Source: Membranipora membranacea (lineage: Eukaryota; Bryozoa; Gymnolaemata; Cheilostomatida; Membraniporidae). From it: DNA of 64,000 nucleotides. This document shows, in pieces, positions 1-64,000 of the stretch. Position 1 is the stretch's first letter. Every line of letters starts with the position of its first letter. Below the pieces are notes generated by a model. The model was not told the DNA's origin. It did not search any database and worked only from the letters and a program-made list of their open reading frames with translations. Location: the NCBI GenBank assembly GCA_914767715.1, contig OU612067.1, positions 32,650,162 through 32,714,161 of the forward strand. The letters run 5' to 3'. Both the position numbers and the translations under genes were made by a program.

Positions 1-809
1 TTGTTTACAAAATTGCAAACAGTAATTATACCCCTACAGTGTCGATGATTTGGGCATTTCTAGATTGCTACTAGGGACTGGCTATTTTTGCAAGCCCTTT
101 GTTTTGCAAAAGAAAGCTAATGATGCTATTCCAGATATGGAATTCAATGACAGAAGCACAGAACCTGAGATTGATTCAAGGATGATATAAAAAGGGTCGT
201 GAAGGAAATAATTACAGTCTGATCAATTCCGTGACCAGAGTCATACAGTAGTGACGGAAAAGGCTAGCGTAATAGTATTCCAACAAGGATGAGGGCAATT
301 TTTGATAGTCAACTCTGCACCTTGGAGTCCCTGTTTTCTCATTGTCCAAACGAAACAAATGTGATTACATAGCAGAGTGTGAATCTAAATGGAGAGTTGA
401 AAGTATGAGGCTACTGATGCGGTCAAAACTGAGCCAGTGAAGATACTACGTGTCCCAGATATAAGGTGTCCCAGATATTACGTGCCCCAGATATTACATG
501 TCCCAGTAAAGTGGGTCAAAACTGAGCCAGAGCAGATATTACGTGTCCGAGTAAAGTGGCTCATATTAGTATTTCTGCGACCACTTGCCAGACATGCCCT
601 TGTTTGGTGAGAAAATAGCCTGTGATAAATAGGTGAAGTGTGCAAAATATATATACAGGCCTATATATATATATATATACCCACACCAACTGGGCGTGTT
701 CGATTGGTATGAATACGAATGGATGCATAAGGCCATGTGATCTAGCCCCAAGTTGATCCCGTCATGGCCTTATGGATGGATGGATGAAGCGGTTCACTCT
801 TACTTATTT

Positions 810-868
810 GCACAACCAATGAACTCCCTCTCCCCCAGGAAGAACAAGAGGGAGTTAATTGGCACAAC
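810..868. mobile_element. 45-bp hairpin element with 7-bp target duplication
   Basis: The element at 817-861 starts CAATGAACTCCCTC and ends GAGGGAGTTAATTG. These arms are inverted repeats with one mismatch, around a C/A-rich loop. It is flanked on both sides by the exact 7-mer GCACAAC (810-816 and 862-868). It begins CA and ends TG like the other short hairpins in this window. It has no coding capacity. The flanking duplication is read directly; a transposition origin is inferred. Confidence 0.7.
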
Positions 869-948
869 ACACCAACTACATTTTGTCATGTGGTGATCCA
901 ACATAACTATTTATTAACTACTTTCAATTTAATGTTTACATATATAAA

Positions 949-980
949 CATACATCAAGGAGTTAACTCCTTGCATACAT
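949..980. mobile_element. 18-bp perfect palindrome with 7-bp target duplication
   Basis: CAAGGAGTTAACTCCTTG (956-973) is a perfect 18-bp palindrome. It is flanked by exact copies of CATACAT (949-955 and 974-980). It is the smallest member of the CAAGGAG...CTCCTTG hairpin family. Its perfection together with a site-specific flanking duplication argues for insertion rather than chance. Confidence 0.7.
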
Positions 981-2160
981 CCATAATCTACTATTTCAGG
1001 TATCAATCATTATATATCATATCTGTCTATTCTTTAAAATATTGATTGATACATCGGCTTGCTACACTCGATATTATAATTAGTTAGTGACATGAGCCCA
1101 TGGGATGCAAGTCCCAGGGGCCCATGATCAGTGGGGTCTCAGACCAATGAATGAATGATCTAATGAACTCCCCCATTGCTCAGACCAGGCCCAAAGAGCT
1201 CGGGTCCAGCTAACTCCTTGCTCCGACTCTTCTGCCACCCACTGCCAGTTGAGTTAGTTATCTCTTAGCAGCATGTAAAATATTGTTTCACAGAATGCAT
1301 TTGAAAAATTCCTAATTATGACATTACCTTGCTGTAGTAGTCAATGAAAATTTTCCAAACAAACAAAACCAAGTATATAATATCCGACTTACTTTTTGCA
1401 ACCTGGAAGGATATTATCTTCTCCGCTAACAGACTTGTGTTATGAACTTTGGACTTTCTTTACATAAACACAGACTTTCAAATTGCCTTTTTTATATTTC
1501 GAAAACATATGTCTATTCAAGGATCCTTGACCTTATGATCTAAGAAATAGTCAATGTTTTCAGAGTTGTCCTCTTATATTCCAGGTGGGGACAATTATAA
1601 GGCAATTGTTGACTAACAACTATTATAATATTATGCAAATAGGGAGGGCGAAAGCCGCAAGTCATGACGTTAGAGTGTTCTGATCATGGACTCTATATAA
1701 TCCCTAGACAGGCTAATAGCATAAAAACTGTCATACTAAGTTAGTTTGTGCGCAAGCGTGATAGTTTACTATATCTGCATTAATGAAATAATCTCAATAA
1801 TCAAGGGACGAACAGAGTTATATCAGACCCCTATTGCTTAAACGCAAGAAAAATCGTTGAATGTATGTAAAAGACCTTTCCACACAAGATTGTATAAATA
1901 ATATGTCTGTTTAGACAAAACTTAGATCAACAACTTTTAAAATAAGTTGGAATAATCATTGAAACGAATTCAGCCTCAGCACTACTATAAGCAATGCGAA
2001 AAAAAGCTACTGCAAGTAATAACTATTATTTTTTAGGTAAGCTGAATCTAAACACCACCATCTTCATTGAGTTCCACAAAGTGATCCCTAGATGTGTCAG
2101 AACACACGAGTAGGGCGATCAGGTTAGTTTGCTAGTTGTCAGTGTTTACTACAAAATGTG

Positions 2161-5100
2161 TTGTGGGAATTTTTGGTCATTGCAGAAGGAATTGTTGCTG
2201 CTCATTAATTCAAGTCTTCTCTGGCTGACAGAGACGTTAATTAGTGATTCGGACTGGGTTCTATACAAATAGATGTTATTCATACTACTACCCTCATTTT
2301 ATCTCACACCAGGAGCTGATGCGCTGAGAGGAGATTTGACATCCATGATGACTTATATGAAGTCCTTCTATTCATATGGTGAGTCTGGAGAGAAACTACT
2401 AACTGGCCTAGTAGGAAGGATCTCAGAAATACAACCGGGGACACCAGGATCAGTGTGAATAGGAAAATGCTGAAGGCAGACTTGGCTAAGTTTGACTTCT
2501 GCCCAGATTCAAAACTCGAGGACTGCGGATTCAAAGTGGATGTGATAAAACAGATTTACCGATTCCCATCCATTATGTTGTTTGATCTTACTACACTTCG
2601 GGGAATCTCAGGAACGACTTCATGGGAGTCTGCAGGAAGGCTTCTTGCTCGAGACAAGATATCAACGGATCTTTACGAGAAGCTAACATTCCTGTTAGCT
2701 TGTGCTTGTTACATTAGGCTATCAGCGTATCTCTGTCATGACTCTCATGATGACCGGATCTCAGTGGCACAGAAGTCATCTGCAATGGCCGGCGATCAAC
2801 CCAAACAACGCGCTCATCAGAGATGGTATGTCCCAATTGGCCTGTTTTCAGCAATGAGTGATCAGTTGATCCCTTTGAAAAAGAGTCTTGCCCAGATAGA
2901 CGTAGAGAGTGTGGTTGATCTTTGTCTCCCAGACACAGTCAGCACGAACATCAACATAGTACGTGCTCAAACTTTGCATAGCTGTGGGAGGTACACTGAT
3001 GCGTACAAACATTTGATGGATTTGTATGGAGATGATCTCCTCAGTAAGCCCAAGCTATTTATTGAGAGAATCAGTAACACATCAGATCAGGTATACGAGA
3101 CCCTTGTTCTAGTATCAGATGTGCTATTCAAAAGTAGCTATTACACAGCTGCGCTAGAGTTCTCTATGTGTATTCATGAAAAAGATAGACATCTTAAGAG
3201 CATCAAGATGGTAGCAGACTGTTTATCAGAACTGTCACGATTCACAGAAGCGCTTGATATTCTTCAATCCTCCACTCATGATTCCGGCGATATAGACATC
3301 AGGTTAGGAAATGTGCACCATAGGTTGGGAAATAACCCAAAGGCTGAAACATGTCTCATCTCTGCACTGCAGAAATATTGTGAACAAGCCTCATTTGAGG
3401 AAGAAATTGACTACTACGGCAATGTGATAGCCAGGACTAAAACTGAGTTTGAAGATTTGTCTGCACTGTCGCCAGCTGGCCGATTAGCATATATACAAAA
3501 TGCATGACCTGATGTAGCAGAGGCTGTTTCTAGAATGGGATTTTTCTATTTCTGTCGTTGAGATTATGAATTGGCGGAGAAATACAATGACAAGTATATA
3601 GAACCAGAACTGTATGGAGGAGAGGCACTTGTCATTGAAGCGGTAGTTGCTCTATGTGGGACATGACTCATGTCGCAACAAGGTCCGAAACAAGAAGAAA
3701 TCTTTATCAAGTCTTTAGCACTGTGAAAAGAGATATATGGCGAGGGGACTAACCACAGAAACATTGCTACTCTGCTTGGTAACCTTGGTCGTTGTTATCG
3801 CAGTATGAATCAATATCAAACATCTAAGGGATATTTTAAGAGGGCACTAAATATGGTGGAAAGTCTTTACGGCGAGACTGTGAATAATGTTACAATATCA
3901 GAGCTGAAATGCGAGATAGGCTGGTGTTATAACCAGACTTAGGAGTATGTGAAGGCAGAAGAGTGGCTTACTGAGTCTCTGAACATGTACCGACGAATCT
4001 ATGGAGATCAGAGCTCCCATAACGTTATTGCTCATGTAATTTTCATATTAGGGGTGAATCTTCAGGATATGAACCTTATTGACAAAGCCCAACAACACTA
4101 TCAGCAGGCACTGACTATGCATGGGAGTAGAGAGGAGTCTGATGAGCGTAATGAATGGATAGCAACTGTGTTGAGGACCATAGGAGGTGGTCACAAGGCA
4201 GCAAGGAGATACGATGTAGCGCATGAATATTACGCCAGATCATTAAAAATATATCAGGACATTTATAACACCAAGGGCCACATGAATGTTGCCTATGTAT
4301 TAGCTGCAATTGGAGATAACTTTAAATTTCAGCGAAAGTATACAGAAGCAGAAAAGTTCTACAAGCAGAGCCTCAGTCTGAAGAGAAATTTAGAAGAAAC
4401 TGGTGAACAGTTGGATCTTACTGCTGATCTACACAACCTCGGTCGGATCTACACAAAAATGAAGAGATTCACAGAGGCATTGGAAAAACTCATGGAAGCT
4501 TTAATAATAAACCAAACAAAAAATGAAGGTAATGCATCAACAGATGAAGCCGATACGCTGAGTGCTATCGGTGATTGCTACAAGGATATGAGAAAATATG
4601 AACAGGCTGATGCGTTTTACTCCCGTTCTCTTGAGATTCACAGATTGATTCTCACAGCTGATAAGGACAGACTTTCTTTGGCTAGGAAACTCCGACACCA
4701 TGGAATAAGGTATAAAAATATCAAAAAGTATACCACTGCGTCCATCTATCTGTATGAGTCACTGAGCATATGTGAAAACATATCAAAGAGTTATGATGAA
4801 GATGAAGCCATGACTCTGAAGGAAATCGGTAGCAACTGTCACGCAATGCAACAGTGTACTGAGGCTGAAGAGTAATTCACAGCAGCATTGAATATTTTTA
4901 GATGTATTCATGGCGACAACCATGTAGATGTTGCAGATACACTTCATTTCTTGGGGTCTTCTATGTCTGATAGAAGAGAGTTTGATCAGGGTCAGGGTTA
5001 TATGAAACAAGCTTTACACATATTTACTGAACTTGCTGAATCAAACGCCAACTCGAATAGAAAAGCAACATTATTAAATAACCTCGCTAGCAGCTACCAA

Positions 5101-5649
5101 GAACAAGGACAGTATAAAAAGGCCAGAGACGTGTTCCAAGAGGCTTTAGCTCTGGAAAGGTCGATATGCGGTGGGGACAGAAATCATGAGGATGTAGCTT
5201 TCAGTCTCAGTAAACTTGGTGACAATTATATCGATCTCGGGGAATTCGCAAAAGCTGAAAATTTCTTGAAACAATCGCTAACGATGTACAGGGCAGTGTT
5301 AGGTAGTGAAACAAACCATCTTGATGTCGCTACATTTCTCAATCTTCTCGGGGTAACATGTAACATACAGGGGAAATTCGCAGACTCAGCAAGATACCTG
5401 CAGGAAGCTGTAGACATGAACTGTGCGCTCTATGGTCATAATAGTGAAAGTGTAGCAAAGCAGCTCAAGAACCTGTCACTAGTTTATCAGAATGCTGGAA
5501 ATATGGAAAAAGCCAAAGAGAAAGGGCAGGAAGCTCTGGACATCTACCTTACTGTTAATCCTGATCATGATGACGTCACATGGCTGTATAGTCTCCTTAC
5601 CCCAGATAATGTTTCTCACCATAAGCGACCATGTTGTCTGATTCTGTAA
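2161..5649 (+). pseudogene. Kinesin-light-chain-like TPR protein, interrupted by in-frame stops
   Basis: One reading frame runs without a frameshift from about 2401 to the terminal TAA at 5647-5649. It encodes a long array of about 42-residue tetratricopeptide repeats of the kinesin light chain/NPHP3 type, with recurring 'A..YY..SL.I' and 'H..VA..L..LG..Y' patterns. The frame is broken by stops at 3505, 3559, 3664, 3724, 3940 and 4873. Each fits a single C-to-T change from CGA, CAG or CAA; for example the stop at 3724 sits where 'SLALRKEIYG' is expected. A protein-like continuation upstream, to about 2161, adds stops at 2206, 2242, 2245, 2317 and 2380. No introns are seen over 3.2 kb. The last four residues are CLIL, a CaaX-type prenylation motif. 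TPR arrays of this class are protein-interaction scaffolds. It is probably a decayed paralogue; longest open blocks are 2455-3507, 3949-4875 and 4888-5649. Start not determined. Confidence 0.8.
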
Positions 5650-6956
5650 CTCAATCTATAACTTGCAGTTCCATGTTGGTATGGGCGATTATCAATAGCA
5701 TTATAGTCTTCTCAGATATGGTTTTAGCTGGCTCTCATATCAATGACCGTACCTTTTTGTTTGTTTTAGTACCTGAATGCTTCTATCGTCTAACTGTCAT
5801 ATGAATGCGCTTGAGTCATCATGTTCTTTTTAAAGTTCTCTTTTTCAACCAAAGCTTCTACGCATATTTTCTGTTAGAAGCCTTTCTTCTTGACTTAGAC
5901 CTGCACATATATATAAGAGTATGTGTAGGCAACTTTTATATCCTATACAATAATATTGTACACAAAATGTTACAATGCAATAAGCAAGAAGTTTCAAAGT
6001 ATTGTGAAGTTATTCTGAGGAAAAATGTGGTTAAAGCTGTTAGACAAGGCCATAGAGTCAAAATAATACTTTTATCAGCACAATGCACTTTTTGAGGATA
6101 CTTATATGAGTTAATTTTTGCTTTACATGTAATATAACCTTATAAATACTCTTTTTATGAAACAATAATGGAAACTTAAAACTACGTTTTATTGGAACAA
6201 CAACACACTCGTAGCATTGAAAACGACTGTCATGCGGTGGGAGGGTCAACGCAAAGTCACAATAAAAAATCAGATCTATGCAAACCTCCGAAGCCAATTT
6301 TCCAGGCGGCAGCAAAACTTAAATAGCAGCTTTGCTTAAATCATTGTTATATACAGGTGGTATATTGCAATTCTTTTTGGCTAATTATGCTAGCAGACCC
6401 ATAAAATCTTTTCTAATACTGATTCCAACATGCTGTTTCAGATTTTGAATGTTTCAAAACCATAAGAGCATTTTTTTTATCACTTATTCTTTTGCCAGAA
6501 GCACTTTTGGCAATCAGTCGCTTATTTTGCAACATTATGTAAGATACATAGTTATCATTGCGATCAGTATGAAAAACTCTACCGGGTTAAAATGTCTATC
6601 CACCTAATTTCATGAATGGAGGTGAAAGATAGGGGGAGGCTGCCACCAGACTAATCTCAGAGTTGTCCAAATCCGAATGTATTATGGTATCCTTGACCTT
6701 TCACAACACCACAAAAATATTGTGGAAAGAGTTGAGCGGTAGTTTGAACGCCTGATATACACTGTAACATCTACATACCTTGACTGGTATTGCTGATACT
6801 TTATCGTTCATATGTATCTGGTCCATTTCTGATAGCAGAAAATCAGTTTATACCTTTATTTAGTGGGGACAACTCCAGTTCACCATGTCGTCTGCATTTC
6901 ATTCATCCAATCTAAAGATTCTGAAATGATACACGGACTCCTTCACATCAAACTTC
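5650..6956. other. Intergenic, no gene recognised
   Basis: AT-rich sequence downstream of the TPR pseudogene. A 96-codon open frame at 5805-6095 has hydrophobic, low-complexity content, no recognisable family and no splice context, so it is not called. Nothing else is supported. Confidence 0.5.
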
Positions 6957-8817
6957 CATAATAGGCCAGAAGCAGCTATAGCATAAGTTGTTATGGCACG
7001 GACAATATTTTATGGCAGGATGTTGATCACGTTTTATACTTCATTGGTGAATGTTCTGTAAAATTCACTGGGTGTACCCAGTTGTAGTGGTCATATTTAG
7101 AAATTAAAAGGTATTTTGTTTTGGCATTAAATGTGTGGGGAAATAACTCTTATTCTGTGTAGTCTACCTAATCTAATCATCAGGGAATTCCAGGTTGAAA
7201 TGCATTTGGGATTTGTTGACATGGCAATTAATTCACAAAGTAAACTTGTAGAGAAGTCTGCTCGTATCAGACCAGCACAAATTGAAAATTTTCAATTGAA
7301 ATATGTCAAACTTCTTATGGGACTAGTATGATCTTAAGACCACTGTCTTGGGGCAATTACCAACAACATTTCTGATGTTTCAATTGCCTCTTATGTCATT
7401 TTTCGGCTGGATATCTTTTGCATAACACATGAGCAAAGAGTTCAATGAGTGCCTCACTTTTCAGCAAAGAAACCCAACTGTCAGAGTCTGAAAAACTTAG
7501 ATATGCCAGCTTCGCATAATATCCTAACATGCTAATGACATGATATGGGGATATGCGGTAGCGCTGTCTCTCACCAACCACCTCATGCAATGATAAAACA
7601 TACACAATGTAGAACCCAGGACTATAGTCTTGACTTCCCTCTAATCACATATCGATAGTGTGAATATTTGGGATATGCAGTAGTGCTGCGGCTGACCTCT
7701 TCAACTGGGTACACACTTTTTTCCTACATCAAATTTGTCTCACGTCTAGGCTGCTTTTTGTCTTGTTCTCATTGATATGTAGTGCTGTCGCTGACCACCT
7801 TTTAAAATGATGTGATAGAATATCTTGTTAAAATCATACATATAGTCGTGTTTCCTGCTGACCATATTAATCACTTAACATTTCACTTACCTAACCAATT
7901 GTGTAGAAAATTGCAGGTATGCTGCCGCACTGCCGCTGACATGATTGCTACAACCGGGTACACTCTCAGTTTTAGATTCAGCACGTTGTTCTACCCTAGA
8001 TATACCCTGTTTAAAACTCGTAACATTTCACTTATTATAAGCGATTTTAAGAAATTGCAATATGCTGCCGCGCTGCCGATCTTCCGCTGACATGATTGCT
8101 ACGACTGGGTACACTAGACCAAGTTTGGTCCATTTGCCTGCATTCCGAGTGGCTTCCGCTGCCGATCTTGGTCTAGTGTACCCAGTCGTAGCAATCATGT
8201 CATCGGAAGATCGGCAGAGTACAACTCGGCAGCTTTCATTTCCTCTTAAAGCAATTTTTAGAGGAAATGAGGATATGCTGCCGCGCTGCCATGATCGCTA
8301 CAACTGGGTACACCCTTAATATTGGATTCAGCACGTTGTTCCACCCTAGAAACACCTTTTATTGAATTCTTAACATTATTATTATCTGTAATTTTGAGAA
8401 ATATTGCGGATATGCTGCTGCAAGACAGTATCATACTAACCTCATAAAGATCTGACATTATACTTATTTAAAATTTTAAATTTGTCCTGATCTAACACGA
8501 GCAAACTTCTGCAAGTTTACTTGGTAAATAAATTGGCAAGTCAACAAAATCCCCACAATGCAGTTTCAGCCTGGAATTCCCTGAAGATTAGATTAGTAAT
8601 ATTACACAGAATAGGAGTTATGTCCCCACACATATAATGCAAAAACAAAACACCTTTTAATTTCTAAATATGACCACTACAACTGGGTACACCCGGTGAA
8701 TTTTACAGAAGAAACATCAATGAAGTATAATATGCGATCAGTTTCCTGCCATCAAAAATTGTCCGTGCCATTTTTTTATAGAGCAGTTACAGCTAGGCTG
8801 CTTCTGGCCTATAATGA
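6957..8817. mobile_element. Large fold-back element with about 360-bp inverted arms
   Basis: The left arm (about 6957-7315) and right arm (about 8450-8817) are long diverged inverted repeats. Both end in CATWATAGGCCAGAAGCAGC read inward. They share blocks such as 'ggcacggacaat', 'gtacccagttgtagtggtca' and 'cagggaattccagg'. The centre (about 7660-8440) has imperfect tandem units, each combining 'atatgctgccgc', 'gctgac' and 'ctgggtacac'. The phrase CTGGGTACAC also occurs inside both arms. No transposase-like frame is present, so this is a non-autonomous fold-back or MITE-like element. A clear target duplication was not found. Open frames within it, the longest 92 codons, follow the repeats and are not called as genes. 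Confidence 0.75.
8073..8217. repeat. 51-bp near-perfect inverted repeat inside the fold-back element
   Basis: The arm at 8073-8123 and the arm at 8167-8217 are reverse complements with one visible mismatch, separated by 43 bp. They begin CTGCCGATCTTCCG and end CTAGACCAAG on the left. The arms duplicate one of the internal tandem units of the surrounding element in inverted orientation. High identity suggests a recent local inversion-duplication. Confidence 0.8.
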
Positions 8818-10324
8818 ACACTAGATGAATGGCTTAAAAAGCTCCAATTAGTGCTAAGTTGATGACCTGCTTCCAGGAAAACATAATTGGAGACATTAAA
8901 CCCTGTCACCTGATATCAATCACACTTGAAGAAGGTATTTATTACAAAAGTATAAATTATTTGTTGATGTAGCAATTACATGAAGATCTGCAGCAAATAT
9001 TTCTAGAATAATGAGCAGACATAGTATAACATGATTTGGCTACGGATAGATCATCCGGGGATCATTATAAGGTCTCATAGCAGTCACATGGTTACATTCC
9101 TACCCGCTGACAGATATAACACACAGTACGGACAGAGACATCAGATATCAGCAATCAGACACAGCAGCAGATAAAGGAAGAGAAATCAGCTACTGTAAGC
9201 TGTAAATATAGAGGTGAGAGATGATTAGTTTTACTCCTTTATTTAGAAACAGTATTTTAGTAGTAAGGTATGCACATACTACATAGGATACAACTAATAT
9301 TAAACGTACAAGTATGGAAATATATTATGTACATTGGTAGAGCAATCAATTAAATGGCGCAGTTCTCTCAGAAAAAAAATCAAGAGTACGAGAGCAACAA
9401 ACCAGCGTATCGAATCAGTTTTTCGACTAGTATCACCAATCAAATCAAAAAGTGGGTCTGATTCACTTACCTGTGAACAGAGTTGTTCCCCCCTGAGTAA
9501 TATAAGATTCCTAATCATACTCTAGGAGGGGGGGGGGGGGAATTAATGTCTATGTGTGCAAACCAGAAATAGGATAGTGGATAGTCACGAAGCTTCAGAA
9601 CTTCATAATTTTAGACGGAGCAACCAAACAGTCGAATCTCTCTAGTGTGAGAGAATGCAACATGAGTGTTGGCTTTAGATAAAGCTTTAGTTTGTATTTT
9701 AATCAAAGTTATTCCTCCGACAGAGTAAGACCAATAGTTCGATATGATAGAAAAAGAAATCAAATTTTTCTATCATGAAATTATTCTGCTTTTAAATAGA
9801 ATGGACATCTTTTCAACACTCAACAGTCTGATTCCAACTGTCACGCACAAAAAATCTCAACACAGTTGGGGAATCTTACGGCATTCAAACAGGTTGACTT
9901 GTGAATTATTACAACATGATTTGCTATTAAGAGTATTTTTTTGGCACATATTTATCTCTAAAATACCACGTTAGTATCGTATTTGCAGCTCTAGTCAGAC
10001 TCAGAGGTAGTGATATGTGAGTTTGCAGACAGTAGAACAGAGGTAAGAGGTAGTCACTTATTGATCAGACTCGGGATCTCGGCTTAGTAAATTCTCTATT
10101 CATGATGGAGTCGTGAGCAAAAGCATTTCCTATAGAAACCTGTCAATATAAATATAAAAATGTCAGCTGAATACGAGACAGGCGCACCAGGTCACCAGAC
10201 TTAACTTTATTACTTTCACGTGTAAGCTGCCTGATACAGGGGACCAACCATTGATAGGAGTTCATGAATCAGTGGTAAAATCATAATTAATGTATATTAA
10301 CTCAATGGATAAAAAACACTGTAT

Positions 10325-10470
10325 GGCTATTGGTAGTTTAAGTGCTCAAACGGTGCAAGATGCTGGTAGAGGCATTTCATTATCAACCACTTTCCGAGGG
10401 GTAAGTGGTTGATAATGAAATGCCTCTACCAGCATCTTGCACCGTTTGAGCACTTAAACTAGGCTATTGG
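10325..10470. mobile_element. 128-bp fold-back element with 9-bp target duplication
   Basis: Perfect 59-bp inverted arms at 10334-10392 and 10403-10461 enclose a 10-bp loop. The ends read TAGTTTAAGTGCTC inward. The element is flanked by exact copies of GGCTATTGG (10325-10333 and 10462-10470). Nine-base duplications are typical of Mutator-like DNA transposons, so this may be a non-autonomous derivative; the assignment is inference. The terminal TAGTTTAAGTGC is shared with the element at 22259-22405. Confidence 0.8.
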
Positions 10471-10747
10471 CTAATATATATCTAGTATCGCTATGTTGGT
10501 GATGCCATTCCCATGTGTCAGATGCTGAATCTAAAGACCTTGCAGATTTAATGCTATGCATTGATCGATGTCCCAGTTACAACTTTCTATAAGGGGCCAG
10601 TTATGTTCTCAATAATAGTCCACAAATAATATCAGTGGGAGCTTCCCTTAATGGAGCTTGAATTGATCAAACCCGAGTCTTTGAAGGATCATTGAGGCAT
10701 AACCAAGTGTTGTGAAAAGGATTAAAGGTCGACCCTGATGTACAACA

Positions 10748-10757
10748 GTATATATAG

Positions 10758-10790
<33 letters not shown>

Positions 10791-10835
10791 GATGGATATG
10801 TATATATAGATGAAGATATGTATATAAAGATGGAG
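10748..10835. repeat. AT-rich microsatellite
   Basis: A run of TA dinucleotides mixed with 'tatatagatg' units. It gives rise to a spurious open frame on the minus strand. No function is inferred. Confidence 0.8.
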
Positions 10836-10972
10836 GTATAATCCATATCAGTGGCTCCAACCTTTCATATCAAAATTTCAGGAATAGATTATCAAGCTTA
10901 TTCCTCAGTGCGTTATATGATGCTGTAGGGCTCAGCTGCATTGAGCTCATCCTAGTCAATACATCTAGGGCT

Positions 10973-11070
10973 GAACCATCTATCTCTAAGACCTTCAAAG
11001 TTATAGATACTTAGGCTAAATTCTAGTCCTAGTAACTACAATTTTGAAGGTGATAGAGATAAATGGTTGA
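10973..11070. repeat. Imperfect inverted repeat, about 98 bp
   Basis: The left arm 'gaaccatctatctctaagac' and the right arm ending 'gatagagataaatggttga' are imperfect reverse complements of about 30 bp around a 38-bp loop. No clear flanking duplication was found. It is probably an old MITE. Confidence 0.5.
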
Positions 11071-11327
11071 TGAGTCGCACAATCGGAGAATCAAACTCTC
11101 TGCAACCAGGGAGTTTATCCCAGCTTAATAAATAAGCCAGAAGTAAAATTTTGATGTTAATCAAATCTATATACTTTCAATGAATATAAAATTAGGGTAT
11201 ACCATGCTTCGGGAAAGAAAATCTAGTTATATCATCCAATCAGTAGGGTGGGGGGGGGGGGGGGTGTCGGGCAGGGTAAGAGTCTTGGGGGATTACACTA
11301 GAGAGCTGCAGATAAACTGTGACTTAC

Positions 11328-12149
11328 CTGACGCTGTAACATAATAAGATTTCGTTCTCCTTCATCAAGTAATTTATTTATTACTTCAGGATTACCTTCC
11401 CCTGAATTAGATCTGAATGAATCTCTAGTTTTCCTCACGGCATATTCTCTGTAATATAAACAGAATAGTCTATGACTTTACTATTTGAGGAGACCTCTAC
11501 AGACTCAAACTTAGGATATAGTTTTGTTGCTCTTTCTCCTCACACGTCATCTCTCTCGGTTACGGTTCTGAATGTTATCGCTTGCCGTTGTAACCTACAG
11601 AAGCAACACAATGGAGAAGCACAACTCAGGGCTGACGAAACATTCAATCTATATCGCTTCGTAGACCCGGAGAGCGGAAACATTTTGTCTAAGTCACTCA
11701 TGATGGACAAATAATCATCATTATTATAAATCAGTAGAGCAAGAAGTTTGGTTAATGTTCCATCCTCAGGATTGGTCTTATTTACATACGGCTTCTGGTC
11801 TGTCAATCTGAACCTGTCAGCTTACTTTGTGTCATAATAAATGGGTCTAAAGTTATGACTATTTGATTGCAACGAGGAGAAACACAGAATCTTTTGAAAT
11901 AAAGAGGTATCACATTCTGGCTCGCTGACCTAACTGGACCCTTCTGCTCTCAGACGCATCGTATTTTTGCCTGGTTTTTAACATTTCCTGAACATATTTT
12001 GTATTATCTTCAGTATTCATTTTCAATTCAAAGTCAAAGAAACTTTATGATTGCTCATCTATGTCTTACCTGAAATTATAATTCTTGTATTGGCTTCCAG
12101 TTCTCAGTAGCTGGTGATAGAGTGACAGCGCTCTGCTCCTTGTTGACAT
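11328..12149 (-). CDS. LYRM4: LYR motif-containing protein 4 (ISD11), two exons found
   Basis: Two minus-strand exons: 12070-12149 (ATG at 12149-12147, 26 codons plus two bases) and 11328-11448. They join through a split AGA codon with GT-AG boundaries. The product begins MSTRSRALSLYHQLLRTGSQ and continues YAVRKTRDSFR, close to animal ISD11. ISD11 is a small mitochondrial matrix LYR protein that binds the cysteine desulfurase NFS1 and acyl carrier protein for Fe-S cluster assembly. 67 residues are recovered; the family has about 90. Exon 2 ends in phase 0 at a GTAAGT donor, and the final exon, expected to carry the 'GQxYS...LVIE' tail, was not located below 11328. The family LYR triad reads LYH here. 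Identification is by remembered family sequence and is strong for the two exons. Confidence 0.85.
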
Positions 12150-13035
12150 GGTGACTTATCTCCAAATGTATAATCTGAAAAACAACTTTTAATAAAACTA
12201 AGGGAGACCCTTATGCCCCTTCTATCATCAGCCATCAAGTTGATGGAATTCATGGTTGCATGAAGGTGACATTTTCTCCAATAAGGAAATTTCTTCAAAT
12301 ATCATTTTTGGGAACATTGAAGTGTCTTGTACTGATTTTCAATTAATTGTAACATCACAAGTCATTCTGTGAATAGAAAACCATGTTAATCCACCCATGA
12401 AATTACAAATTTCAATTAAAAAAGTTTGCGGAACGACAAAGGTTATATGATATTGAACTCTGGTTCTGCAAATAGCAGATTGGTTGGTGTTGCTGATCGC
12501 TAAATCTCTTATGTTTGTTGATATACAACTTGGAGAGTAGATACTGACTCAGGTGGTGAATCAATACCTTAGAAAATTAAATATAAGCTGAATTAAATAT
12601 CCCTAGTTTGGGGCGACTAAATGTTAGCTAACACTAAGTGGAAATTTATCTGAAGTAATAATTAAGTAAATGTTAGTTAGCCATGAATTTTTTTAATTCC
12701 CACCTGAAATGACAGATTTTTCCTCACGTGTCTACTGTCTACGTGTCACGTGTCTACTTCTCTATTATATATAAATCACAAGCATACAAGATAGAGAATT
12801 ATGCATGGATAAGTCTCAAATAACACATTTTACAGTTACCCCTTGAAGTAGGGAGATAATTATAATACCTCTGTATAGTGCTCACATAGTCATTACACGC
12901 AATCTTTCAAAAAGACATAAAATTGGACAATCATTTGCCATGTAACTACTTTAATTAAGAAAAATCAATTGATCAAACCAATGAGCCACATGATCTGCAC
13001 TTAGTTAATTCGTGTTGAGTCAGGATTATTGCCTC

Positions 13036-13074
13036 GTGCAGCCAAGGAGTAACCCTGTTACTCCTTGGTGCAGC
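13036..13074. mobile_element. 25-bp CAAGGAG hairpin with 7-bp target duplication
   Basis: The element at 13043-13067 starts CAAGGAGTAAC and ends GTTACTCCTTG, a perfect 11-bp stem with a 3-bp loop. It is flanked by exact GTGCAGC copies (13036-13042 and 13068-13074). Same family as 949-980. Confidence 0.75.
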
Positions 13075-13289
13075 TTATTTACCAAGGGTCTAAGAACCAT
13101 AAAGGCCTACTGTTCCCAAGTTCATTTCTTAGTTATGTGGTGCTGTGGGAAAAAAGACTGAGGCTGAATCAAGTCGGTTTGCTCTGATTTGCTATTCGCC
13201 CGGGAGAGCCAATGCAAGTCACATGCATGATACGTTTCCTGAAAGTACCTCTTCGTATAAAGTGATTTGACTTTTACTAACACATGTAC

Positions 13290-13355
13290 CTGCATTGCAT
13301 TCGGTAGAGCGCCTATTTTGTAGTATTGTGATTGTCATGGGATCAAGACCAACAT
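13290..13355 (+). other. tRNA-like stretch, possible SINE head
   Basis: 'TTCGGTAGAGCGCC' at about 13300-13313 resembles a tRNA D-arm/A box. 'GGATCAAGACC', 27 bases further on, resembles a degenerate B box. A plausible anticodon loop lies between, but the acceptor stem does not pair visibly. This fits a decayed tRNA or tRNA-derived SINE better than a working tRNA gene. Low confidence. Confidence 0.3.
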
Positions 13356-14104
13356 CTCTCAATGTTTCCAAACTAAATTATGCAATAAAGTCACTGTCAC
13401 TTCGAGAAATGACGATCGATGACAGAAGATATATCTGAGTTAGGGAGTTAGATACTCGTCCCTTTGTTTGGTGCTTTCAGGAGAAGTACCCAATGGCTTC
13501 GCATGTTCGCTCTCCCAAGCACTAGTCGACTGCCAATCAGGGCCAACAAAAATGTTTCTTTCCTACGTGCATCATTAGCATAGGCCTTCAGACCTTGTTA
13601 CATAGGCTTTGTTACATACATTTTTCCGGATTATCACTAACGTCAATGATGGATGATGGCTTCAGTAATTTGTTGGCTGTTAATCGATTAAACATTCCAG
13701 GGTCAAAAATATTGGTATCAACAGTACAAGACTGAGTTTTTAGGAGTCTGGAGGGTAAGCAGTAGACTGCCAGTGGGAAGGGTGTTCCACTGCTTGATAG
13801 TCTTCACAATGAAACAGTGTTGGTGACCTAACCATACCAGCCAACAAAAATGAGAAACAAAAGAGTAAACCAGGCATTATACATGAGACTCCCATGCCTG
13901 TATACTGCCCAGTATGTCTATGTTCTGCATCAACCGCCCAAATAACACCAAGCTGGTAGTTGGATGGTTTGAGTCTCGATGGCCCCATGATGATGAAACC
14001 GTGACAACAATGCCAGTACTCAATACTTCAATGCAATTCCAGTGTCGTTCCGGGTACCAGTGGTCGAGCCTTCGACCACCAGACTTGCACAACAAACTAC
14101 CTAC

Positions 14105-14248
14105 CTACAGGCCATGGGCCCGTGGGACTTACATGTCTTTACTTTGCCAATGTCCACTATCAACCACCCAAATGGTGTTTTTTGGGTGGTTGATAGTGGA
14201 CATTGGCAAAGTAAAGACATGTAAGTCCCAGGGGCCCATGCTACAGGC
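14105..14248. mobile_element. 128-bp hAT-like fold-back MITE with 8-bp target duplication
   Basis: The inverted arms at 14113-14172 and 14181-14240 begin CATGGGCCC and are nearly identical over 58-60 bp. The element is flanked by exact CTACAGGC copies (14105-14112 and 14241-14248). The 8-bp duplication fits hAT or P-like transposons. Partial relatives sharing 'ggttgatagtggacattggc' or 'aagtccca.gggccca' lie at about 13905-14000, 14281-14370 and 1090-1128. It has no coding capacity. Confidence 0.8.
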
Positions 14249-14848
14249 TTCCCCCTTCCATTCTACTACCTGCAGTCAGCCAAAGGCCCTTACTTTGCCA
14301 ATGTGACTGTCCAGTATCAACCACCCCTGGACATTGGCAAAATAAAGGCATGTAAGTCCCATGGGCCAATGGTGCTTTTGAGTTGGTTGATAGTGATACT
14401 AAACATCATAGCAGATAAATAGTAAAGTAAAGGTATGTTGTAAGTAGTAAAAGTGTGAACAAGGAGTGTGAATAACTACTATCTATCTGTCTATGGAAAA
14501 ACATCTAAAACAATGAGTGATATTTTGCATTTATAGCAATTAACTCAGAGGGAATGCATTTGTTTGAGCTGCCCTGTAATTTACATGTTAGTAACTCTAA
14601 GGAGTAACAGGGGAAACTGTTACTTTTACTCTTTTGTATCTCATTGAATTTGAAAACATGCCTTTTTGTGCAGCAAACTTTTTTATAACCAGATATGAGA
14701 AAGCACTTAGTTGGTTCATGAAAATAGCCCAAAAACTAGAGTGAACAAAACGAGAAATGCTGGCTTTATACGATATCACCCGAACTGGTTGTGTTTGTTT
14801 AACCGAGGTACTTTACTGACATATAAGAGCATGAACCAATGACAGTCC

Positions 14849-14867
14849 AACTCCTTGCCAAGGAGTT
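14849..14867. repeat. Inverted-order CTCCTTG/CAAGGAG palindrome
   Basis: AACTCCTTGCCAAGGAGTT is a 9-bp stem with a single-base loop. Its halves are in the opposite order from the CAAGGAG...CTCCTTG elements and no 7-bp duplication flanks it. It may be two abutting element halves or chance. Confidence 0.4.
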
Positions 14868-15517
14868 TAAAGTGCCTCGACCGGTATATAAGGGCCAGTC
14901 AATGTAAAGCGATCACCCAGCCATATCAAATTCAAATGGGGTTAGCAGCATTCAAATTCCTCCTGCTTTTTCGGAATTAAGAGGAGAAGCAGTGAATTAT
15001 TTTTAATGGGAATCAGACAAGCTGATGCGGAATGGTGTGATACACATGCCCAATAAATTTTCATTGCAATAATGGCATTGGAAAGTGGTGAAAATATGAC
15101 TGATGTCATACGAAATTGCCCAGTTCCGATGATTTCAAATCATCCGCTTCAAAATATACGAGCTCTTATTGGTCAGTTTTGACGTTATGATTTATGGTTT
15201 TAGAGGTTGCCTAGATACCGTTGTCAAGATTGAAATTGACCGTTGTAATTAAACCCTATAATCCCAAGTGTGATGAGCCAACACAACAATAGCTATATCA
15301 TAGCTTCTATTCAACTTTATTTATGGGTGTCTGCAAATCACAATTTCTTATATAACACACTTGAACACTTGAGAACGCAACGTGGACTGGCTGTTAGAGG
15401 CGGAGACCAAGGCCATTCTCCGCCTCTAATTACATTGATCAGCCAATGGTCTTGCCTGTCACTTCACATGATTAATCCCCGTGCACCCCCTTCGATTCCT
15501 ACCTCTTTAACTTGATG

Positions 15518-15549
15518 CTCAGACCAGGGAGAATTCTCTCTGCTCAGAC
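15518..15549. mobile_element. 18-bp CAGGGAG hairpin with 7-bp target duplication
   Basis: CAGGGAGAATTCTCTCTG (15525-15542) is a palindrome with one mismatch. It is flanked by exact CTCAGAC copies (15518-15524 and 15543-15549). It begins CA and ends TG like its relatives, with CAGGGAG in place of CAAGGAG. Confidence 0.7.
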
Positions 15550-16059
15550 TAATTACAACATATATGTGATTATTGAAGAAGACTGAGACTGGTATGAGAA
15601 AATATATGGTTGTCAAGTTACACATTTGATTGATGCTATCACATTATAAACTGCACTTGACTCATTTAACAAACTGATATACTCAAGTCCCTAGAATGAA
15701 TCTTAGATTGAATTTGAAACATAATTAGGAGTTGTCCTCTCATAGACCATAGAGTTCAATGAATAAATAAATGCTCAATATGTGTATTAGGTTTTGATGT
15801 TGGTGGGTACAGGGAGGTGACCAACCCTCCCTGGTTTGTGATATGAAGGACAGATGGTTGCATGTTGGCCATGATGTTTTGTTTCTTAGGACGGTATCCT
15901 GGCTGCTCAGAGTTTAGCTTTTTCGTAAATATGTTGAATTACACTAGACCCCTTCATCAGTGTGACACTGATAAACCAGAACAGAAATTGGTCGGTGCGT
16001 ATTTTTAAACATATTTTTATGATGTATTATGATTTCAGAATTCCTGATTGTTGATGACC

Positions 16060-19000
16060 ATGTCGCTTCAGCTCGGTGTAGACATGGGGACTACGTCGGT
16101 GAAATCTCATCTTCTGCGTGTGGATTCAGGAGAGGCAACGCAAAGTCATCAGCGAGGTTAGAAAATTCTATTTCTATTTGATGATACAAAATTGTTAGTC
16201 AGAAGCCTGTAAAGTAATTAGATTTTCTCAGGAATACCATTGATTTATTAGTTACGTCATATTGCATGTTGATGATCAGGCATTAACCTATTCTAATTTT
16301 ATGAAAATATATTAATTATAGAATTATAAAAATTGTATGCAATTATATAAAACATTCTATATGTGATTGTGATGCCTGACTGTATCACCAGCAGTGATGA
16401 TGATAAAACACACACTTTGAATTCCTCTACACTGTAGTGTGTGGATCTGTCTGATCAGGCTCTGTTAGGATTTATAACCAGTATAGAACACACATGTGCA
16501 TAGTAATTACAGTTTAGTTATGATATATTTATTGTTGGTGATATACACTGTGGTACTAGCATAGAAGGTCGGGTTATTGATGAACTGGGTCATGTTAATG
16601 TAGTCTGTTGTGCTAGAAAATTTGGTACTCAAGGTTCTTGATCCGTGTGGTCTCGATTACAATGACCAAACAGCGAACATTGAGATACAACAAGTGCTTG
16701 ATCTCCTCAACCAGACGAGCCAAGAGTACATGTGTAATATAGAAAATAACACAGAGCACTGCCTTAATGGTGTAATGGCAAGTTACAAACCAACAACTGC
16801 TCCTCGAAGGTCAACTCGACTGGCCCAGAAACCAAGACCAAGGGCACGCACCGCACTGAGGGCAAACTCTCCATTTTTATGTTACATGTGAGCTTTTGTT
16901 TCTCTTTTAATTTTCAATATGCAAAATAGTGCAAACTTTTTTCGCATTTTTCTGATTGAAGATCATTAGTAGATTTTTTGATTTTATTATCAAAAGATTT
17001 GTGATCAATAAATAAAGCCCGATATATATATAGTGCGAGAGCCAGTCGGATGCCTATTTGGCAACCACCGGATGCCACGCAGACATCCGACGGTTGCCGT
17101 CGGATGTCTGCATGGCATCCAGTGGTTGCCAATTGCCAAATAGGCATCCGGATAGGTTCTTAGCGCAGCATAGCCTGACTAGATTTGTGCAGCGAGTGAT
17201 GATGTCACCAGAGATTGACACCACACAATGAGATAATATACTTACTGTGATCATTTCTAGGATCAGCTGATGTAAGTCGGAGTAGATCTGTATCTACATC
17301 TGAACAAAACATCACAGATATACTAGAGGCTTTACTGCTGTCTGTAGCTCAGTGTACAAAAGACCAGACGCTGACTGATATACACAAAGTAGCAGTATGT
17401 GGGCAGATGCATGGAGTTATACTCTGGTGTAAAGGTTAGTCTCATATCTTATATCATAGATTTTAGATCTTATATCCAATCTTGTATTCAGTAGCTAGGT
17501 ATGACGGGTAAGGTGGTGTTGGGTGGTTCGGCTGGAGACTGGTTACTAGAGGCATGATAACAGGAGGATGATGGTTTGACAAAGTTCTGCTTGTACCACT
17601 CCCCTTTGCATTGTCCTTTAACTTTTAACAGTTGATATATGTTGTGATATGGACGGACTGTTGTCGCCATGTACAGTGCAGTTCACTCTGGGGACCACAA
17701 AAATTTGCCCTAATTAACAGGAGTTATGAATTATAAAGTTTGAATTACTATGCTTACACTGTATATTGGTGTTTTTGGAGGACAACATCTTCTCCAGTAA
17801 GTACTGAGTAAATTTGTGTTAAGATGTAGATTGAGAATATTTGTTGCAAGTTGAGATTTCCATTGGTGTGTAACATTTGAGATTCCAGCGCTTATCACCT
17901 TTCTTGTACCACATCTTACTAGTTTTTACTCCTCAATTAGTTGATGCAAAGAGGTACAACTCATTGTTTTACCTGTTTTACCTGTTTTACCTGTTTCTAA
18001 TGATTGTAAGCCAGCATTATCATCCCCCTGTCCTCACACCGTTCATGTTCAGCTGTAATCTCAATTTGTTGGGGGTTGGTAGGTTGGCCAGCCTTTCATC
18101 AGACAAAGATTTATTGTGATAAGGATCAGGTTACTCTGATGATGACATTAGGCGTATTTATTACTACAGATACGCGTGTAAGTGTTGGTAGTGCTGGAGA
18201 TGTCGTGACGTTCAGCGGCGGTCCTGTGTCCACTCTAATTACATGGGAAGATAAACGCTGTACCGAACCATTCCTACAGTCTCTGCCTCCTAGTAAAATA
18301 TCTCCTCTCTCATCGGGTAAGTACTGGTAGATTTAATACACCGCTCAAGCACAAGTGATTGTTATAACAGGTATGTAGAGGCCGATCATGACATCCTGTA
18401 CTTACATATACCTCACTAAATAATACGCAGAATTTAAAAGTGCTTTTGTCGAGTATGTTGTTGCCATCCAAAATGTGCAGCATACATTGTTGGTGCTACG
18501 CTGCATGGTGTACTACTAATATGTAGGTAGATCTTTTCCGGATTTTTTTACCTTAGGTTTATTCTGACCTTACCCTCTCACTGACCTGCAGGGTTCGGAT
18601 GCTGTACATTGTTTTGGTTGATGAGACACCAGCCTGACTATATATCACAGTTTGACCATGCCGGTACAATCGCTGACTTTATCGTCTCTGTCGTGTTATG
18701 TGGAGGAGACGGCAGCGCCCCTGTGATGTCAGATCATAATGCTGCCAGCTGGGGATACTATGACATCAAGACGGGAGGCTGGCAGACTGAAATGTAGGTA
18801 AGGCACAAACTAACTACTCTATAAGGATTCACTGATACCCATATTACTTTGGTGAAATGATAGTATTTTAGAAAACAGAGATGCTGCAAATATTATTTGT
18901 TTATATTGATTAAAAGCTGCTGGCAAAGCTCTTCCATTTTTGTGAGCATTTAGGTTTCATCAGCAGAATAAATTTTCCGTTGTTCAATTTTTGACGAGGA

Positions 19001-21145
19001 TGGAGGTATTTAGTTCATAAACCTCCCGACCACCATTCAGATGCGGTATAAGACGGGCATGTGCCCCAAACCCTGGGGGAAGAATTATAATATTATATTA
19101 TATGTTAAATATTCAACATTCCTATATATTCAACTAACCCCCCACAATTGATAGGTTTGAGGGGATCACCACATGTATGTTTGTCCTATTAGGATATGAT
19201 GTCACACATACAGCAATATTAGCCTTGTCACGCAGCCACAAGTGAACAAACCAAAAATACCAAAACCCGTGTCCGCGTGACAAGGCTACAGCAATACAAG
19301 GAAGACAACTGCATTTTCACTCAAGTCCCAATTTTAAAAATTTTGAAGTTTGAGAAAACGTAAATGGACTCTAAACAAAACACTCATTTTGAGCATCTGG
19401 CGTGCACATTTACAATATTATATATATATTCCATGTTTATTCTGGAGAAGAATAAGTCCTTAGGACTTGTACCCAGAAAATAGAAAAATTGATAAAAATA
19501 TGGTGTAGAATTAAAAAGACATGTAACTAAAAATCAAGAACAATGACAGGTAAAATTACAACGTACACGCAGGCATTAATTAGCAGTAAAACATTACACA
19601 AGTTGATACACAATAGCTAGGAAAAGAAAAGTTAGAACAATGTAGCAGTAGGCTAAAATGAAATGATAAGAACTGACTCATTAATTGAGAAGTTTGAGGA
19701 CTCTTAATCAACCATTTTGTTATGTATCTTTTTGCAATAAGAAATTTTGTCTCCTCACAGTTTGCAAGAAGACTTGTTCTGCTACCAAAATAGTTTATGG
19801 TGTAGCATGTTTATTATTTTGTATTAGTTTAGCTAACTCTGGATTTCCCACACACCTGTTACCACCCATCGTTAAGTCAGGCAGTAAGGACGGTGTGACA
19901 GCTTCTGACAACTTGTGTGGTCTGCCTGCCGGAGTAGATGTTTATGTAGCGACAGGTGATGCTCAGTGCTCTGTCATGTCTACTGGCTTCAAACCTAGCC
20001 AGGCAGGTATGTGACTTGTCATGTTGAGAAATAAAATGGGATCGCACTACTCACTACTGCATTGCTCGTGTTTTGCTTTATCTATTTGTCATTGACCTGC
20101 TCATGGAGGACCATATTTAGATTCTGCAACAACTCACAGACGAAAGTGTTAAACTTGATGCTAAATCACCTGCTACCCTTTGTCGAATCTACCTGCTGCC
20201 ATAAATATTATTAAATGTATTATGTGTCATATTGTCAATTTTTGTGCTTCATTCTGACAGTACTGAATATGGGTACTTCTTGCCAGCTGTCACTGTTGAC
20301 ACCTGAGGACACTGTGCTACCTGCAGACCACCCACATATACAGATATGGCCATACCACAGAGGCAAGCACCTGTTAGTAGCTGCCAGTATGAATGGTGGA
20401 AATGTGTTAGCTGGTTTTGTACACATGCTCACGTTGTGGACAAAAGACCTAGGTAAGCACAATCATGAAGATACTTTACCATCTGAATGACTAACAAAAT
20501 CAAGCAGTACAGGTGACAGTATTTAGATTGTCTATAAATGTTTTGAACATGTCGAGTTTGTTTTGAACAAATGCACCCAGGTTGTTAGCCTGTCTCGGCA
20601 TCCTTTGTTTGGTTGGCTAACAATACAGCATACATGACAGGTTGGAAGTCAGAAGATAGTATTGTGTACAGTAGATAGCCATATGTACACCATCTGAAAT
20701 CTCTTTTAAAGTACATATCGCATAGTTTTTTGTAGGCTTTGAGTCAACAGAGGAATCAGTATGGTCAAAATTATCCTCATTGGAAAGCGTCTCTAAGGAC
20801 AACCAAACAGAATGGTGTGTACAAATAACCCCCACAATGCTCAAAGAGCGAGCCACTACCAGTGATGGTCATCAAGGTGCTAGTGTGACTCACATCACCG
20901 CTGATAACGTAACGTTATCGTCTGTATATCGTCAGCTCTGTAGAAGTCTAATAGATAATATACAGAGTATGATCTCACAGAGATACTTACAGCGATGTGG
21001 GGTCAGTGACGTTCTGTGCACTGGTAGTATATTTAAGAGACAGCCACTGATTTATGAGGCAGTGAGATCAGTGTATAGTGATATGACGGTCGGTTTGATT
21101 GATGATGCTGATGCAGCTTATGGTGCTATTCTTATGACTACATAG
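16060..21145 (+). CDS. SHPK: Sedoheptulokinase (FGGY carbohydrate kinase), seven exons
   Basis: Exons 16060-16156, 17261-17434, 18170-18316, 18592-18793, 19828-20006, 20261-20452 and 20736-21145 (TAG) join in phase to a 466-residue protein, close to the vertebrate length of about 478. SHPK phosphorylates sedoheptulose to sedoheptulose-7-phosphate, feeding the non-oxidative pentose phosphate pathway in the cytosol. Visible motifs: N-terminal LGVDMGTTSVK (residues 5-15, nucleotide-binding fold), CGQMHGVILW (79-88), TWEDKRC (115-121), MSDHNAASWGYYD (185-197), SGFPTHLLP, and AASMNGGNVLAGFVHML near the C-terminal domain. All junctions follow GT-AG. The exon 4 donor must be the GT at 18794, because the next one leaves an in-frame TAG. 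Introns hold an inverted repeat (17047-17150), a small hAT-like MITE and an unexplained short frame. The ATG at 16060 is the first in frame with the FGGY motif. Confidence 0.95.
16610..16891 (+). other. Unexplained open stretch in SHPK intron 1
   Basis: About 93 codons, open from a GTG at 16610 to a TGA at 16889-16891. The composition is protein-like: an acidic/Asn-rich first half, then a basic proline-rich segment ending 'RRSTRLAQKPRPRARTALR'. Basic tails like this occur in mobile-element proteins, so it may be a transposon fragment. It is not in phase with the flanking SHPK exons and no family was recognised. Confidence 0.3.
17047..17150. repeat. Inverted repeat in SHPK intron 1
   Basis: The arms start CGGATGCCTATTTGGC and end GCCAAATAGGCATCCG. 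They are near-complete reverse complements over about 47 bp, with a short insertion in the right arm. No clear flanking duplication was seen. It is likely a small fold-back element. Confidence 0.65.
19211..19296. mobile_element. 70-bp hAT-like MITE in SHPK intron 4
   Basis: The terminal inverted repeats are TAGCCTTGTCACGC at the left (one extra T at the edge) and GCGTGACAAGGCTA at the right, bounding about 19219-19288. They are flanked by exact CAGCAATA copies (19211-19218 and 19289-19296). The 8-bp duplication fits hAT-type insertion. It has no coding capacity. Confidence 0.75.
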
Positions 21146-22016
21146 AACATAACTTGTCGACTCCACCTTGTCATATAACTCGGGGACAGGCTAGCTTAAT
21201 CCACCATACTTCATATCATACACATCTTGATGTCTTTACCACTAATATTTACATTCTTTTTACCCAGTAACTATACGAGATAGAACTCATTGCTTGACCT
21301 TTCAAAATAAGCAGTGTGGCCACAAAGATGTTTTGAATTCCATTGGGAATTCAGCTGGGGCACCTAAATCCTGATAATTGCTAACAATGCTAATAATGCT
21401 AACGACTTTTACACCACCCTTTGACTGCACATAATGTAATACAGCGTATTAAATGTCATATGAAATAACATGAATAATATTATAATGTTATAATTTTGTT
21501 TGCTTTGTCACACTAAAATCATCACATACCCCCTCCCTGCACCAGTCAGTAGTGTATATGGATACTCAGTACTGCTTGTGTATATGTTGTATATGTATGA
21601 TTGTTGTGTGATCTACCTACTCGACAAGCATAGTCTCGTCGTATATTGGTCTCTGTGGTGTCTCGTCTTTTGTAAGAAATCTGCGAATATCTACAGATTT
21701 TAACATTATAAAATTGGGTAGACAAAACTCCAGTCGTGCTACTGAAATTCATGCTAGAGACATGGTACAAGTCATCCAGCAGTCAAGGAGCCTTTCTAGC
21801 ATCTCAGAATCTCCGCATCTAGTGCGTTTCAGTGTCAGTCTGATTATTAATATCAATACACCTCATATAGCTAAGGCTACATAGTTAAGGTTCCGGGTGC
21901 GTCCAGCTTAATCTGCTCAGAGAGCAAGGTCAGGGTACGTCCCGCTTCGCAACGTATTCTATCAGATGTAAATGCACCCGCTACAAGCTCCGCTTGTAAG
22001 CTACTCTCTAGACACC

Positions 22017-22218
22017 AGCTCTGCTAGGTTGGCTTTGCCACCAGTACGACCCTCAGTATAACCGCTCTGCTAGGTTGCCTTTGCCACCAGTACGACCCTC
22101 AGTATAACCGCTCTGCTAGGTTGGCTTTGCCAACAGTACGACCCTCAGTATAACCGCTCTGCTAGGTTGGCTTTGCCACCAGTACGACCCTCAGTATAAC
22201 CGCTCTGCTAGGTTGGCA
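22017..22218. repeat. 46-bp tandem repeat, about 4.4 copies
   Basis: The unit begins CTCTGCTAGGTTGGC and contains 'agtacgaccctcagtataac'. Copies start at about 22019, 22065, 22111, 22157 and a partial one at 22203, with only one or two differences between units. It is more GC-rich than its surroundings. The copies are directly adjacent with no variable spacers, so this is a minisatellite. Confidence 0.9.
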
Positions 22219-22258
22219 TAGAGGAACTTAACTCTTCCCATTTTCACATCATATCATA

Positions 22259-22405
22259 TAGTTTAAGTGCACATAATTTGCCAGGGTTGTTGGTATTGAT
22301 TTACATTGTAAACCACATCCGGAAGGGGGGATGATGTGATTATGAAATGGCAATAATACCAACAACCCCCCCCCCCCCCGGCAAATTATGGGCATTTGAA
22401 CTCTA
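22259..22405. mobile_element. Fold-back element with TAGTTTAAGTGC end
   Basis: The left arm begins TAGTTTAAGTGCACATAATT and the right arm is its imperfect reverse complement, with a run of about 13 C in the right copy. The end motif TAGTTTAAGTGC matches the 10334-10461 element, suggesting one family. Flanking duplications are not clear. Confidence 0.6.
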
Positions 22406-22409
22406 TGAT

Positions 22410-22860
22410 AAGCTAATATATAGCTTCCTGGGAGACCATAAACAGTGGGTGAGTACAAAAAAGACACCAAACCTTAGGTTAAAACCTCGTCTACATGTAC
22501 ACCACAAGGATGTGTGTAGAGCTCTATCCTTTTCTCAATTTATGTACAGGACATACCAGTACCATCAATGGCCAACTACCACATGATTAAATATGAAGTT
22601 GACACTATCCTGTTACATCTATGTCATCCAGATGTACCATCCAAAACTCATGGGAGACAACCCTGCCTGTGATCCTCTTAGCTGCGTTGTAGTTGAGCAG
22701 GTAGAATCATGTGTATATCTAGGTCGAACTATGGACCGCAAGCTGAAATTTAAGAAATTTCTGAGACACTGAATAATAAAACTCATGCGCCTGTTTATAA
22801 TGAAGGAATTGTCATCTCTTGGTATTTCTAAAGCGATTGGATTGTGATTAGAATTAGATA
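22410..22860 (+). pseudogene. Decayed LINE-type reverse transcriptase fragment
   Basis: Across at least two frames the plus strand keeps non-LTR reverse-transcriptase signatures in the right order: 'YSFLGDHKQWV' (about 22424-22456), 'TPQGCV' then 'ILFSIYVQD' (about 22500-22550), 'MIKYEVDTILL' in place of the catalytic Y-A-D-D box (near 22580), 'VESCVYLGRTMDRKLKF' (about 22702-22750) and 'RLFIMKELSSLGISKAIGL' further on. A frameshift, in-frame stops and the altered catalytic box make it a relic. No flanking element ends were seen. Confidence 0.7.
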
Positions 22861-24186
22861 GCGCTACCGAAGCAGTATAATTGATGGAACAATGTATGCA
22901 GATTTTAGGTTCAGTCATCTCTTAAAATTATATTGCTCTACAAGTTTTTAAATACTTATATTGAATCATTCAGCTAGATGAAACATCTTATTTCGGAAAC
23001 CGCATTTGGCAGATATAGAATATTATAGGCCTACATATCTACATATAAATTGGCCTCCGTTCTCCACCGGTAAATCAGTATGACTGGTTTCATGGCCAAA
23101 GAACTTCTTTTTGTTTATCATCTCCATGCTTAGTTACTTTGTTTAGTAAGGCTAGATCTTTTCTGTGTGTGGTCCAAAGAAATGAGATTGTTGTACTGAA
23201 TATCCGCACAGCTGCGCGTAGCCAATAATTCTCAGTAATCAGTATGGAGAGAAGCGTTACGCATTCCTAACTCAGGAGGACATAGCACATCTGTATACTT
23301 TGTCATTCATAGCACTTGCAATGAAACACATATATTTGGCAATCTCCTTCTTGCTGCAGAATGCAGATATCCAAAGCGTAATGTTTTTTTGTGTAATAAA
23401 TAAGCTATAGCAAAGGCCAAAATCTAACTTTCATTATCAAAATTAAAAGGAATATTCATTGAGAGTAAAAGTAGCTTTCATTACTCAAAGGTGGAAATCA
23501 ACTGAATCTCTAGTATGAAGGCAGTTATGCAAAAACAGACATGTTACCATGTTGCCAACCTAGTGTCCTAGTTCACATGCTTCAAGCAAATATGCGAGCC
23601 ACTCCTGATATTTTGGACCATGATAATATTATTGAAACGTTTTTTTTTATCAATGTCTCCATATACATTAAAAATAACAACTTGACCTAATAAACAAAAA
23701 AATGTACAGCACAAAAATAAGACTTCAACGATGAGGACTAGGTTGTAGTATGTGATGGATAGAATGAATATTATTAGACATTACTGAGAGTTGGCTGATA
23801 AAAATTGTTTAGAAAATTGTTCTCTAGTTAGTCGTTATTTTACTGTACCTATATCCTCCTTCTATTCAGACAGGCAAAATCACCCTAGTATGATACATTA
23901 GCTATAAGTATTGCCCCAAGATTACTGCAACATACTCAGATGAAGCGCTTACCAATATTTTCATGTCAAACCCCTCATATTAGCTGATGATTTCTATTAT
24001 TCCTTATTTGTTATTTTTGGCAAGGCTCCCATCAATGAACAAAAATATTCATTGCTTATTTTCATTGCTTAGTTCATTGCTCCAATCTCATGTTTAAGCT
24101 ACCTAGATTCAGATTGCCTAATTTGTTTTAACTTTTTTATGATGCTGCGTTTTGTGTTCAGTGTTTTGCTCCATTGTTCTTATTGT

Positions 24187-25252
24187 TGTGGGATTCCAGG
24201 GTTATGGAGTCACCACATTAACTCTCCGCTACTGAGATCTGTGCTCACGAGCTCGGTATGATGATGCTCACTATATGACACTGACTTATTTATATGGGAT
24301 ATCATTTGATTCGATCAAACACTTGACTCCAGAGCATGCCTTTTAATTCTTATCAAGTTTAACATTAAACACAATTCAACTTAACAATGCATGTATTATT
24401 TCTACAAGTCATATTTTCTAGTCAATGATGCCATGCATGCTGGATTTAATTCATTTAACTCAATTAGGTGATGGTATAGAAATTCAACCAAATGTTATAC
24501 TGTGCCATTATTAAATAATAAGGCAAGTTCTATTTCCCTATAAATATCACTAACGTACAATAAATGAAAATATTATAATAATAACTCATAGAACTTTCAT
24601 GTCTAACAAAACTGACCTGTCTCCAAATGAAGTTGCAAACAAAAGAGCGCTGCTTGACGACCAGAGGGTCGCCAAACAAATCAAATCAATTCAAATCCCT
24701 TCAAACCAACTATCTTTCCATTGGTGAACCATGCTCTTATATAGCATGGTTCCAGACACATTAAAAAACTGCTGACGTCAATAAGCAAAAAAACAAGATT
24801 TAAACACAATTTTCAATTACCACAAAAAGAGGGTTGATCGGCCGCAAGAGTGGGTTGATCCAGGGTTGATGGCCGCAAGTGTTGGTTGGTGTAAGTTAGA
24901 CATCATGCTAATTCTGAATTATCTCCGTTGGTGCCACCTTTACTGCATTGTCATGGTTGTCACGGTTCTGGCGTTAGGGTGGCACCGGTATTAAGAATAG
25001 AATTTAGATTTGCATATTATTTGCCTGTCCCTGATTCGAGGTGATATGCACTAGCTGGTAACTGCGTGTCCTAGAGTCGAGGTTGAGTGTACTGATGATG
25101 ATGCTAGCTATAATATTGGATGTTCTTGTTGTGTCTGATGTTGATATAGAAATTATCCTGTTTGGTGCTGTAAATGCGACATATGCACCCCCCTGGTTGC
25201 AATCGTCCTCGATTGCTATGACAATCCTTTGATCTGATGTTTGGATGCGACA
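24187..25252 (-). repeat. LTR (3' LTR on the minus strand)
   Basis: 1066 bp, begins TGTGGGATTCCAGG and ends GGATGCGACA on the plus strand. It is matched at a constant offset of 5836 to the copy at 30023. A minus-strand TATATAAGAGC lies near 24735-24745. Its last 60 bp on the plus strand form one unit of the tandem array that continues into the element interior. Confidence 0.9.
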
Positions 25253-25425
25253 TCTGCACCCCCCTGGTTGCAATCGTCCTCGATTGTTATGACCATCCTA
25301 TGATCTGATGTGTGGATGCGACATATGCATTCCCTTAGTTGCAATCGTCCTCGATTGTTATGGCATGTTATCCGCTCCCTGTTATTGATGCGACATCTGC
25401 ATTCCCTGGTTATGATCGTCCTCGA
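25180..25425 (-). repeat. Imperfect ~70-bp tandem array across the LTR/interior junction
   Basis: About four units share 'ttgcaatcgtcctcgattg' and 'ggatgcgacat.tgca', starting near 25192, 25261, 25331 and 25398, with growing divergence rightwards. The first unit lies within the LTR; the others lie just upstream of the purine tract position on the minus strand. Minus-strand open frames here follow the repeat and are not taken as genes. Confidence 0.75.
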
Positions 25426-26117
25426 TCGCCGTGACATGGCACATGATCTGACAAGTCATCTGCTTCCTGTAGTCACGTAACATTATGGCTAGCCTGGGTA
25501 CTGGAGGTCGCCAACCTCTCCCAGTGTTCTTTATCCTTTGTTTCTGCTTGTCCTGACGCTCCAAATTGGTCTGGTGCATCTGACGCTCCACTGACTCTGC
25601 TCCCTCATTGTTAGTCTCCAGCTGCTCCAGGTCATCTTGTCCACCTTGTGTTCCTGGTTGTCCATCCTAACCATTGAATTCCACATCTCTAGGTTGTCAT
25701 GTCCACCTTGTTTTCCTGGTTGTCCATCCTAACCGTTGAATCCCACATCTCTAGGTTGTACAGTACAGCTTAAGCCTTAAGGTTTGCCAGCAGCTCCTAT
25801 AAAATCCTCTCACTGGCTCTAACCATAAGCCTCGTTAAGTATTGTCCTGCTCACTTCCTGCTCACTCTCTGCCCTGTTGCAAGTCTAAATTTACCTGCTT
25901 TTGTCAACATTTTGTCACCTGAAACTATAATAGTGTCACTAGATGCAATTCATTGCAAAAGGTGACACCAGAAAAGACACACGGGTTACAATGCAGGGGT
26001 CAGCTTTTCTCAAAAATTTCACCAAGTTCTGTTTCTCTCAATGATAAATTACCTTACGCTCACTTCATAATATTATAACTGTATTCAATTTAATCATTTA
26101 TTTCTAGATATACACAC

Positions 26118-26136
26118 CAAGGAGTAAAACTCCTTG
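26118..26136. repeat. 19-bp CAAGGAG hairpin without clear target duplication
   Basis: CAAGGAGTAAAACTCCTTG is a perfect 8-bp stem with a 3-bp loop, same core as the other elements. The flanks TACACAC and TAATACA do not match, so the duplication has decayed or was never present. It lies inside the LTR element. Confidence 0.55.
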
Positions 26137-26985
26137 TAATACAATATAAAATTTACTTACCACCTTTCAAAAATTTACATATTGTGTCCTCTTATTTAAA
26201 CACAAGACAACTCTCAATTCAATTGAACCCAAAAAAGGAAAATGGAATCTCTAAAAGTTAAAACAGGAAATGGGTGTTTGCCAACACAACAGCAAGACTG
26301 CAAACTCTTTTTCTTTGGAGCTGAAACTGACAAGGAGTAGTTATTCCCAGTCCAGACACTGGTTTTGGATTTGGATATTCTGATTGAGCCTCCCCATCCA
26401 TAATGAGTAAGTTTAAAGTTAACACATACTAGATCATCCCAAAGAGGTGACAGCAAGTACTAGCAGAGCATATAGTGGTGAATATAGTTAGCTACAGTTA
26501 GCACTAACTAAAGTTGTTGTTGCCAGCATTCAAATTATTTTCAATCATGTATGTTGTTAAGATCATGGGCAGTCTGATAACTAGTAACCTTCCCATGGTG
26601 ACATTGTACTTACAGTAGAGAAGCACATAGGACCAACCCCATGATCGCAGCACATGTTAATCCGACCTTCACAAAATCAAGTATTATTGTGATTGCTGCA
26701 TGATGTTAATCATGTCAATTGATATTAAAGTATGGATTGGATTCAATAACCAACCAAGGCAGGTGTCCCCTCCCATTTTCCTTATCCCCTGATTGAGTTG
26801 GATAGGCTCACTTTTATAATGCACTATGTTATACCATAGTCGCTTGTGACTTAGGCCCAGTCATCTAGTAAATGGGAAACCCTATCCATCATACTAGATT
26901 TCCCAGTATGAGGGCGATTAGGCATGGTGAGGCACCCACATTTTAGTACTATTCATTCAATCACTATAAACCAATTTTGTTTTAG

Positions 26986-28037
26986 GCCGTCAGAACACCC
27001 CGCATCCCGGTGAGTGGTCAGTTAATGCCTCGCTACTACAACTACAGAAACCCAAGGTAAGTTAATAACGACCATTTCAATTGTCCTGTCCTTATCCTAT
27101 TATTAAAACTGCTGTCATCTACTTCAATACGATCACAAATTACAACTATGGGCTGAGAAACCCATCCTTGATTTGACAATTTATCTCTGGCTAGCGGTAA
27201 AAGATGGTTTCTTGTCTTAGTCTTTATAAAAGTTTTCAAGTTCTAGGTCTAGGACCGTGTTGGTAAAAAGTCAAGTATCCTGGGGATTACCACTAATCCT
27301 GTGCCTAAACCTTCATCAAAACTGGGATTCCATAACTTGCCTACAGTTTCAGCTCTAGCATCAATAAGTAATATTAAAAGGAAAAATGGGCAATTTTGAG
27401 TTGTCTTGTGTTTTAGTAGAGTTGTTCAATTTAAAATACCTTTCTTTTGTGAGTCCTTTTATTGCAATCCATGGCTGTTGTGGTAGTCACAACATGACAA
27501 GGAGTTCAATCCTCAGACTTACTCACAAAACTAGTAAAACCAATTTCTGTTTAACCAAAAAGTATACGTAATATAGTGTCCTGTGGACCCACAGGCTATA
27601 AACTAGCAGATATCATTACTTAGGGACGTCGTAGACAACCAATTGACTTCCCTTTGAATATATACCTTACATTATTAGTTTGTTCATTGTAAGCACAGAA
27701 AGTCCGAAACCATCTCTAAATATGTAGCTCGAGGATGTACCAACTCAAGCCCTTGAAAATGTTGAAACCTTTTTTATTTGTAGTCATGAGATCCTGAGGC
27801 CCTCAGATATCAACAAGCGGTGAAAACTCTATGGACAATAAATGAAGCCTTGACCTTACGATGCTACCTCACACTGATTACCAATCGCCGGTAAGTCACT
27901 GAATTTTCTTTTACCAGTTATCTCCGTTGGTGGTGATCCAAGCAAGTTGAGGTTTCAACCATAATAAAACTAAGTCTTAATTTTTGGTCTAATTTTCATA
28001 TAGACCCACCCTGATGTTAGATGTAGGCAATCTCTAA
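26986..28037 (+). pseudogene. Exon-like blocks on the opposite strand of the LTR element
   Basis: Four blocks look like successive coding exons with GT-AG borders and matching phases: 26986-27056 (ends phase 0), 27253-27367 (phase 0 to 1), 27791-27890 (phase 1 to 2) and 28004-28037 (ending in TAA). Their translations look protein-like, e.g. 'HPGEWSVNASLLQLQKPK', 'SKLGFHNLPTVSALASI' and 'RYQQAVKTLWTINEALTLR'. No family was recognised. The third acceptor must be the AG at 27789-27790, because the stronger-looking TAG at 27781-27783 would bring in a stop. Because they lie antisense within a retrotransposon, the introns would survive retrotransposition, so this may be a captured host-gene fragment. 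Chance cannot be excluded. Confidence 0.35.
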
Positions 28038-28989
28038 TTCCAGCAACACTCGTATCTAGTTTGCAAATCTCAATTCATGTTGGTACCCAGAATCTCATGA
28101 CTGACTCAGTTATCTATAATGTGCCAAGGGGAAAATGCCTTAAGTCATTGATAGGCAGAGCCCATCTTATTTTTAGTGCACTTGCACTTGAAATTCTACA
28201 TGTCAGCTACTGAAAATATAGTAATTTAGATTGGATTTACCATGAAATGTCAAATTTTTTGCCACACAGTTAGACGTTCATCAATTTTACCCACTGCTAC
28301 CCACCTCACTTATAGTTAACCTTCAGCTAAATCACATTACCCCAATAAATAATTCTCAAAAGATCTATTACTAAATGCCAATCGGAATCACATTGTATAC
28401 ACATCTTATCTGTCAAATTCTTTACCCTTGCGTGTAAAAGGCAACCATGAGTACTTTTGAGACCATGCTATCACGAATACAATTTCTGGGTCAGACACTG
28501 TTAACGCAATAGCAATAGACTAAGCACTAAGCGCAATAGACTAAGCTTAGCTCGCATTTATTGTCAAGCATACTGTGGTGACATTAATCATTCTTACCTA
28601 ACGCAAATGTTTTAAAAGCTTGTCTCCTAGGCACACAAATAACTTTAAGGCTTCTTTTAATGACAGGCTAAATATCAGAGTTTCTCAAACAAGGAAAGCT
28701 AGATGCAGTTAACAACTTTCAGACTGAATACTCCTCGAAATCATGAACAACTAAATAACTCAACATTAACTCAACATTATAATTTTTCTAAACACATCAT
28801 TTAACTCATAAATTTCGTAAATTTCACGGGTGATGACTCCTCTGATGGAACAGGTATAAAGGCTTCGGAAACCATCAAGCTGAATATCAATTTGTGCACT
28901 TTTAATAGACAATGGATGACTGCCTCCACATTCACGGACGTCCAACCCATTCCAAAAGAGTAGTCACCAGCACTGGATCCCGGCCCTAA

Positions 28990-29205
28990 ATCTCCTCATA
29001 ATTTCTTCACATAATTTTCCCATAATTTCCTCATAATTTCCATCATAATTTTCCTCATAATTTCTCATCATAATTTCTTCTAATAATATTCTCACATAAT
29101 CTTTTCACATAATTTCTTCTAATAATTTTTTCTCATAATTTCTTCTCATAATTTTCTCACATAATCTGTTCAAATAATTTCTTCTAGTAATTTTTTCTCA
29201 TAATC
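28990..29205. repeat. Degenerate AT-rich minisatellite
   Basis: Repeated variants of 'tcataatttcttct' and 'aataattttctcaca' with variable spacing, inside the LTR element. No function is inferred. Confidence 0.75.
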
Positions 29206-29673
29206 TTTGGCCTGGGTCTGAAGTTTTCTGGTAGTCGGGGCCGTCTGTCTCGGTCGATACCTCAAAACTAGGCATCACTGACTACGAGCAGGCAGTCTCA
29301 ACTCCTCAGCTCAACAGCCTCAGGTCCTTAAATGATTATGAGAATTCCAAATAATAACAAAAAAAAATTTTTTTTCCAATAATTTCAAGATTTAAAATCA
29401 ATTTTATTGCATCAAAGTCTATCAACTTTCCTCCTACTCACTTGTGGATTTGATAATTTCCTAGGTACACCCTCGAACTGCAACTCTTACCCCTAATTAA
29501 AATGAGATGGTTCCATGACTTACTGTGGTTTTCTTGTGATAAGAGGAAGATAATTTTTATGCAATTAATAATCCGGCTGGTTGTGAACCTGTAATATAAA
29601 AAATAACATAGCGTGAGTTACAAAGCCCATAAATCATAGTTTAATTATCACTACAATGGTGTACAGTTTTTGT

Positions 29674-29717
29674 ATACCATCACAGTGTAAGGATATGTCC
29701 TTACTCTGTGATACCAT
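29674..29717. mobile_element. 30-bp hairpin with 7-bp target duplication, nested in the LTR element
   Basis: The element at 29681-29710 starts CACAGTGTAAGG and ends CCTTACTCTGTG, arms with one mismatch. It is flanked by exact ATACCAT copies (29674-29680 and 29711-29717). It begins CA and ends TG as the CAAGGAG family does, but has a different core. Confidence 0.7.
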
Positions 29718-30002
29718 GGAGTACTTGACACCAGCGTACAAAGTTAATCCATAAATGATTGGCATCTTTGCTTCAATTTATTTTTAATCACACTTGTCTT
29801 GAATGCAGGGTGTGAATCAGTGAATGCTGTCACTGAATACTGGTGAAAGATTGTTTACATTTCTTTACTTGTAGATTATTCTGATATACTGACAGAGATG
29901 ATACTTTATGATGTCTACTTACGATTTCAATAAAGTAAAGAGCTAGATAAAGTAAGGGGTTAAATTAACAGAAACAATAGTCTGAAGGTCATGAGTTCTC
30001 TC

Positions 30003-30020
30003 CTCACTCGGCGAGCACCA
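30003..30020 (-). other. Primer-binding-site-like sequence
   Basis: Read on the minus strand this is TGGTGCTCGCCGAGTGAG, two bases inside the 5' LTR (30023-31088). TGG is the complement of a tRNA CCA end, as expected for minus-strand priming. Which tRNA it pairs with was not determined. It sets the orientation of the element. Confidence 0.6.
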
Positions 30021-30022
30021 AT

Positions 30023-31088
30023 TGTGGGATTCCAGGGTTATGGAGTCACCACATTAACTCTCCGCTACTGAGATCTGTGCTCACGAGCTCGGTATGATGA
30101 TGCTCACTATATGACACTGACTTATTTATATGGGATATCATTTGATTCGATCAAACACTTGACTCCAGAGCATGCCTTTTAATTCTTATCAAGTTTAACA
30201 TTAAACACAATTCAACTTAACAATGCATGTATTATTTCTACAAGTCATATTTTCTAGTCAATGATGCCATGCATGCTGGATTTAATTCATTTAACTCAAT
30301 TAGGTGATGGTATAGAAATTCAACCAAATGTTATACTGTGCCATTATTAAATAATAAGGCAAGTTCTATTTCCCTATAAATATCACTAACGTACAATAAA
30401 TGAAAATATTATAATAATAACTCATAGAACTTTCATGTCTAACAAAACTGACCTGTCTCCAAATGAAGTTGCAAACAAAAGAGCGCTGCTTGACGACCAG
30501 AGGGTCGCCAAACAAATCAAATCAATTCAAATCCCTTCAAACCAACTATCTTTCCATTGGTGAACCATGCTCTTATATAGCATGGTTCCAGACACATTAA
30601 AAAACTGCTGACGTCAATAAGCAAAAAAACAAGATTTAAACACAATTTTCAATTACCACAAAAAGAGGGTTGATCGGCCGCAAGAGTGGGTTGATCCAGG
30701 GTTGATGGCCGCAAGTGTTGGTTGGTGTAAGTTAGACATCATGCTAATTCTGAATTATCTCCGTTGGTGCCACCTTTACTGCATTGTCATGGTTGTCACG
30801 GTTCTGGCGTTAGGGTGGCACCGGTATTAAGAATAGAATTTAGATTTGCATATTATTTGCCTGTCCCTGATTCGAGGTGATATGCACTAGCTGGTAACTG
30901 CGTGTCCTAGAGTCGAGGTTGAGTGTACTGATGATGATGCTAGCTATAATATTGGATGTTCTTGTTGTGTCTGATGTTGATATAGAAATTATCCTGTTTG
31001 GTGCTGTAAATGCGACATATGCACCCCCCTGGTTGCAATCGTCCTCGATTGCTATGACAATCCTTTGATCTGATGTTTGGATGCGACA
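30023..31088 (-). repeat. LTR (5' LTR on the minus strand)
   Basis: Matches 24187-25252 with no difference seen by eye. Transcription of the element is expected to start in this copy, from the minus-strand TATATAAGAGC near 30571-30581, running away from the KYAT3-like gene whose ATG is 270 bp downstream on the other strand. Confidence 0.9.
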
Positions 31089-31112
31089 TTGTAAATGTAT
31101 TAATTGCCGTAC

Positions 31113-31150
31113 ACTTTAGCAAGGAGTAAAACTGTACTCCTTGCTTTTAG
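31113..31150. mobile_element. 24-bp CAAGGAG hairpin with imperfect 7-bp duplication
   Basis: The element at 31120-31143 starts CAAGGAGTA and ends TACTCCTTG (9-bp perfect stem; the outer bases AG...CT also pair). The flanks ACTTTAG and CTTTTAG agree at five of seven positions, consistent with an older insertion. It lies between the LTR element and the KYAT3-like start codon. Confidence 0.55.
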
Positions 31151-31357
31151 CTACGCTAGCATGCTATTGTATTTGGCGTTATATACATCATGCTGCAAAC
31201 AAACCATTGATTGGCTGATTAAATCCTTTGAGTGGTATAGCTTTATCTGCATGGTTATCACAACAGTCCGGCTCAAACCACAATCAATCTTTATACTGGC
31301 TATAAATGTCACAGGGTGTATATTGTTGTTGGAAAGGCCCACTGAGTATCAGATAGC

Positions 31358-32755
31358 ATGAGGGCGCGCACACTATCGCTCAGTTGGTCGTTGTGCAGTC
31401 GTAAACAGTTATCAGCAGCCGGCAGTCAACTTATATCTGCAAATCATCAACTCAAAAGGAGACATATATCAACCACCAGACCAAGTATGGCATCCAGTAA
31501 ACTAGGAATGGCAGATCGGCTGAAGGGAAGCGTAGCTAATGTGTGGGTTACATTTACAGAATTAGCTCGTACTACTGGAGCTGTTAACCTTGGTCAGGGT
31601 TTCCCCGACTATCCACCTCCGGATTATGTCTGCGATGCTCTAGCTAACATCGGGAAGTCTGGTAACTTCATGCTTAACCAGTACACTAGAGGTTTTGGAC
31701 ATCCGAGACTCGTCAACGCCATCGCACAAATGTACGGCAAGTTTCATGGACGTGATTTGAACCCTATGACAGAGGTTTTGGTGACGGGTGGTGCCTACGA
31801 GAGCCTGTTCTGTATCGTACAGGGTATGGTAAACCCAGGTGATGAGGTTATTATAATCGAGCCTTATTTTGACTGCTATGAGCCTATGACAAGAGTAGCA
31901 GGGGGTAATCCTGTATTCATCCCTCTCCGTCCGACCAAGACAGGCGAAATATCCAGTGCTGACTGGAAACTTGACCCGCAAGAACTCGAATCAAAGTTCA
32001 GCTCTAAGACTAAGCTGATTATATTAAACACTCCTAACAACCCCCTCGGTAAAATATTCACTCGGGACGAGCTGACAATGATCGCTGACTTATGTAAGAA
32101 GCACGACGTTGTGTGTGTAGCCGATGAGGTATATGAGTGGATGACTTACCCTGGAGCTGACCATATAAGGATCGCCACTCTGCCCGATATGTGGGACAGG
32201 ACAGTCACCATCAGCTCAGCTGGTAAAACATTCAGCGCCACAGGCTGGAAGCTCGGCTGGACTGTAGGCCCTCAGCATCTACTCAAGAACATGATGGCTG
32301 TTCATCAGAACTGTTTATACGTTTGTTGTACTCCTCTACAGGAGGCTGTCGCTCAAGCCTTTGAGATAGAGAACGCTCGACTAGACGACAAGGACAGTTG
32401 TTATATGTACACCTTACCTAACGTCGAGCTGCTGCCTAAGCGTGACAGAATGGCTGCAAACCTGAAGAATGCAGGACTGATACCTACAATACCCGAGGGC
32501 GGATACTTTATGCTGGCTGACTGGTCAAAGCTCGGCGTCACGGACGAGATGATTGAGGACGGTACAGATGATCCTAAGGACTTTAAGTTTGTCAAGTGGC
32601 TTTGTAAAGAGAAAAAATTGGCAGCCATACCTCCGAGCGCCTTCTACAGTAAAGAGCACAGGCACTTAGCTGAGAATCTTGTCAGGTTCTGTTTCTTCAA
32701 GAAGGATGAGACTTTAGACAACGCTGCTGCAATACTTAAATCATTTCAGAAGTAG
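31358..32755 (+). CDS. KYAT3: Kynurenine--oxoglutarate transaminase 3-like, intronless
   Basis: A single 465-codon frame from ATG 31358 to TAG 32753-32755 encodes a class I/II PLP-dependent aminotransferase of the kynurenine aminotransferase / cysteine-S-conjugate beta-lyase group. It transaminates kynurenine to kynurenic acid and can cleave cysteine conjugates. Visible: substrate loop NLGQGFPDYPPP (77-88), GGAYESLF (144-151), NTPNNPLGK (224-232), ADEVYEW (255-261; Asp256 and Tyr259 contact PLP), and SSAGKTFSATGWKLGW, with Lys290 as the Schiff-base lysine. The first 43 residues are Arg/Ser-rich without acids, like a mitochondrial presequence; Met44 and Met51 could start a cytosolic form. KYAT1 versus KYAT3 rests on overall impression. 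It has no introns, although its neighbours are intron-rich. A retrotransposon insertion ends 265 bp upstream of the ATG. Confidence 0.92.
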   Translation: MRARTLSLSWSLCSRKQLSAAGSQLISANHQLKRRHISTTRPSMASSKLGMADRLKGSVANVWVTFTELARTTGAVNLGQGFPDYPPPDYVCDALANIGKSGNFMLNQYTRGFGHPRLVNAIAQMYGKFHGRDLNPMTEVLVTGGAYESLFCIVQGMVNPGDEVIIIEPYFDCYEPMTRVAGGNPVFIPLRPTKTGEISSADWKLDPQELESKFSSKTKLIILNTPNNPLGKIFTRDELTMIADLCKKHDVVCVADEVYEWMTYPGADHIRIATLPDMWDRTVTISSAGKTFSATGWKLGWTVGPQHLLKNMMAVHQNCLYVCCTPLQEAVAQAFEIENARLDDKDSCYMYTLPNVELLPKRDRMAANLKNAGLIPTIPEGGYFMLADWSKLGVTDEMIEDGTDDPKDFKFVKWLCKEKKLAAIPPSAFYSKEHRHLAENLVRFCFFKKDETLDNAAAILKSFQK

Positions 32756-35700
32756 ACACTGATCGCACATAACAAGAAGTGGAATCACTCCTATCAGTGC
32801 AGCTATGCTCAATTACTCACAAACTTTTATCTACAGTGCTGTACCACATACACATACAATGTAATTATACATACGATAGTTCTGTCGAGCACTACTATAT
32901 GCAAGTTTTGCCGATGATTATAGTTTCATATAATGCTATTTTGTCTGATGATGATATGAGACCTGCTTCATGGCAGCTTTTTATACTGAATATAAGTTTG
33001 CTTTGCAAGGAATCGAGTTTGTTATTTGATCAGCCTGTGCGCCATTATTCAGGAAGTAAGTCTAGATTTGAGCCATGTTTTAGGAGCAGTGCTGCAGGAT
33101 TGATAGGAAAGCATTGCATTGTCTATATATTCTCACTCCTCTACATCTTAATGTGCTATTTATAGATAGTCGGGGATTGTTGGTTTGTATTTTCCAGTCC
33201 ATCCTGGTTGTGTTGTCTATATGGGCATAATTAGAGTTGGCTGGCAGTGCACTGCAAAGTATTCAATCATATCGTAGTTTGTTGTCGACAGTTTCCGAGC
33301 AATTTATTGACATTCTAACTCAGAGTATAAATAAGGTGATTCCAACTACAGCAGTATAGTACGTGTTACTGACAACACATTATAGGATCCTCCCATGATT
33401 AATGATTATATGGGGTCAATATATGTGGCATGTTTATGCCATACCTTCAAGGTTATACACTGAACATGGCCGTAGTTGAGCAAATACTTTGAGCGTGTGA
33501 AGTGGCCCCAGATTGGATATTGTAAGCCCCTCCTGTGGAGTTTGGGGTTAATCTCTCTCTCTTAATTTTCATGATATAAATAGCTAATGGGAAGTCCCAA
33601 ATGAGCGTGTTATTGAGTGGAACATTCAATTATAGCATATTTAGGCCACTCATTTGAGAATTTTAGGGGAGGCAGAGTATCCCTGCCTCACCTAGAACTA
33701 CAGCCCGCTGAACCATTCAGCCCTGCTGTACAGTAACTCCCTGGCCCGCCTTATCAGCAAAGAATATAAATACTGCTATCAGTACAACGCATAACATTAT
33801 ACATGGTGTACTTGTAAAGGCCTTTTAGTGATTTATGATGCTGAGAGATCTTTATTTTGGTGATCTGACACTTCATCGGCAGACATATGACTTGATCGGT
33901 CTATGTTATGATCTGGCTGTATCTAAACATCCTACATGTTTGTTCATATGGCCTTATCATGACCAGCTTTGTATCAAGTGCTTCTTTCTGTATATGATAT
34001 GTATATATAGATGTGACATGTGTTAATGTGATGCTCAAAATTCACAAAATTCTTGTAGTATAATAAGAATGGCATCAAAAGTCTAGCTGTTATTATATAA
34101 CCAGGTACCTTTTCCCAACTATTGCATCATCACCGGCAAAGTACAGTAAGAATTTAGGAAGCTTGTTATTTGATACCGCTGGCTTAACTTAACACAGCAT
34201 AGTTTTTCTTCACAAGTTAGTCAAAACAAAGAATTTTCTCGTCTTTTGCCCTGGCTTTGTTACTTGCAGGAACACGACCATGGCCCTATAAATTTAGGCC
34301 GTATGTGTTCATTTTATCATTTCACTGCACCAGTTTACTACGCACTGAAAGAAAGCTGTAACCGGGATCTCATCATATGGAGCACATCAGACTATTTATC
34401 TGATATGTATATTTTGTTTCGAGACCGTTGCTCACATACTTTTCCGTAACCTTCCCTGAATCATTTTGATTCTATTGGGATACTTAGACCAGGTACAGCT
34501 TTCTTTCTCAGGTTTCAATGCCAACCAACAAGGAAGTACCCAAGATCCTAATTATTGGCAATGCTGTTGGGGCGCAAGTGAATTCCCATCTTGCTGGATT
34601 TTGTGGTGCTTAGGCTACCAATAACTACGTGTGTATTTTTTTCTGCATGTTATAGCAAATAACTTAGCCTTAGTTTCTACACATGAATAAGTCAATGTCG
34701 GGTATGATTAAAATAACAGCTCAGTGATAGGATATACAGCTTTGCTTTTCATCGGTTAAATTACATTAATTAGGGATAAAAAATTACTCTTGTTTCCAGT
34801 GCAGAAAAGCAAGTCTAAAAAATATTAATTTTATCATCGCTCATTGCGTGAAAAAACCAAATCAATAAATCAACTCAACGTATTGGTGTTCAGATTCGTT
34901 TTTCTTTTCATTTCTGAACAACAACAAAGTTAATCATGTCCAAGTTGTGAATTATAATGGCCAGCATTGCATTCGCTAATTAATTTTCAAGTTTCGATAT
35001 AATTGGGATTTGTACACGACAATAATCTTAAACAGCTTACGACTAGTTTTACAGTTTCAGTTCTATTCATCATAAAGCCGGAAGATAATTGTAATTAATA
35101 AGTCAATGATATAATGTCCTCTTATTGTAGATACATCTAATTGTACACTAACCACCAGCATAAGACCAAGGAGTTAGAGACTCCTTGATAAGACTAAGGC
35201 AATACATGCTGTTAGTTTTTTCAATATAAATCAATGATATGCGCTTGTTACTGTGCGATCCCCAAACTCAACTTAAGATTCTCTGCATGTACCTCAAATA
35301 TTTCATTATGTATAAATCGTTGCAGGCAGGGGTGACCTTTACCCAAAGTTGATGTTTCAGCACGACATCCTCGCTGCTATGAGTCCTTTCACATTGGCCC
35401 GATGTCTCCTCTGTAAATCATGGGACTTGTGTGATAGATTAATCTCGCTTACCCTTAACTTTTTGTTGTTGAAATTTTAGAGGCTTTTTCGTCGGCGACA
35501 TAGTCGACAATTCACCACGTTTAAATCGTTGGAGACCTCTCTAAAGCATTTAAGCTGCTCACGTCTTGCTGTCATGTAGACACACAACCTGGTTGCAAAA
35601 ATATTTGGATCTTCCGCATCAAGTTGCGTTCATCAATCGCGCTCGCTCAGAGTCTTGGGCGCCCACCCGCAGCGTAAGAATTATTTAGCCTGAGAACCTG

Positions 35701-36524
35701 GCGCTCTACCCAGGCTATGTGCAACTTCCTGTATAGCCAATCAGAGCATTGCTAAGTGCTTATGTATGATTGGGCAAAATTCTCTGTGTTTGGTCACATG
35801 GTGAAACTGTTTCCTGTATGAAAAGCCTGGATGTTGAGAGGGAACTGGTTCAGCTAGATAACTGATGTCTATGAACAAATTTGTTTTGTAATCATCACCA
35901 GCACTGTTGTATAGGTAAGCCTTATTTATTTGCTTTCTCTTCAAACAATGTTGCTTCATTATCAACCATGCTCTGTGCTTGTTTCATCTTACACTGCTAT
36001 ACTTCCCTCAGATTGGTCTGGACTGTTGAACATACAGCTAAGAATCTTTTCATCACAGAAAATTACACAGTTGAGTACTCCAGTAAGGAAAGCTATGAAT
36101 GGGAGTTGTCAGCCCTTGCCCCTAATCAACATCACATTTTAGTCAAATCACCTCACTTATCAGACTACTGCATCTCATGATATTTTCTCAGACTCATACC
36201 AAGTTTACTGATAGATAGACAGGGTGTTGTCTAATATGCTTCTAAGCTGTCGGTAGGGTAGCAGCACAAGTGAATACGTGCTCAATCGCAGTGAAACATT
36301 TACCATTCTTCTTTCATGATGATCATGAGACTGACGACAGTCTTAACGAAGACATGTCCACTCGGTTTTTTACTTCTTGCCGCACTAGTCACCACGCGTT
36401 TAGAGTTATAATGATACACATACCATTGTTTGTTGTTGGTTGTAGATATCCGCTGGTGTAACCTTGAGTGATTTCCTCTTGCTTAGCAGTGCTCTTCATC
36501 AGTGACTGAGTTGGTATATGGAGC
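32756..36524. other. Intergenic, no gene recognised
   Basis: The first few hundred bases are probably the 3' untranslated region of the KYAT3-like gene. Open frames of 60-128 codons here (for example 32779-33165 and 35881-36180) lack family similarity and splice context. One 7-bp-duplication hairpin lies at 35160-35194. Nothing else is supported. Confidence 0.5.
35160..35194. mobile_element. 21-bp CAAGGAG hairpin with 7-bp target duplication
   Basis: The element at 35167-35187 starts CAAGGAGT and ends ACTCCTTG with a 5-bp loop. It is flanked by exact ATAAGAC copies (35160-35166 and 35188-35194). Confidence 0.75.
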
Positions 36525-39500
36525 ATGCAGCTGAAAAATCCAGAAGTCCTCGCAATGTCTGATCCTTCAGGTAGGCTGTAATATTCGTTGCTGTGTAGGT
36601 ACATATTTTGTGGGGGGGGGGCACCTCAGCCCTCACTAATTGTTTATGAACCATTCAGGCCCATGATGTTGCTAAATTATACTGATAGTGCTTCTTTACG
36701 AGTAAGACAACCGTGCTATGCGCCCACATGTAAATGTGAATGTAAAGATCTGATTATAAATGGATCTAACCACTGCAATGTACCACTGCGGGTATCGCTC
36801 ATGCTTGTCAAGTGTATTATGTGCTGGATAATTTGTATTGCAGATGATTCCAAGCCTTCAAAGGCAGCAGCAGCACAATCAGAGAAGCCCGCTGATATCG
36901 CTGCTGATACAGAGTCTGATGCTGATAGCTTCAAATCAGCGAACAGTCCGCCCACTACTCCTACCGGAGCCTCCTCTAATAGTCGCCCTACAACTCCTAC
37001 CGACACCGGAGCCTCGGGTAAAAACTATGAGCATAACGGGGCAGGCGATCATGCTAACAATGGCACAAAAAAGAACTCAAACGAAGGCCAAAAACTATCC
37101 AGTGACACAACAAAATCGATGGAAGTAGATCTGTCACCAAGTAACAACGATAAAAACTTGACAGAACTTGTAGAATCTCCAAAACCTGATGAAAGTAGGC
37201 CAACATCTGAAATGAGTTGGAATTCTGAGCTCAAAGCTTTGGAGACTAGCGGGGAGAATTCTCCCAAGCCAACAGAAAGTTTATTAGATTTGGATTGTAG
37301 CACGGATAACCCTCCTAATACTCAAACGAGCTCATCATCACAACCCGACACGGAGGATCTTGAACCTTCTCACACTGACTCTTTAAATCAACCAAAACCT
37401 ACAAATACTGATTCCAAAACAATAAATACAAACACTCTGACTGAGCAAAGTTCTGGCGGTGAGACTCTGTTGAAACCTATGGATAAAACTAATGTTGATG
37501 TTGATAGTGCAAAGGACTGTGAAGGTATGTATATAGGTGGTACTTCATGTGCTTATAGCCGCTGCGGGTACCGTACTTCATGTGCTTATAGCCGCTGCGG
37601 GTACCGTACTTATAACCGCTGCGGGTACCGTACTTATAGCCGCTGCGGGTACCGTACTTATAGCCGCTGCGGGTACCGTACTTCATGTGCTTATAGCCGC
37701 TGCGGGTACCGTACTTATAGCCGCTGCGGGTACCGTACTTATAGCCGCTGCGGGTACCGTACTTATAGCCGCTGCGGGTACCGTACTTATAGCCGCTGCG
37801 GGTACCGTACTTATAGCCGCTGCGGGTACCGTACCGTACTGTACTTCCAAAACTATACTTCCTAAGTATTAAGGCTAAAACTTTGTTATCCGCTTTGGCT
37901 ATAAATGTTAGTAATTATGAGCTCCCAGTTCTACTCTTGGATTCTTAAATCTGGGTGAGTGATGACTTGTATGCACTCCACAGGCTTGTAATGTGATTTC
38001 AGTGCCTAAGGACCCTGTCTCAGAAGGTAAAAACAGTGAAACAGCAGCAGTAGACTCCAAGTCTAACAATGATGGGGACACGATAGGGGATGGATCAAAG
38101 GCTACTACTAATAAATATACACCACAGTAAGTCTAAATTAAGTCCCAACTTTATACTTTATTGGATGCTTTTGAAACTTTGATCCATGCAAAGGAAAATA
38201 AGCTCCTCACATGAATGAATAAATGATCAGCTTTCTCAGACAGAGTCTAAACTGAAGCCAATCTTTAAAATTGTGTGTCTTGAGGAGGGGGGGGGGCGAC
38301 CCGATCTTCTATTGATAGAGAGTGATCTCAAATTACTGCAATCAACAGTCCTCATACTTGAAGAGCTGAATCTGTTTTAGTTTGCGAAATTTTTTTGGTG
38401 CAGGATATACCCCAGCTACAATTTTTAACAAACAATATGTTCGAGGTAGGAAAACATTTTTATCAGCTAAGTGCCACACGACTTGTTTTTTAAACAGTCT
38501 CATACCTCATACATCAGACTCCTAAATGACAACCCCTGCTTACAGTTACCATAATTTTGCTTCATCATTGATGATATGCAATAAAACAATCTCTCTCTCT
38601 ACAGTATAGAGAGGGTGTATATGACAGTTATTCGCTGTTAATATTGTGCCTCGGGTTGGCTTTCTTGCTACTAAATAATATTCTCTCAGAACTTACCGAA
38701 AGTAATTGCCGTAATCTCCTAAGAGATGATTTTGATAAATTGAGAGCGGCACACTCTTATGATGTTTTGTCTGTTTCGTCACTGCAGTTGTATCACTAGA
38801 TTTCTTTCCGTCACATATACTAACATATAATTTGATTACTTTTATAAGACAGCAGAAAGTCACCGAACCCCTAAGTGCAGAGAAGAACGAGGCAAAACGT
38901 GAAACTCCGGATAAAGAGAACCAGACAGGAGGACAGAATAAGCCTGCAGTCTCTCAGGAGGGAGTAAAGACCGTCTTTAATATAGAGCCAAGTCAGAGCA
39001 CTGGACCTAATGCACAGGATATAAAAGATGGACACGCCTACCTACGCCCCATGCCTAAAGTTCTATATCAGGTTTGAAATCTAAGTATATGTCATACATC
39101 ACTCAATGATTGCCAGAGGCCTATGTATATCACTATTTATGGAACAGCCTGCCATATGCGTACCAACTGATATGTTAACATGGATCAGTAGAAATTAATT
39201 GTATCTAGCTAAGAATCTGGCCACTTGGCAACAATATATATATTGTGGAGTTTCTGCGTTGATCCGATACCGAAGACTGTTATCAGATCTGTCATATCGA
39301 TTAAAGGTGTCCTGCATAGCACTGTGCCTGATTCTTGGATATTAGCATCCTCTTTGCCATTGCTACTCCACATCAAAAATGTATTGTGGATGATAGCAAA
39401 CTTTGACGCTACTAGCATGCTTAAGATCTCTTTAACAGCGAATCCATTACTATATTCTTATTATACCTGAATCCATGTCGACGCCTCTGGAACATAATTA

Positions 39501-42500
39501 TTATACTGATTAAGCTTGGTCATGTTGTGTAATTGGTAAAATAAGACAGGAGTTGTGCTCTCCTTGATTTAAAGGAGATAACTCCTAAATATTTGTACTA
39601 ACTGGTGTACAGCAAGTTTTATTTTAGTGGGTAGATTACACTTAACATTTATTTCTTTCCATGAGATATGACGTAATTTGTACCTTCAGCTGGGATTGTC
39701 GCTTATGAGAGAAGTTGTGTATGAGGGACTCTCCAAGCACGTGGCAGAGTCCAGGGAAAGAGGCGATAAGAAATACAGCTTTGATCAGTACAAATCACTG
39801 CATAAATCTCTACAAAACCTACGGAAAGAGAACAAAGGCCTCAAGGTCAATTTTAACAAGGTCAGTAGTTTTAATGACTAAACATTATTTTCCAAACAAT
39901 AATATCTCGTACAGCGTGCAAGACCTTTGAATGTCCCGAATTTGAAGCCTCTTTTCAGGGGAGCTTCATCGTGTTTGAAAACTGAAAACATCTTAGCAAG
40001 TTTCTTCTTACAGCGGCAATAACTCATGTTATCAACAAAAAAAGATGTAAGTTTATGGTACACATGAATAGTATGTGAAAAGAAAGATGTCATGCACATT
40101 TTGTATGATTTTCTCCCTGCTTGCCTCCCCCACTCAATCAAACAGACATACATATGTACGTAATAGCGTTCCTGGCCAATTTTTTAGTTCATATTGATGT
40201 ATTTTACAGGTTTGTCCTGCAATAATTGATGGTCGAGAATGTGGATTCAGAACTGAATCGTCCATAGCCTTGGAGACACACATGAGCACTAGTCACTTCA
40301 ATCGAGCGGGGCGGTACTGCTGTGCCCGCTGTGATTATACCTGCGCTCACCCAAGTTACTTCAGAAACCATGTGTTAGAGAAACACGGGCTTATAAGTGT
40401 CGTAGTGAGACCTGAGGCTTTCTTCACTTGTAAGATGTGTCTGTATGAGACAAACAACAGTCAGGCCAGGCTGGATGTGAGTATCTTATCATATCGCACG
40501 GCTAACTTATTAATTATCAATTTTGTAACACAGTAATGGAACCTTGAGTACTCGGGAGGACTCAGGATTCAGTTTCAATTTCATTGTCTGAAAAATTGAA
40601 TACAGAAACAACATTTGTTTAGTGCTGACGATAAACTTATCAGCCTGAATACCATGAATATTCAATAATCATGATAAACTATTTTTGAATGAAAGTTGGT
40701 CCCTTTTAATTAACTTTCATCCCTATTATTATGCATGGATAAATGAATAAACCCTCATTGCCACCACGTTTGACGTGAAATGGATGCTGTGGTAAAATCA
40801 ATTAATGAAAAATGTTTTTGAGCTCATTAAATGGACGGCAATGACAAAAATATAATATATGAATATAAATCATAATCTATTGTAAATCAACCCTAGAATC
40901 GTCTTCTTTTAGACGCACATGCAATCTTGCACAAAGTCGTTTGTGCTCAACAAGAATTGTGCTTCTGCGGCTTCTGATAATACACCACTAGATGAGAAGA
41001 TTTTCAAGGTCGATAAGCCCCCTCTGGTGGCAACTCGAGCCTCTGCACCACCCCCTATAAACCCTAAAACTCACCAGTCTCCGTCAATAGTCACAAAAAG
41101 TACAGGCGGACCACAAGGTATGTATGATTGAGTAGTAGTTATAATAAGGGCTGAGATGTCTGACCCCGGCTTGACCTTGACTGATTCTGACCTGGTTGGT
41201 ATTACTCTTTTGGGACCTGAACCCAGCGCTGTAGGATCGAATATCTCCGTACACTTCAGTTATAATGATAAGAAAGATATCCTAATATCTCTGAATATAC
41301 AGTACTGGTGTCAGTGAGAAAAAAAGCTTTAAAAACTATAGGCCAGTTGACTCATGAAAGGATAGCGATTCAAGTTCTATGTGTAACTGATGCACTGCTG
41401 CTTATCAGAGCTGGGCCTGAATAATGACCGTTAACCTGACCCTGTGCTGCATTATATTATGAGCTCCCAATACATTCCTGAGTGTTTGCAAAAGATCTAC
41501 AAATTCTCTAAATCTATTATCCTGCCTTATGTTGTCATGATGGCGACCAATCAAGTTTGGTCCAATTTTGCTGCATTTTGAGTTGCTGTCCCTCAGCTCA
41601 TCAAGAAATGCAGACAAATTGGATCAAACTATGCTGACCAATGTCGTTAGTGCTGCTGTATATTAATGCTGCTTTCTCGTTACAAACTGCTATTGCTAAG
41701 TTGTACTCTTGAGAAGTTGCACTCTAGCTTAGTTGCACTCTAGCTACCAAGCTATGTTTCAGTGGCTCAACCTCAGTTAATTTTTAATTTTAGGTCAGTC
41801 TCTTCAGACAACGATCGCAGAGCGTTTAAACACAGCGGCAGCAAAGAAGGCAATTGTACCAAAATTGGACCTTAAATCATTCAAGATGCTGACAAATACA
41901 CCCGGAGGTGGAGCTCCAGAAGTCAGGAATATAACTCAGATCGGCGGCGCTGGTGTGAGTGATACTGCATTACTAGGCTACTCCTAATTACTGACATTAT
42001 AACTCTCTCAATAAACCTTACAATCCGCTCATGTTTAGCCTAGAGATGCACACTTCTCTCAGTGCTATCCGCAGACTGACTGCAGTTTTGTGTACTATGT
42101 GGTGGCTATGACCTTAAGCCCCGCCCATGTCTCAGCATACAAAAGAATATCTACTATTTTCTGTTATACTATGATAGTGATGATATAATATCTTGTGTTC
42201 TGTAGAACTCTGACATTTGTCAGTGTGAGGTGTGCGATGGATATATACAAGGTATACAAGCTATGAGGGTGCATATGCAGTGGTGTCATAATATCAACAT
42301 AACTAATATATATAAACCTGAGGTACGCTGTCCTATCTTTCCCTGCACAGCTTCATTCTACACAGTACAAGGATTAGCTCGACACAGCAGGGTGAGTCCA
42401 CAGATGTCAGGGATATATATCCTTACATTGAGAGGTGCAGTACAGTACAGTATGCAGTACAGTAAGTGAATTACCCAATGCATAGTATGCTGGCTTATGA

Positions 42501-45136
42501 TATACACAATGGCCACATGCTTATGGGATGGTGAGTATCAGTCATAAGGATAACGCTATGTATCAGTCACTTCCACTCACATGTCAGGGATGAGAAGCTC
42601 TGACTTGGTGTGTGAGTGTTTGAAGTAGAACGTCAGGAAGCCATCGACTCTGAGAAGGTTTGGGTGGGGAGGGACACTTCTCAGTGAGTGTAATTTAAAA
42701 TCGAGTATTTTAACTTTATTTTTGTGTTCACAAATATGTCAATGTCTGGGTCTTGTTTGTTAAATTATTGGTAATTAGAGATATGACATTTTTTCTCAAA
42801 TTTTCATCACAAGGAGAAACTCTTCATGTACATATGACGAACACCTAACTTGACCCAGTGAACTAATTACAGGGCCCGCACAGAACCATTCAGCAGACCT
42901 TATATGCCGTGGACATGGTTATTACGTCTGTGTCACATGATATGGAGGAGATTAATGTGTTATACATGATCGATGTTTATTTTGCAGAGATGTAGATTAC
43001 ATCCTAGCGTCAATGTATCTAAAACAGGCTTCTTCTGTTTCATCTGCTTAAATAAATATCAGACGAGTCAAGTTGAGCATATGCTGGCTAAACATCTCCC
43101 CGACCTCAAGGTATATATTTTACACCTGCCAACTCTCAATCAGTTGCAACTGTATAAGCTGAGTGATTGAAATTCACAAAATGTAAATCATTTCTCCAGA
43201 AATGATTAATTAGATTACCAAATGAAGAATTTAAAAAATAAAGCCTCTTGTGAATAATATTATTTTGACCTCGATGAGAGATAACAGAGTTGTTGTCTAC
43301 TGTCAGTGAAGGACACAACTGCTAATATTTTCATGAGTTGGCCAAAAAACTTTCAAATTAAGCCAGTAGTGATTACCAATAGCCATCTCAGTCATTCAAA
43401 GTCTTATCTCATGTGATTTCAGAGGATGGTAGAGATGAAGCAATGCTTCGCTCACGCATGTATGGGGAAGTCGATCAAAACACAGTTCTCTGATGTCAAT
43501 CAGTTACAGACACATCTAGCCTCAGTACACAAGCTTAGAATGACTGGTCTGTCAGGGCTGGGCAGCACTAGCCTCGGTGCTATCAAGGTAAGGGTCAAGG
43601 TCAATCTGACATGTGCTCTGTATTTAGATTAGTGTATATTTGTGGGATTATGTAGACCCTCCAATTGTCAAATAATTGAATACTCCATTGCTAATCTGGT
43701 AATGTAAAACAAAACATAGCTGATTGATTTATTATAGCTTATAGAATCTATTTATTATAGCTTCAGTAACATTGTTTCTGAACAGTTCATGAATAAATTT
43801 GGAAAGAAATTAATAGTACTTTGACTACTCAATAAATCAACACTGATAGTTATTTGTTAATGTGTTACTGATAGTTATTTGTTGATATGTGTTTTAGTTC
43901 CAGCCGTTTTGTTCTATCTGTAAGCTGAAGTTTGATTCATCAGCTGAGTTTGGTAAGCACTGCTCAGATAATCACGTACATCTATGTGATCTGTGTGGAG
44001 TTCAATGCAGCACTAAGCTTAACCTAAAGGTGAGAGGCTAGCGCCGACATTTATCTATTTTATATTAGGTATATTAACTTAGCAAATGTGTTGGCTCTGA
44101 TTGGCTGGTGGAGAGAGCCAATCAGATCAGAGTCAACTCATTGACTCATATTAACCCAAACCTGGAGAGGATATACCTCATAAACCTTTCTGTCTTACTT
44201 AGATGCTATGAGAAGCATTATGGCTTTATTCTTGGTTAACTTCTTCCAATTTTAGCTGTTTTTCATCATTATATATATTGTGGGCCCATTTCCTTCAAAT
44301 ATGTATAAGTTGACCGTGGGCTCGGAAGGTATTATTATTGTAGAATTTGTGGTTTGCCTACTAAATATCGTTCTGATTGGCTGAATATAGTTACCACCCA
44401 CATGTATTTCGCTTTTGATGAGTTACAGGTTTTGTTATCCGACGGTCTGCTTCTGTTTTAGGTACACAATGATACAGCTCACCCACTGAGATACTGTATT
44501 GCCTGTGATAAGTCGCTCATGCGCAAATCATACATATCTCATGTTCTCTCCACACACAAAGCCTGTCATGTGAGATTACCAGTCAAACGTCTGAGTGATG
44601 ATCTGTTCCAGTCTTACATGAAAAAACCGCGGAGGGCAGAATGGTGGCCTGAGGAAACGCAACAGTCACTAGATAAGCCAGCCACTCAGAAATCGAGCGC
44701 TGTCACCACCAATAAGGATGAAGAATCTACTAAGCCTGGAGCTGATTGTGTCGAGGAGAAGGAAAAAATGGACTCATCGGAGGCCACAACAGATATCACT
44801 GAGAACAAATCCGCTGCAGCAAAGGTAGGAGAGGAAACTTCTGATACGCAAGTGGAGAAAACTTCTGAAAAAGAAGAGGAAAAACCTGCTGGAAAACTTA
44901 TAGAGAAAACTTCTGAAGTACAAGTGGAGAAAACTACTGAGAAACAAACAGATAATATATCTGGAAGGCAAGAGGAGAAACTTAGTGAAAGCAAAGAGGA
45001 GAACAAAGTGACTCCTACTGGTAAAGAGCAAACAGCAAAGTCTGATTCTGGGGATAAGGGGGAGAAAACTCCGATTCAGAAGGATGTGAAGAAGGAAGAT
45101 GAGGCAGCTGAAAAGATAGACACGGACGAAAACTAA
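36525..45136 (+). CDS. Multi-C2H2 zinc-finger protein, 13 exons
   Basis: Exons 36525-36570, 36844-37524, 38003-38126, 38849-39071, 39690-39860, 40210-40476, 40913-41117, 41794-41954, 42206-42391, 42988-43110, 43423-43587, 43898-44029 and 44462-45136 (TAA) join in phase to 1052 residues. Residues 1-360 are low-complexity Ser/Thr/Pro/Asn-rich. Residues about 416-860 carry roughly nine C2H2-type fingers, many degenerate or split by introns, e.g. YCCARCDYTC...H..EKH, CQCEVCD...H..WCH, FFCFICLNKY...H, FCSICKLKF...H, LCDLCGVQC...H and YCIACDKSL...H. The last 160 residues are an acidic/lysine-rich tail with repeated 'EKTSE'. Most exons in the finger region are phase 0. It is probably a nuclear DNA- or chromatin-binding protein; orthology is not recognised (MEP-1-like architecture is only an impression). 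The start exon is the least certain part. Confidence 0.85.
37541..37834. repeat. 24-bp minisatellite in intron 2 of the zinc-finger gene
   Basis: About 11 units of TTATAGCCGCTGCGGGTACC plus 'gtac'; three units are lengthened by 'ttcatgtgc'. The unit length is a multiple of three. The frame of exon 2 therefore runs on through the splice donor at 37525 and the whole array, as repeated YSRCGYRT, until a TAA at 37863-37865. The array is also open in other frames on both strands. The canonical GTATGT donor and the in-phase join to the next exon favour its being intronic. Confidence 0.9.
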
Positions 45137-46334
45137 ACGAGTTTACATACATTGTGGTTTCAATCGTAAATTGATGAATGACCCAAAGTATATATTCCCT
45201 GATATCAATGTGGATGGACTGAGAAGTGAGCATTATATAATATACACAGCCATCACAGCAGGCACAGCAGCTCTCCAGTTGGGATTTTCTTGTAAATATC
45301 CACATAATCAGATTGATAGTGTAGAGTCTTCTCTTCTTTACTCTTAGAATCTGACAAACAACTTTGTAAATAGCAATTAGTAGTAGGTTCTCAATTTCTA
45401 TGTTGTATATTGTTGTTCAGATTGTTGAAAATTGTTCTATTTTGTTGCCATCATATTTTTAACGTTTCTCATGTTTATTTGTACCAATGTTTTATTTTCT
45501 TCGCTAGTTGTATTCTATTTCAATATTTTTGAATTACATCACTCTACGACATATCACTATGTACTTCAAGAGTATTCCATTTTATTTTATTCAATAAATA
45601 CTGGACCATGGGATAGTATATGTGAAAGGCTTACAGTATAAAATATACAACTCTAGATTACACAGTATGCATATATGTGGTAATAATACTATTACTGCTT
45701 GGATTTTTTTAAGTCATGTTGGAAACTTTGATGTAGGTCATAACCTTGAATATCTGGAAAAGCATGTATGTCGCGCTGACTTCAATATCAAATAACTAGT
45801 CAAGTTAAACACAGGAAAGTCCTGGGGTTTTGATCGCAATACTTATAATATTTAAAGTAATGATGCACCTGTTGATATATATGAATGAATATAGTTATTT
45901 AACCCTTGAAAACTACATACAGAGCTAAGCATTCTGCTGTAGGCTAACTATTGCCCGACTATAAAATTATTTGGTGTCTGGTAATAATTTTATGGTGACA
46001 AAAATAACAGCTTTTATTTGGTACATAGGGTTAGTTGAATGCCCTACACACATCTCGCATCGTATAAAGGATAAAATAGCTCGAATTTTCTGTACATTGA
46101 AGCAAATTTGGCACATAAGTTACTGAGATTCATTTTGATTGTTTAACTTTTGATATAAAAGAAAAATACTGAGAGCAGAGTATGCTAAAGTATGAGTTAC
46201 TTCCTCTCATAAATTAAGATCTGATAGCACTTGAGATATGACACCTATATTGGGGAGGGTTATGTGATAGGTGATTGCTATATCGATGTAATACTGGTCG
46301 TTTATTCAGAGTATTTGTATGAGTATTCTTGGCA
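45137..46334. other. Intergenic between two convergent genes
   Basis: AT-rich sequence that should hold the 3' untranslated ends of the zinc-finger gene (+) and the coiled-coil gene (-). No further coding sequence was seen. Confidence 0.6.
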
Positions 46335-49300
46335 TCACTTAGCGTTTGCTGCGGCCATCTTGGTTGCTACGGTGAGTTGTGCTGCGGCAGGATCTGGTGC
46401 AGTTTCTGGTTGTCCGACTTTTGAGACGGCTTCTAGAATGTTCTTATTCTTCTCGAGCATCCTCTGCAGCTTCGCCGTCGGTGAGTGGTGCTGACTCCTC
46501 AACTCTGCATGGCGAGGAACTCCTATAAATGTGTAAAAGTGCCATGACATTTCATAGTATTACCAATTTATGATACAAATAATTCTCAATCGTATATGCA
46601 AAGGTACATAACCAACCACTGAAAAAAGCATTGATGTAGGGGCGAGTATTCATATCATACATTGATTTAATGTGTATTTCATGTTAAATACGTTTGAGCG
46701 TGAACAAAGATTCATAAAGCTTGACTTAAGCTAAGCTGGAAATCATGCGCCAGGAAGAGAGCTACAATACATATATAGCTTTGTGTGGAGACAGACATGG
46801 ACTTGGACTTGGCTGATGACTCGCCGGAGCTCACTCCTGTACTTACCTCTCTTCCTAGCCGGAGGCGCGGACTCTACAAGCCTTGGTTTGCTCAGCAGGA
46901 GATTCTTCATCAGTATTTTCTCTCTCTGTTTATCACTTAGAGGGGGCATGTCTGTAAGCGCTGAAGTCTTCGGTCTTTGTTTCCTCTTATCGATTACGGG
47001 CTTCTCTTCTCTCTCCTCATCCTCCCCCTCCTCCTCACTCTCAGCTCTCTCAGGCTTTCCTGTCTGTTTCCTCGTCTGCATTGTCTCCATAAATCTAAAT
47101 AAGATTATGTATCACCAAATAAATATGTGACATGTGATACGGACCTGAAATATTAGTATAGGAACAAGCTGCCGTAAATCATTATATGAATTTAGTTGTT
47201 TTCAAATACCCTATTTCTTTGCATATTATTGTAAAATTGTGAAAATAAGGAGTAAACATTTTGATAGCGAGTACTCTAAGAGTAAATATCTTAACGCCAA
47301 ATGTCCCCACGTCATCATTGTACAATATGTCAATAAAATTTGATTTAGTGAACAATTTCTATTTATAAATAGCGCTTAGCTTTTGAATTGCATGTTGCGA
47401 GGAAATATGTTAAGGTAATTCTGTTGTACAACTTGAACCCCTTTATCAAAGTTTCGGAGTAATAATTACAGTGGGGACAACTCTGAACTCTGACTAAGGC
47501 GAATCCAGACCAAAGAGCTTACTTGTTCCACTCTGTATCTTTATCTTTGACAAACTTGAGTCCCTGTTGGAATTCTTCTTCTTTGTAAGTCCAGATGATC
47601 TGTTCTATTCTATCACAGAATGCTCCTACCTGATACTGAACCTGCTCTAACTCCGCCTACAATCAGACAATCAACACGACACGGTCAGTTACAGAACCGG
47701 CCTCTATGTGACACGCGACGACACGGTCAGTTAGAGCACCTGCGTCATTGCCTGCGTATACATGTCATGAATGGCTAAATATGTTTTTCAATTGAGGGTT
47801 GGTACAGAATAGAGTTGAAAGTTAATTATCAATGACTAACATCATAAGAGCTTTCATTACAAAGTAGGTCACAAGTTTAAAGGAAATTTTGGGAAAGGAT
47901 TAATTAGTCTATAAAAATTTGACAACTCCTTGGTCAGCAGAAACAGCTGAATTTTCAGATTGCTCACAATAAAAAACCCATCTCAATCCGAATAAACCTT
48001 TCAAGCTGCCATTACCTGGATTTCTGTTCTGGTAGGAGGTTTCTTCTTTGCCATCCTGGCGAGGACACCTGCTACGCTCTGTCTAGATTTGGTCGGGTCT
48101 AATGTGCTTTTCTCCTTCTCATGAGCTTCCAAAGCTTCCTTAATAAGGGGGTTACGCTTCAACCTGGCGTGCAACTCCTAAAACCAGAATACAAAATAAT
48201 TTCGACGGTTGTTTTTGTCAATGATGATTAATCTAAAAACACCCAACCGAATATCTGGTCATCCGGTATTTTCTTGATATTGGGTTGGTCAAGCAGGTCA
48301 GGTGGTCAAGAGGCCAGTCTAGCCTTGTTGGGCTGGACATGATGTATCATTATTTCGGAATTGCGAAAAACAGACAAAAAATTAACAGTAATTTTGTCAG
48401 TCAGTCAACAACCATACACTTACCCTTTTCTCATATTCCTCTACCCTTATATGGGCTGGCACCTCTAGTACTTTGGGCTGCTGCCTCTGTTTTGCGCTCT
48501 TCCTTATTGGATGTTCCGGCACTGCTGGCAGTGATAGGAATTGTTTGCCCTTATTCTGCTGTTTGGGTTCAGGTTTGTCTGGTGGGGTCTTTCCTGTCTG
48601 ATAATGTCCCTGAGGCATAAGCTGACCAGCGAATGTAGGCAACTGGATAAAAACAAGCATAAAAATTTGTCTGTTGGAATCACAGAGCTTTGGACCCCCA
48701 GATTGAATATAATCGAATAGTTAGCAACGAGGTCATTTCAGACCATAATTATAATTGTAATTAAGCTCTTTTTGATTTTGAATGCGTTGTAGCCACTGAG
48801 TGTGGGCAATAGACTTTATGTTTGATTTGAGCTACACCCTGATGACACGACAGATGGTCAGCGGTAACTTCTACCTGCTTACCTTGTTTTCTCTGACGGC
48901 GATCTCAAACTCATCCTCATCATCCTGATGCTGATGTATATCTGGTGCCGAGGAGTAGAGGTCATGCTGGTGCTGCTCTCTCTTCTGCTGACGACTCACA
49001 GGCTTATCGAGAAACTTATACATGTGCTGCCGATTCTTCTCTACAGCTCTGATTATCTGTGAGAGATGATGAATGGATGGATTGATGAATTGGCGGAGAG
49101 GCGGGCTGACAACAAGATGACTAGAGACTAGTGACTAGAGCACAAGCAGGGCTGGGCAAACGTTAATTAGTTGCATGGAATAGGTTGATTTAACAAAATA
49201 CTCAGTTGCCATCTAAAGGGAACAGACGTGAAATTTTATACTATCTTTGGAAATTATCTTGCCGGAACTGAGGCAGTAATATTTCAAGGTCATTGTTTGC

Positions 49301-50939
49301 AGTAGTTACACTTAAAGCCTGCACCTCAGAGCAGATCTTATTGTTACCTCTTTTCTGACGAGAGTACTTCTTGCTTGAGCCACCACTGGAGGGACAACAT
49401 CCGTAGAGCAGTTATTACGTACTTTGGTCTGTAGGGATTTATCTGTGTAGAAAAGCTTGTTTGCGTTTCTCACCTACATAATTATTCAAAGGAAATACAA
49501 AATTATGGTTCAATCAGCAGCGTGTTTTCTTTATGGAGTCTTGAAACGTCCATTCTCATTCATTTTAAAATTATAGGGAAATCTGTTTTGTTGCATGACG
49601 TCAAACTGCCGGAAAGTTATCATAAGGCGGGCGGCACTTTCAGATCTAATTGCCGTTTCTGTGGTAGAAACAAAACATGAAAATAAATAATCAATGGCAA
49701 GCGAGTAAGAAGATGTGACCATAGACTTAATATACTATATATATATTAAGTCTATGGATGTGACCATGTGCTAGTTGTCAAATCTGTGCATAAAGAACAT
49801 CCAAAAAACCATTAAAGAACTTTATACATCATGATTAAGTGCTTAAGGGGCCAACTGGGTGATATAACCAAGGAGCAAATGACTCCTTGATATAACAGCA
49901 TAAGAATTAGCAAATTTTAAAGGCTAGTGGGTTTTATCACCTTGCAAGTACAGCCATTACAGCATCAAAAAATACTTGACAACAACTAACTAGCTGGCCA
50001 AATTGTACACTGGGTATGTGTTTGGTTATATATGATGAAGATAGGGTCTTCTTTTTCAGATTGACAGTAAGAAACATGTGTACGTTAACAGAACATCAAT
50101 CCCCTGAGTAGGTTCAAATCCAGGTGTGTAGTTAGTCAGTTTCTCACCAGTTATTCCCCTAGCTGTTAAACTCCCCTAGCTGTTATACTCACCAGATATT
50201 TCCCTAGCTGTTATACTCACCAGATATTTCCCTAGTTGTTTAACTCACCAGATATTTCCCTAGCTGTTAAACTCACCAGATATTTCCCTAGCTGTTATAC
50301 TCACCAGATATTTCTCGAGCTGTTTAACTGTCATCTCATCATTACTGTGATCGGCCGAAGGATAAAGTCTCTTTTTATACTCCAGCTCATTTCTTTTATT
50401 CTCTAAATTTAAAAGCTTATTCTCGTTCTCGAGCTTGTGCTCTTCTAACTGTATGTCCTGAAAAAGTAGAAATATGGAATCTGACTTATCCGGATAAGTT
50501 ACGTCGTTGGTATTATAGAGGATCCAAATAGCGGTTTTGTGTAATGTGCAAGCTAATGGTATAACTGCTAAAGGTGGATTAAAAGCTATAGTGAACGGTG
50601 GATTTTCAATTCATATTATCCTAATGGCTCAAAAAGTACTGTGACTGTCAAAAATGATTTTGATTTCAGTTATTTTTATTATACCAAAATATGCCTATGT
50701 ACATAATATAGGGCTTTATGGGCTACATAGGGCTTATCTTGCATTTCCATTTGTAAGTATTAATTGCGGGTGCATTTTCAGACTACACATTTTACCTGCT
50801 CAGTTTTCTTGAGGACGACCTCGTAGTGTTGCTTCTTTCTGTTTAGCAGAACATCAGCCTGAGCATTCTTAACTCCAGTAATCCTCTCTGACCCAGATAT
50901 AGCTCCACTTCTACGTCTCTGTATCGTCAACTCTGACAT
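46335..50939 (-). CDS. Coiled-coil protein of unknown family, nine exons
   Basis: Minus-strand exons in order: 50796-50939 (ATG at 50939-50937), 50305-50457, 49348-49473, 48883-49056, 48424-48642, 48016-48177, 47523-47656, 46847-47094 and 46335-46522 (TGA). They join with GT-AG borders and matching phases to 515 residues. The product is highly charged. It starts MSELTIQRRRSGAISGSERI. A strongly helical, coiled-coil-like stretch covers residues about 35-98 (Lys/Glu/Leu-rich, e.g. EEHKLENENKLLNLENKRNE). Further helical segments occur, such as YKEEEFQQGLKFVKDKDTEW, followed by an acidic patch (EESEEEGEDEE-like) and a lysine-rich end. There is no signal peptide or membrane segment. The style resembles ciliary or centrosomal coiled-coil proteins, but no family was recognised. 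The donor of exon 2 is tandemly duplicated (see 50148-50319). Confidence 0.85.
49712..49764. mobile_element. 37-bp hairpin with 8-bp target duplication
   Basis: The element at 49720-49756 starts CATAGACTTAATATA and ends TATATTAAGTCTATG, a 15-bp perfect stem with a short AT loop. It is flanked by exact GATGTGAC copies (49712-49719 and 49757-49764). It lies in intron 2 of the coiled-coil gene. The 8-bp duplication suggests a hAT- or P-type transposase, but the element is far smaller than usual MITEs. Confidence 0.75.
49862..49896. mobile_element. 21-bp CAAGGAG hairpin with 7-bp target duplication
   Basis: The element at 49869-49889 starts CAAGGAG and ends CTCCTTG with a 7-bp loop. It is flanked by exact ATATAAC copies (49862-49868 and 49890-49896). 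It lies in intron 2 of the coiled-coil gene, about 100 bp from the 37-bp hairpin. Confidence 0.75.
50148..50319 (-). repeat. 28-bp tandem array that repeats a 5' splice site
   Basis: On the minus strand the end of exon 2 and its donor, AAATATCTG|gtgagt, is followed by four further 28-bp copies. They place the same exon-end/donor sequence at 50277, 50249, 50221 and 50193, with a degenerate one at 50148. Each unit also repeats 'aacagctagggaaatat', a close match to the coding sequence just before the real junction. The array therefore arose by duplication across the exon-intron boundary. Only the junction at 50305 keeps the frame with exon 3; reading on meets an in-frame TAG in the second unit. 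Confidence 0.9.
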
Positions 50940-53900
50940 TATTAACACTCAGGTGTCTGTGATTGCCTATGTCTATTGAAGAATCTGGTATGGCAGTTTC
51001 GATTTACCGATTTATTCTGTGCAATATTGATGTACCTCCCGATTTATGCGTGAAAGCCTATGTTCTTTTTTTTTGCGTTTCTCAGTGACCGATCGCCCGT
51101 ATTACTGATATCACACCTGTCCAGCTTTGCAGTCTGATAGAGTCTTGTTTATGTGCTACTTCATATATTCCCAGTCAAAACACCTTTACAATAAATCTAA
51201 TTTACCAGAATGCAGGCTCATGTCTGCAGAAAATCAGCGCAATGATGTTGACCACATCTACAAAAGTTTGTTGCCAACCAAAGAAAACAAAATTTCTTAA
51301 CACACAATCAAACATGAAAGCTGACCTTGATGTAATTGTTTCACACAACTGAGACATGTAATAGTTAGCTGGCAGCAGTGTACAGTTTTATACGCTTACA
51401 TTACCTTGTGTTTAATGACAAAACTATCCATAATCAGTGGTTTGTAAGGCCATTGATTTGTAAAAATTCATTTATTGTAAAATTTTCTAAAGATGTATTA
51501 GTAGTGTTTTGATTTTTATGTAAGCACATTTTGCACTGTTGTATTTATTTAGGCTTCATATGCAATAAGAAGTTATAAGTGGCTATAGATTGGCGGATTA
51601 ATGATTTTATTTCACTTTTGAAGCGGCAGCAGGCCTGCGGCAGCTTACATCGTTACTACAAGTTGTTATTCTCAATCTCTAACAAAACTTATTATTTCTA
51701 AAACAAAGAATATAGGTCCATGAATTTGTACCCGCGCGTAGATTATAATTATGTAATATAATGCATTATTATAGTTATATTATGTTTTCATTTATCTCAG
51801 CAGGTGGTTAATATGATGAATGTTTCATATATAGAATGTTTTTGTCAGATTGAGAGCGCACAAACAGCTAAGAGTATTAGACTTAAATCCCACATCAGAG
51901 GTCTCTCCATTGTTGGGTGGGTCACTTCTTTTGATGATGTAACTTGTTTAAAGAATACTCTCTCTAATATGGCTGCTCGAAAAACAATGTTGAGCTCTGA
52001 TATTTTCATGTCACAACAGATTATATAATGTAAATCAGTCATTACACTCCAGTCACCAAGAAATCTCTTCTCTCATGTTAATTAAAATGAAAATGCTTGT
52101 TTAATCAAAAAGCTATAATAATGACTACTGCTTATCATTGTAATCGTGAAAAATAATAATTCGCATTCATTTCAACCCTGATCTCACTCAGCAAAATCTG
52201 CATGTGGATTATTATATGGATGACTCTATGAATGTTAGGGCTAAGGGCCACCCATTGAGTTATTATATACCCTATGGGGCTACCACACCATGAATGGCTA
52301 TTAGCAGATATGTCTGTTAAATAAGTGTGTCTAATAAAAAAGATAAGAAAGATTCAATATATCAAGGTACTGCCGGGGGGGGAGGGGGCGTCATGTGAAG
52401 CAAAAGTCTGGGGGGCTCAGGGGAGTGCAAGGTAGTATTTATTGTGTTATTTCCAATGTCTTGCTACTTGAATGTACAACAAAACTATAGCTAACGACTT
52501 GCATTATGTAATACACCCGCAATACAAAAGATAAATTCAACTAAGTAATTTCTATTTCTTTCACATTTTAAGACCTATATGAATCAGCGATTGTCTCTGT
52601 CCAAAGAATAGTCAATTCTCATCACAAACTTATCTAGGATATGATCATCAGCAGTTAGAAAAATGAACGTTGTTACAAAAATAAATTGCTGAGCATCAAC
52701 ATCAATGACCAGATAGATTAGCGACAGGGGTTTATTTTATCTTCAGTTTCTTTAGTTGAACATCTGCTCACTACAGAACACAGGAGATACCAATGCCAGA
52801 TTAAGTTGTAAGGAAGGGTAACTCAGGTTTCTCTTCAGTTTTCGTGTAAAACTTTCGCCTTTTACTAAAGTTTTCCGTGGAGAGGAACACTTCAATGAGT
52901 CTATAGACTAATTTTTATCACCTTCCAATGGAAGGTAACATATTAAGAAAAACTAACTCATATTTTATTGCAGCTTATTCTAACTGTATTCCCCCTGAAC
53001 TCACCTAAGGTACCTGTCTTTCAGCAAGATGGTGTTTGCCGCCAGTTGTCGCCAGATCCGACAAATTTGCAACTGTAAATACCAAAAACAATGCTGGCAG
53101 TGGTATCCTGTTAGTGGCAAGACAAAATAGTATACTTTTAAGCAAACTAGCGAGCTAAATTGTGTAATTTTAGCTACTATCTACTTCTTCTGGCGCTGAT
53201 TATACAAATTATATATCTGATGACTTTGACGATTGTTTGAGTGCAAGAATGAATTCCACAAAAATGGGAGAATCAAAAAGATTTGGAAGTAAACTGTTGT
53301 TTTATCCCTTAGTCAATGTTCACCACCAACCAGATCGAATGGAGGAACATTGAAGCATTATGACTGTCCAACATTTATGCTTCTGAAAATTTGAAGGCCC
53401 ACCACATGTTTGATATCAGTGTAAAAATAGAGAAAATTGTCACTATTTGTCAGCATTGAATTGTGCGAAGCTGTCCAAAGAGAATAGAAAAACAATTACG
53501 GAAGTTGTCCTGTCTAGCATAAATAGAAGACAACTCGAATTTAAGAATGTAGGGTAAAGTTATCTTCTCGTATACAGTTTTCTCTGACAGTTTTCTACCC
53601 AACTGTGATGAGAATCCGCGAGACTTACCATGGTGACCAAAATAATCATGGCTGCCATATGATAAGCATATCAGATTTGGAATCATAAGTGTTCACTAAC
53701 TGTCATTCCAAGGTGAGCATGGTCATTATTCTCATAAAGTTTTTTACTGAGCAAATGAGAAAGAGGGTCACTTGTGTAACAATGTCATATAGGAATCTGT
53801 TGTGCATGTTTTGTTGAATTTAGCTAGAAGCATGCATGAAAAAGCAGACATCCAATCTACTACTCTGACTTGACTTGAGCTAGCTAGGAAGGATATGATG

Positions 53901-54562
53901 ATAAGGGTAAATGAATTATTCCCAATATTGAAAATAGTTCCTTGTGGTTAATCTCCTCTCCTCTCCTAGTACCCGTTTATGAAGGACAGTTTAGATGCAG
54001 GTTGATGACTGACATCCACAGAGAGTTGTGATGTAAGATACATTCTGTTCGACTAGCCAATTTGAGAATACAATGGTATCCATTAATACAGGGAGAATGG
54101 ATTCTCCCTGATTAATACATCCAAAACTACAGTGGGTTAACACAGTCACTTGACCAAAGTAGAGGGCTGGCTACATCTATGAGCGGCATGAAGAGTAGGC
54201 AGTGCAGCATACTTACTTGCTAACTCGCTTAATTCGGACATACATATATCATCCTCCTTGTACTAGGTCTAGGAGTGAAACCTGTATGTTCATGATGATA
54301 TGCACTCTTGACCGGTCTGGGGGGTCTTTGAATTAGAAAGAGCGATGCTTTACTAAAGCAAGTTATCACTATCACATCACTCAGAATTATCACTCACTTG
54401 GTCTCTCAATTAGACAAAATCGTTCCCAAATCGCTCACCCAAAATGTATATAGTTCCATCAATGACTGAGCGATCAGATTGCAACTTTTGCTGTTTCTAA
54501 TTGAAAGACCCCTCTTGATCAGTCTGTGGGATTTTTGTATAATTACTCTGGAATTGTTGTAG
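50940..54562. other. Intergenic between divergent genes
   Basis: Upstream DNA shared by the coiled-coil gene (-) and the WD40 gene (+). A G-rich run lies near 52375-52390, and one hairpin element at 54082-54117. Frames of up to 78 codons have no recognisable content. A TAG immediately before the WD40 ATG at 54563 suggests a 5' untranslated exon somewhere in this stretch; it was not located. Confidence 0.5.
54082..54117. mobile_element. 22-bp CAGGGAG hairpin with 7-bp target duplication
   Basis: The element at 54089-54110 starts CAGGGAGAAT and ends ATTCTCCCTG, a perfect 10-bp stem with a 2-bp loop. It is flanked by exact ATTAATA copies (54082-54088 and 54111-54117). Its core matches the 15525-15542 element. 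Confidence 0.75.
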
Positions 54563-57500
54563 ATGAGGCCTCCGCTGCGTAACTCTCTGAATAAGAGGTC
54601 AGGAAGTGCTGACTCTGACAAGGTCAAGGACCAAAGGGCCGAGGAGCTCAAAGCCGCCAGGTAATAAATTTACATATGACTCAGATCGTCTCATATGTTG
54701 CTTCACTTGTTAGGGGCACATTGTATGGTTATATTGTTCTCCCAATTAGCATCACTTTGTAAGTACTGACTGATATGGCTGGGAGTGGAAATTTAACAAT
54801 GTTACAGTGGGATTATCTTTCACTAATTGATCTGGGGACAATTTGCTGAAAGATTATGCAGTTAATTGAGTGAAACAGTCAAATTTTCATAGCATACTCA
54901 GATATAGTAGAATTATCTGTGGTCTCTGATGTGATGACGGGACGAGAGTATCAGTAAGACATTTCGGGTTCTCGAAGGGTTATCTTGCACTATGTATATA
55001 ATAGCTCTATAAGTACTCTTGGTGCGCTTCGTGTCAATGTTTGTCTATCGTTCAGCTGGAAAATAGCTCTTGTATACTAAAGGTAGTTTTGGGGTGCCAA
55101 ATTGGATATGGGTTGTCCCAAACTCCCTGTGTACTTGTAACCTCAAACATATCTGACTGTCTTTGTACAGTTAACATTAATGATGAGCGCCATCATCCTT
55201 GTGTATTGTTCAGATTATTTCGAGAGCATGCCCTGCTAGCCGACACTGGGACGTAATACTTCGACTTGACTAGACTTGACTTGACTTGCTCTGGGTATTT
55301 TCTGTTTGACAAACTGGATACTTGTTTTGTACGCTATGACTAACACTTTAACAAAATAACAATTTTCAGGAGAGCCGAGGCAAAATTACGGTAACCATCA
55401 TGTTGCGCATACTGAGTAGTTTATTGTAGTTGTTTATGTGTACAGATTGTAGCAGGAATCCTTTCTCTTATCTAGTCCCTACTGATGTATAGTGCTGTAA
55501 ATTTTTGTTTGGCATAGATATAAATGACCAAACCTCTATTCCACCTCCACAAACCATCAGGTAGTCATATATTTTTCATAAATATTATTAGAACATTAAA
55601 CAACATCGTCAGACAAGGCAGTTTTATGTAGCTCAGTATGAGAATCTGATGCCGTCTCTGGTAGACTCTTCCTTTTCAACATAACCGCATAACTTGGCAT
55701 TACTCACCACATATTATCTATTGGTTGTGGGATCATAAATAAGATATGTCCTAGTAGATATCACAATTGTATTCTTAGCTTTAGAATCCCTTCCCAAAGA
55801 TTATGTAGTGGTGTGACTACTTGCGAATCTATCGCTTTTTGCCAGTTGGCTGCTACACAGATCTTGTAGCTAGGTTTGTAAAGCAAATTTCCTAAGCAAT
55901 TTCTGCAGAAAATAGAAAATGTTATTTTTTCGAACCATCAGGTAGCCTTATATAGAAATGCAGTTCCCCTTCCACTTGTCATGACGCAGGCCCTATTTTC
56001 CTGTGGGGTTAACTTTGGAGGGGAGCAACTCTGAATGCAGGCAAATGGGCCATAGCCTACTTATTCTAATATCTATCATGAATGTTGTTAGAACATTATC
56101 CTATGTTTGCTGATGATGAAGTCACCTCAGCCACCTAAATTATTTCTTTTTCAAGCTCATCAGATAATCAGGCACCCTAGCGTAATTCTCAGGTCTGAGC
56201 ACATTTAGGTGGATATACAATGATACCTTACTCACTTACTCACAGCATGCTATGCTGTGGTTGGGGAATCATGGATCAGCTATGTATTATATGTATTTTT
56301 AGCTTTGGAATTCCCTACCAGAGAGCTATGTAGGTGTGTGGAAACCAGATTGATTCTCGTCAGCGGCTATTTTGATGTTACAAGATTTAGTCAAGTTTGT
56401 GAAGAAGGTTTCTTACTAACAGAAATACTGATTTTTTGTATTAAAACACTGGCAGTTTTGGATGGTTGATATTTTGATTTGATATTCACAGAACGAGATA
56501 TCTATGGCAGAGATTGAGAGACACGATATTAGACACAGCTAATGCCAGTTTGGAAAATGATGCCAAGGAGAGACACGTGTCACATGGGGTACATTTCCAG
56601 CGCCAGATTATGCACAGAAATCCCATCAATATGGCTTTTCTCAACACCAAAAATGAGGTCAGGGTTGAAGTTTGTACATGACACATGAGAATTCACATTT
56701 AATGTATGGGAATCATAGATATGAAAATCACTGAGGTAATATATAGATAATCACTAAGGGAACAATCAAAAGTCCCGGTGGCTAGTTTTGATTGAAATTT
56801 ACTTTTTTCACTCAATGGTCAATCATATACGCGAGTGAGAAGGGAGAGGAGAAATAACTCCCATATACGCGAGTGAGAAGGGAGAGGAGAAATAACTCCC
56901 AAGTGATCCCTTTGTCTTATAGTGGCACTGTCCGCATATAAACGTCCACCTGGCAAATAGCCACCATTATTGTAATATTCTTTAATATCAGTTTTTATCA
57001 CCCTACATCGCCGTGTCTATATTGTGTTGACTGCTGACGGTTTGTTTCGATGTTACAGGATTACATATCTGTAGATGATCAGGCCATTAGAATATTCGCC
57101 AGCTCTGGTATGAAGAAGGACATAATTATGCCTTCTGAAGAGATAGACAGAGTTTGTCACATTACACATATCGACTCCTTCGTCGGGTGGAAGTACAAGG
57201 ACAATAAGCTTTATGTGAGTCAGGGATTAGCTTCGGCATTCTAATACTGTTATCCGCTGAGTCTCCACTGGTTTTAAATTTAATTGTGAAACAAAGCATG
57301 ATGTTATACAACGCATGAGAGTTAATCCATTATTATATCAGTGCTTGTTTCCTTTTCTGGACCTGAAACAGTCCCACGATATTTGGACTTTCATATTGCA
57401 TTTACTTCGAAATTAGTATGTACAGAAACATGTAGAGTAAAAAGTTTCTTCTGATAGCAAGAGTGCCCCAGGGGAGTTCAGATTACAGGCGAGACCTACT

Positions 57501-60500
57501 TAACATTCTGAGTACTAGGTCTTTCCTCTCACTAAGTCTTCACATAACACTATTAAACATGTAGTGTATGTTTCCGTCTGTCTGTTTGTAGCTGTACAGT
57601 GCAGAGTTTGAGTTGTTCTCTCAGACCGAGGCTCCCAGTGAGATCTATAAGGTTATATATAATGAGCCTAAAGAAGAGCTCATTGTATGTGGTAATGGTT
57701 ATCTACAGGTTAGTCAAAATCTCAGAAGTTCTGAGTTACACAGGAATACTAGGAAATATAAAAATCATAATCTTTTCTTTTCATACTTTACTGAATTATG
57801 AAAATACTGAATTATAATATTTGATGATTCTACTTAATGTCTTGTCTGACATGAAGCGTGTTGCCCAAATGATTTTGCACCACGGAGGGAAAACTCCTTC
57901 TTAATTGGTCGTCAGGTAAATTATATATATTGAATAGCTGGACCAGCTTATCTTCACAAGATTATGTAATCAAACTCACCCTGATCGATAATAGTAGAGT
58001 GATATTGTTATTGCAGTGCTACGTATTCCGGTTTGGACATCGACACCTGATATCCCGACATACTCGTATGGAACACGAGCTACTAGAAGGTAGAGAAGTA
58101 CATCTAATAGCTCTGGAGGATACGCCCAGCAGGACACAGAAATGCTACGTAGCTTTCGACAACAATGTTGTGGTAAGTTGAAGAATTAGATTTGAAATAT
58201 TGACTTTTTCAAGTGTTTCAATTCTTGATGAATTCCGAATATATATTAACCTAATATACAGTAATTACCTGTATTGTTTTGAAATGTACCCATTCTCAAA
58301 CATGACTGGCTTATGAGTGATTAAACCGCTCATAATTAGCTTTACTGTAAGGTTGTAGTTAACTTCACATATATTATCACCTTTGACCTTCAATACATGT
58401 CCCTGATTTACCTGGTCAATCACTCACTTATTCACAAAGTGTATTTATCACATTCGGAGTTGTGTGCTATCATACTTTGAAAAGGCTTAGCTCGTATTTC
58501 AGAAATTCAAAAATGGCTTTCAGTTCACCAGCCTTTTTACTGCATTCATTTCAATATTGAAAGGAGAGTTTTTCCTGTTTACAAACGCAGTGATGAGCCA
58601 CAGATATCTCCTCTGTCCTTTTCACTACCTTGTTACATTCTTAGTTCTCAAGCCTGTTGAGTAGTGATTATTTCTATTAAATACACTTCACCTGAGAATG
58701 CGCCTTGTATCTCACTGTCCTCGTATCACACTGTTATTAAGCATGTATTCACATCACTGACAGGTATTCACTGTGACTGATACTGCCTTTAGTACATGGA
58801 GGAAGAATATGCACCAGAGGGAGATAACTTCTATACTCTTCTTTAATCCACTCAAATATCTCATCACCGGCTCACACGATGGTTCTAGTATGTATCACAA
58901 GGTCACGCTGGGGTCACAGGAGTATGATGATATTTTTTTGGTTTTGAAAGGCTTCTTTGTTTACAATCTACTGTTCCATAACTGATAGTGTTTGACTGGT
59001 AAATTGGGACGGTATTTTCGAAATTATATGAAAAACGGAAATCATCTCCATGGACACTAAGATGCTTCAAGCGCGTAACATAAAATCACACCAAGCTCAC
59101 ATTGGCATCACAAAAATTGTTACCTTTATTCTAACATCATTTACTTTATTGGATTCCAACTTTCAAGGACTGCACTGTAAAAATTCCAAGTTGCCCGTAA
59201 TCTAAAGTGTATTCGCTCCTGTATAGCTTTGCCTCTTACATGCCTTTGATTGTCACCATACATGAAATAATTTGTTGCATTTATGATATTTACTATGTTA
59301 CAGTAAAAGTATGGTCTAATGACTGGAAGCTGCAGTTTGTTTTTGTTGGACATACGAACACGGTCACCGACCTGGCTGTGTACCCGTGGGGTCCTCAGTT
59401 TATGTCTATCAGTGATGATGACACACTAAGAGTCTGGAATCTGGAAGTCTTCGATCAAGTAGACAAGTAAGTTTGTATACAAGTCAGAGCTTCACCTAGA
59501 TTTACTACTTGGCTGCTCATTTAAGCATTCATAAAATTGTGTATTATAAGCTGCGCATATCAAAAATAGAATATAATGAGCTTTGCAATATTTATAGTAT
59601 ATGATAATTACAGTTTTATAGCCAACCTAGTATTTACGCTTCATCCCATAGGAAAGTCTCCAATCTAATTAACAGACATTTATATGCTGAACATAAAATC
59701 AAATATCTTGTACCTGAGTCGCCTTCTCTTGCTCAAGGAGCAGATAACTTTGATGAATTTGATTACAAATTTTTTGACATATGTTTTTCTGTATTGACAG
59801 ACAGGAGTTGGATGAGAGAGCTATAGGTATATACTCCACACTGGATAATAAGAACTTTTGTACTTACTCTGAACATGTACTTCACCTCTGGACTGTAGAT
59901 GATCTACACAGAGTACATACTATAGTCGGGTAGGTGTGATCTACACAGCCCAGTACACCTTGTGCACCTAGCTCTGTCTGTATAGTTTGGGATGTTGAAG
60001 TCAGAGTTAGGAGCTTCAGGTACCAGATCCCTGAGTAGTTTTGATACTATGTGTTATTCTGTCTAATCCTGATTAGCTTCACTGATGCATATATAATAAT
60101 GGTGAATATATGTGAATTCAATCTGGCTAACTATCGTACTTGTTGGCTAAAACCTGGTCTGTTCGGATCAGGACCATAAGTACAGGAGGTCTACTGTGTG
60201 CTTGCACGCAGTATAAAGATCCACCTCTGCCTCTATGGAAAAAGAGTAGCCGGCAACGGCGGGCAAGGGTATAGGGTCACTACCCCACACAAGCCACATG
60301 CCCATTAAATAGCGCGGTCAAATAAGACCTAGTGTGGAATACGAAAGAAAAACGTCCTGCCGCTAAACAATACAATCATGTTCTTTGAGTATTGGTTGCC
60401 ATCTTTGATCGCATCTGTCATCTGTCATCATAACAACCTGATAAATATTATCTTTTAGACATTTTGTATCATCGATAAAGTGTACAGTACACCCTAACTT

Positions 60501-60784
60501 CCCTACTCGAGCTGTAGCTATATGTAAGGACTCGACTGTGAGAATTATAACACCATATAGTGGGGAGGTGATTACCACTTTATTACTCGACCCTCTAGAG
60601 CACCATGTGGTCGATGTCACCTATTCTATAGCTGATGGTAAGTGGACTTAGTGGAATGTATGCAGAGAAGGGATATGTAGTACTGATTGATCCTAACAAC
60701 TTTTTTATAGTGAAATTGTGTGGCCACGTGTTTACCAGAATAGAAAAACTAAAATATAACAAGTTAATTAAAGATAAATCTTAA
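54563..60784 (+). CDS. WD40-repeat protein, at least ten exons
   Basis: Exons 54563-54660, 55370-55390 (21-bp micro-exon), 56492-56657, 57059-57214, 57592-57708, 58017-58172, 58764-58887, 59304-59466, 59801-59929 and 60459-60637 join in phase with GT-AG borders. A candidate last exon, 60711-60784, ends in TAA and completes about 460 residues. The N-terminus is charged and helical. WD-type blades follow; the clearest is GHTNTVTDLAVYPWGPQFMS, ending TLRVWNLE. Others include REITSILFFNPLKYLITGSHDGS, then KVWSNDW, and STVRIITPYSGEVI. The general layout recalls the large ciliary WDR97/WDR87 group, but this is only an impression. It is shorter than those proteins, and the convergent caspase gene starts 650 bp on, so the true 3' end is uncertain. 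WD40 propellers act as protein-interaction platforms; the partner is unknown. Confidence 0.85.
56825..56900. repeat. 38-bp exact tandem duplication
   Basis: Two adjacent identical 38-bp copies (56825-56862 and 56863-56900) starting ATATACGCGAGTGAG, in intron 3 of the WD40 gene. It is a recent slippage-type duplication. Confidence 0.85.
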
Positions 60785-61437
60785 TACTTGAAAACTACCA
60801 GATTGAAGCCTCATGGTGCAGCACATGGGTACATGTATAGATCTTGATATTATGGTACTCCTACCAGCAGTGTGTAACTAGTCGAGGGAGCAGGCTTGTG
60901 ACCAGACTGACAGTGTCTTCCTACCAGCTCATCTAGTCTGGTTGGAATAGAGTGATTAGGGCTTGGGTGAAGCTAATTTCATACCGCTGGCATTCCATTC
61001 TCATTTTAAAACCAGTATTTGTAAAATAGTTGGGGCACATCAAGGAGTTACATTTCAAAATATATTTGGAACACCTTCAACTTAGACTTGAAGCAAACAC
61101 CATAGTAGACATATCTAAACACATTTAAAGTCAATAAAATTGTGCATGATTAAATAAAGTATTTATCTAATGTTTAGGCAATACAAAAATCATTTTGATT
61201 CCACATATTTCACTACATGTTTCTGCCAGCTACGCTATTTGCACAGTTTAGGTGACATCTGATAGTTGTTTGTATCTACACATCTACTTATCTTTGTGAT
61301 ATGTATTATACAAGTCAGTTCAGAGAAAAAAAATACGAGTTTTACCAGCGTCATATCTACCCTTTGTAAAATATTGAACCATTGCTTATTGCTTATATCT
61401 GGCTGGTGAGACATGGACATGATTGGAAGCTCTGAAC
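60785..61437. other. Intergenic between convergent WD40 and caspase genes
   Basis: AT-rich, expected to contain both 3' untranslated regions. No coding content was seen. Confidence 0.5.
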
Positions 61438-64000
61438 CTACGCTGTGAAGTTTTCGCTAGCTGGTGGGAAAATCAGTCTTTTACCCAAAGTAGCTCTGAC
61501 CTCAGGCGTTTGATCAGTACCTGTCAATGTGTCTACCGCATTAGTGAACATTGTGAAAATATCAGTCTCGCCATCAGACATTCTTATTTGATCCGCCATA
61601 GCTCCTGTGAATAGTCCCCTGTATGCCAAGCCTCCAGTCACCGTAGACAGTAACAGTAGTGTGTGCGGCCTTCTTAGGATGATACTCAGACTTTGCGTCG
61701 GTCTCGCTGGGTCGGGATCTAGTGTGTTAGATTGAGCTGATAGTTTAAGCTGAGTAAAATTGGCAGCGTCCGTATTCCGCTTGAATCCATCATTAAGGTG
61801 GGTTGTACTAGGTGTGGTTATGCCTTCTGCCTGGCATGCTTGTATAAGCATGATCTGTGGATGATTAAAGTAGCTTTACTTAACTGTCAATTCATAACCA
61901 TAACCTGATAGTTTAGCTGGCTATTAATAACAGTCATTTTAAAGAAATTGGCAAGGGATTGAGGTTTGAAAAAAACTTACTTCATTATTTTACTTTATTC
62001 ATTACAAGCTTGCCAACAAATGCTTCCTTATACAAGCAATATGGTCAGATTTGTGATTGATCAATTAACCACTGTGCCAATGTCTGATAACCTTAGCCAA
62101 AGTTACTTTGAAAACTAAGCCGAATCTAAAGCCGAAAACAGACTTACCATGGGTAAACGTGAGGGTAGTTTTTGAGACAGGTGATTGAGAATGTTGTTGA
62201 CTGGCAGCTCTGAACCATCACTGCTGCATAGGGTTCCTCTGTATCCATGGCACATGATTGCCACTATCAACACTGAGCAGGTCCTTAGAATAGGATCGAC
62301 TGTGTTGTCTATCGTGGTTATTAGCGAACAAGTCTCAGACCATTCAAGTTTTTTGACATTGCAGCCAACCATCTGTAGTGCCTCCTCAAGATTGCAGGCC
62401 TCATCTTCAGCTCCGTTTCTGTGGCCGGTGTTATACAGGATCAGTGCATGTTGTTTGATGTTACTCTGGTTGTATGGTAATATATATCGTCCACTATGAG
62501 GTAGAATCTGCTCCATGTGGTCCACAGTCAAAGGCGCTTGTTTTATCAGGGTCTCAACTTCTCTAGCTCTCTCTACAAGGGTGAATGTAAATTTGAACAA
62601 TTAAAGTATTTTATATTAGAATATTGCAACCATATTGTCATACCTGTGTTTAACCCTTAGAAAGCTAGGTCCAACAGTTCATTGTGGAAAGGGTTGTCCC
62701 CTTTAAAGAACATGTACTAGCACCCCCCAAGCTGCACCTTACTTATAAATGTACTTATGATAGCTGGAAATGTGGGATTTACAAAACATAGCGGATTGTG
62801 ATACTAGAATGTGAATTTGGGTCTCAAAGATCACAAGTATGTACCCTTTACCATTGGACTGCTCCTGACTAGGCCATAGAAAAGGAGCTCTGAGAGAAAC
62901 TAATTGAGATTGACTTGATAGCAAAACAGAGCAGCCAGGCGTTTTGCGCTGTTTGAGTGGCTGCATGGTAGATGACCTCCCTCTTCTATTCTCCCAAACA
63001 GCCCAGAAGAATAATGTTGGCTAAATGGCTACATACCCTCAACATCAACGGTAGACAGGCATATTTTCACTCGAGCATTTGTTTGGTAATGCTGCAGGAG
63101 ATCAAGATCAATCATTATGTTTTCACCGGCTGTATTTGTCTTGAGAAGGAGACGCTGCTTGATTTCATTTGCCAATGCCAGCTGATCCTCAGTCGAATTT
63201 CTGTCTAACATTGTTCTCATTAATGCTCTTCTGCACACCTGGAAGTCATGATCTGCCGTATAGCTGTCCTCAAGCATGCCAAAGACGGGCAAGATGGAGG
63301 ATTTTGTCAGTAAAAGCCTTTCTTGATCTGCCGTATAGCTGTTCTCAAGCTTGCCAAAGAGGTGCAAGATGGAGGATTTTGTCAGTAAAAGCCTTTCTTT
63401 TTCTTCGATCAAGACCAATATTTTGTCCAGATTTGCACATTTAGTTTGTTGGAGACCCATAGTTCCCATTTTCATTGTGTACAGTGATTTTATACCGATT
63501 ACTTTCGGTGCCAGATAGTCAAGCGGTTTAACTCCTGTGGAATCAGATTTCGACAGGAGTTTTATTCGGTTCTGAGAGTCAATGGATTTCAACAAAAAAT
63601 GGGCAACGTCCAGAGAGAAGCTGCACATTGCCATGTGGAGGCATGTCATTCCAAAGCTATTGGTGAGAAACAATAGTTCTAACCAATCATCGTTTGTGAA
63701 ATGATCTCTGATGACCCCTAAACATTCATCACTCCTCACATCAAATAGAAAAGAATTTCCAGAAGAGCACCTAAAACTGTCAATTCTGAATCCTTGACTT
63801 GTGACTGTATCTTGAAGCAGTAGTATTTCTTGTATGAGATTGGGTGTGTTTTGTTCAGCAGCTAAATGCACAGCACAAACACCTTGGTTGAAATTTTGAA
63901 TTTGAAGTACGGTAGCTCTATCCTTACTGTCGATTGCTGTGAGGAGTGAAGTGAGTGATCCTGCAGTACCATTTCGAGCAGCTAAATGAAGAGGTGTCTC
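61438..64000 (-). CDS. Ankyrin-repeat protein with C-terminal caspase domain (5' part outside the window)
   Basis: Minus-strand exons: from beyond 64000 down to 63037, then 62148-62572, then 61438-61854 (TAG). They join in phase: a GAG codon split 1/2 at the first junction, phase 0 at the second. The first exon has ankyrin repeats (ETPLHLAARNGTAGSLTSLL; AVHLAAEQNTPNLIQEILL; MTCLHMAMCSFSLDVAHFLL) and a 25-residue tandem duplication. The second encodes a caspase large subunit: ALILYNTGHRNGAEDEACN, and CHGYRG with the catalytic His. The third opens IMLIQACQAEG, with the catalytic Cys in a variant of the usual QACRG/QACQG, followed by a small-subunit-like region ending TPEVRATLGKRLIFPPA. Both members of the His-Cys dyad are present. 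It is likely an Asp-specific cysteine protease recruited through ankyrin repeats; substrate and partner are unknown. No CARD or DED is visible in the part seen. Confidence 0.88.
63250..63399 (-). repeat. 75-bp in-frame tandem duplication in the ankyrin-caspase gene
   Basis: Two adjacent 75-bp copies (63250-63324 and 63325-63399) differ at a few positions and encode two 25-residue units starting RLLLTKSSIL. The length is a multiple of three, so the frame is kept. It lies between the ankyrin repeats and the caspase domain. Confidence 0.9.

Follow-up and report, generated by a model that had tools for sequence, protein, structure and literature searches.

The P element of Drosophila leaves, on imprecise excision, short remnants of its terminal inverted repeats (TIRs) between the target duplications, and the same superfamily includes 1360, another Drosophila element. 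The P transposase cuts the 3′ end at the transposon border and the 5′ strand 17 bp inside the 31-bp TIR, which leaves 17-nt 3′ extensions (PMC7776569). Galileo, a P-superfamily element of Drosophila, makes 7-bp duplications and has as its target GTANTAC within a 15-bp palindrome (PMC4168063). The P-MITEs of Anopheles gambiae are short non-autonomous elements with P-type ends and 8-bp duplications (PMC1562414), and the words footprint and solo are absent from the main text of that paper.

We propose that a dispersed set of short hairpins in the bryozoan Membranipora membranacea, each lying between 7-bp repeats, represents the end-joined excision scars of P-superfamily DNA transposons, a reading to which we assign a probability of about 0.84. 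Like the Drosophila P footprints, the hairpins comprise remnants of both TIRs of about 17 nt each, with optional filler, between duplications, but the duplications are of 7 rather than 8 bp, at least four TIR families are involved, and the copies number in the thousands within a single wild genome. With Galileo they share the 7-bp duplication and a palindromic target that extends beyond it (PMC4168063), a likeness in duplication and target motif, whereas the long Foldback-like TIRs of Galileo differ from the 33-bp TIR found here in two family C copies with duplications. Those two copies, of 892 and 1210 bp, resemble the Anopheles P-MITEs in being short and non-autonomous with P-type ends, and differ from them in the length of the duplication. 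The type of event is already known; its scale, its cleanliness and its host are new to us. A search of titles and abstract openings in the open-licence literature found no paper on bryozoan P excision scars or on a dispersed family of 7-bp-flanked hairpins, which is no proof of absence.

Hairpins and their flanks in the window

The window is a stretch of 64,000 nucleotides on contig 3 of an assembly of 339.3 Mb, which has 18 contigs, including 11 the size of chromosomes and a small one with 14,741 bases; the published genome has 339 Mb, 11 chromosomes and a mitochondrial genome of 14.7 kb (PMC10290214). A first-pass annotation of the window had reported eight CA...TG hairpins with exact 7-bp flanks and two further copies without them, and all ten are present at the coordinates it gave (Table 1). 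The copy described as lacking a duplication is flanked by TACACAC and TAATACA, and would be either an old scar or one that lost a flank by deletion during joining; the copy described as decayed is flanked by ACTTTAG and CTTTTAG. The hairpin ends represent at least four TIR families, which begin CAAGGAGTWA... (A), CAGGGAGAATGG... (B), CAATGAACTCCCTCTTC... (C) and CACAGAGTAAGGAYAT... (D). Compared with the family C TIR, the longest of the eight hairpins holds about 15 and about 16 nt of two TIRs around some 14 bp of filler. A second family D hairpin, with an exact ACTAGAT duplication, was found at L006:7430-7459. The additional candidate at 24026..24086 is the weaker for its repetitive inner part.

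Table 1. Hairpins of the window, with their flanks and proposed family
Feature	Coordinates	Strand	Structure
Putative scar, family C	810..868	.	GCACAAC + 45-bp hairpin (817-861) + GCACAAC
Putative scar, family A	949..980	.	CATACAT + CAAGGAGTTAACTCCTTG (956-973) + CATACAT; ends join at TTAA
Putative scar, family A	13036..13074	.	GTGCAGC + 25-bp hairpin (13043-13067) + GTGCAGC
Putative scar, family B	15518..15549	.	CTCAGAC + CAGGGAGAATTCTCTCTG (15525-15542) + CTCAGAC; ends join at GAATTC
Additional candidate, not in the first-pass annotation	24026..24086	.	CTCCCAT + CAATGAAC...GTTCATTG (24033-24079) + CTCCAAT, 6/7
Family A hairpin, no recognisable duplication	26118..26136	.	
Putative scar, family D	29674..29717	.	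ATACCAT + 30-bp hairpin (29681-29710) + ATACCAT
Family A hairpin, decayed duplication	31113..31150	.	Hairpin 31120-31143; flanks 5/7
Putative scar, family A	35160..35194	.	ATAAGAC + 21-bp hairpin (35167-35187) + ATAAGAC
Putative scar, family A	49862..49896	.	ATATAAC + 21-bp hairpin (49869-49889) + ATATAAC
Putative scar, family B	54082..54117	.	ATTAATA + 22-bp hairpin (54089-54110) + ATTAATA

When inverted repeats are defined as 14-50 bp long with 8-bp arms, at least seven matches and the outer two positions exact, the window holds 1627, of which 119 have CA/TG ends. Exact 7-bp flanks accompany 8 of these 119 and none of the 1508 others, and among flank lengths 5 to 9 the excess is at 7 only, with 3, 3, 1 and 0 cases at lengths 5, 6, 8 and 9. 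The single case at length 8 likewise has ends of CA/TG. Across twenty dinucleotide-shuffled versions of the window, one 7-bp-flanked case arose in total as against the eight real ones, which bears out the earlier judgement that such flanks exceed chance.

Abundance, target and transposases in the genome

The pattern CAAGGAG(N0-30)CTCCTTG occurs at 4008 places in the genome as against 20 for a reversed control pattern. At 20 of the 60 places listed from these 4008, taken after the first four of the list and fetched regardless of their flanks, the duplication is exact in 10, matches at 6/7 in 4 and at 5/7 in 2, and reaches 4/7 or less in 4. A 21st place in that series, within L005, has flanks that match at 6/7. 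Exact 17-mers have 659 places for family A (CAAGGAGTTARAGACTY) and 889 for family C, and none for the controls of either. In 13 stretches of 10 kb chosen by position there were four sites with family ends and flanks matching at 6/7 or 7/7. To judge by the decay of their duplications, many scars may be of some age and have been inherited.

Read in both orientations, 28 sites give 56 readings of the duplication, which is palindromic: T stands at position 2 and A at position 6 in 47 of them, G is most common at position 1 and C at position 7 (23 of 56), and T and A are common just outside. An empty counterpart exists for one hairpin, at L045:627-651, where the hairpin and one 7-mer are missing from the paralogous copies L054, L055 and L057, to which the joined L045 flanks are 97.3-98.3% identical over 296-297 columns. 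This was the one site among 44 candidates with paralogs to compare, and its three empty sites, each with a single 7-mer, are paralogous copies within the same assembly. The first-pass annotation was right to read the 7-mers as duplications made on insertion, here at the target sites of a DNA transposon. The L045 scar happens to sit inside a multi-copy family of P transposases.

Such transposases are numerous, PF21787 giving 134 matches in the genome, where 150 of the 211 candidates were scored, as against none in any of 14 control genomes. The open reading frame at L054 combines THAP and HTH domains with an RNase H N-terminal and a GTP-binding domain, and it matches a P transposase of solved structure, 6p5a. 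The copies fall into several multi-copy groups whose members are about 93-99.7% identical, an indication of recent activity or duplication. At 20 transposase loci, each about 3.3 kb long, no element ends of the four TIR families were found; these loci hold the one inserted scar at L045, and their other short matches to the end motifs are non-palindromic. Among the features by which a P-superfamily origin may be recognised, a duplication of 7 or 8 bp at a palindromic target and a transposase in the same genome with THAP and P-type RNase H/GTP-binding domains were both found, and a TIR of about 30 bp beginning with CA was found in family C only, as the 33-bp TIR of the 892- and 1210-bp copies.

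Longer elements and shortened ends

The first-pass annotation had proposed a search for a longer autonomous relative with the same ends, and longer elements with such ends were found for one family, C. Among 100 of its 889 17-mer places (contig 1, to 21.9 Mb) there are five convergent pairs spaced 0.3-1.5 kb. The 892-bp element at C1:4455701-4456592 has a 33-bp TIR and an exact ATTGGCT on both sides, and the 1210-bp element at C1:7728568-7729777 has the same TIR and flanks of CTTACAT and CTTGCAT; both begin with the first 17 nt of the family C scars. A 313-bp copy (C1:5516427-5516739) has one full TIR and another end that breaks off after nt 17-19, between GTCTGTG and GTCTGCG, and the members of a 1518-bp pair are both full TIRs, with flanks that do not match. 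A 1022-bp pair was rejected as a single element, its ends belonging to two separate scars. Neither the window nor the fetched loci contain an intact element of families A, B or D, and no autonomous element bearing one of the four TIRs turned up in the window, the fetched loci and the 20 transposase loci. About 203 kb of window and loci, and then about 270 kb including the transposase loci, held no longer element combining ends of the four families with a 7-bp duplication.

Six further family C pairs among the places listed are 35-46 bp long, and the three of them that were read have the forms 17+a+17, 17+cag+17 and 17+ctcg+17, with exact duplications of CTTTCAG, GTCCAGT and GTTGGTG, respectively. 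Over nine scar sites, with only the broken end of the 313-bp copy counted because its other end is a full TIR, the exact match to the TIR never goes past nt 20 of 33, and reaches nt 22 with one mismatch; six of the nine had been selected on an exact 17-mer, a choice that keeps out any shorter arm. Nor is 17 a sharp boundary, as at five of the nine sites (L078, L079, L084, L089 and L090) at least one arm could be taken to run to 18-20 nt. In several of these longer readings CT follows nt 17, which would fit a cut near nt 19 or chance filler.

The family A ends were sampled in 20 fetched stretches, drawn from 100 listed of the 659 17-mer places and containing 21 17-mers, and none of the 21 continues into common sequence. 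Leaving out L074, a compound site, there are 19 single sites, and in 17 of them a duplication follows a short remnant of the other end (9 exact and 8 at 6/7), as compared with 0.6 exact and 2.7 at 6/7 or better for shuffled partners; no duplication was seen at L072 and L076. In 11 of the 19 sites only 1-4 nt separate the 17-mer from the duplication, a division of the arms that is ambiguous if CTTG follows a 17-mer whose last base is C. It is unambiguous at L061 and L067, which have a single G there. At L060 the four bases beside the 17-mer are not TIR, and at L002, L058 and L064 there is filler resembling a copy of the TIR.

Sixty listed family A hairpins show how the two ends meet. They amount to 58 independent cases, since C1:2001476 and 2002185 look like a duplicate of 960324 and 959625. 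Two TIR prefixes without filler account for 38 of the 60, the other 22 having filler or mutations, and 56 are at most 34 bp long, or 2 × 17, under a search pattern that allowed up to 44 bp and fixed 7 nt at each end. The overlap at the join, measured with TIR prefixes derived from the hairpins rather than from intact elements, averages 1.9 bp as compared with 0.7 bp under free random trimming, and its excess is small relative to a null that keeps the lengths (1.89 vs 1.66, 97.5th percentile 1.87). Pairing of the scar ends at micro-palindromes is therefore suggested and not proven, the overlap being barely above the length-keeping null.

Origin of the hairpins

In the mechanism that we propose, a P-superfamily transposon with TIRs starting in CA would insert into a palindromic target and produce the 7-bp duplication, and its transposase would later excise it by a long stagger within the TIRs. 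Excision would leave 3′ tails with about 17-20 nt of TIR on both flanks, since the cut geometry of the P transposase predicts 17-nt 3′ TIR tails on the donor (PMC7776569). The inverted symmetry of the two TIRs would let the tails pair with each other, probably at short palindromes of the kind of TA, TTAA and GAATTC, and trimming, pairing, fill-in, ligation and sometimes the addition of filler would then produce a short CA...TG near-palindrome between the duplications. We infer the position of the cut, the repair pathway and the assignment of a transposase to the families. The sites do have the form of a P-type footprint, in that both duplications are kept, filler is optional, some sites are one-sided and the TIR remnants are of about 17 nt or less, with the qualification that the five family C sites above allow a reading of 18-20 nt for an arm. 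The two family A sites without a duplication, and the four pattern places with 4/7 or less, count against the scar reading, as do the blurred limit at nt 17, the failure to find an autonomous element or intact copies of families A, B and D in the sequence covered, the small overlap excess and the restriction of the empty-site comparison to one site.

P elements are known to lose their middle by gap repair. The hairpins might accordingly be internally deleted copies arising from interrupted gap repair off the sister, rather than joined cut ends, and the 313-bp copy, with one full TIR and one broken end, could be such a product. Gap repair predicts many arm lengths, including some past nt 20, and by exact match these occur at none of the nine family C scar sites; moreover, the 1-4 bases between two 17-nt arms point to the joining of cut ends, and we regard gap repair as an unlikely source of the hairpins. 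The scars could also derive from another cut-and-paste superfamily with 7-bp duplications, the P transposases being bystanders; Dada, for example, has target duplications of 6-7 bp, and this analysis linked no transposase to the TIRs. Since the 7-bp duplication, the GTNNNAC-like palindromic target, the CA ends, the 33-bp TIR and the arms of about 17 nt all fit P, such an origin seems very improbable.

The first-pass annotation had taken the hairpin itself for the inserted element and possibly for the substrate that is recognised. On this reading the hairpin would be a minute element in its own right, mobilised by a P-type transposase that recognises its two short ends. Exact duplications around intact CA...TG ends would agree with this, as would the identical hairpins at different places (among the 60 listed, a GTAC 16-mer occurs five times and a TTAA 18-mer four times), although small palindromes within the TIR account for such recurrence. 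A self-mobile element or MITE should have both ends intact and a conserved cargo, whereas the interiors here are variable and without a conserved core, and there are sites where one arm is full and the other amounts to 1-4 nt, which are unexpected for a mobile hairpin and point to end joining. P mobility in Drosophila requires end sequences no shorter than 138 and 216 bp (cited in PMC1562414), and the same ends are carried by longer elements. We therefore reject the mobile hairpin as the main reading, as a most unlikely one, on the lopsided sites and the longer family C elements: the insert would be a longer transposon, like the 892- and 1210-bp copies with their 33-bp TIRs, and the hairpin what remains after excision, with no more than about 20 nt per TIR. 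The annotation also knew of no described eukaryotic element this small with 7-bp duplications; duplications of that length are described for Galileo in the P superfamily (PMC4168063). Chance palindromes have a negligible probability and are rejected on the pattern, 17-mer and window-shuffle controls given above.

It is possible, as a tentative extension that is less likely than not, that this bryozoan lineage cleared its P-type transposons mainly by excision, with thousands of copies removed from the germline and the breaks sealed by pairing of the TIR tails; scars would then far outnumber intact copies. Excision, possibly steered by the host, would in that case be a route of transposon loss, and the whole genome would document, as a natural archive, the repair of a single defined type of break in an animal. 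The scars would allow P-element activity to be dated, the ratio of excision to insertion to be estimated and end-joining outcomes to be measured at nearly identical breaks. They also advise caution, as a short palindrome flanked by a duplication is not necessarily an element. Bryozoan chromosomes are said to be heavily rearranged. Excision scars of transposons can be hidden by rearrangement (PMC5023962) and are hard to find because repair outcomes vary; here, thousands are readable in one assembly owing to the fixed terminal motif and the 7-bp duplication.

The window also contains an aminotransferase gene at 31358-32755, whose closest named relatives by identity come from Bugula (76%) and Watersipora (67%), both of them bryozoans; by score, two longer proteins labelled as insect stand above these at 58-61% identity, and one further record has 93%.

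Compound and possibly nested scars

Two family A hairpins (the TIR group that starts CAAGGAG) directly adjoin, with zero bp between them, in the fetched stretch L074, where a single CAAGGAG lies ahead of the pair and the whole group is flanked by GTCATGA and GCCATGA. This is a compound scar that resulted either from recurrent insertion and excision at a single site or from templated filler. Within a 42-bp hairpin in L032, the internal CAAGGGGTAACTCCTTG is flanked by its own exact GTTAGGG duplication, and this inner duplication represents one target used in nested or repeated fashion. About 2.2 kb of L003 holds four scars, of families A and C (the latter with a 33-bp TIR), all with exact duplications, and family A-like ends also occur back to back in the window (CTCCTTG-C-CAAGGAG), one base apart and without duplications.

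Segments with 8-bp duplications

A 128-bp segment of the window has ends CATGGGCCC (12/13 match), and the ends of a second segment, in L043, start with an identical run of seven letters. These two are possibly MITEs with 8-bp duplications. The segments in L012 and L041, both with ends CATACTTGCCAAG, constitute a further DNA transposon family.

Coordinates and other features

Locations of the features (C1, contig 1 of the assembly)
Feature	Location	Strand	Detail
Stretch L074, with the adjoining hairpins	C1:24037690-24037850		
Stretch L032, with the 42-bp hairpin	C1:978983-979224		
Stretch L003, with the four scars	C1:259686-262716		
Back-to-back ends	window 14851-14865		
Possible MITE	window 14113-14240		exact 8-bp duplication CTACAGGC
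Possible MITE	L043:3077-3311		8-bp duplication CATATTCA
Transposon	L012:5419-5836		exact 8-bp duplication ATAGTAGA
Transposon	L041:240-1487		exact 8-bp duplication CACAGTGG
U5 spliceosomal RNA gene	window 52819-52937	+	85.7 bits
Tandem array	window 37552-37834		24-bp unit, 3/6 frames open
Big inverted repeat	L017 (C1:20000001-20010000), about 1392-5995		span ~4.6 kb
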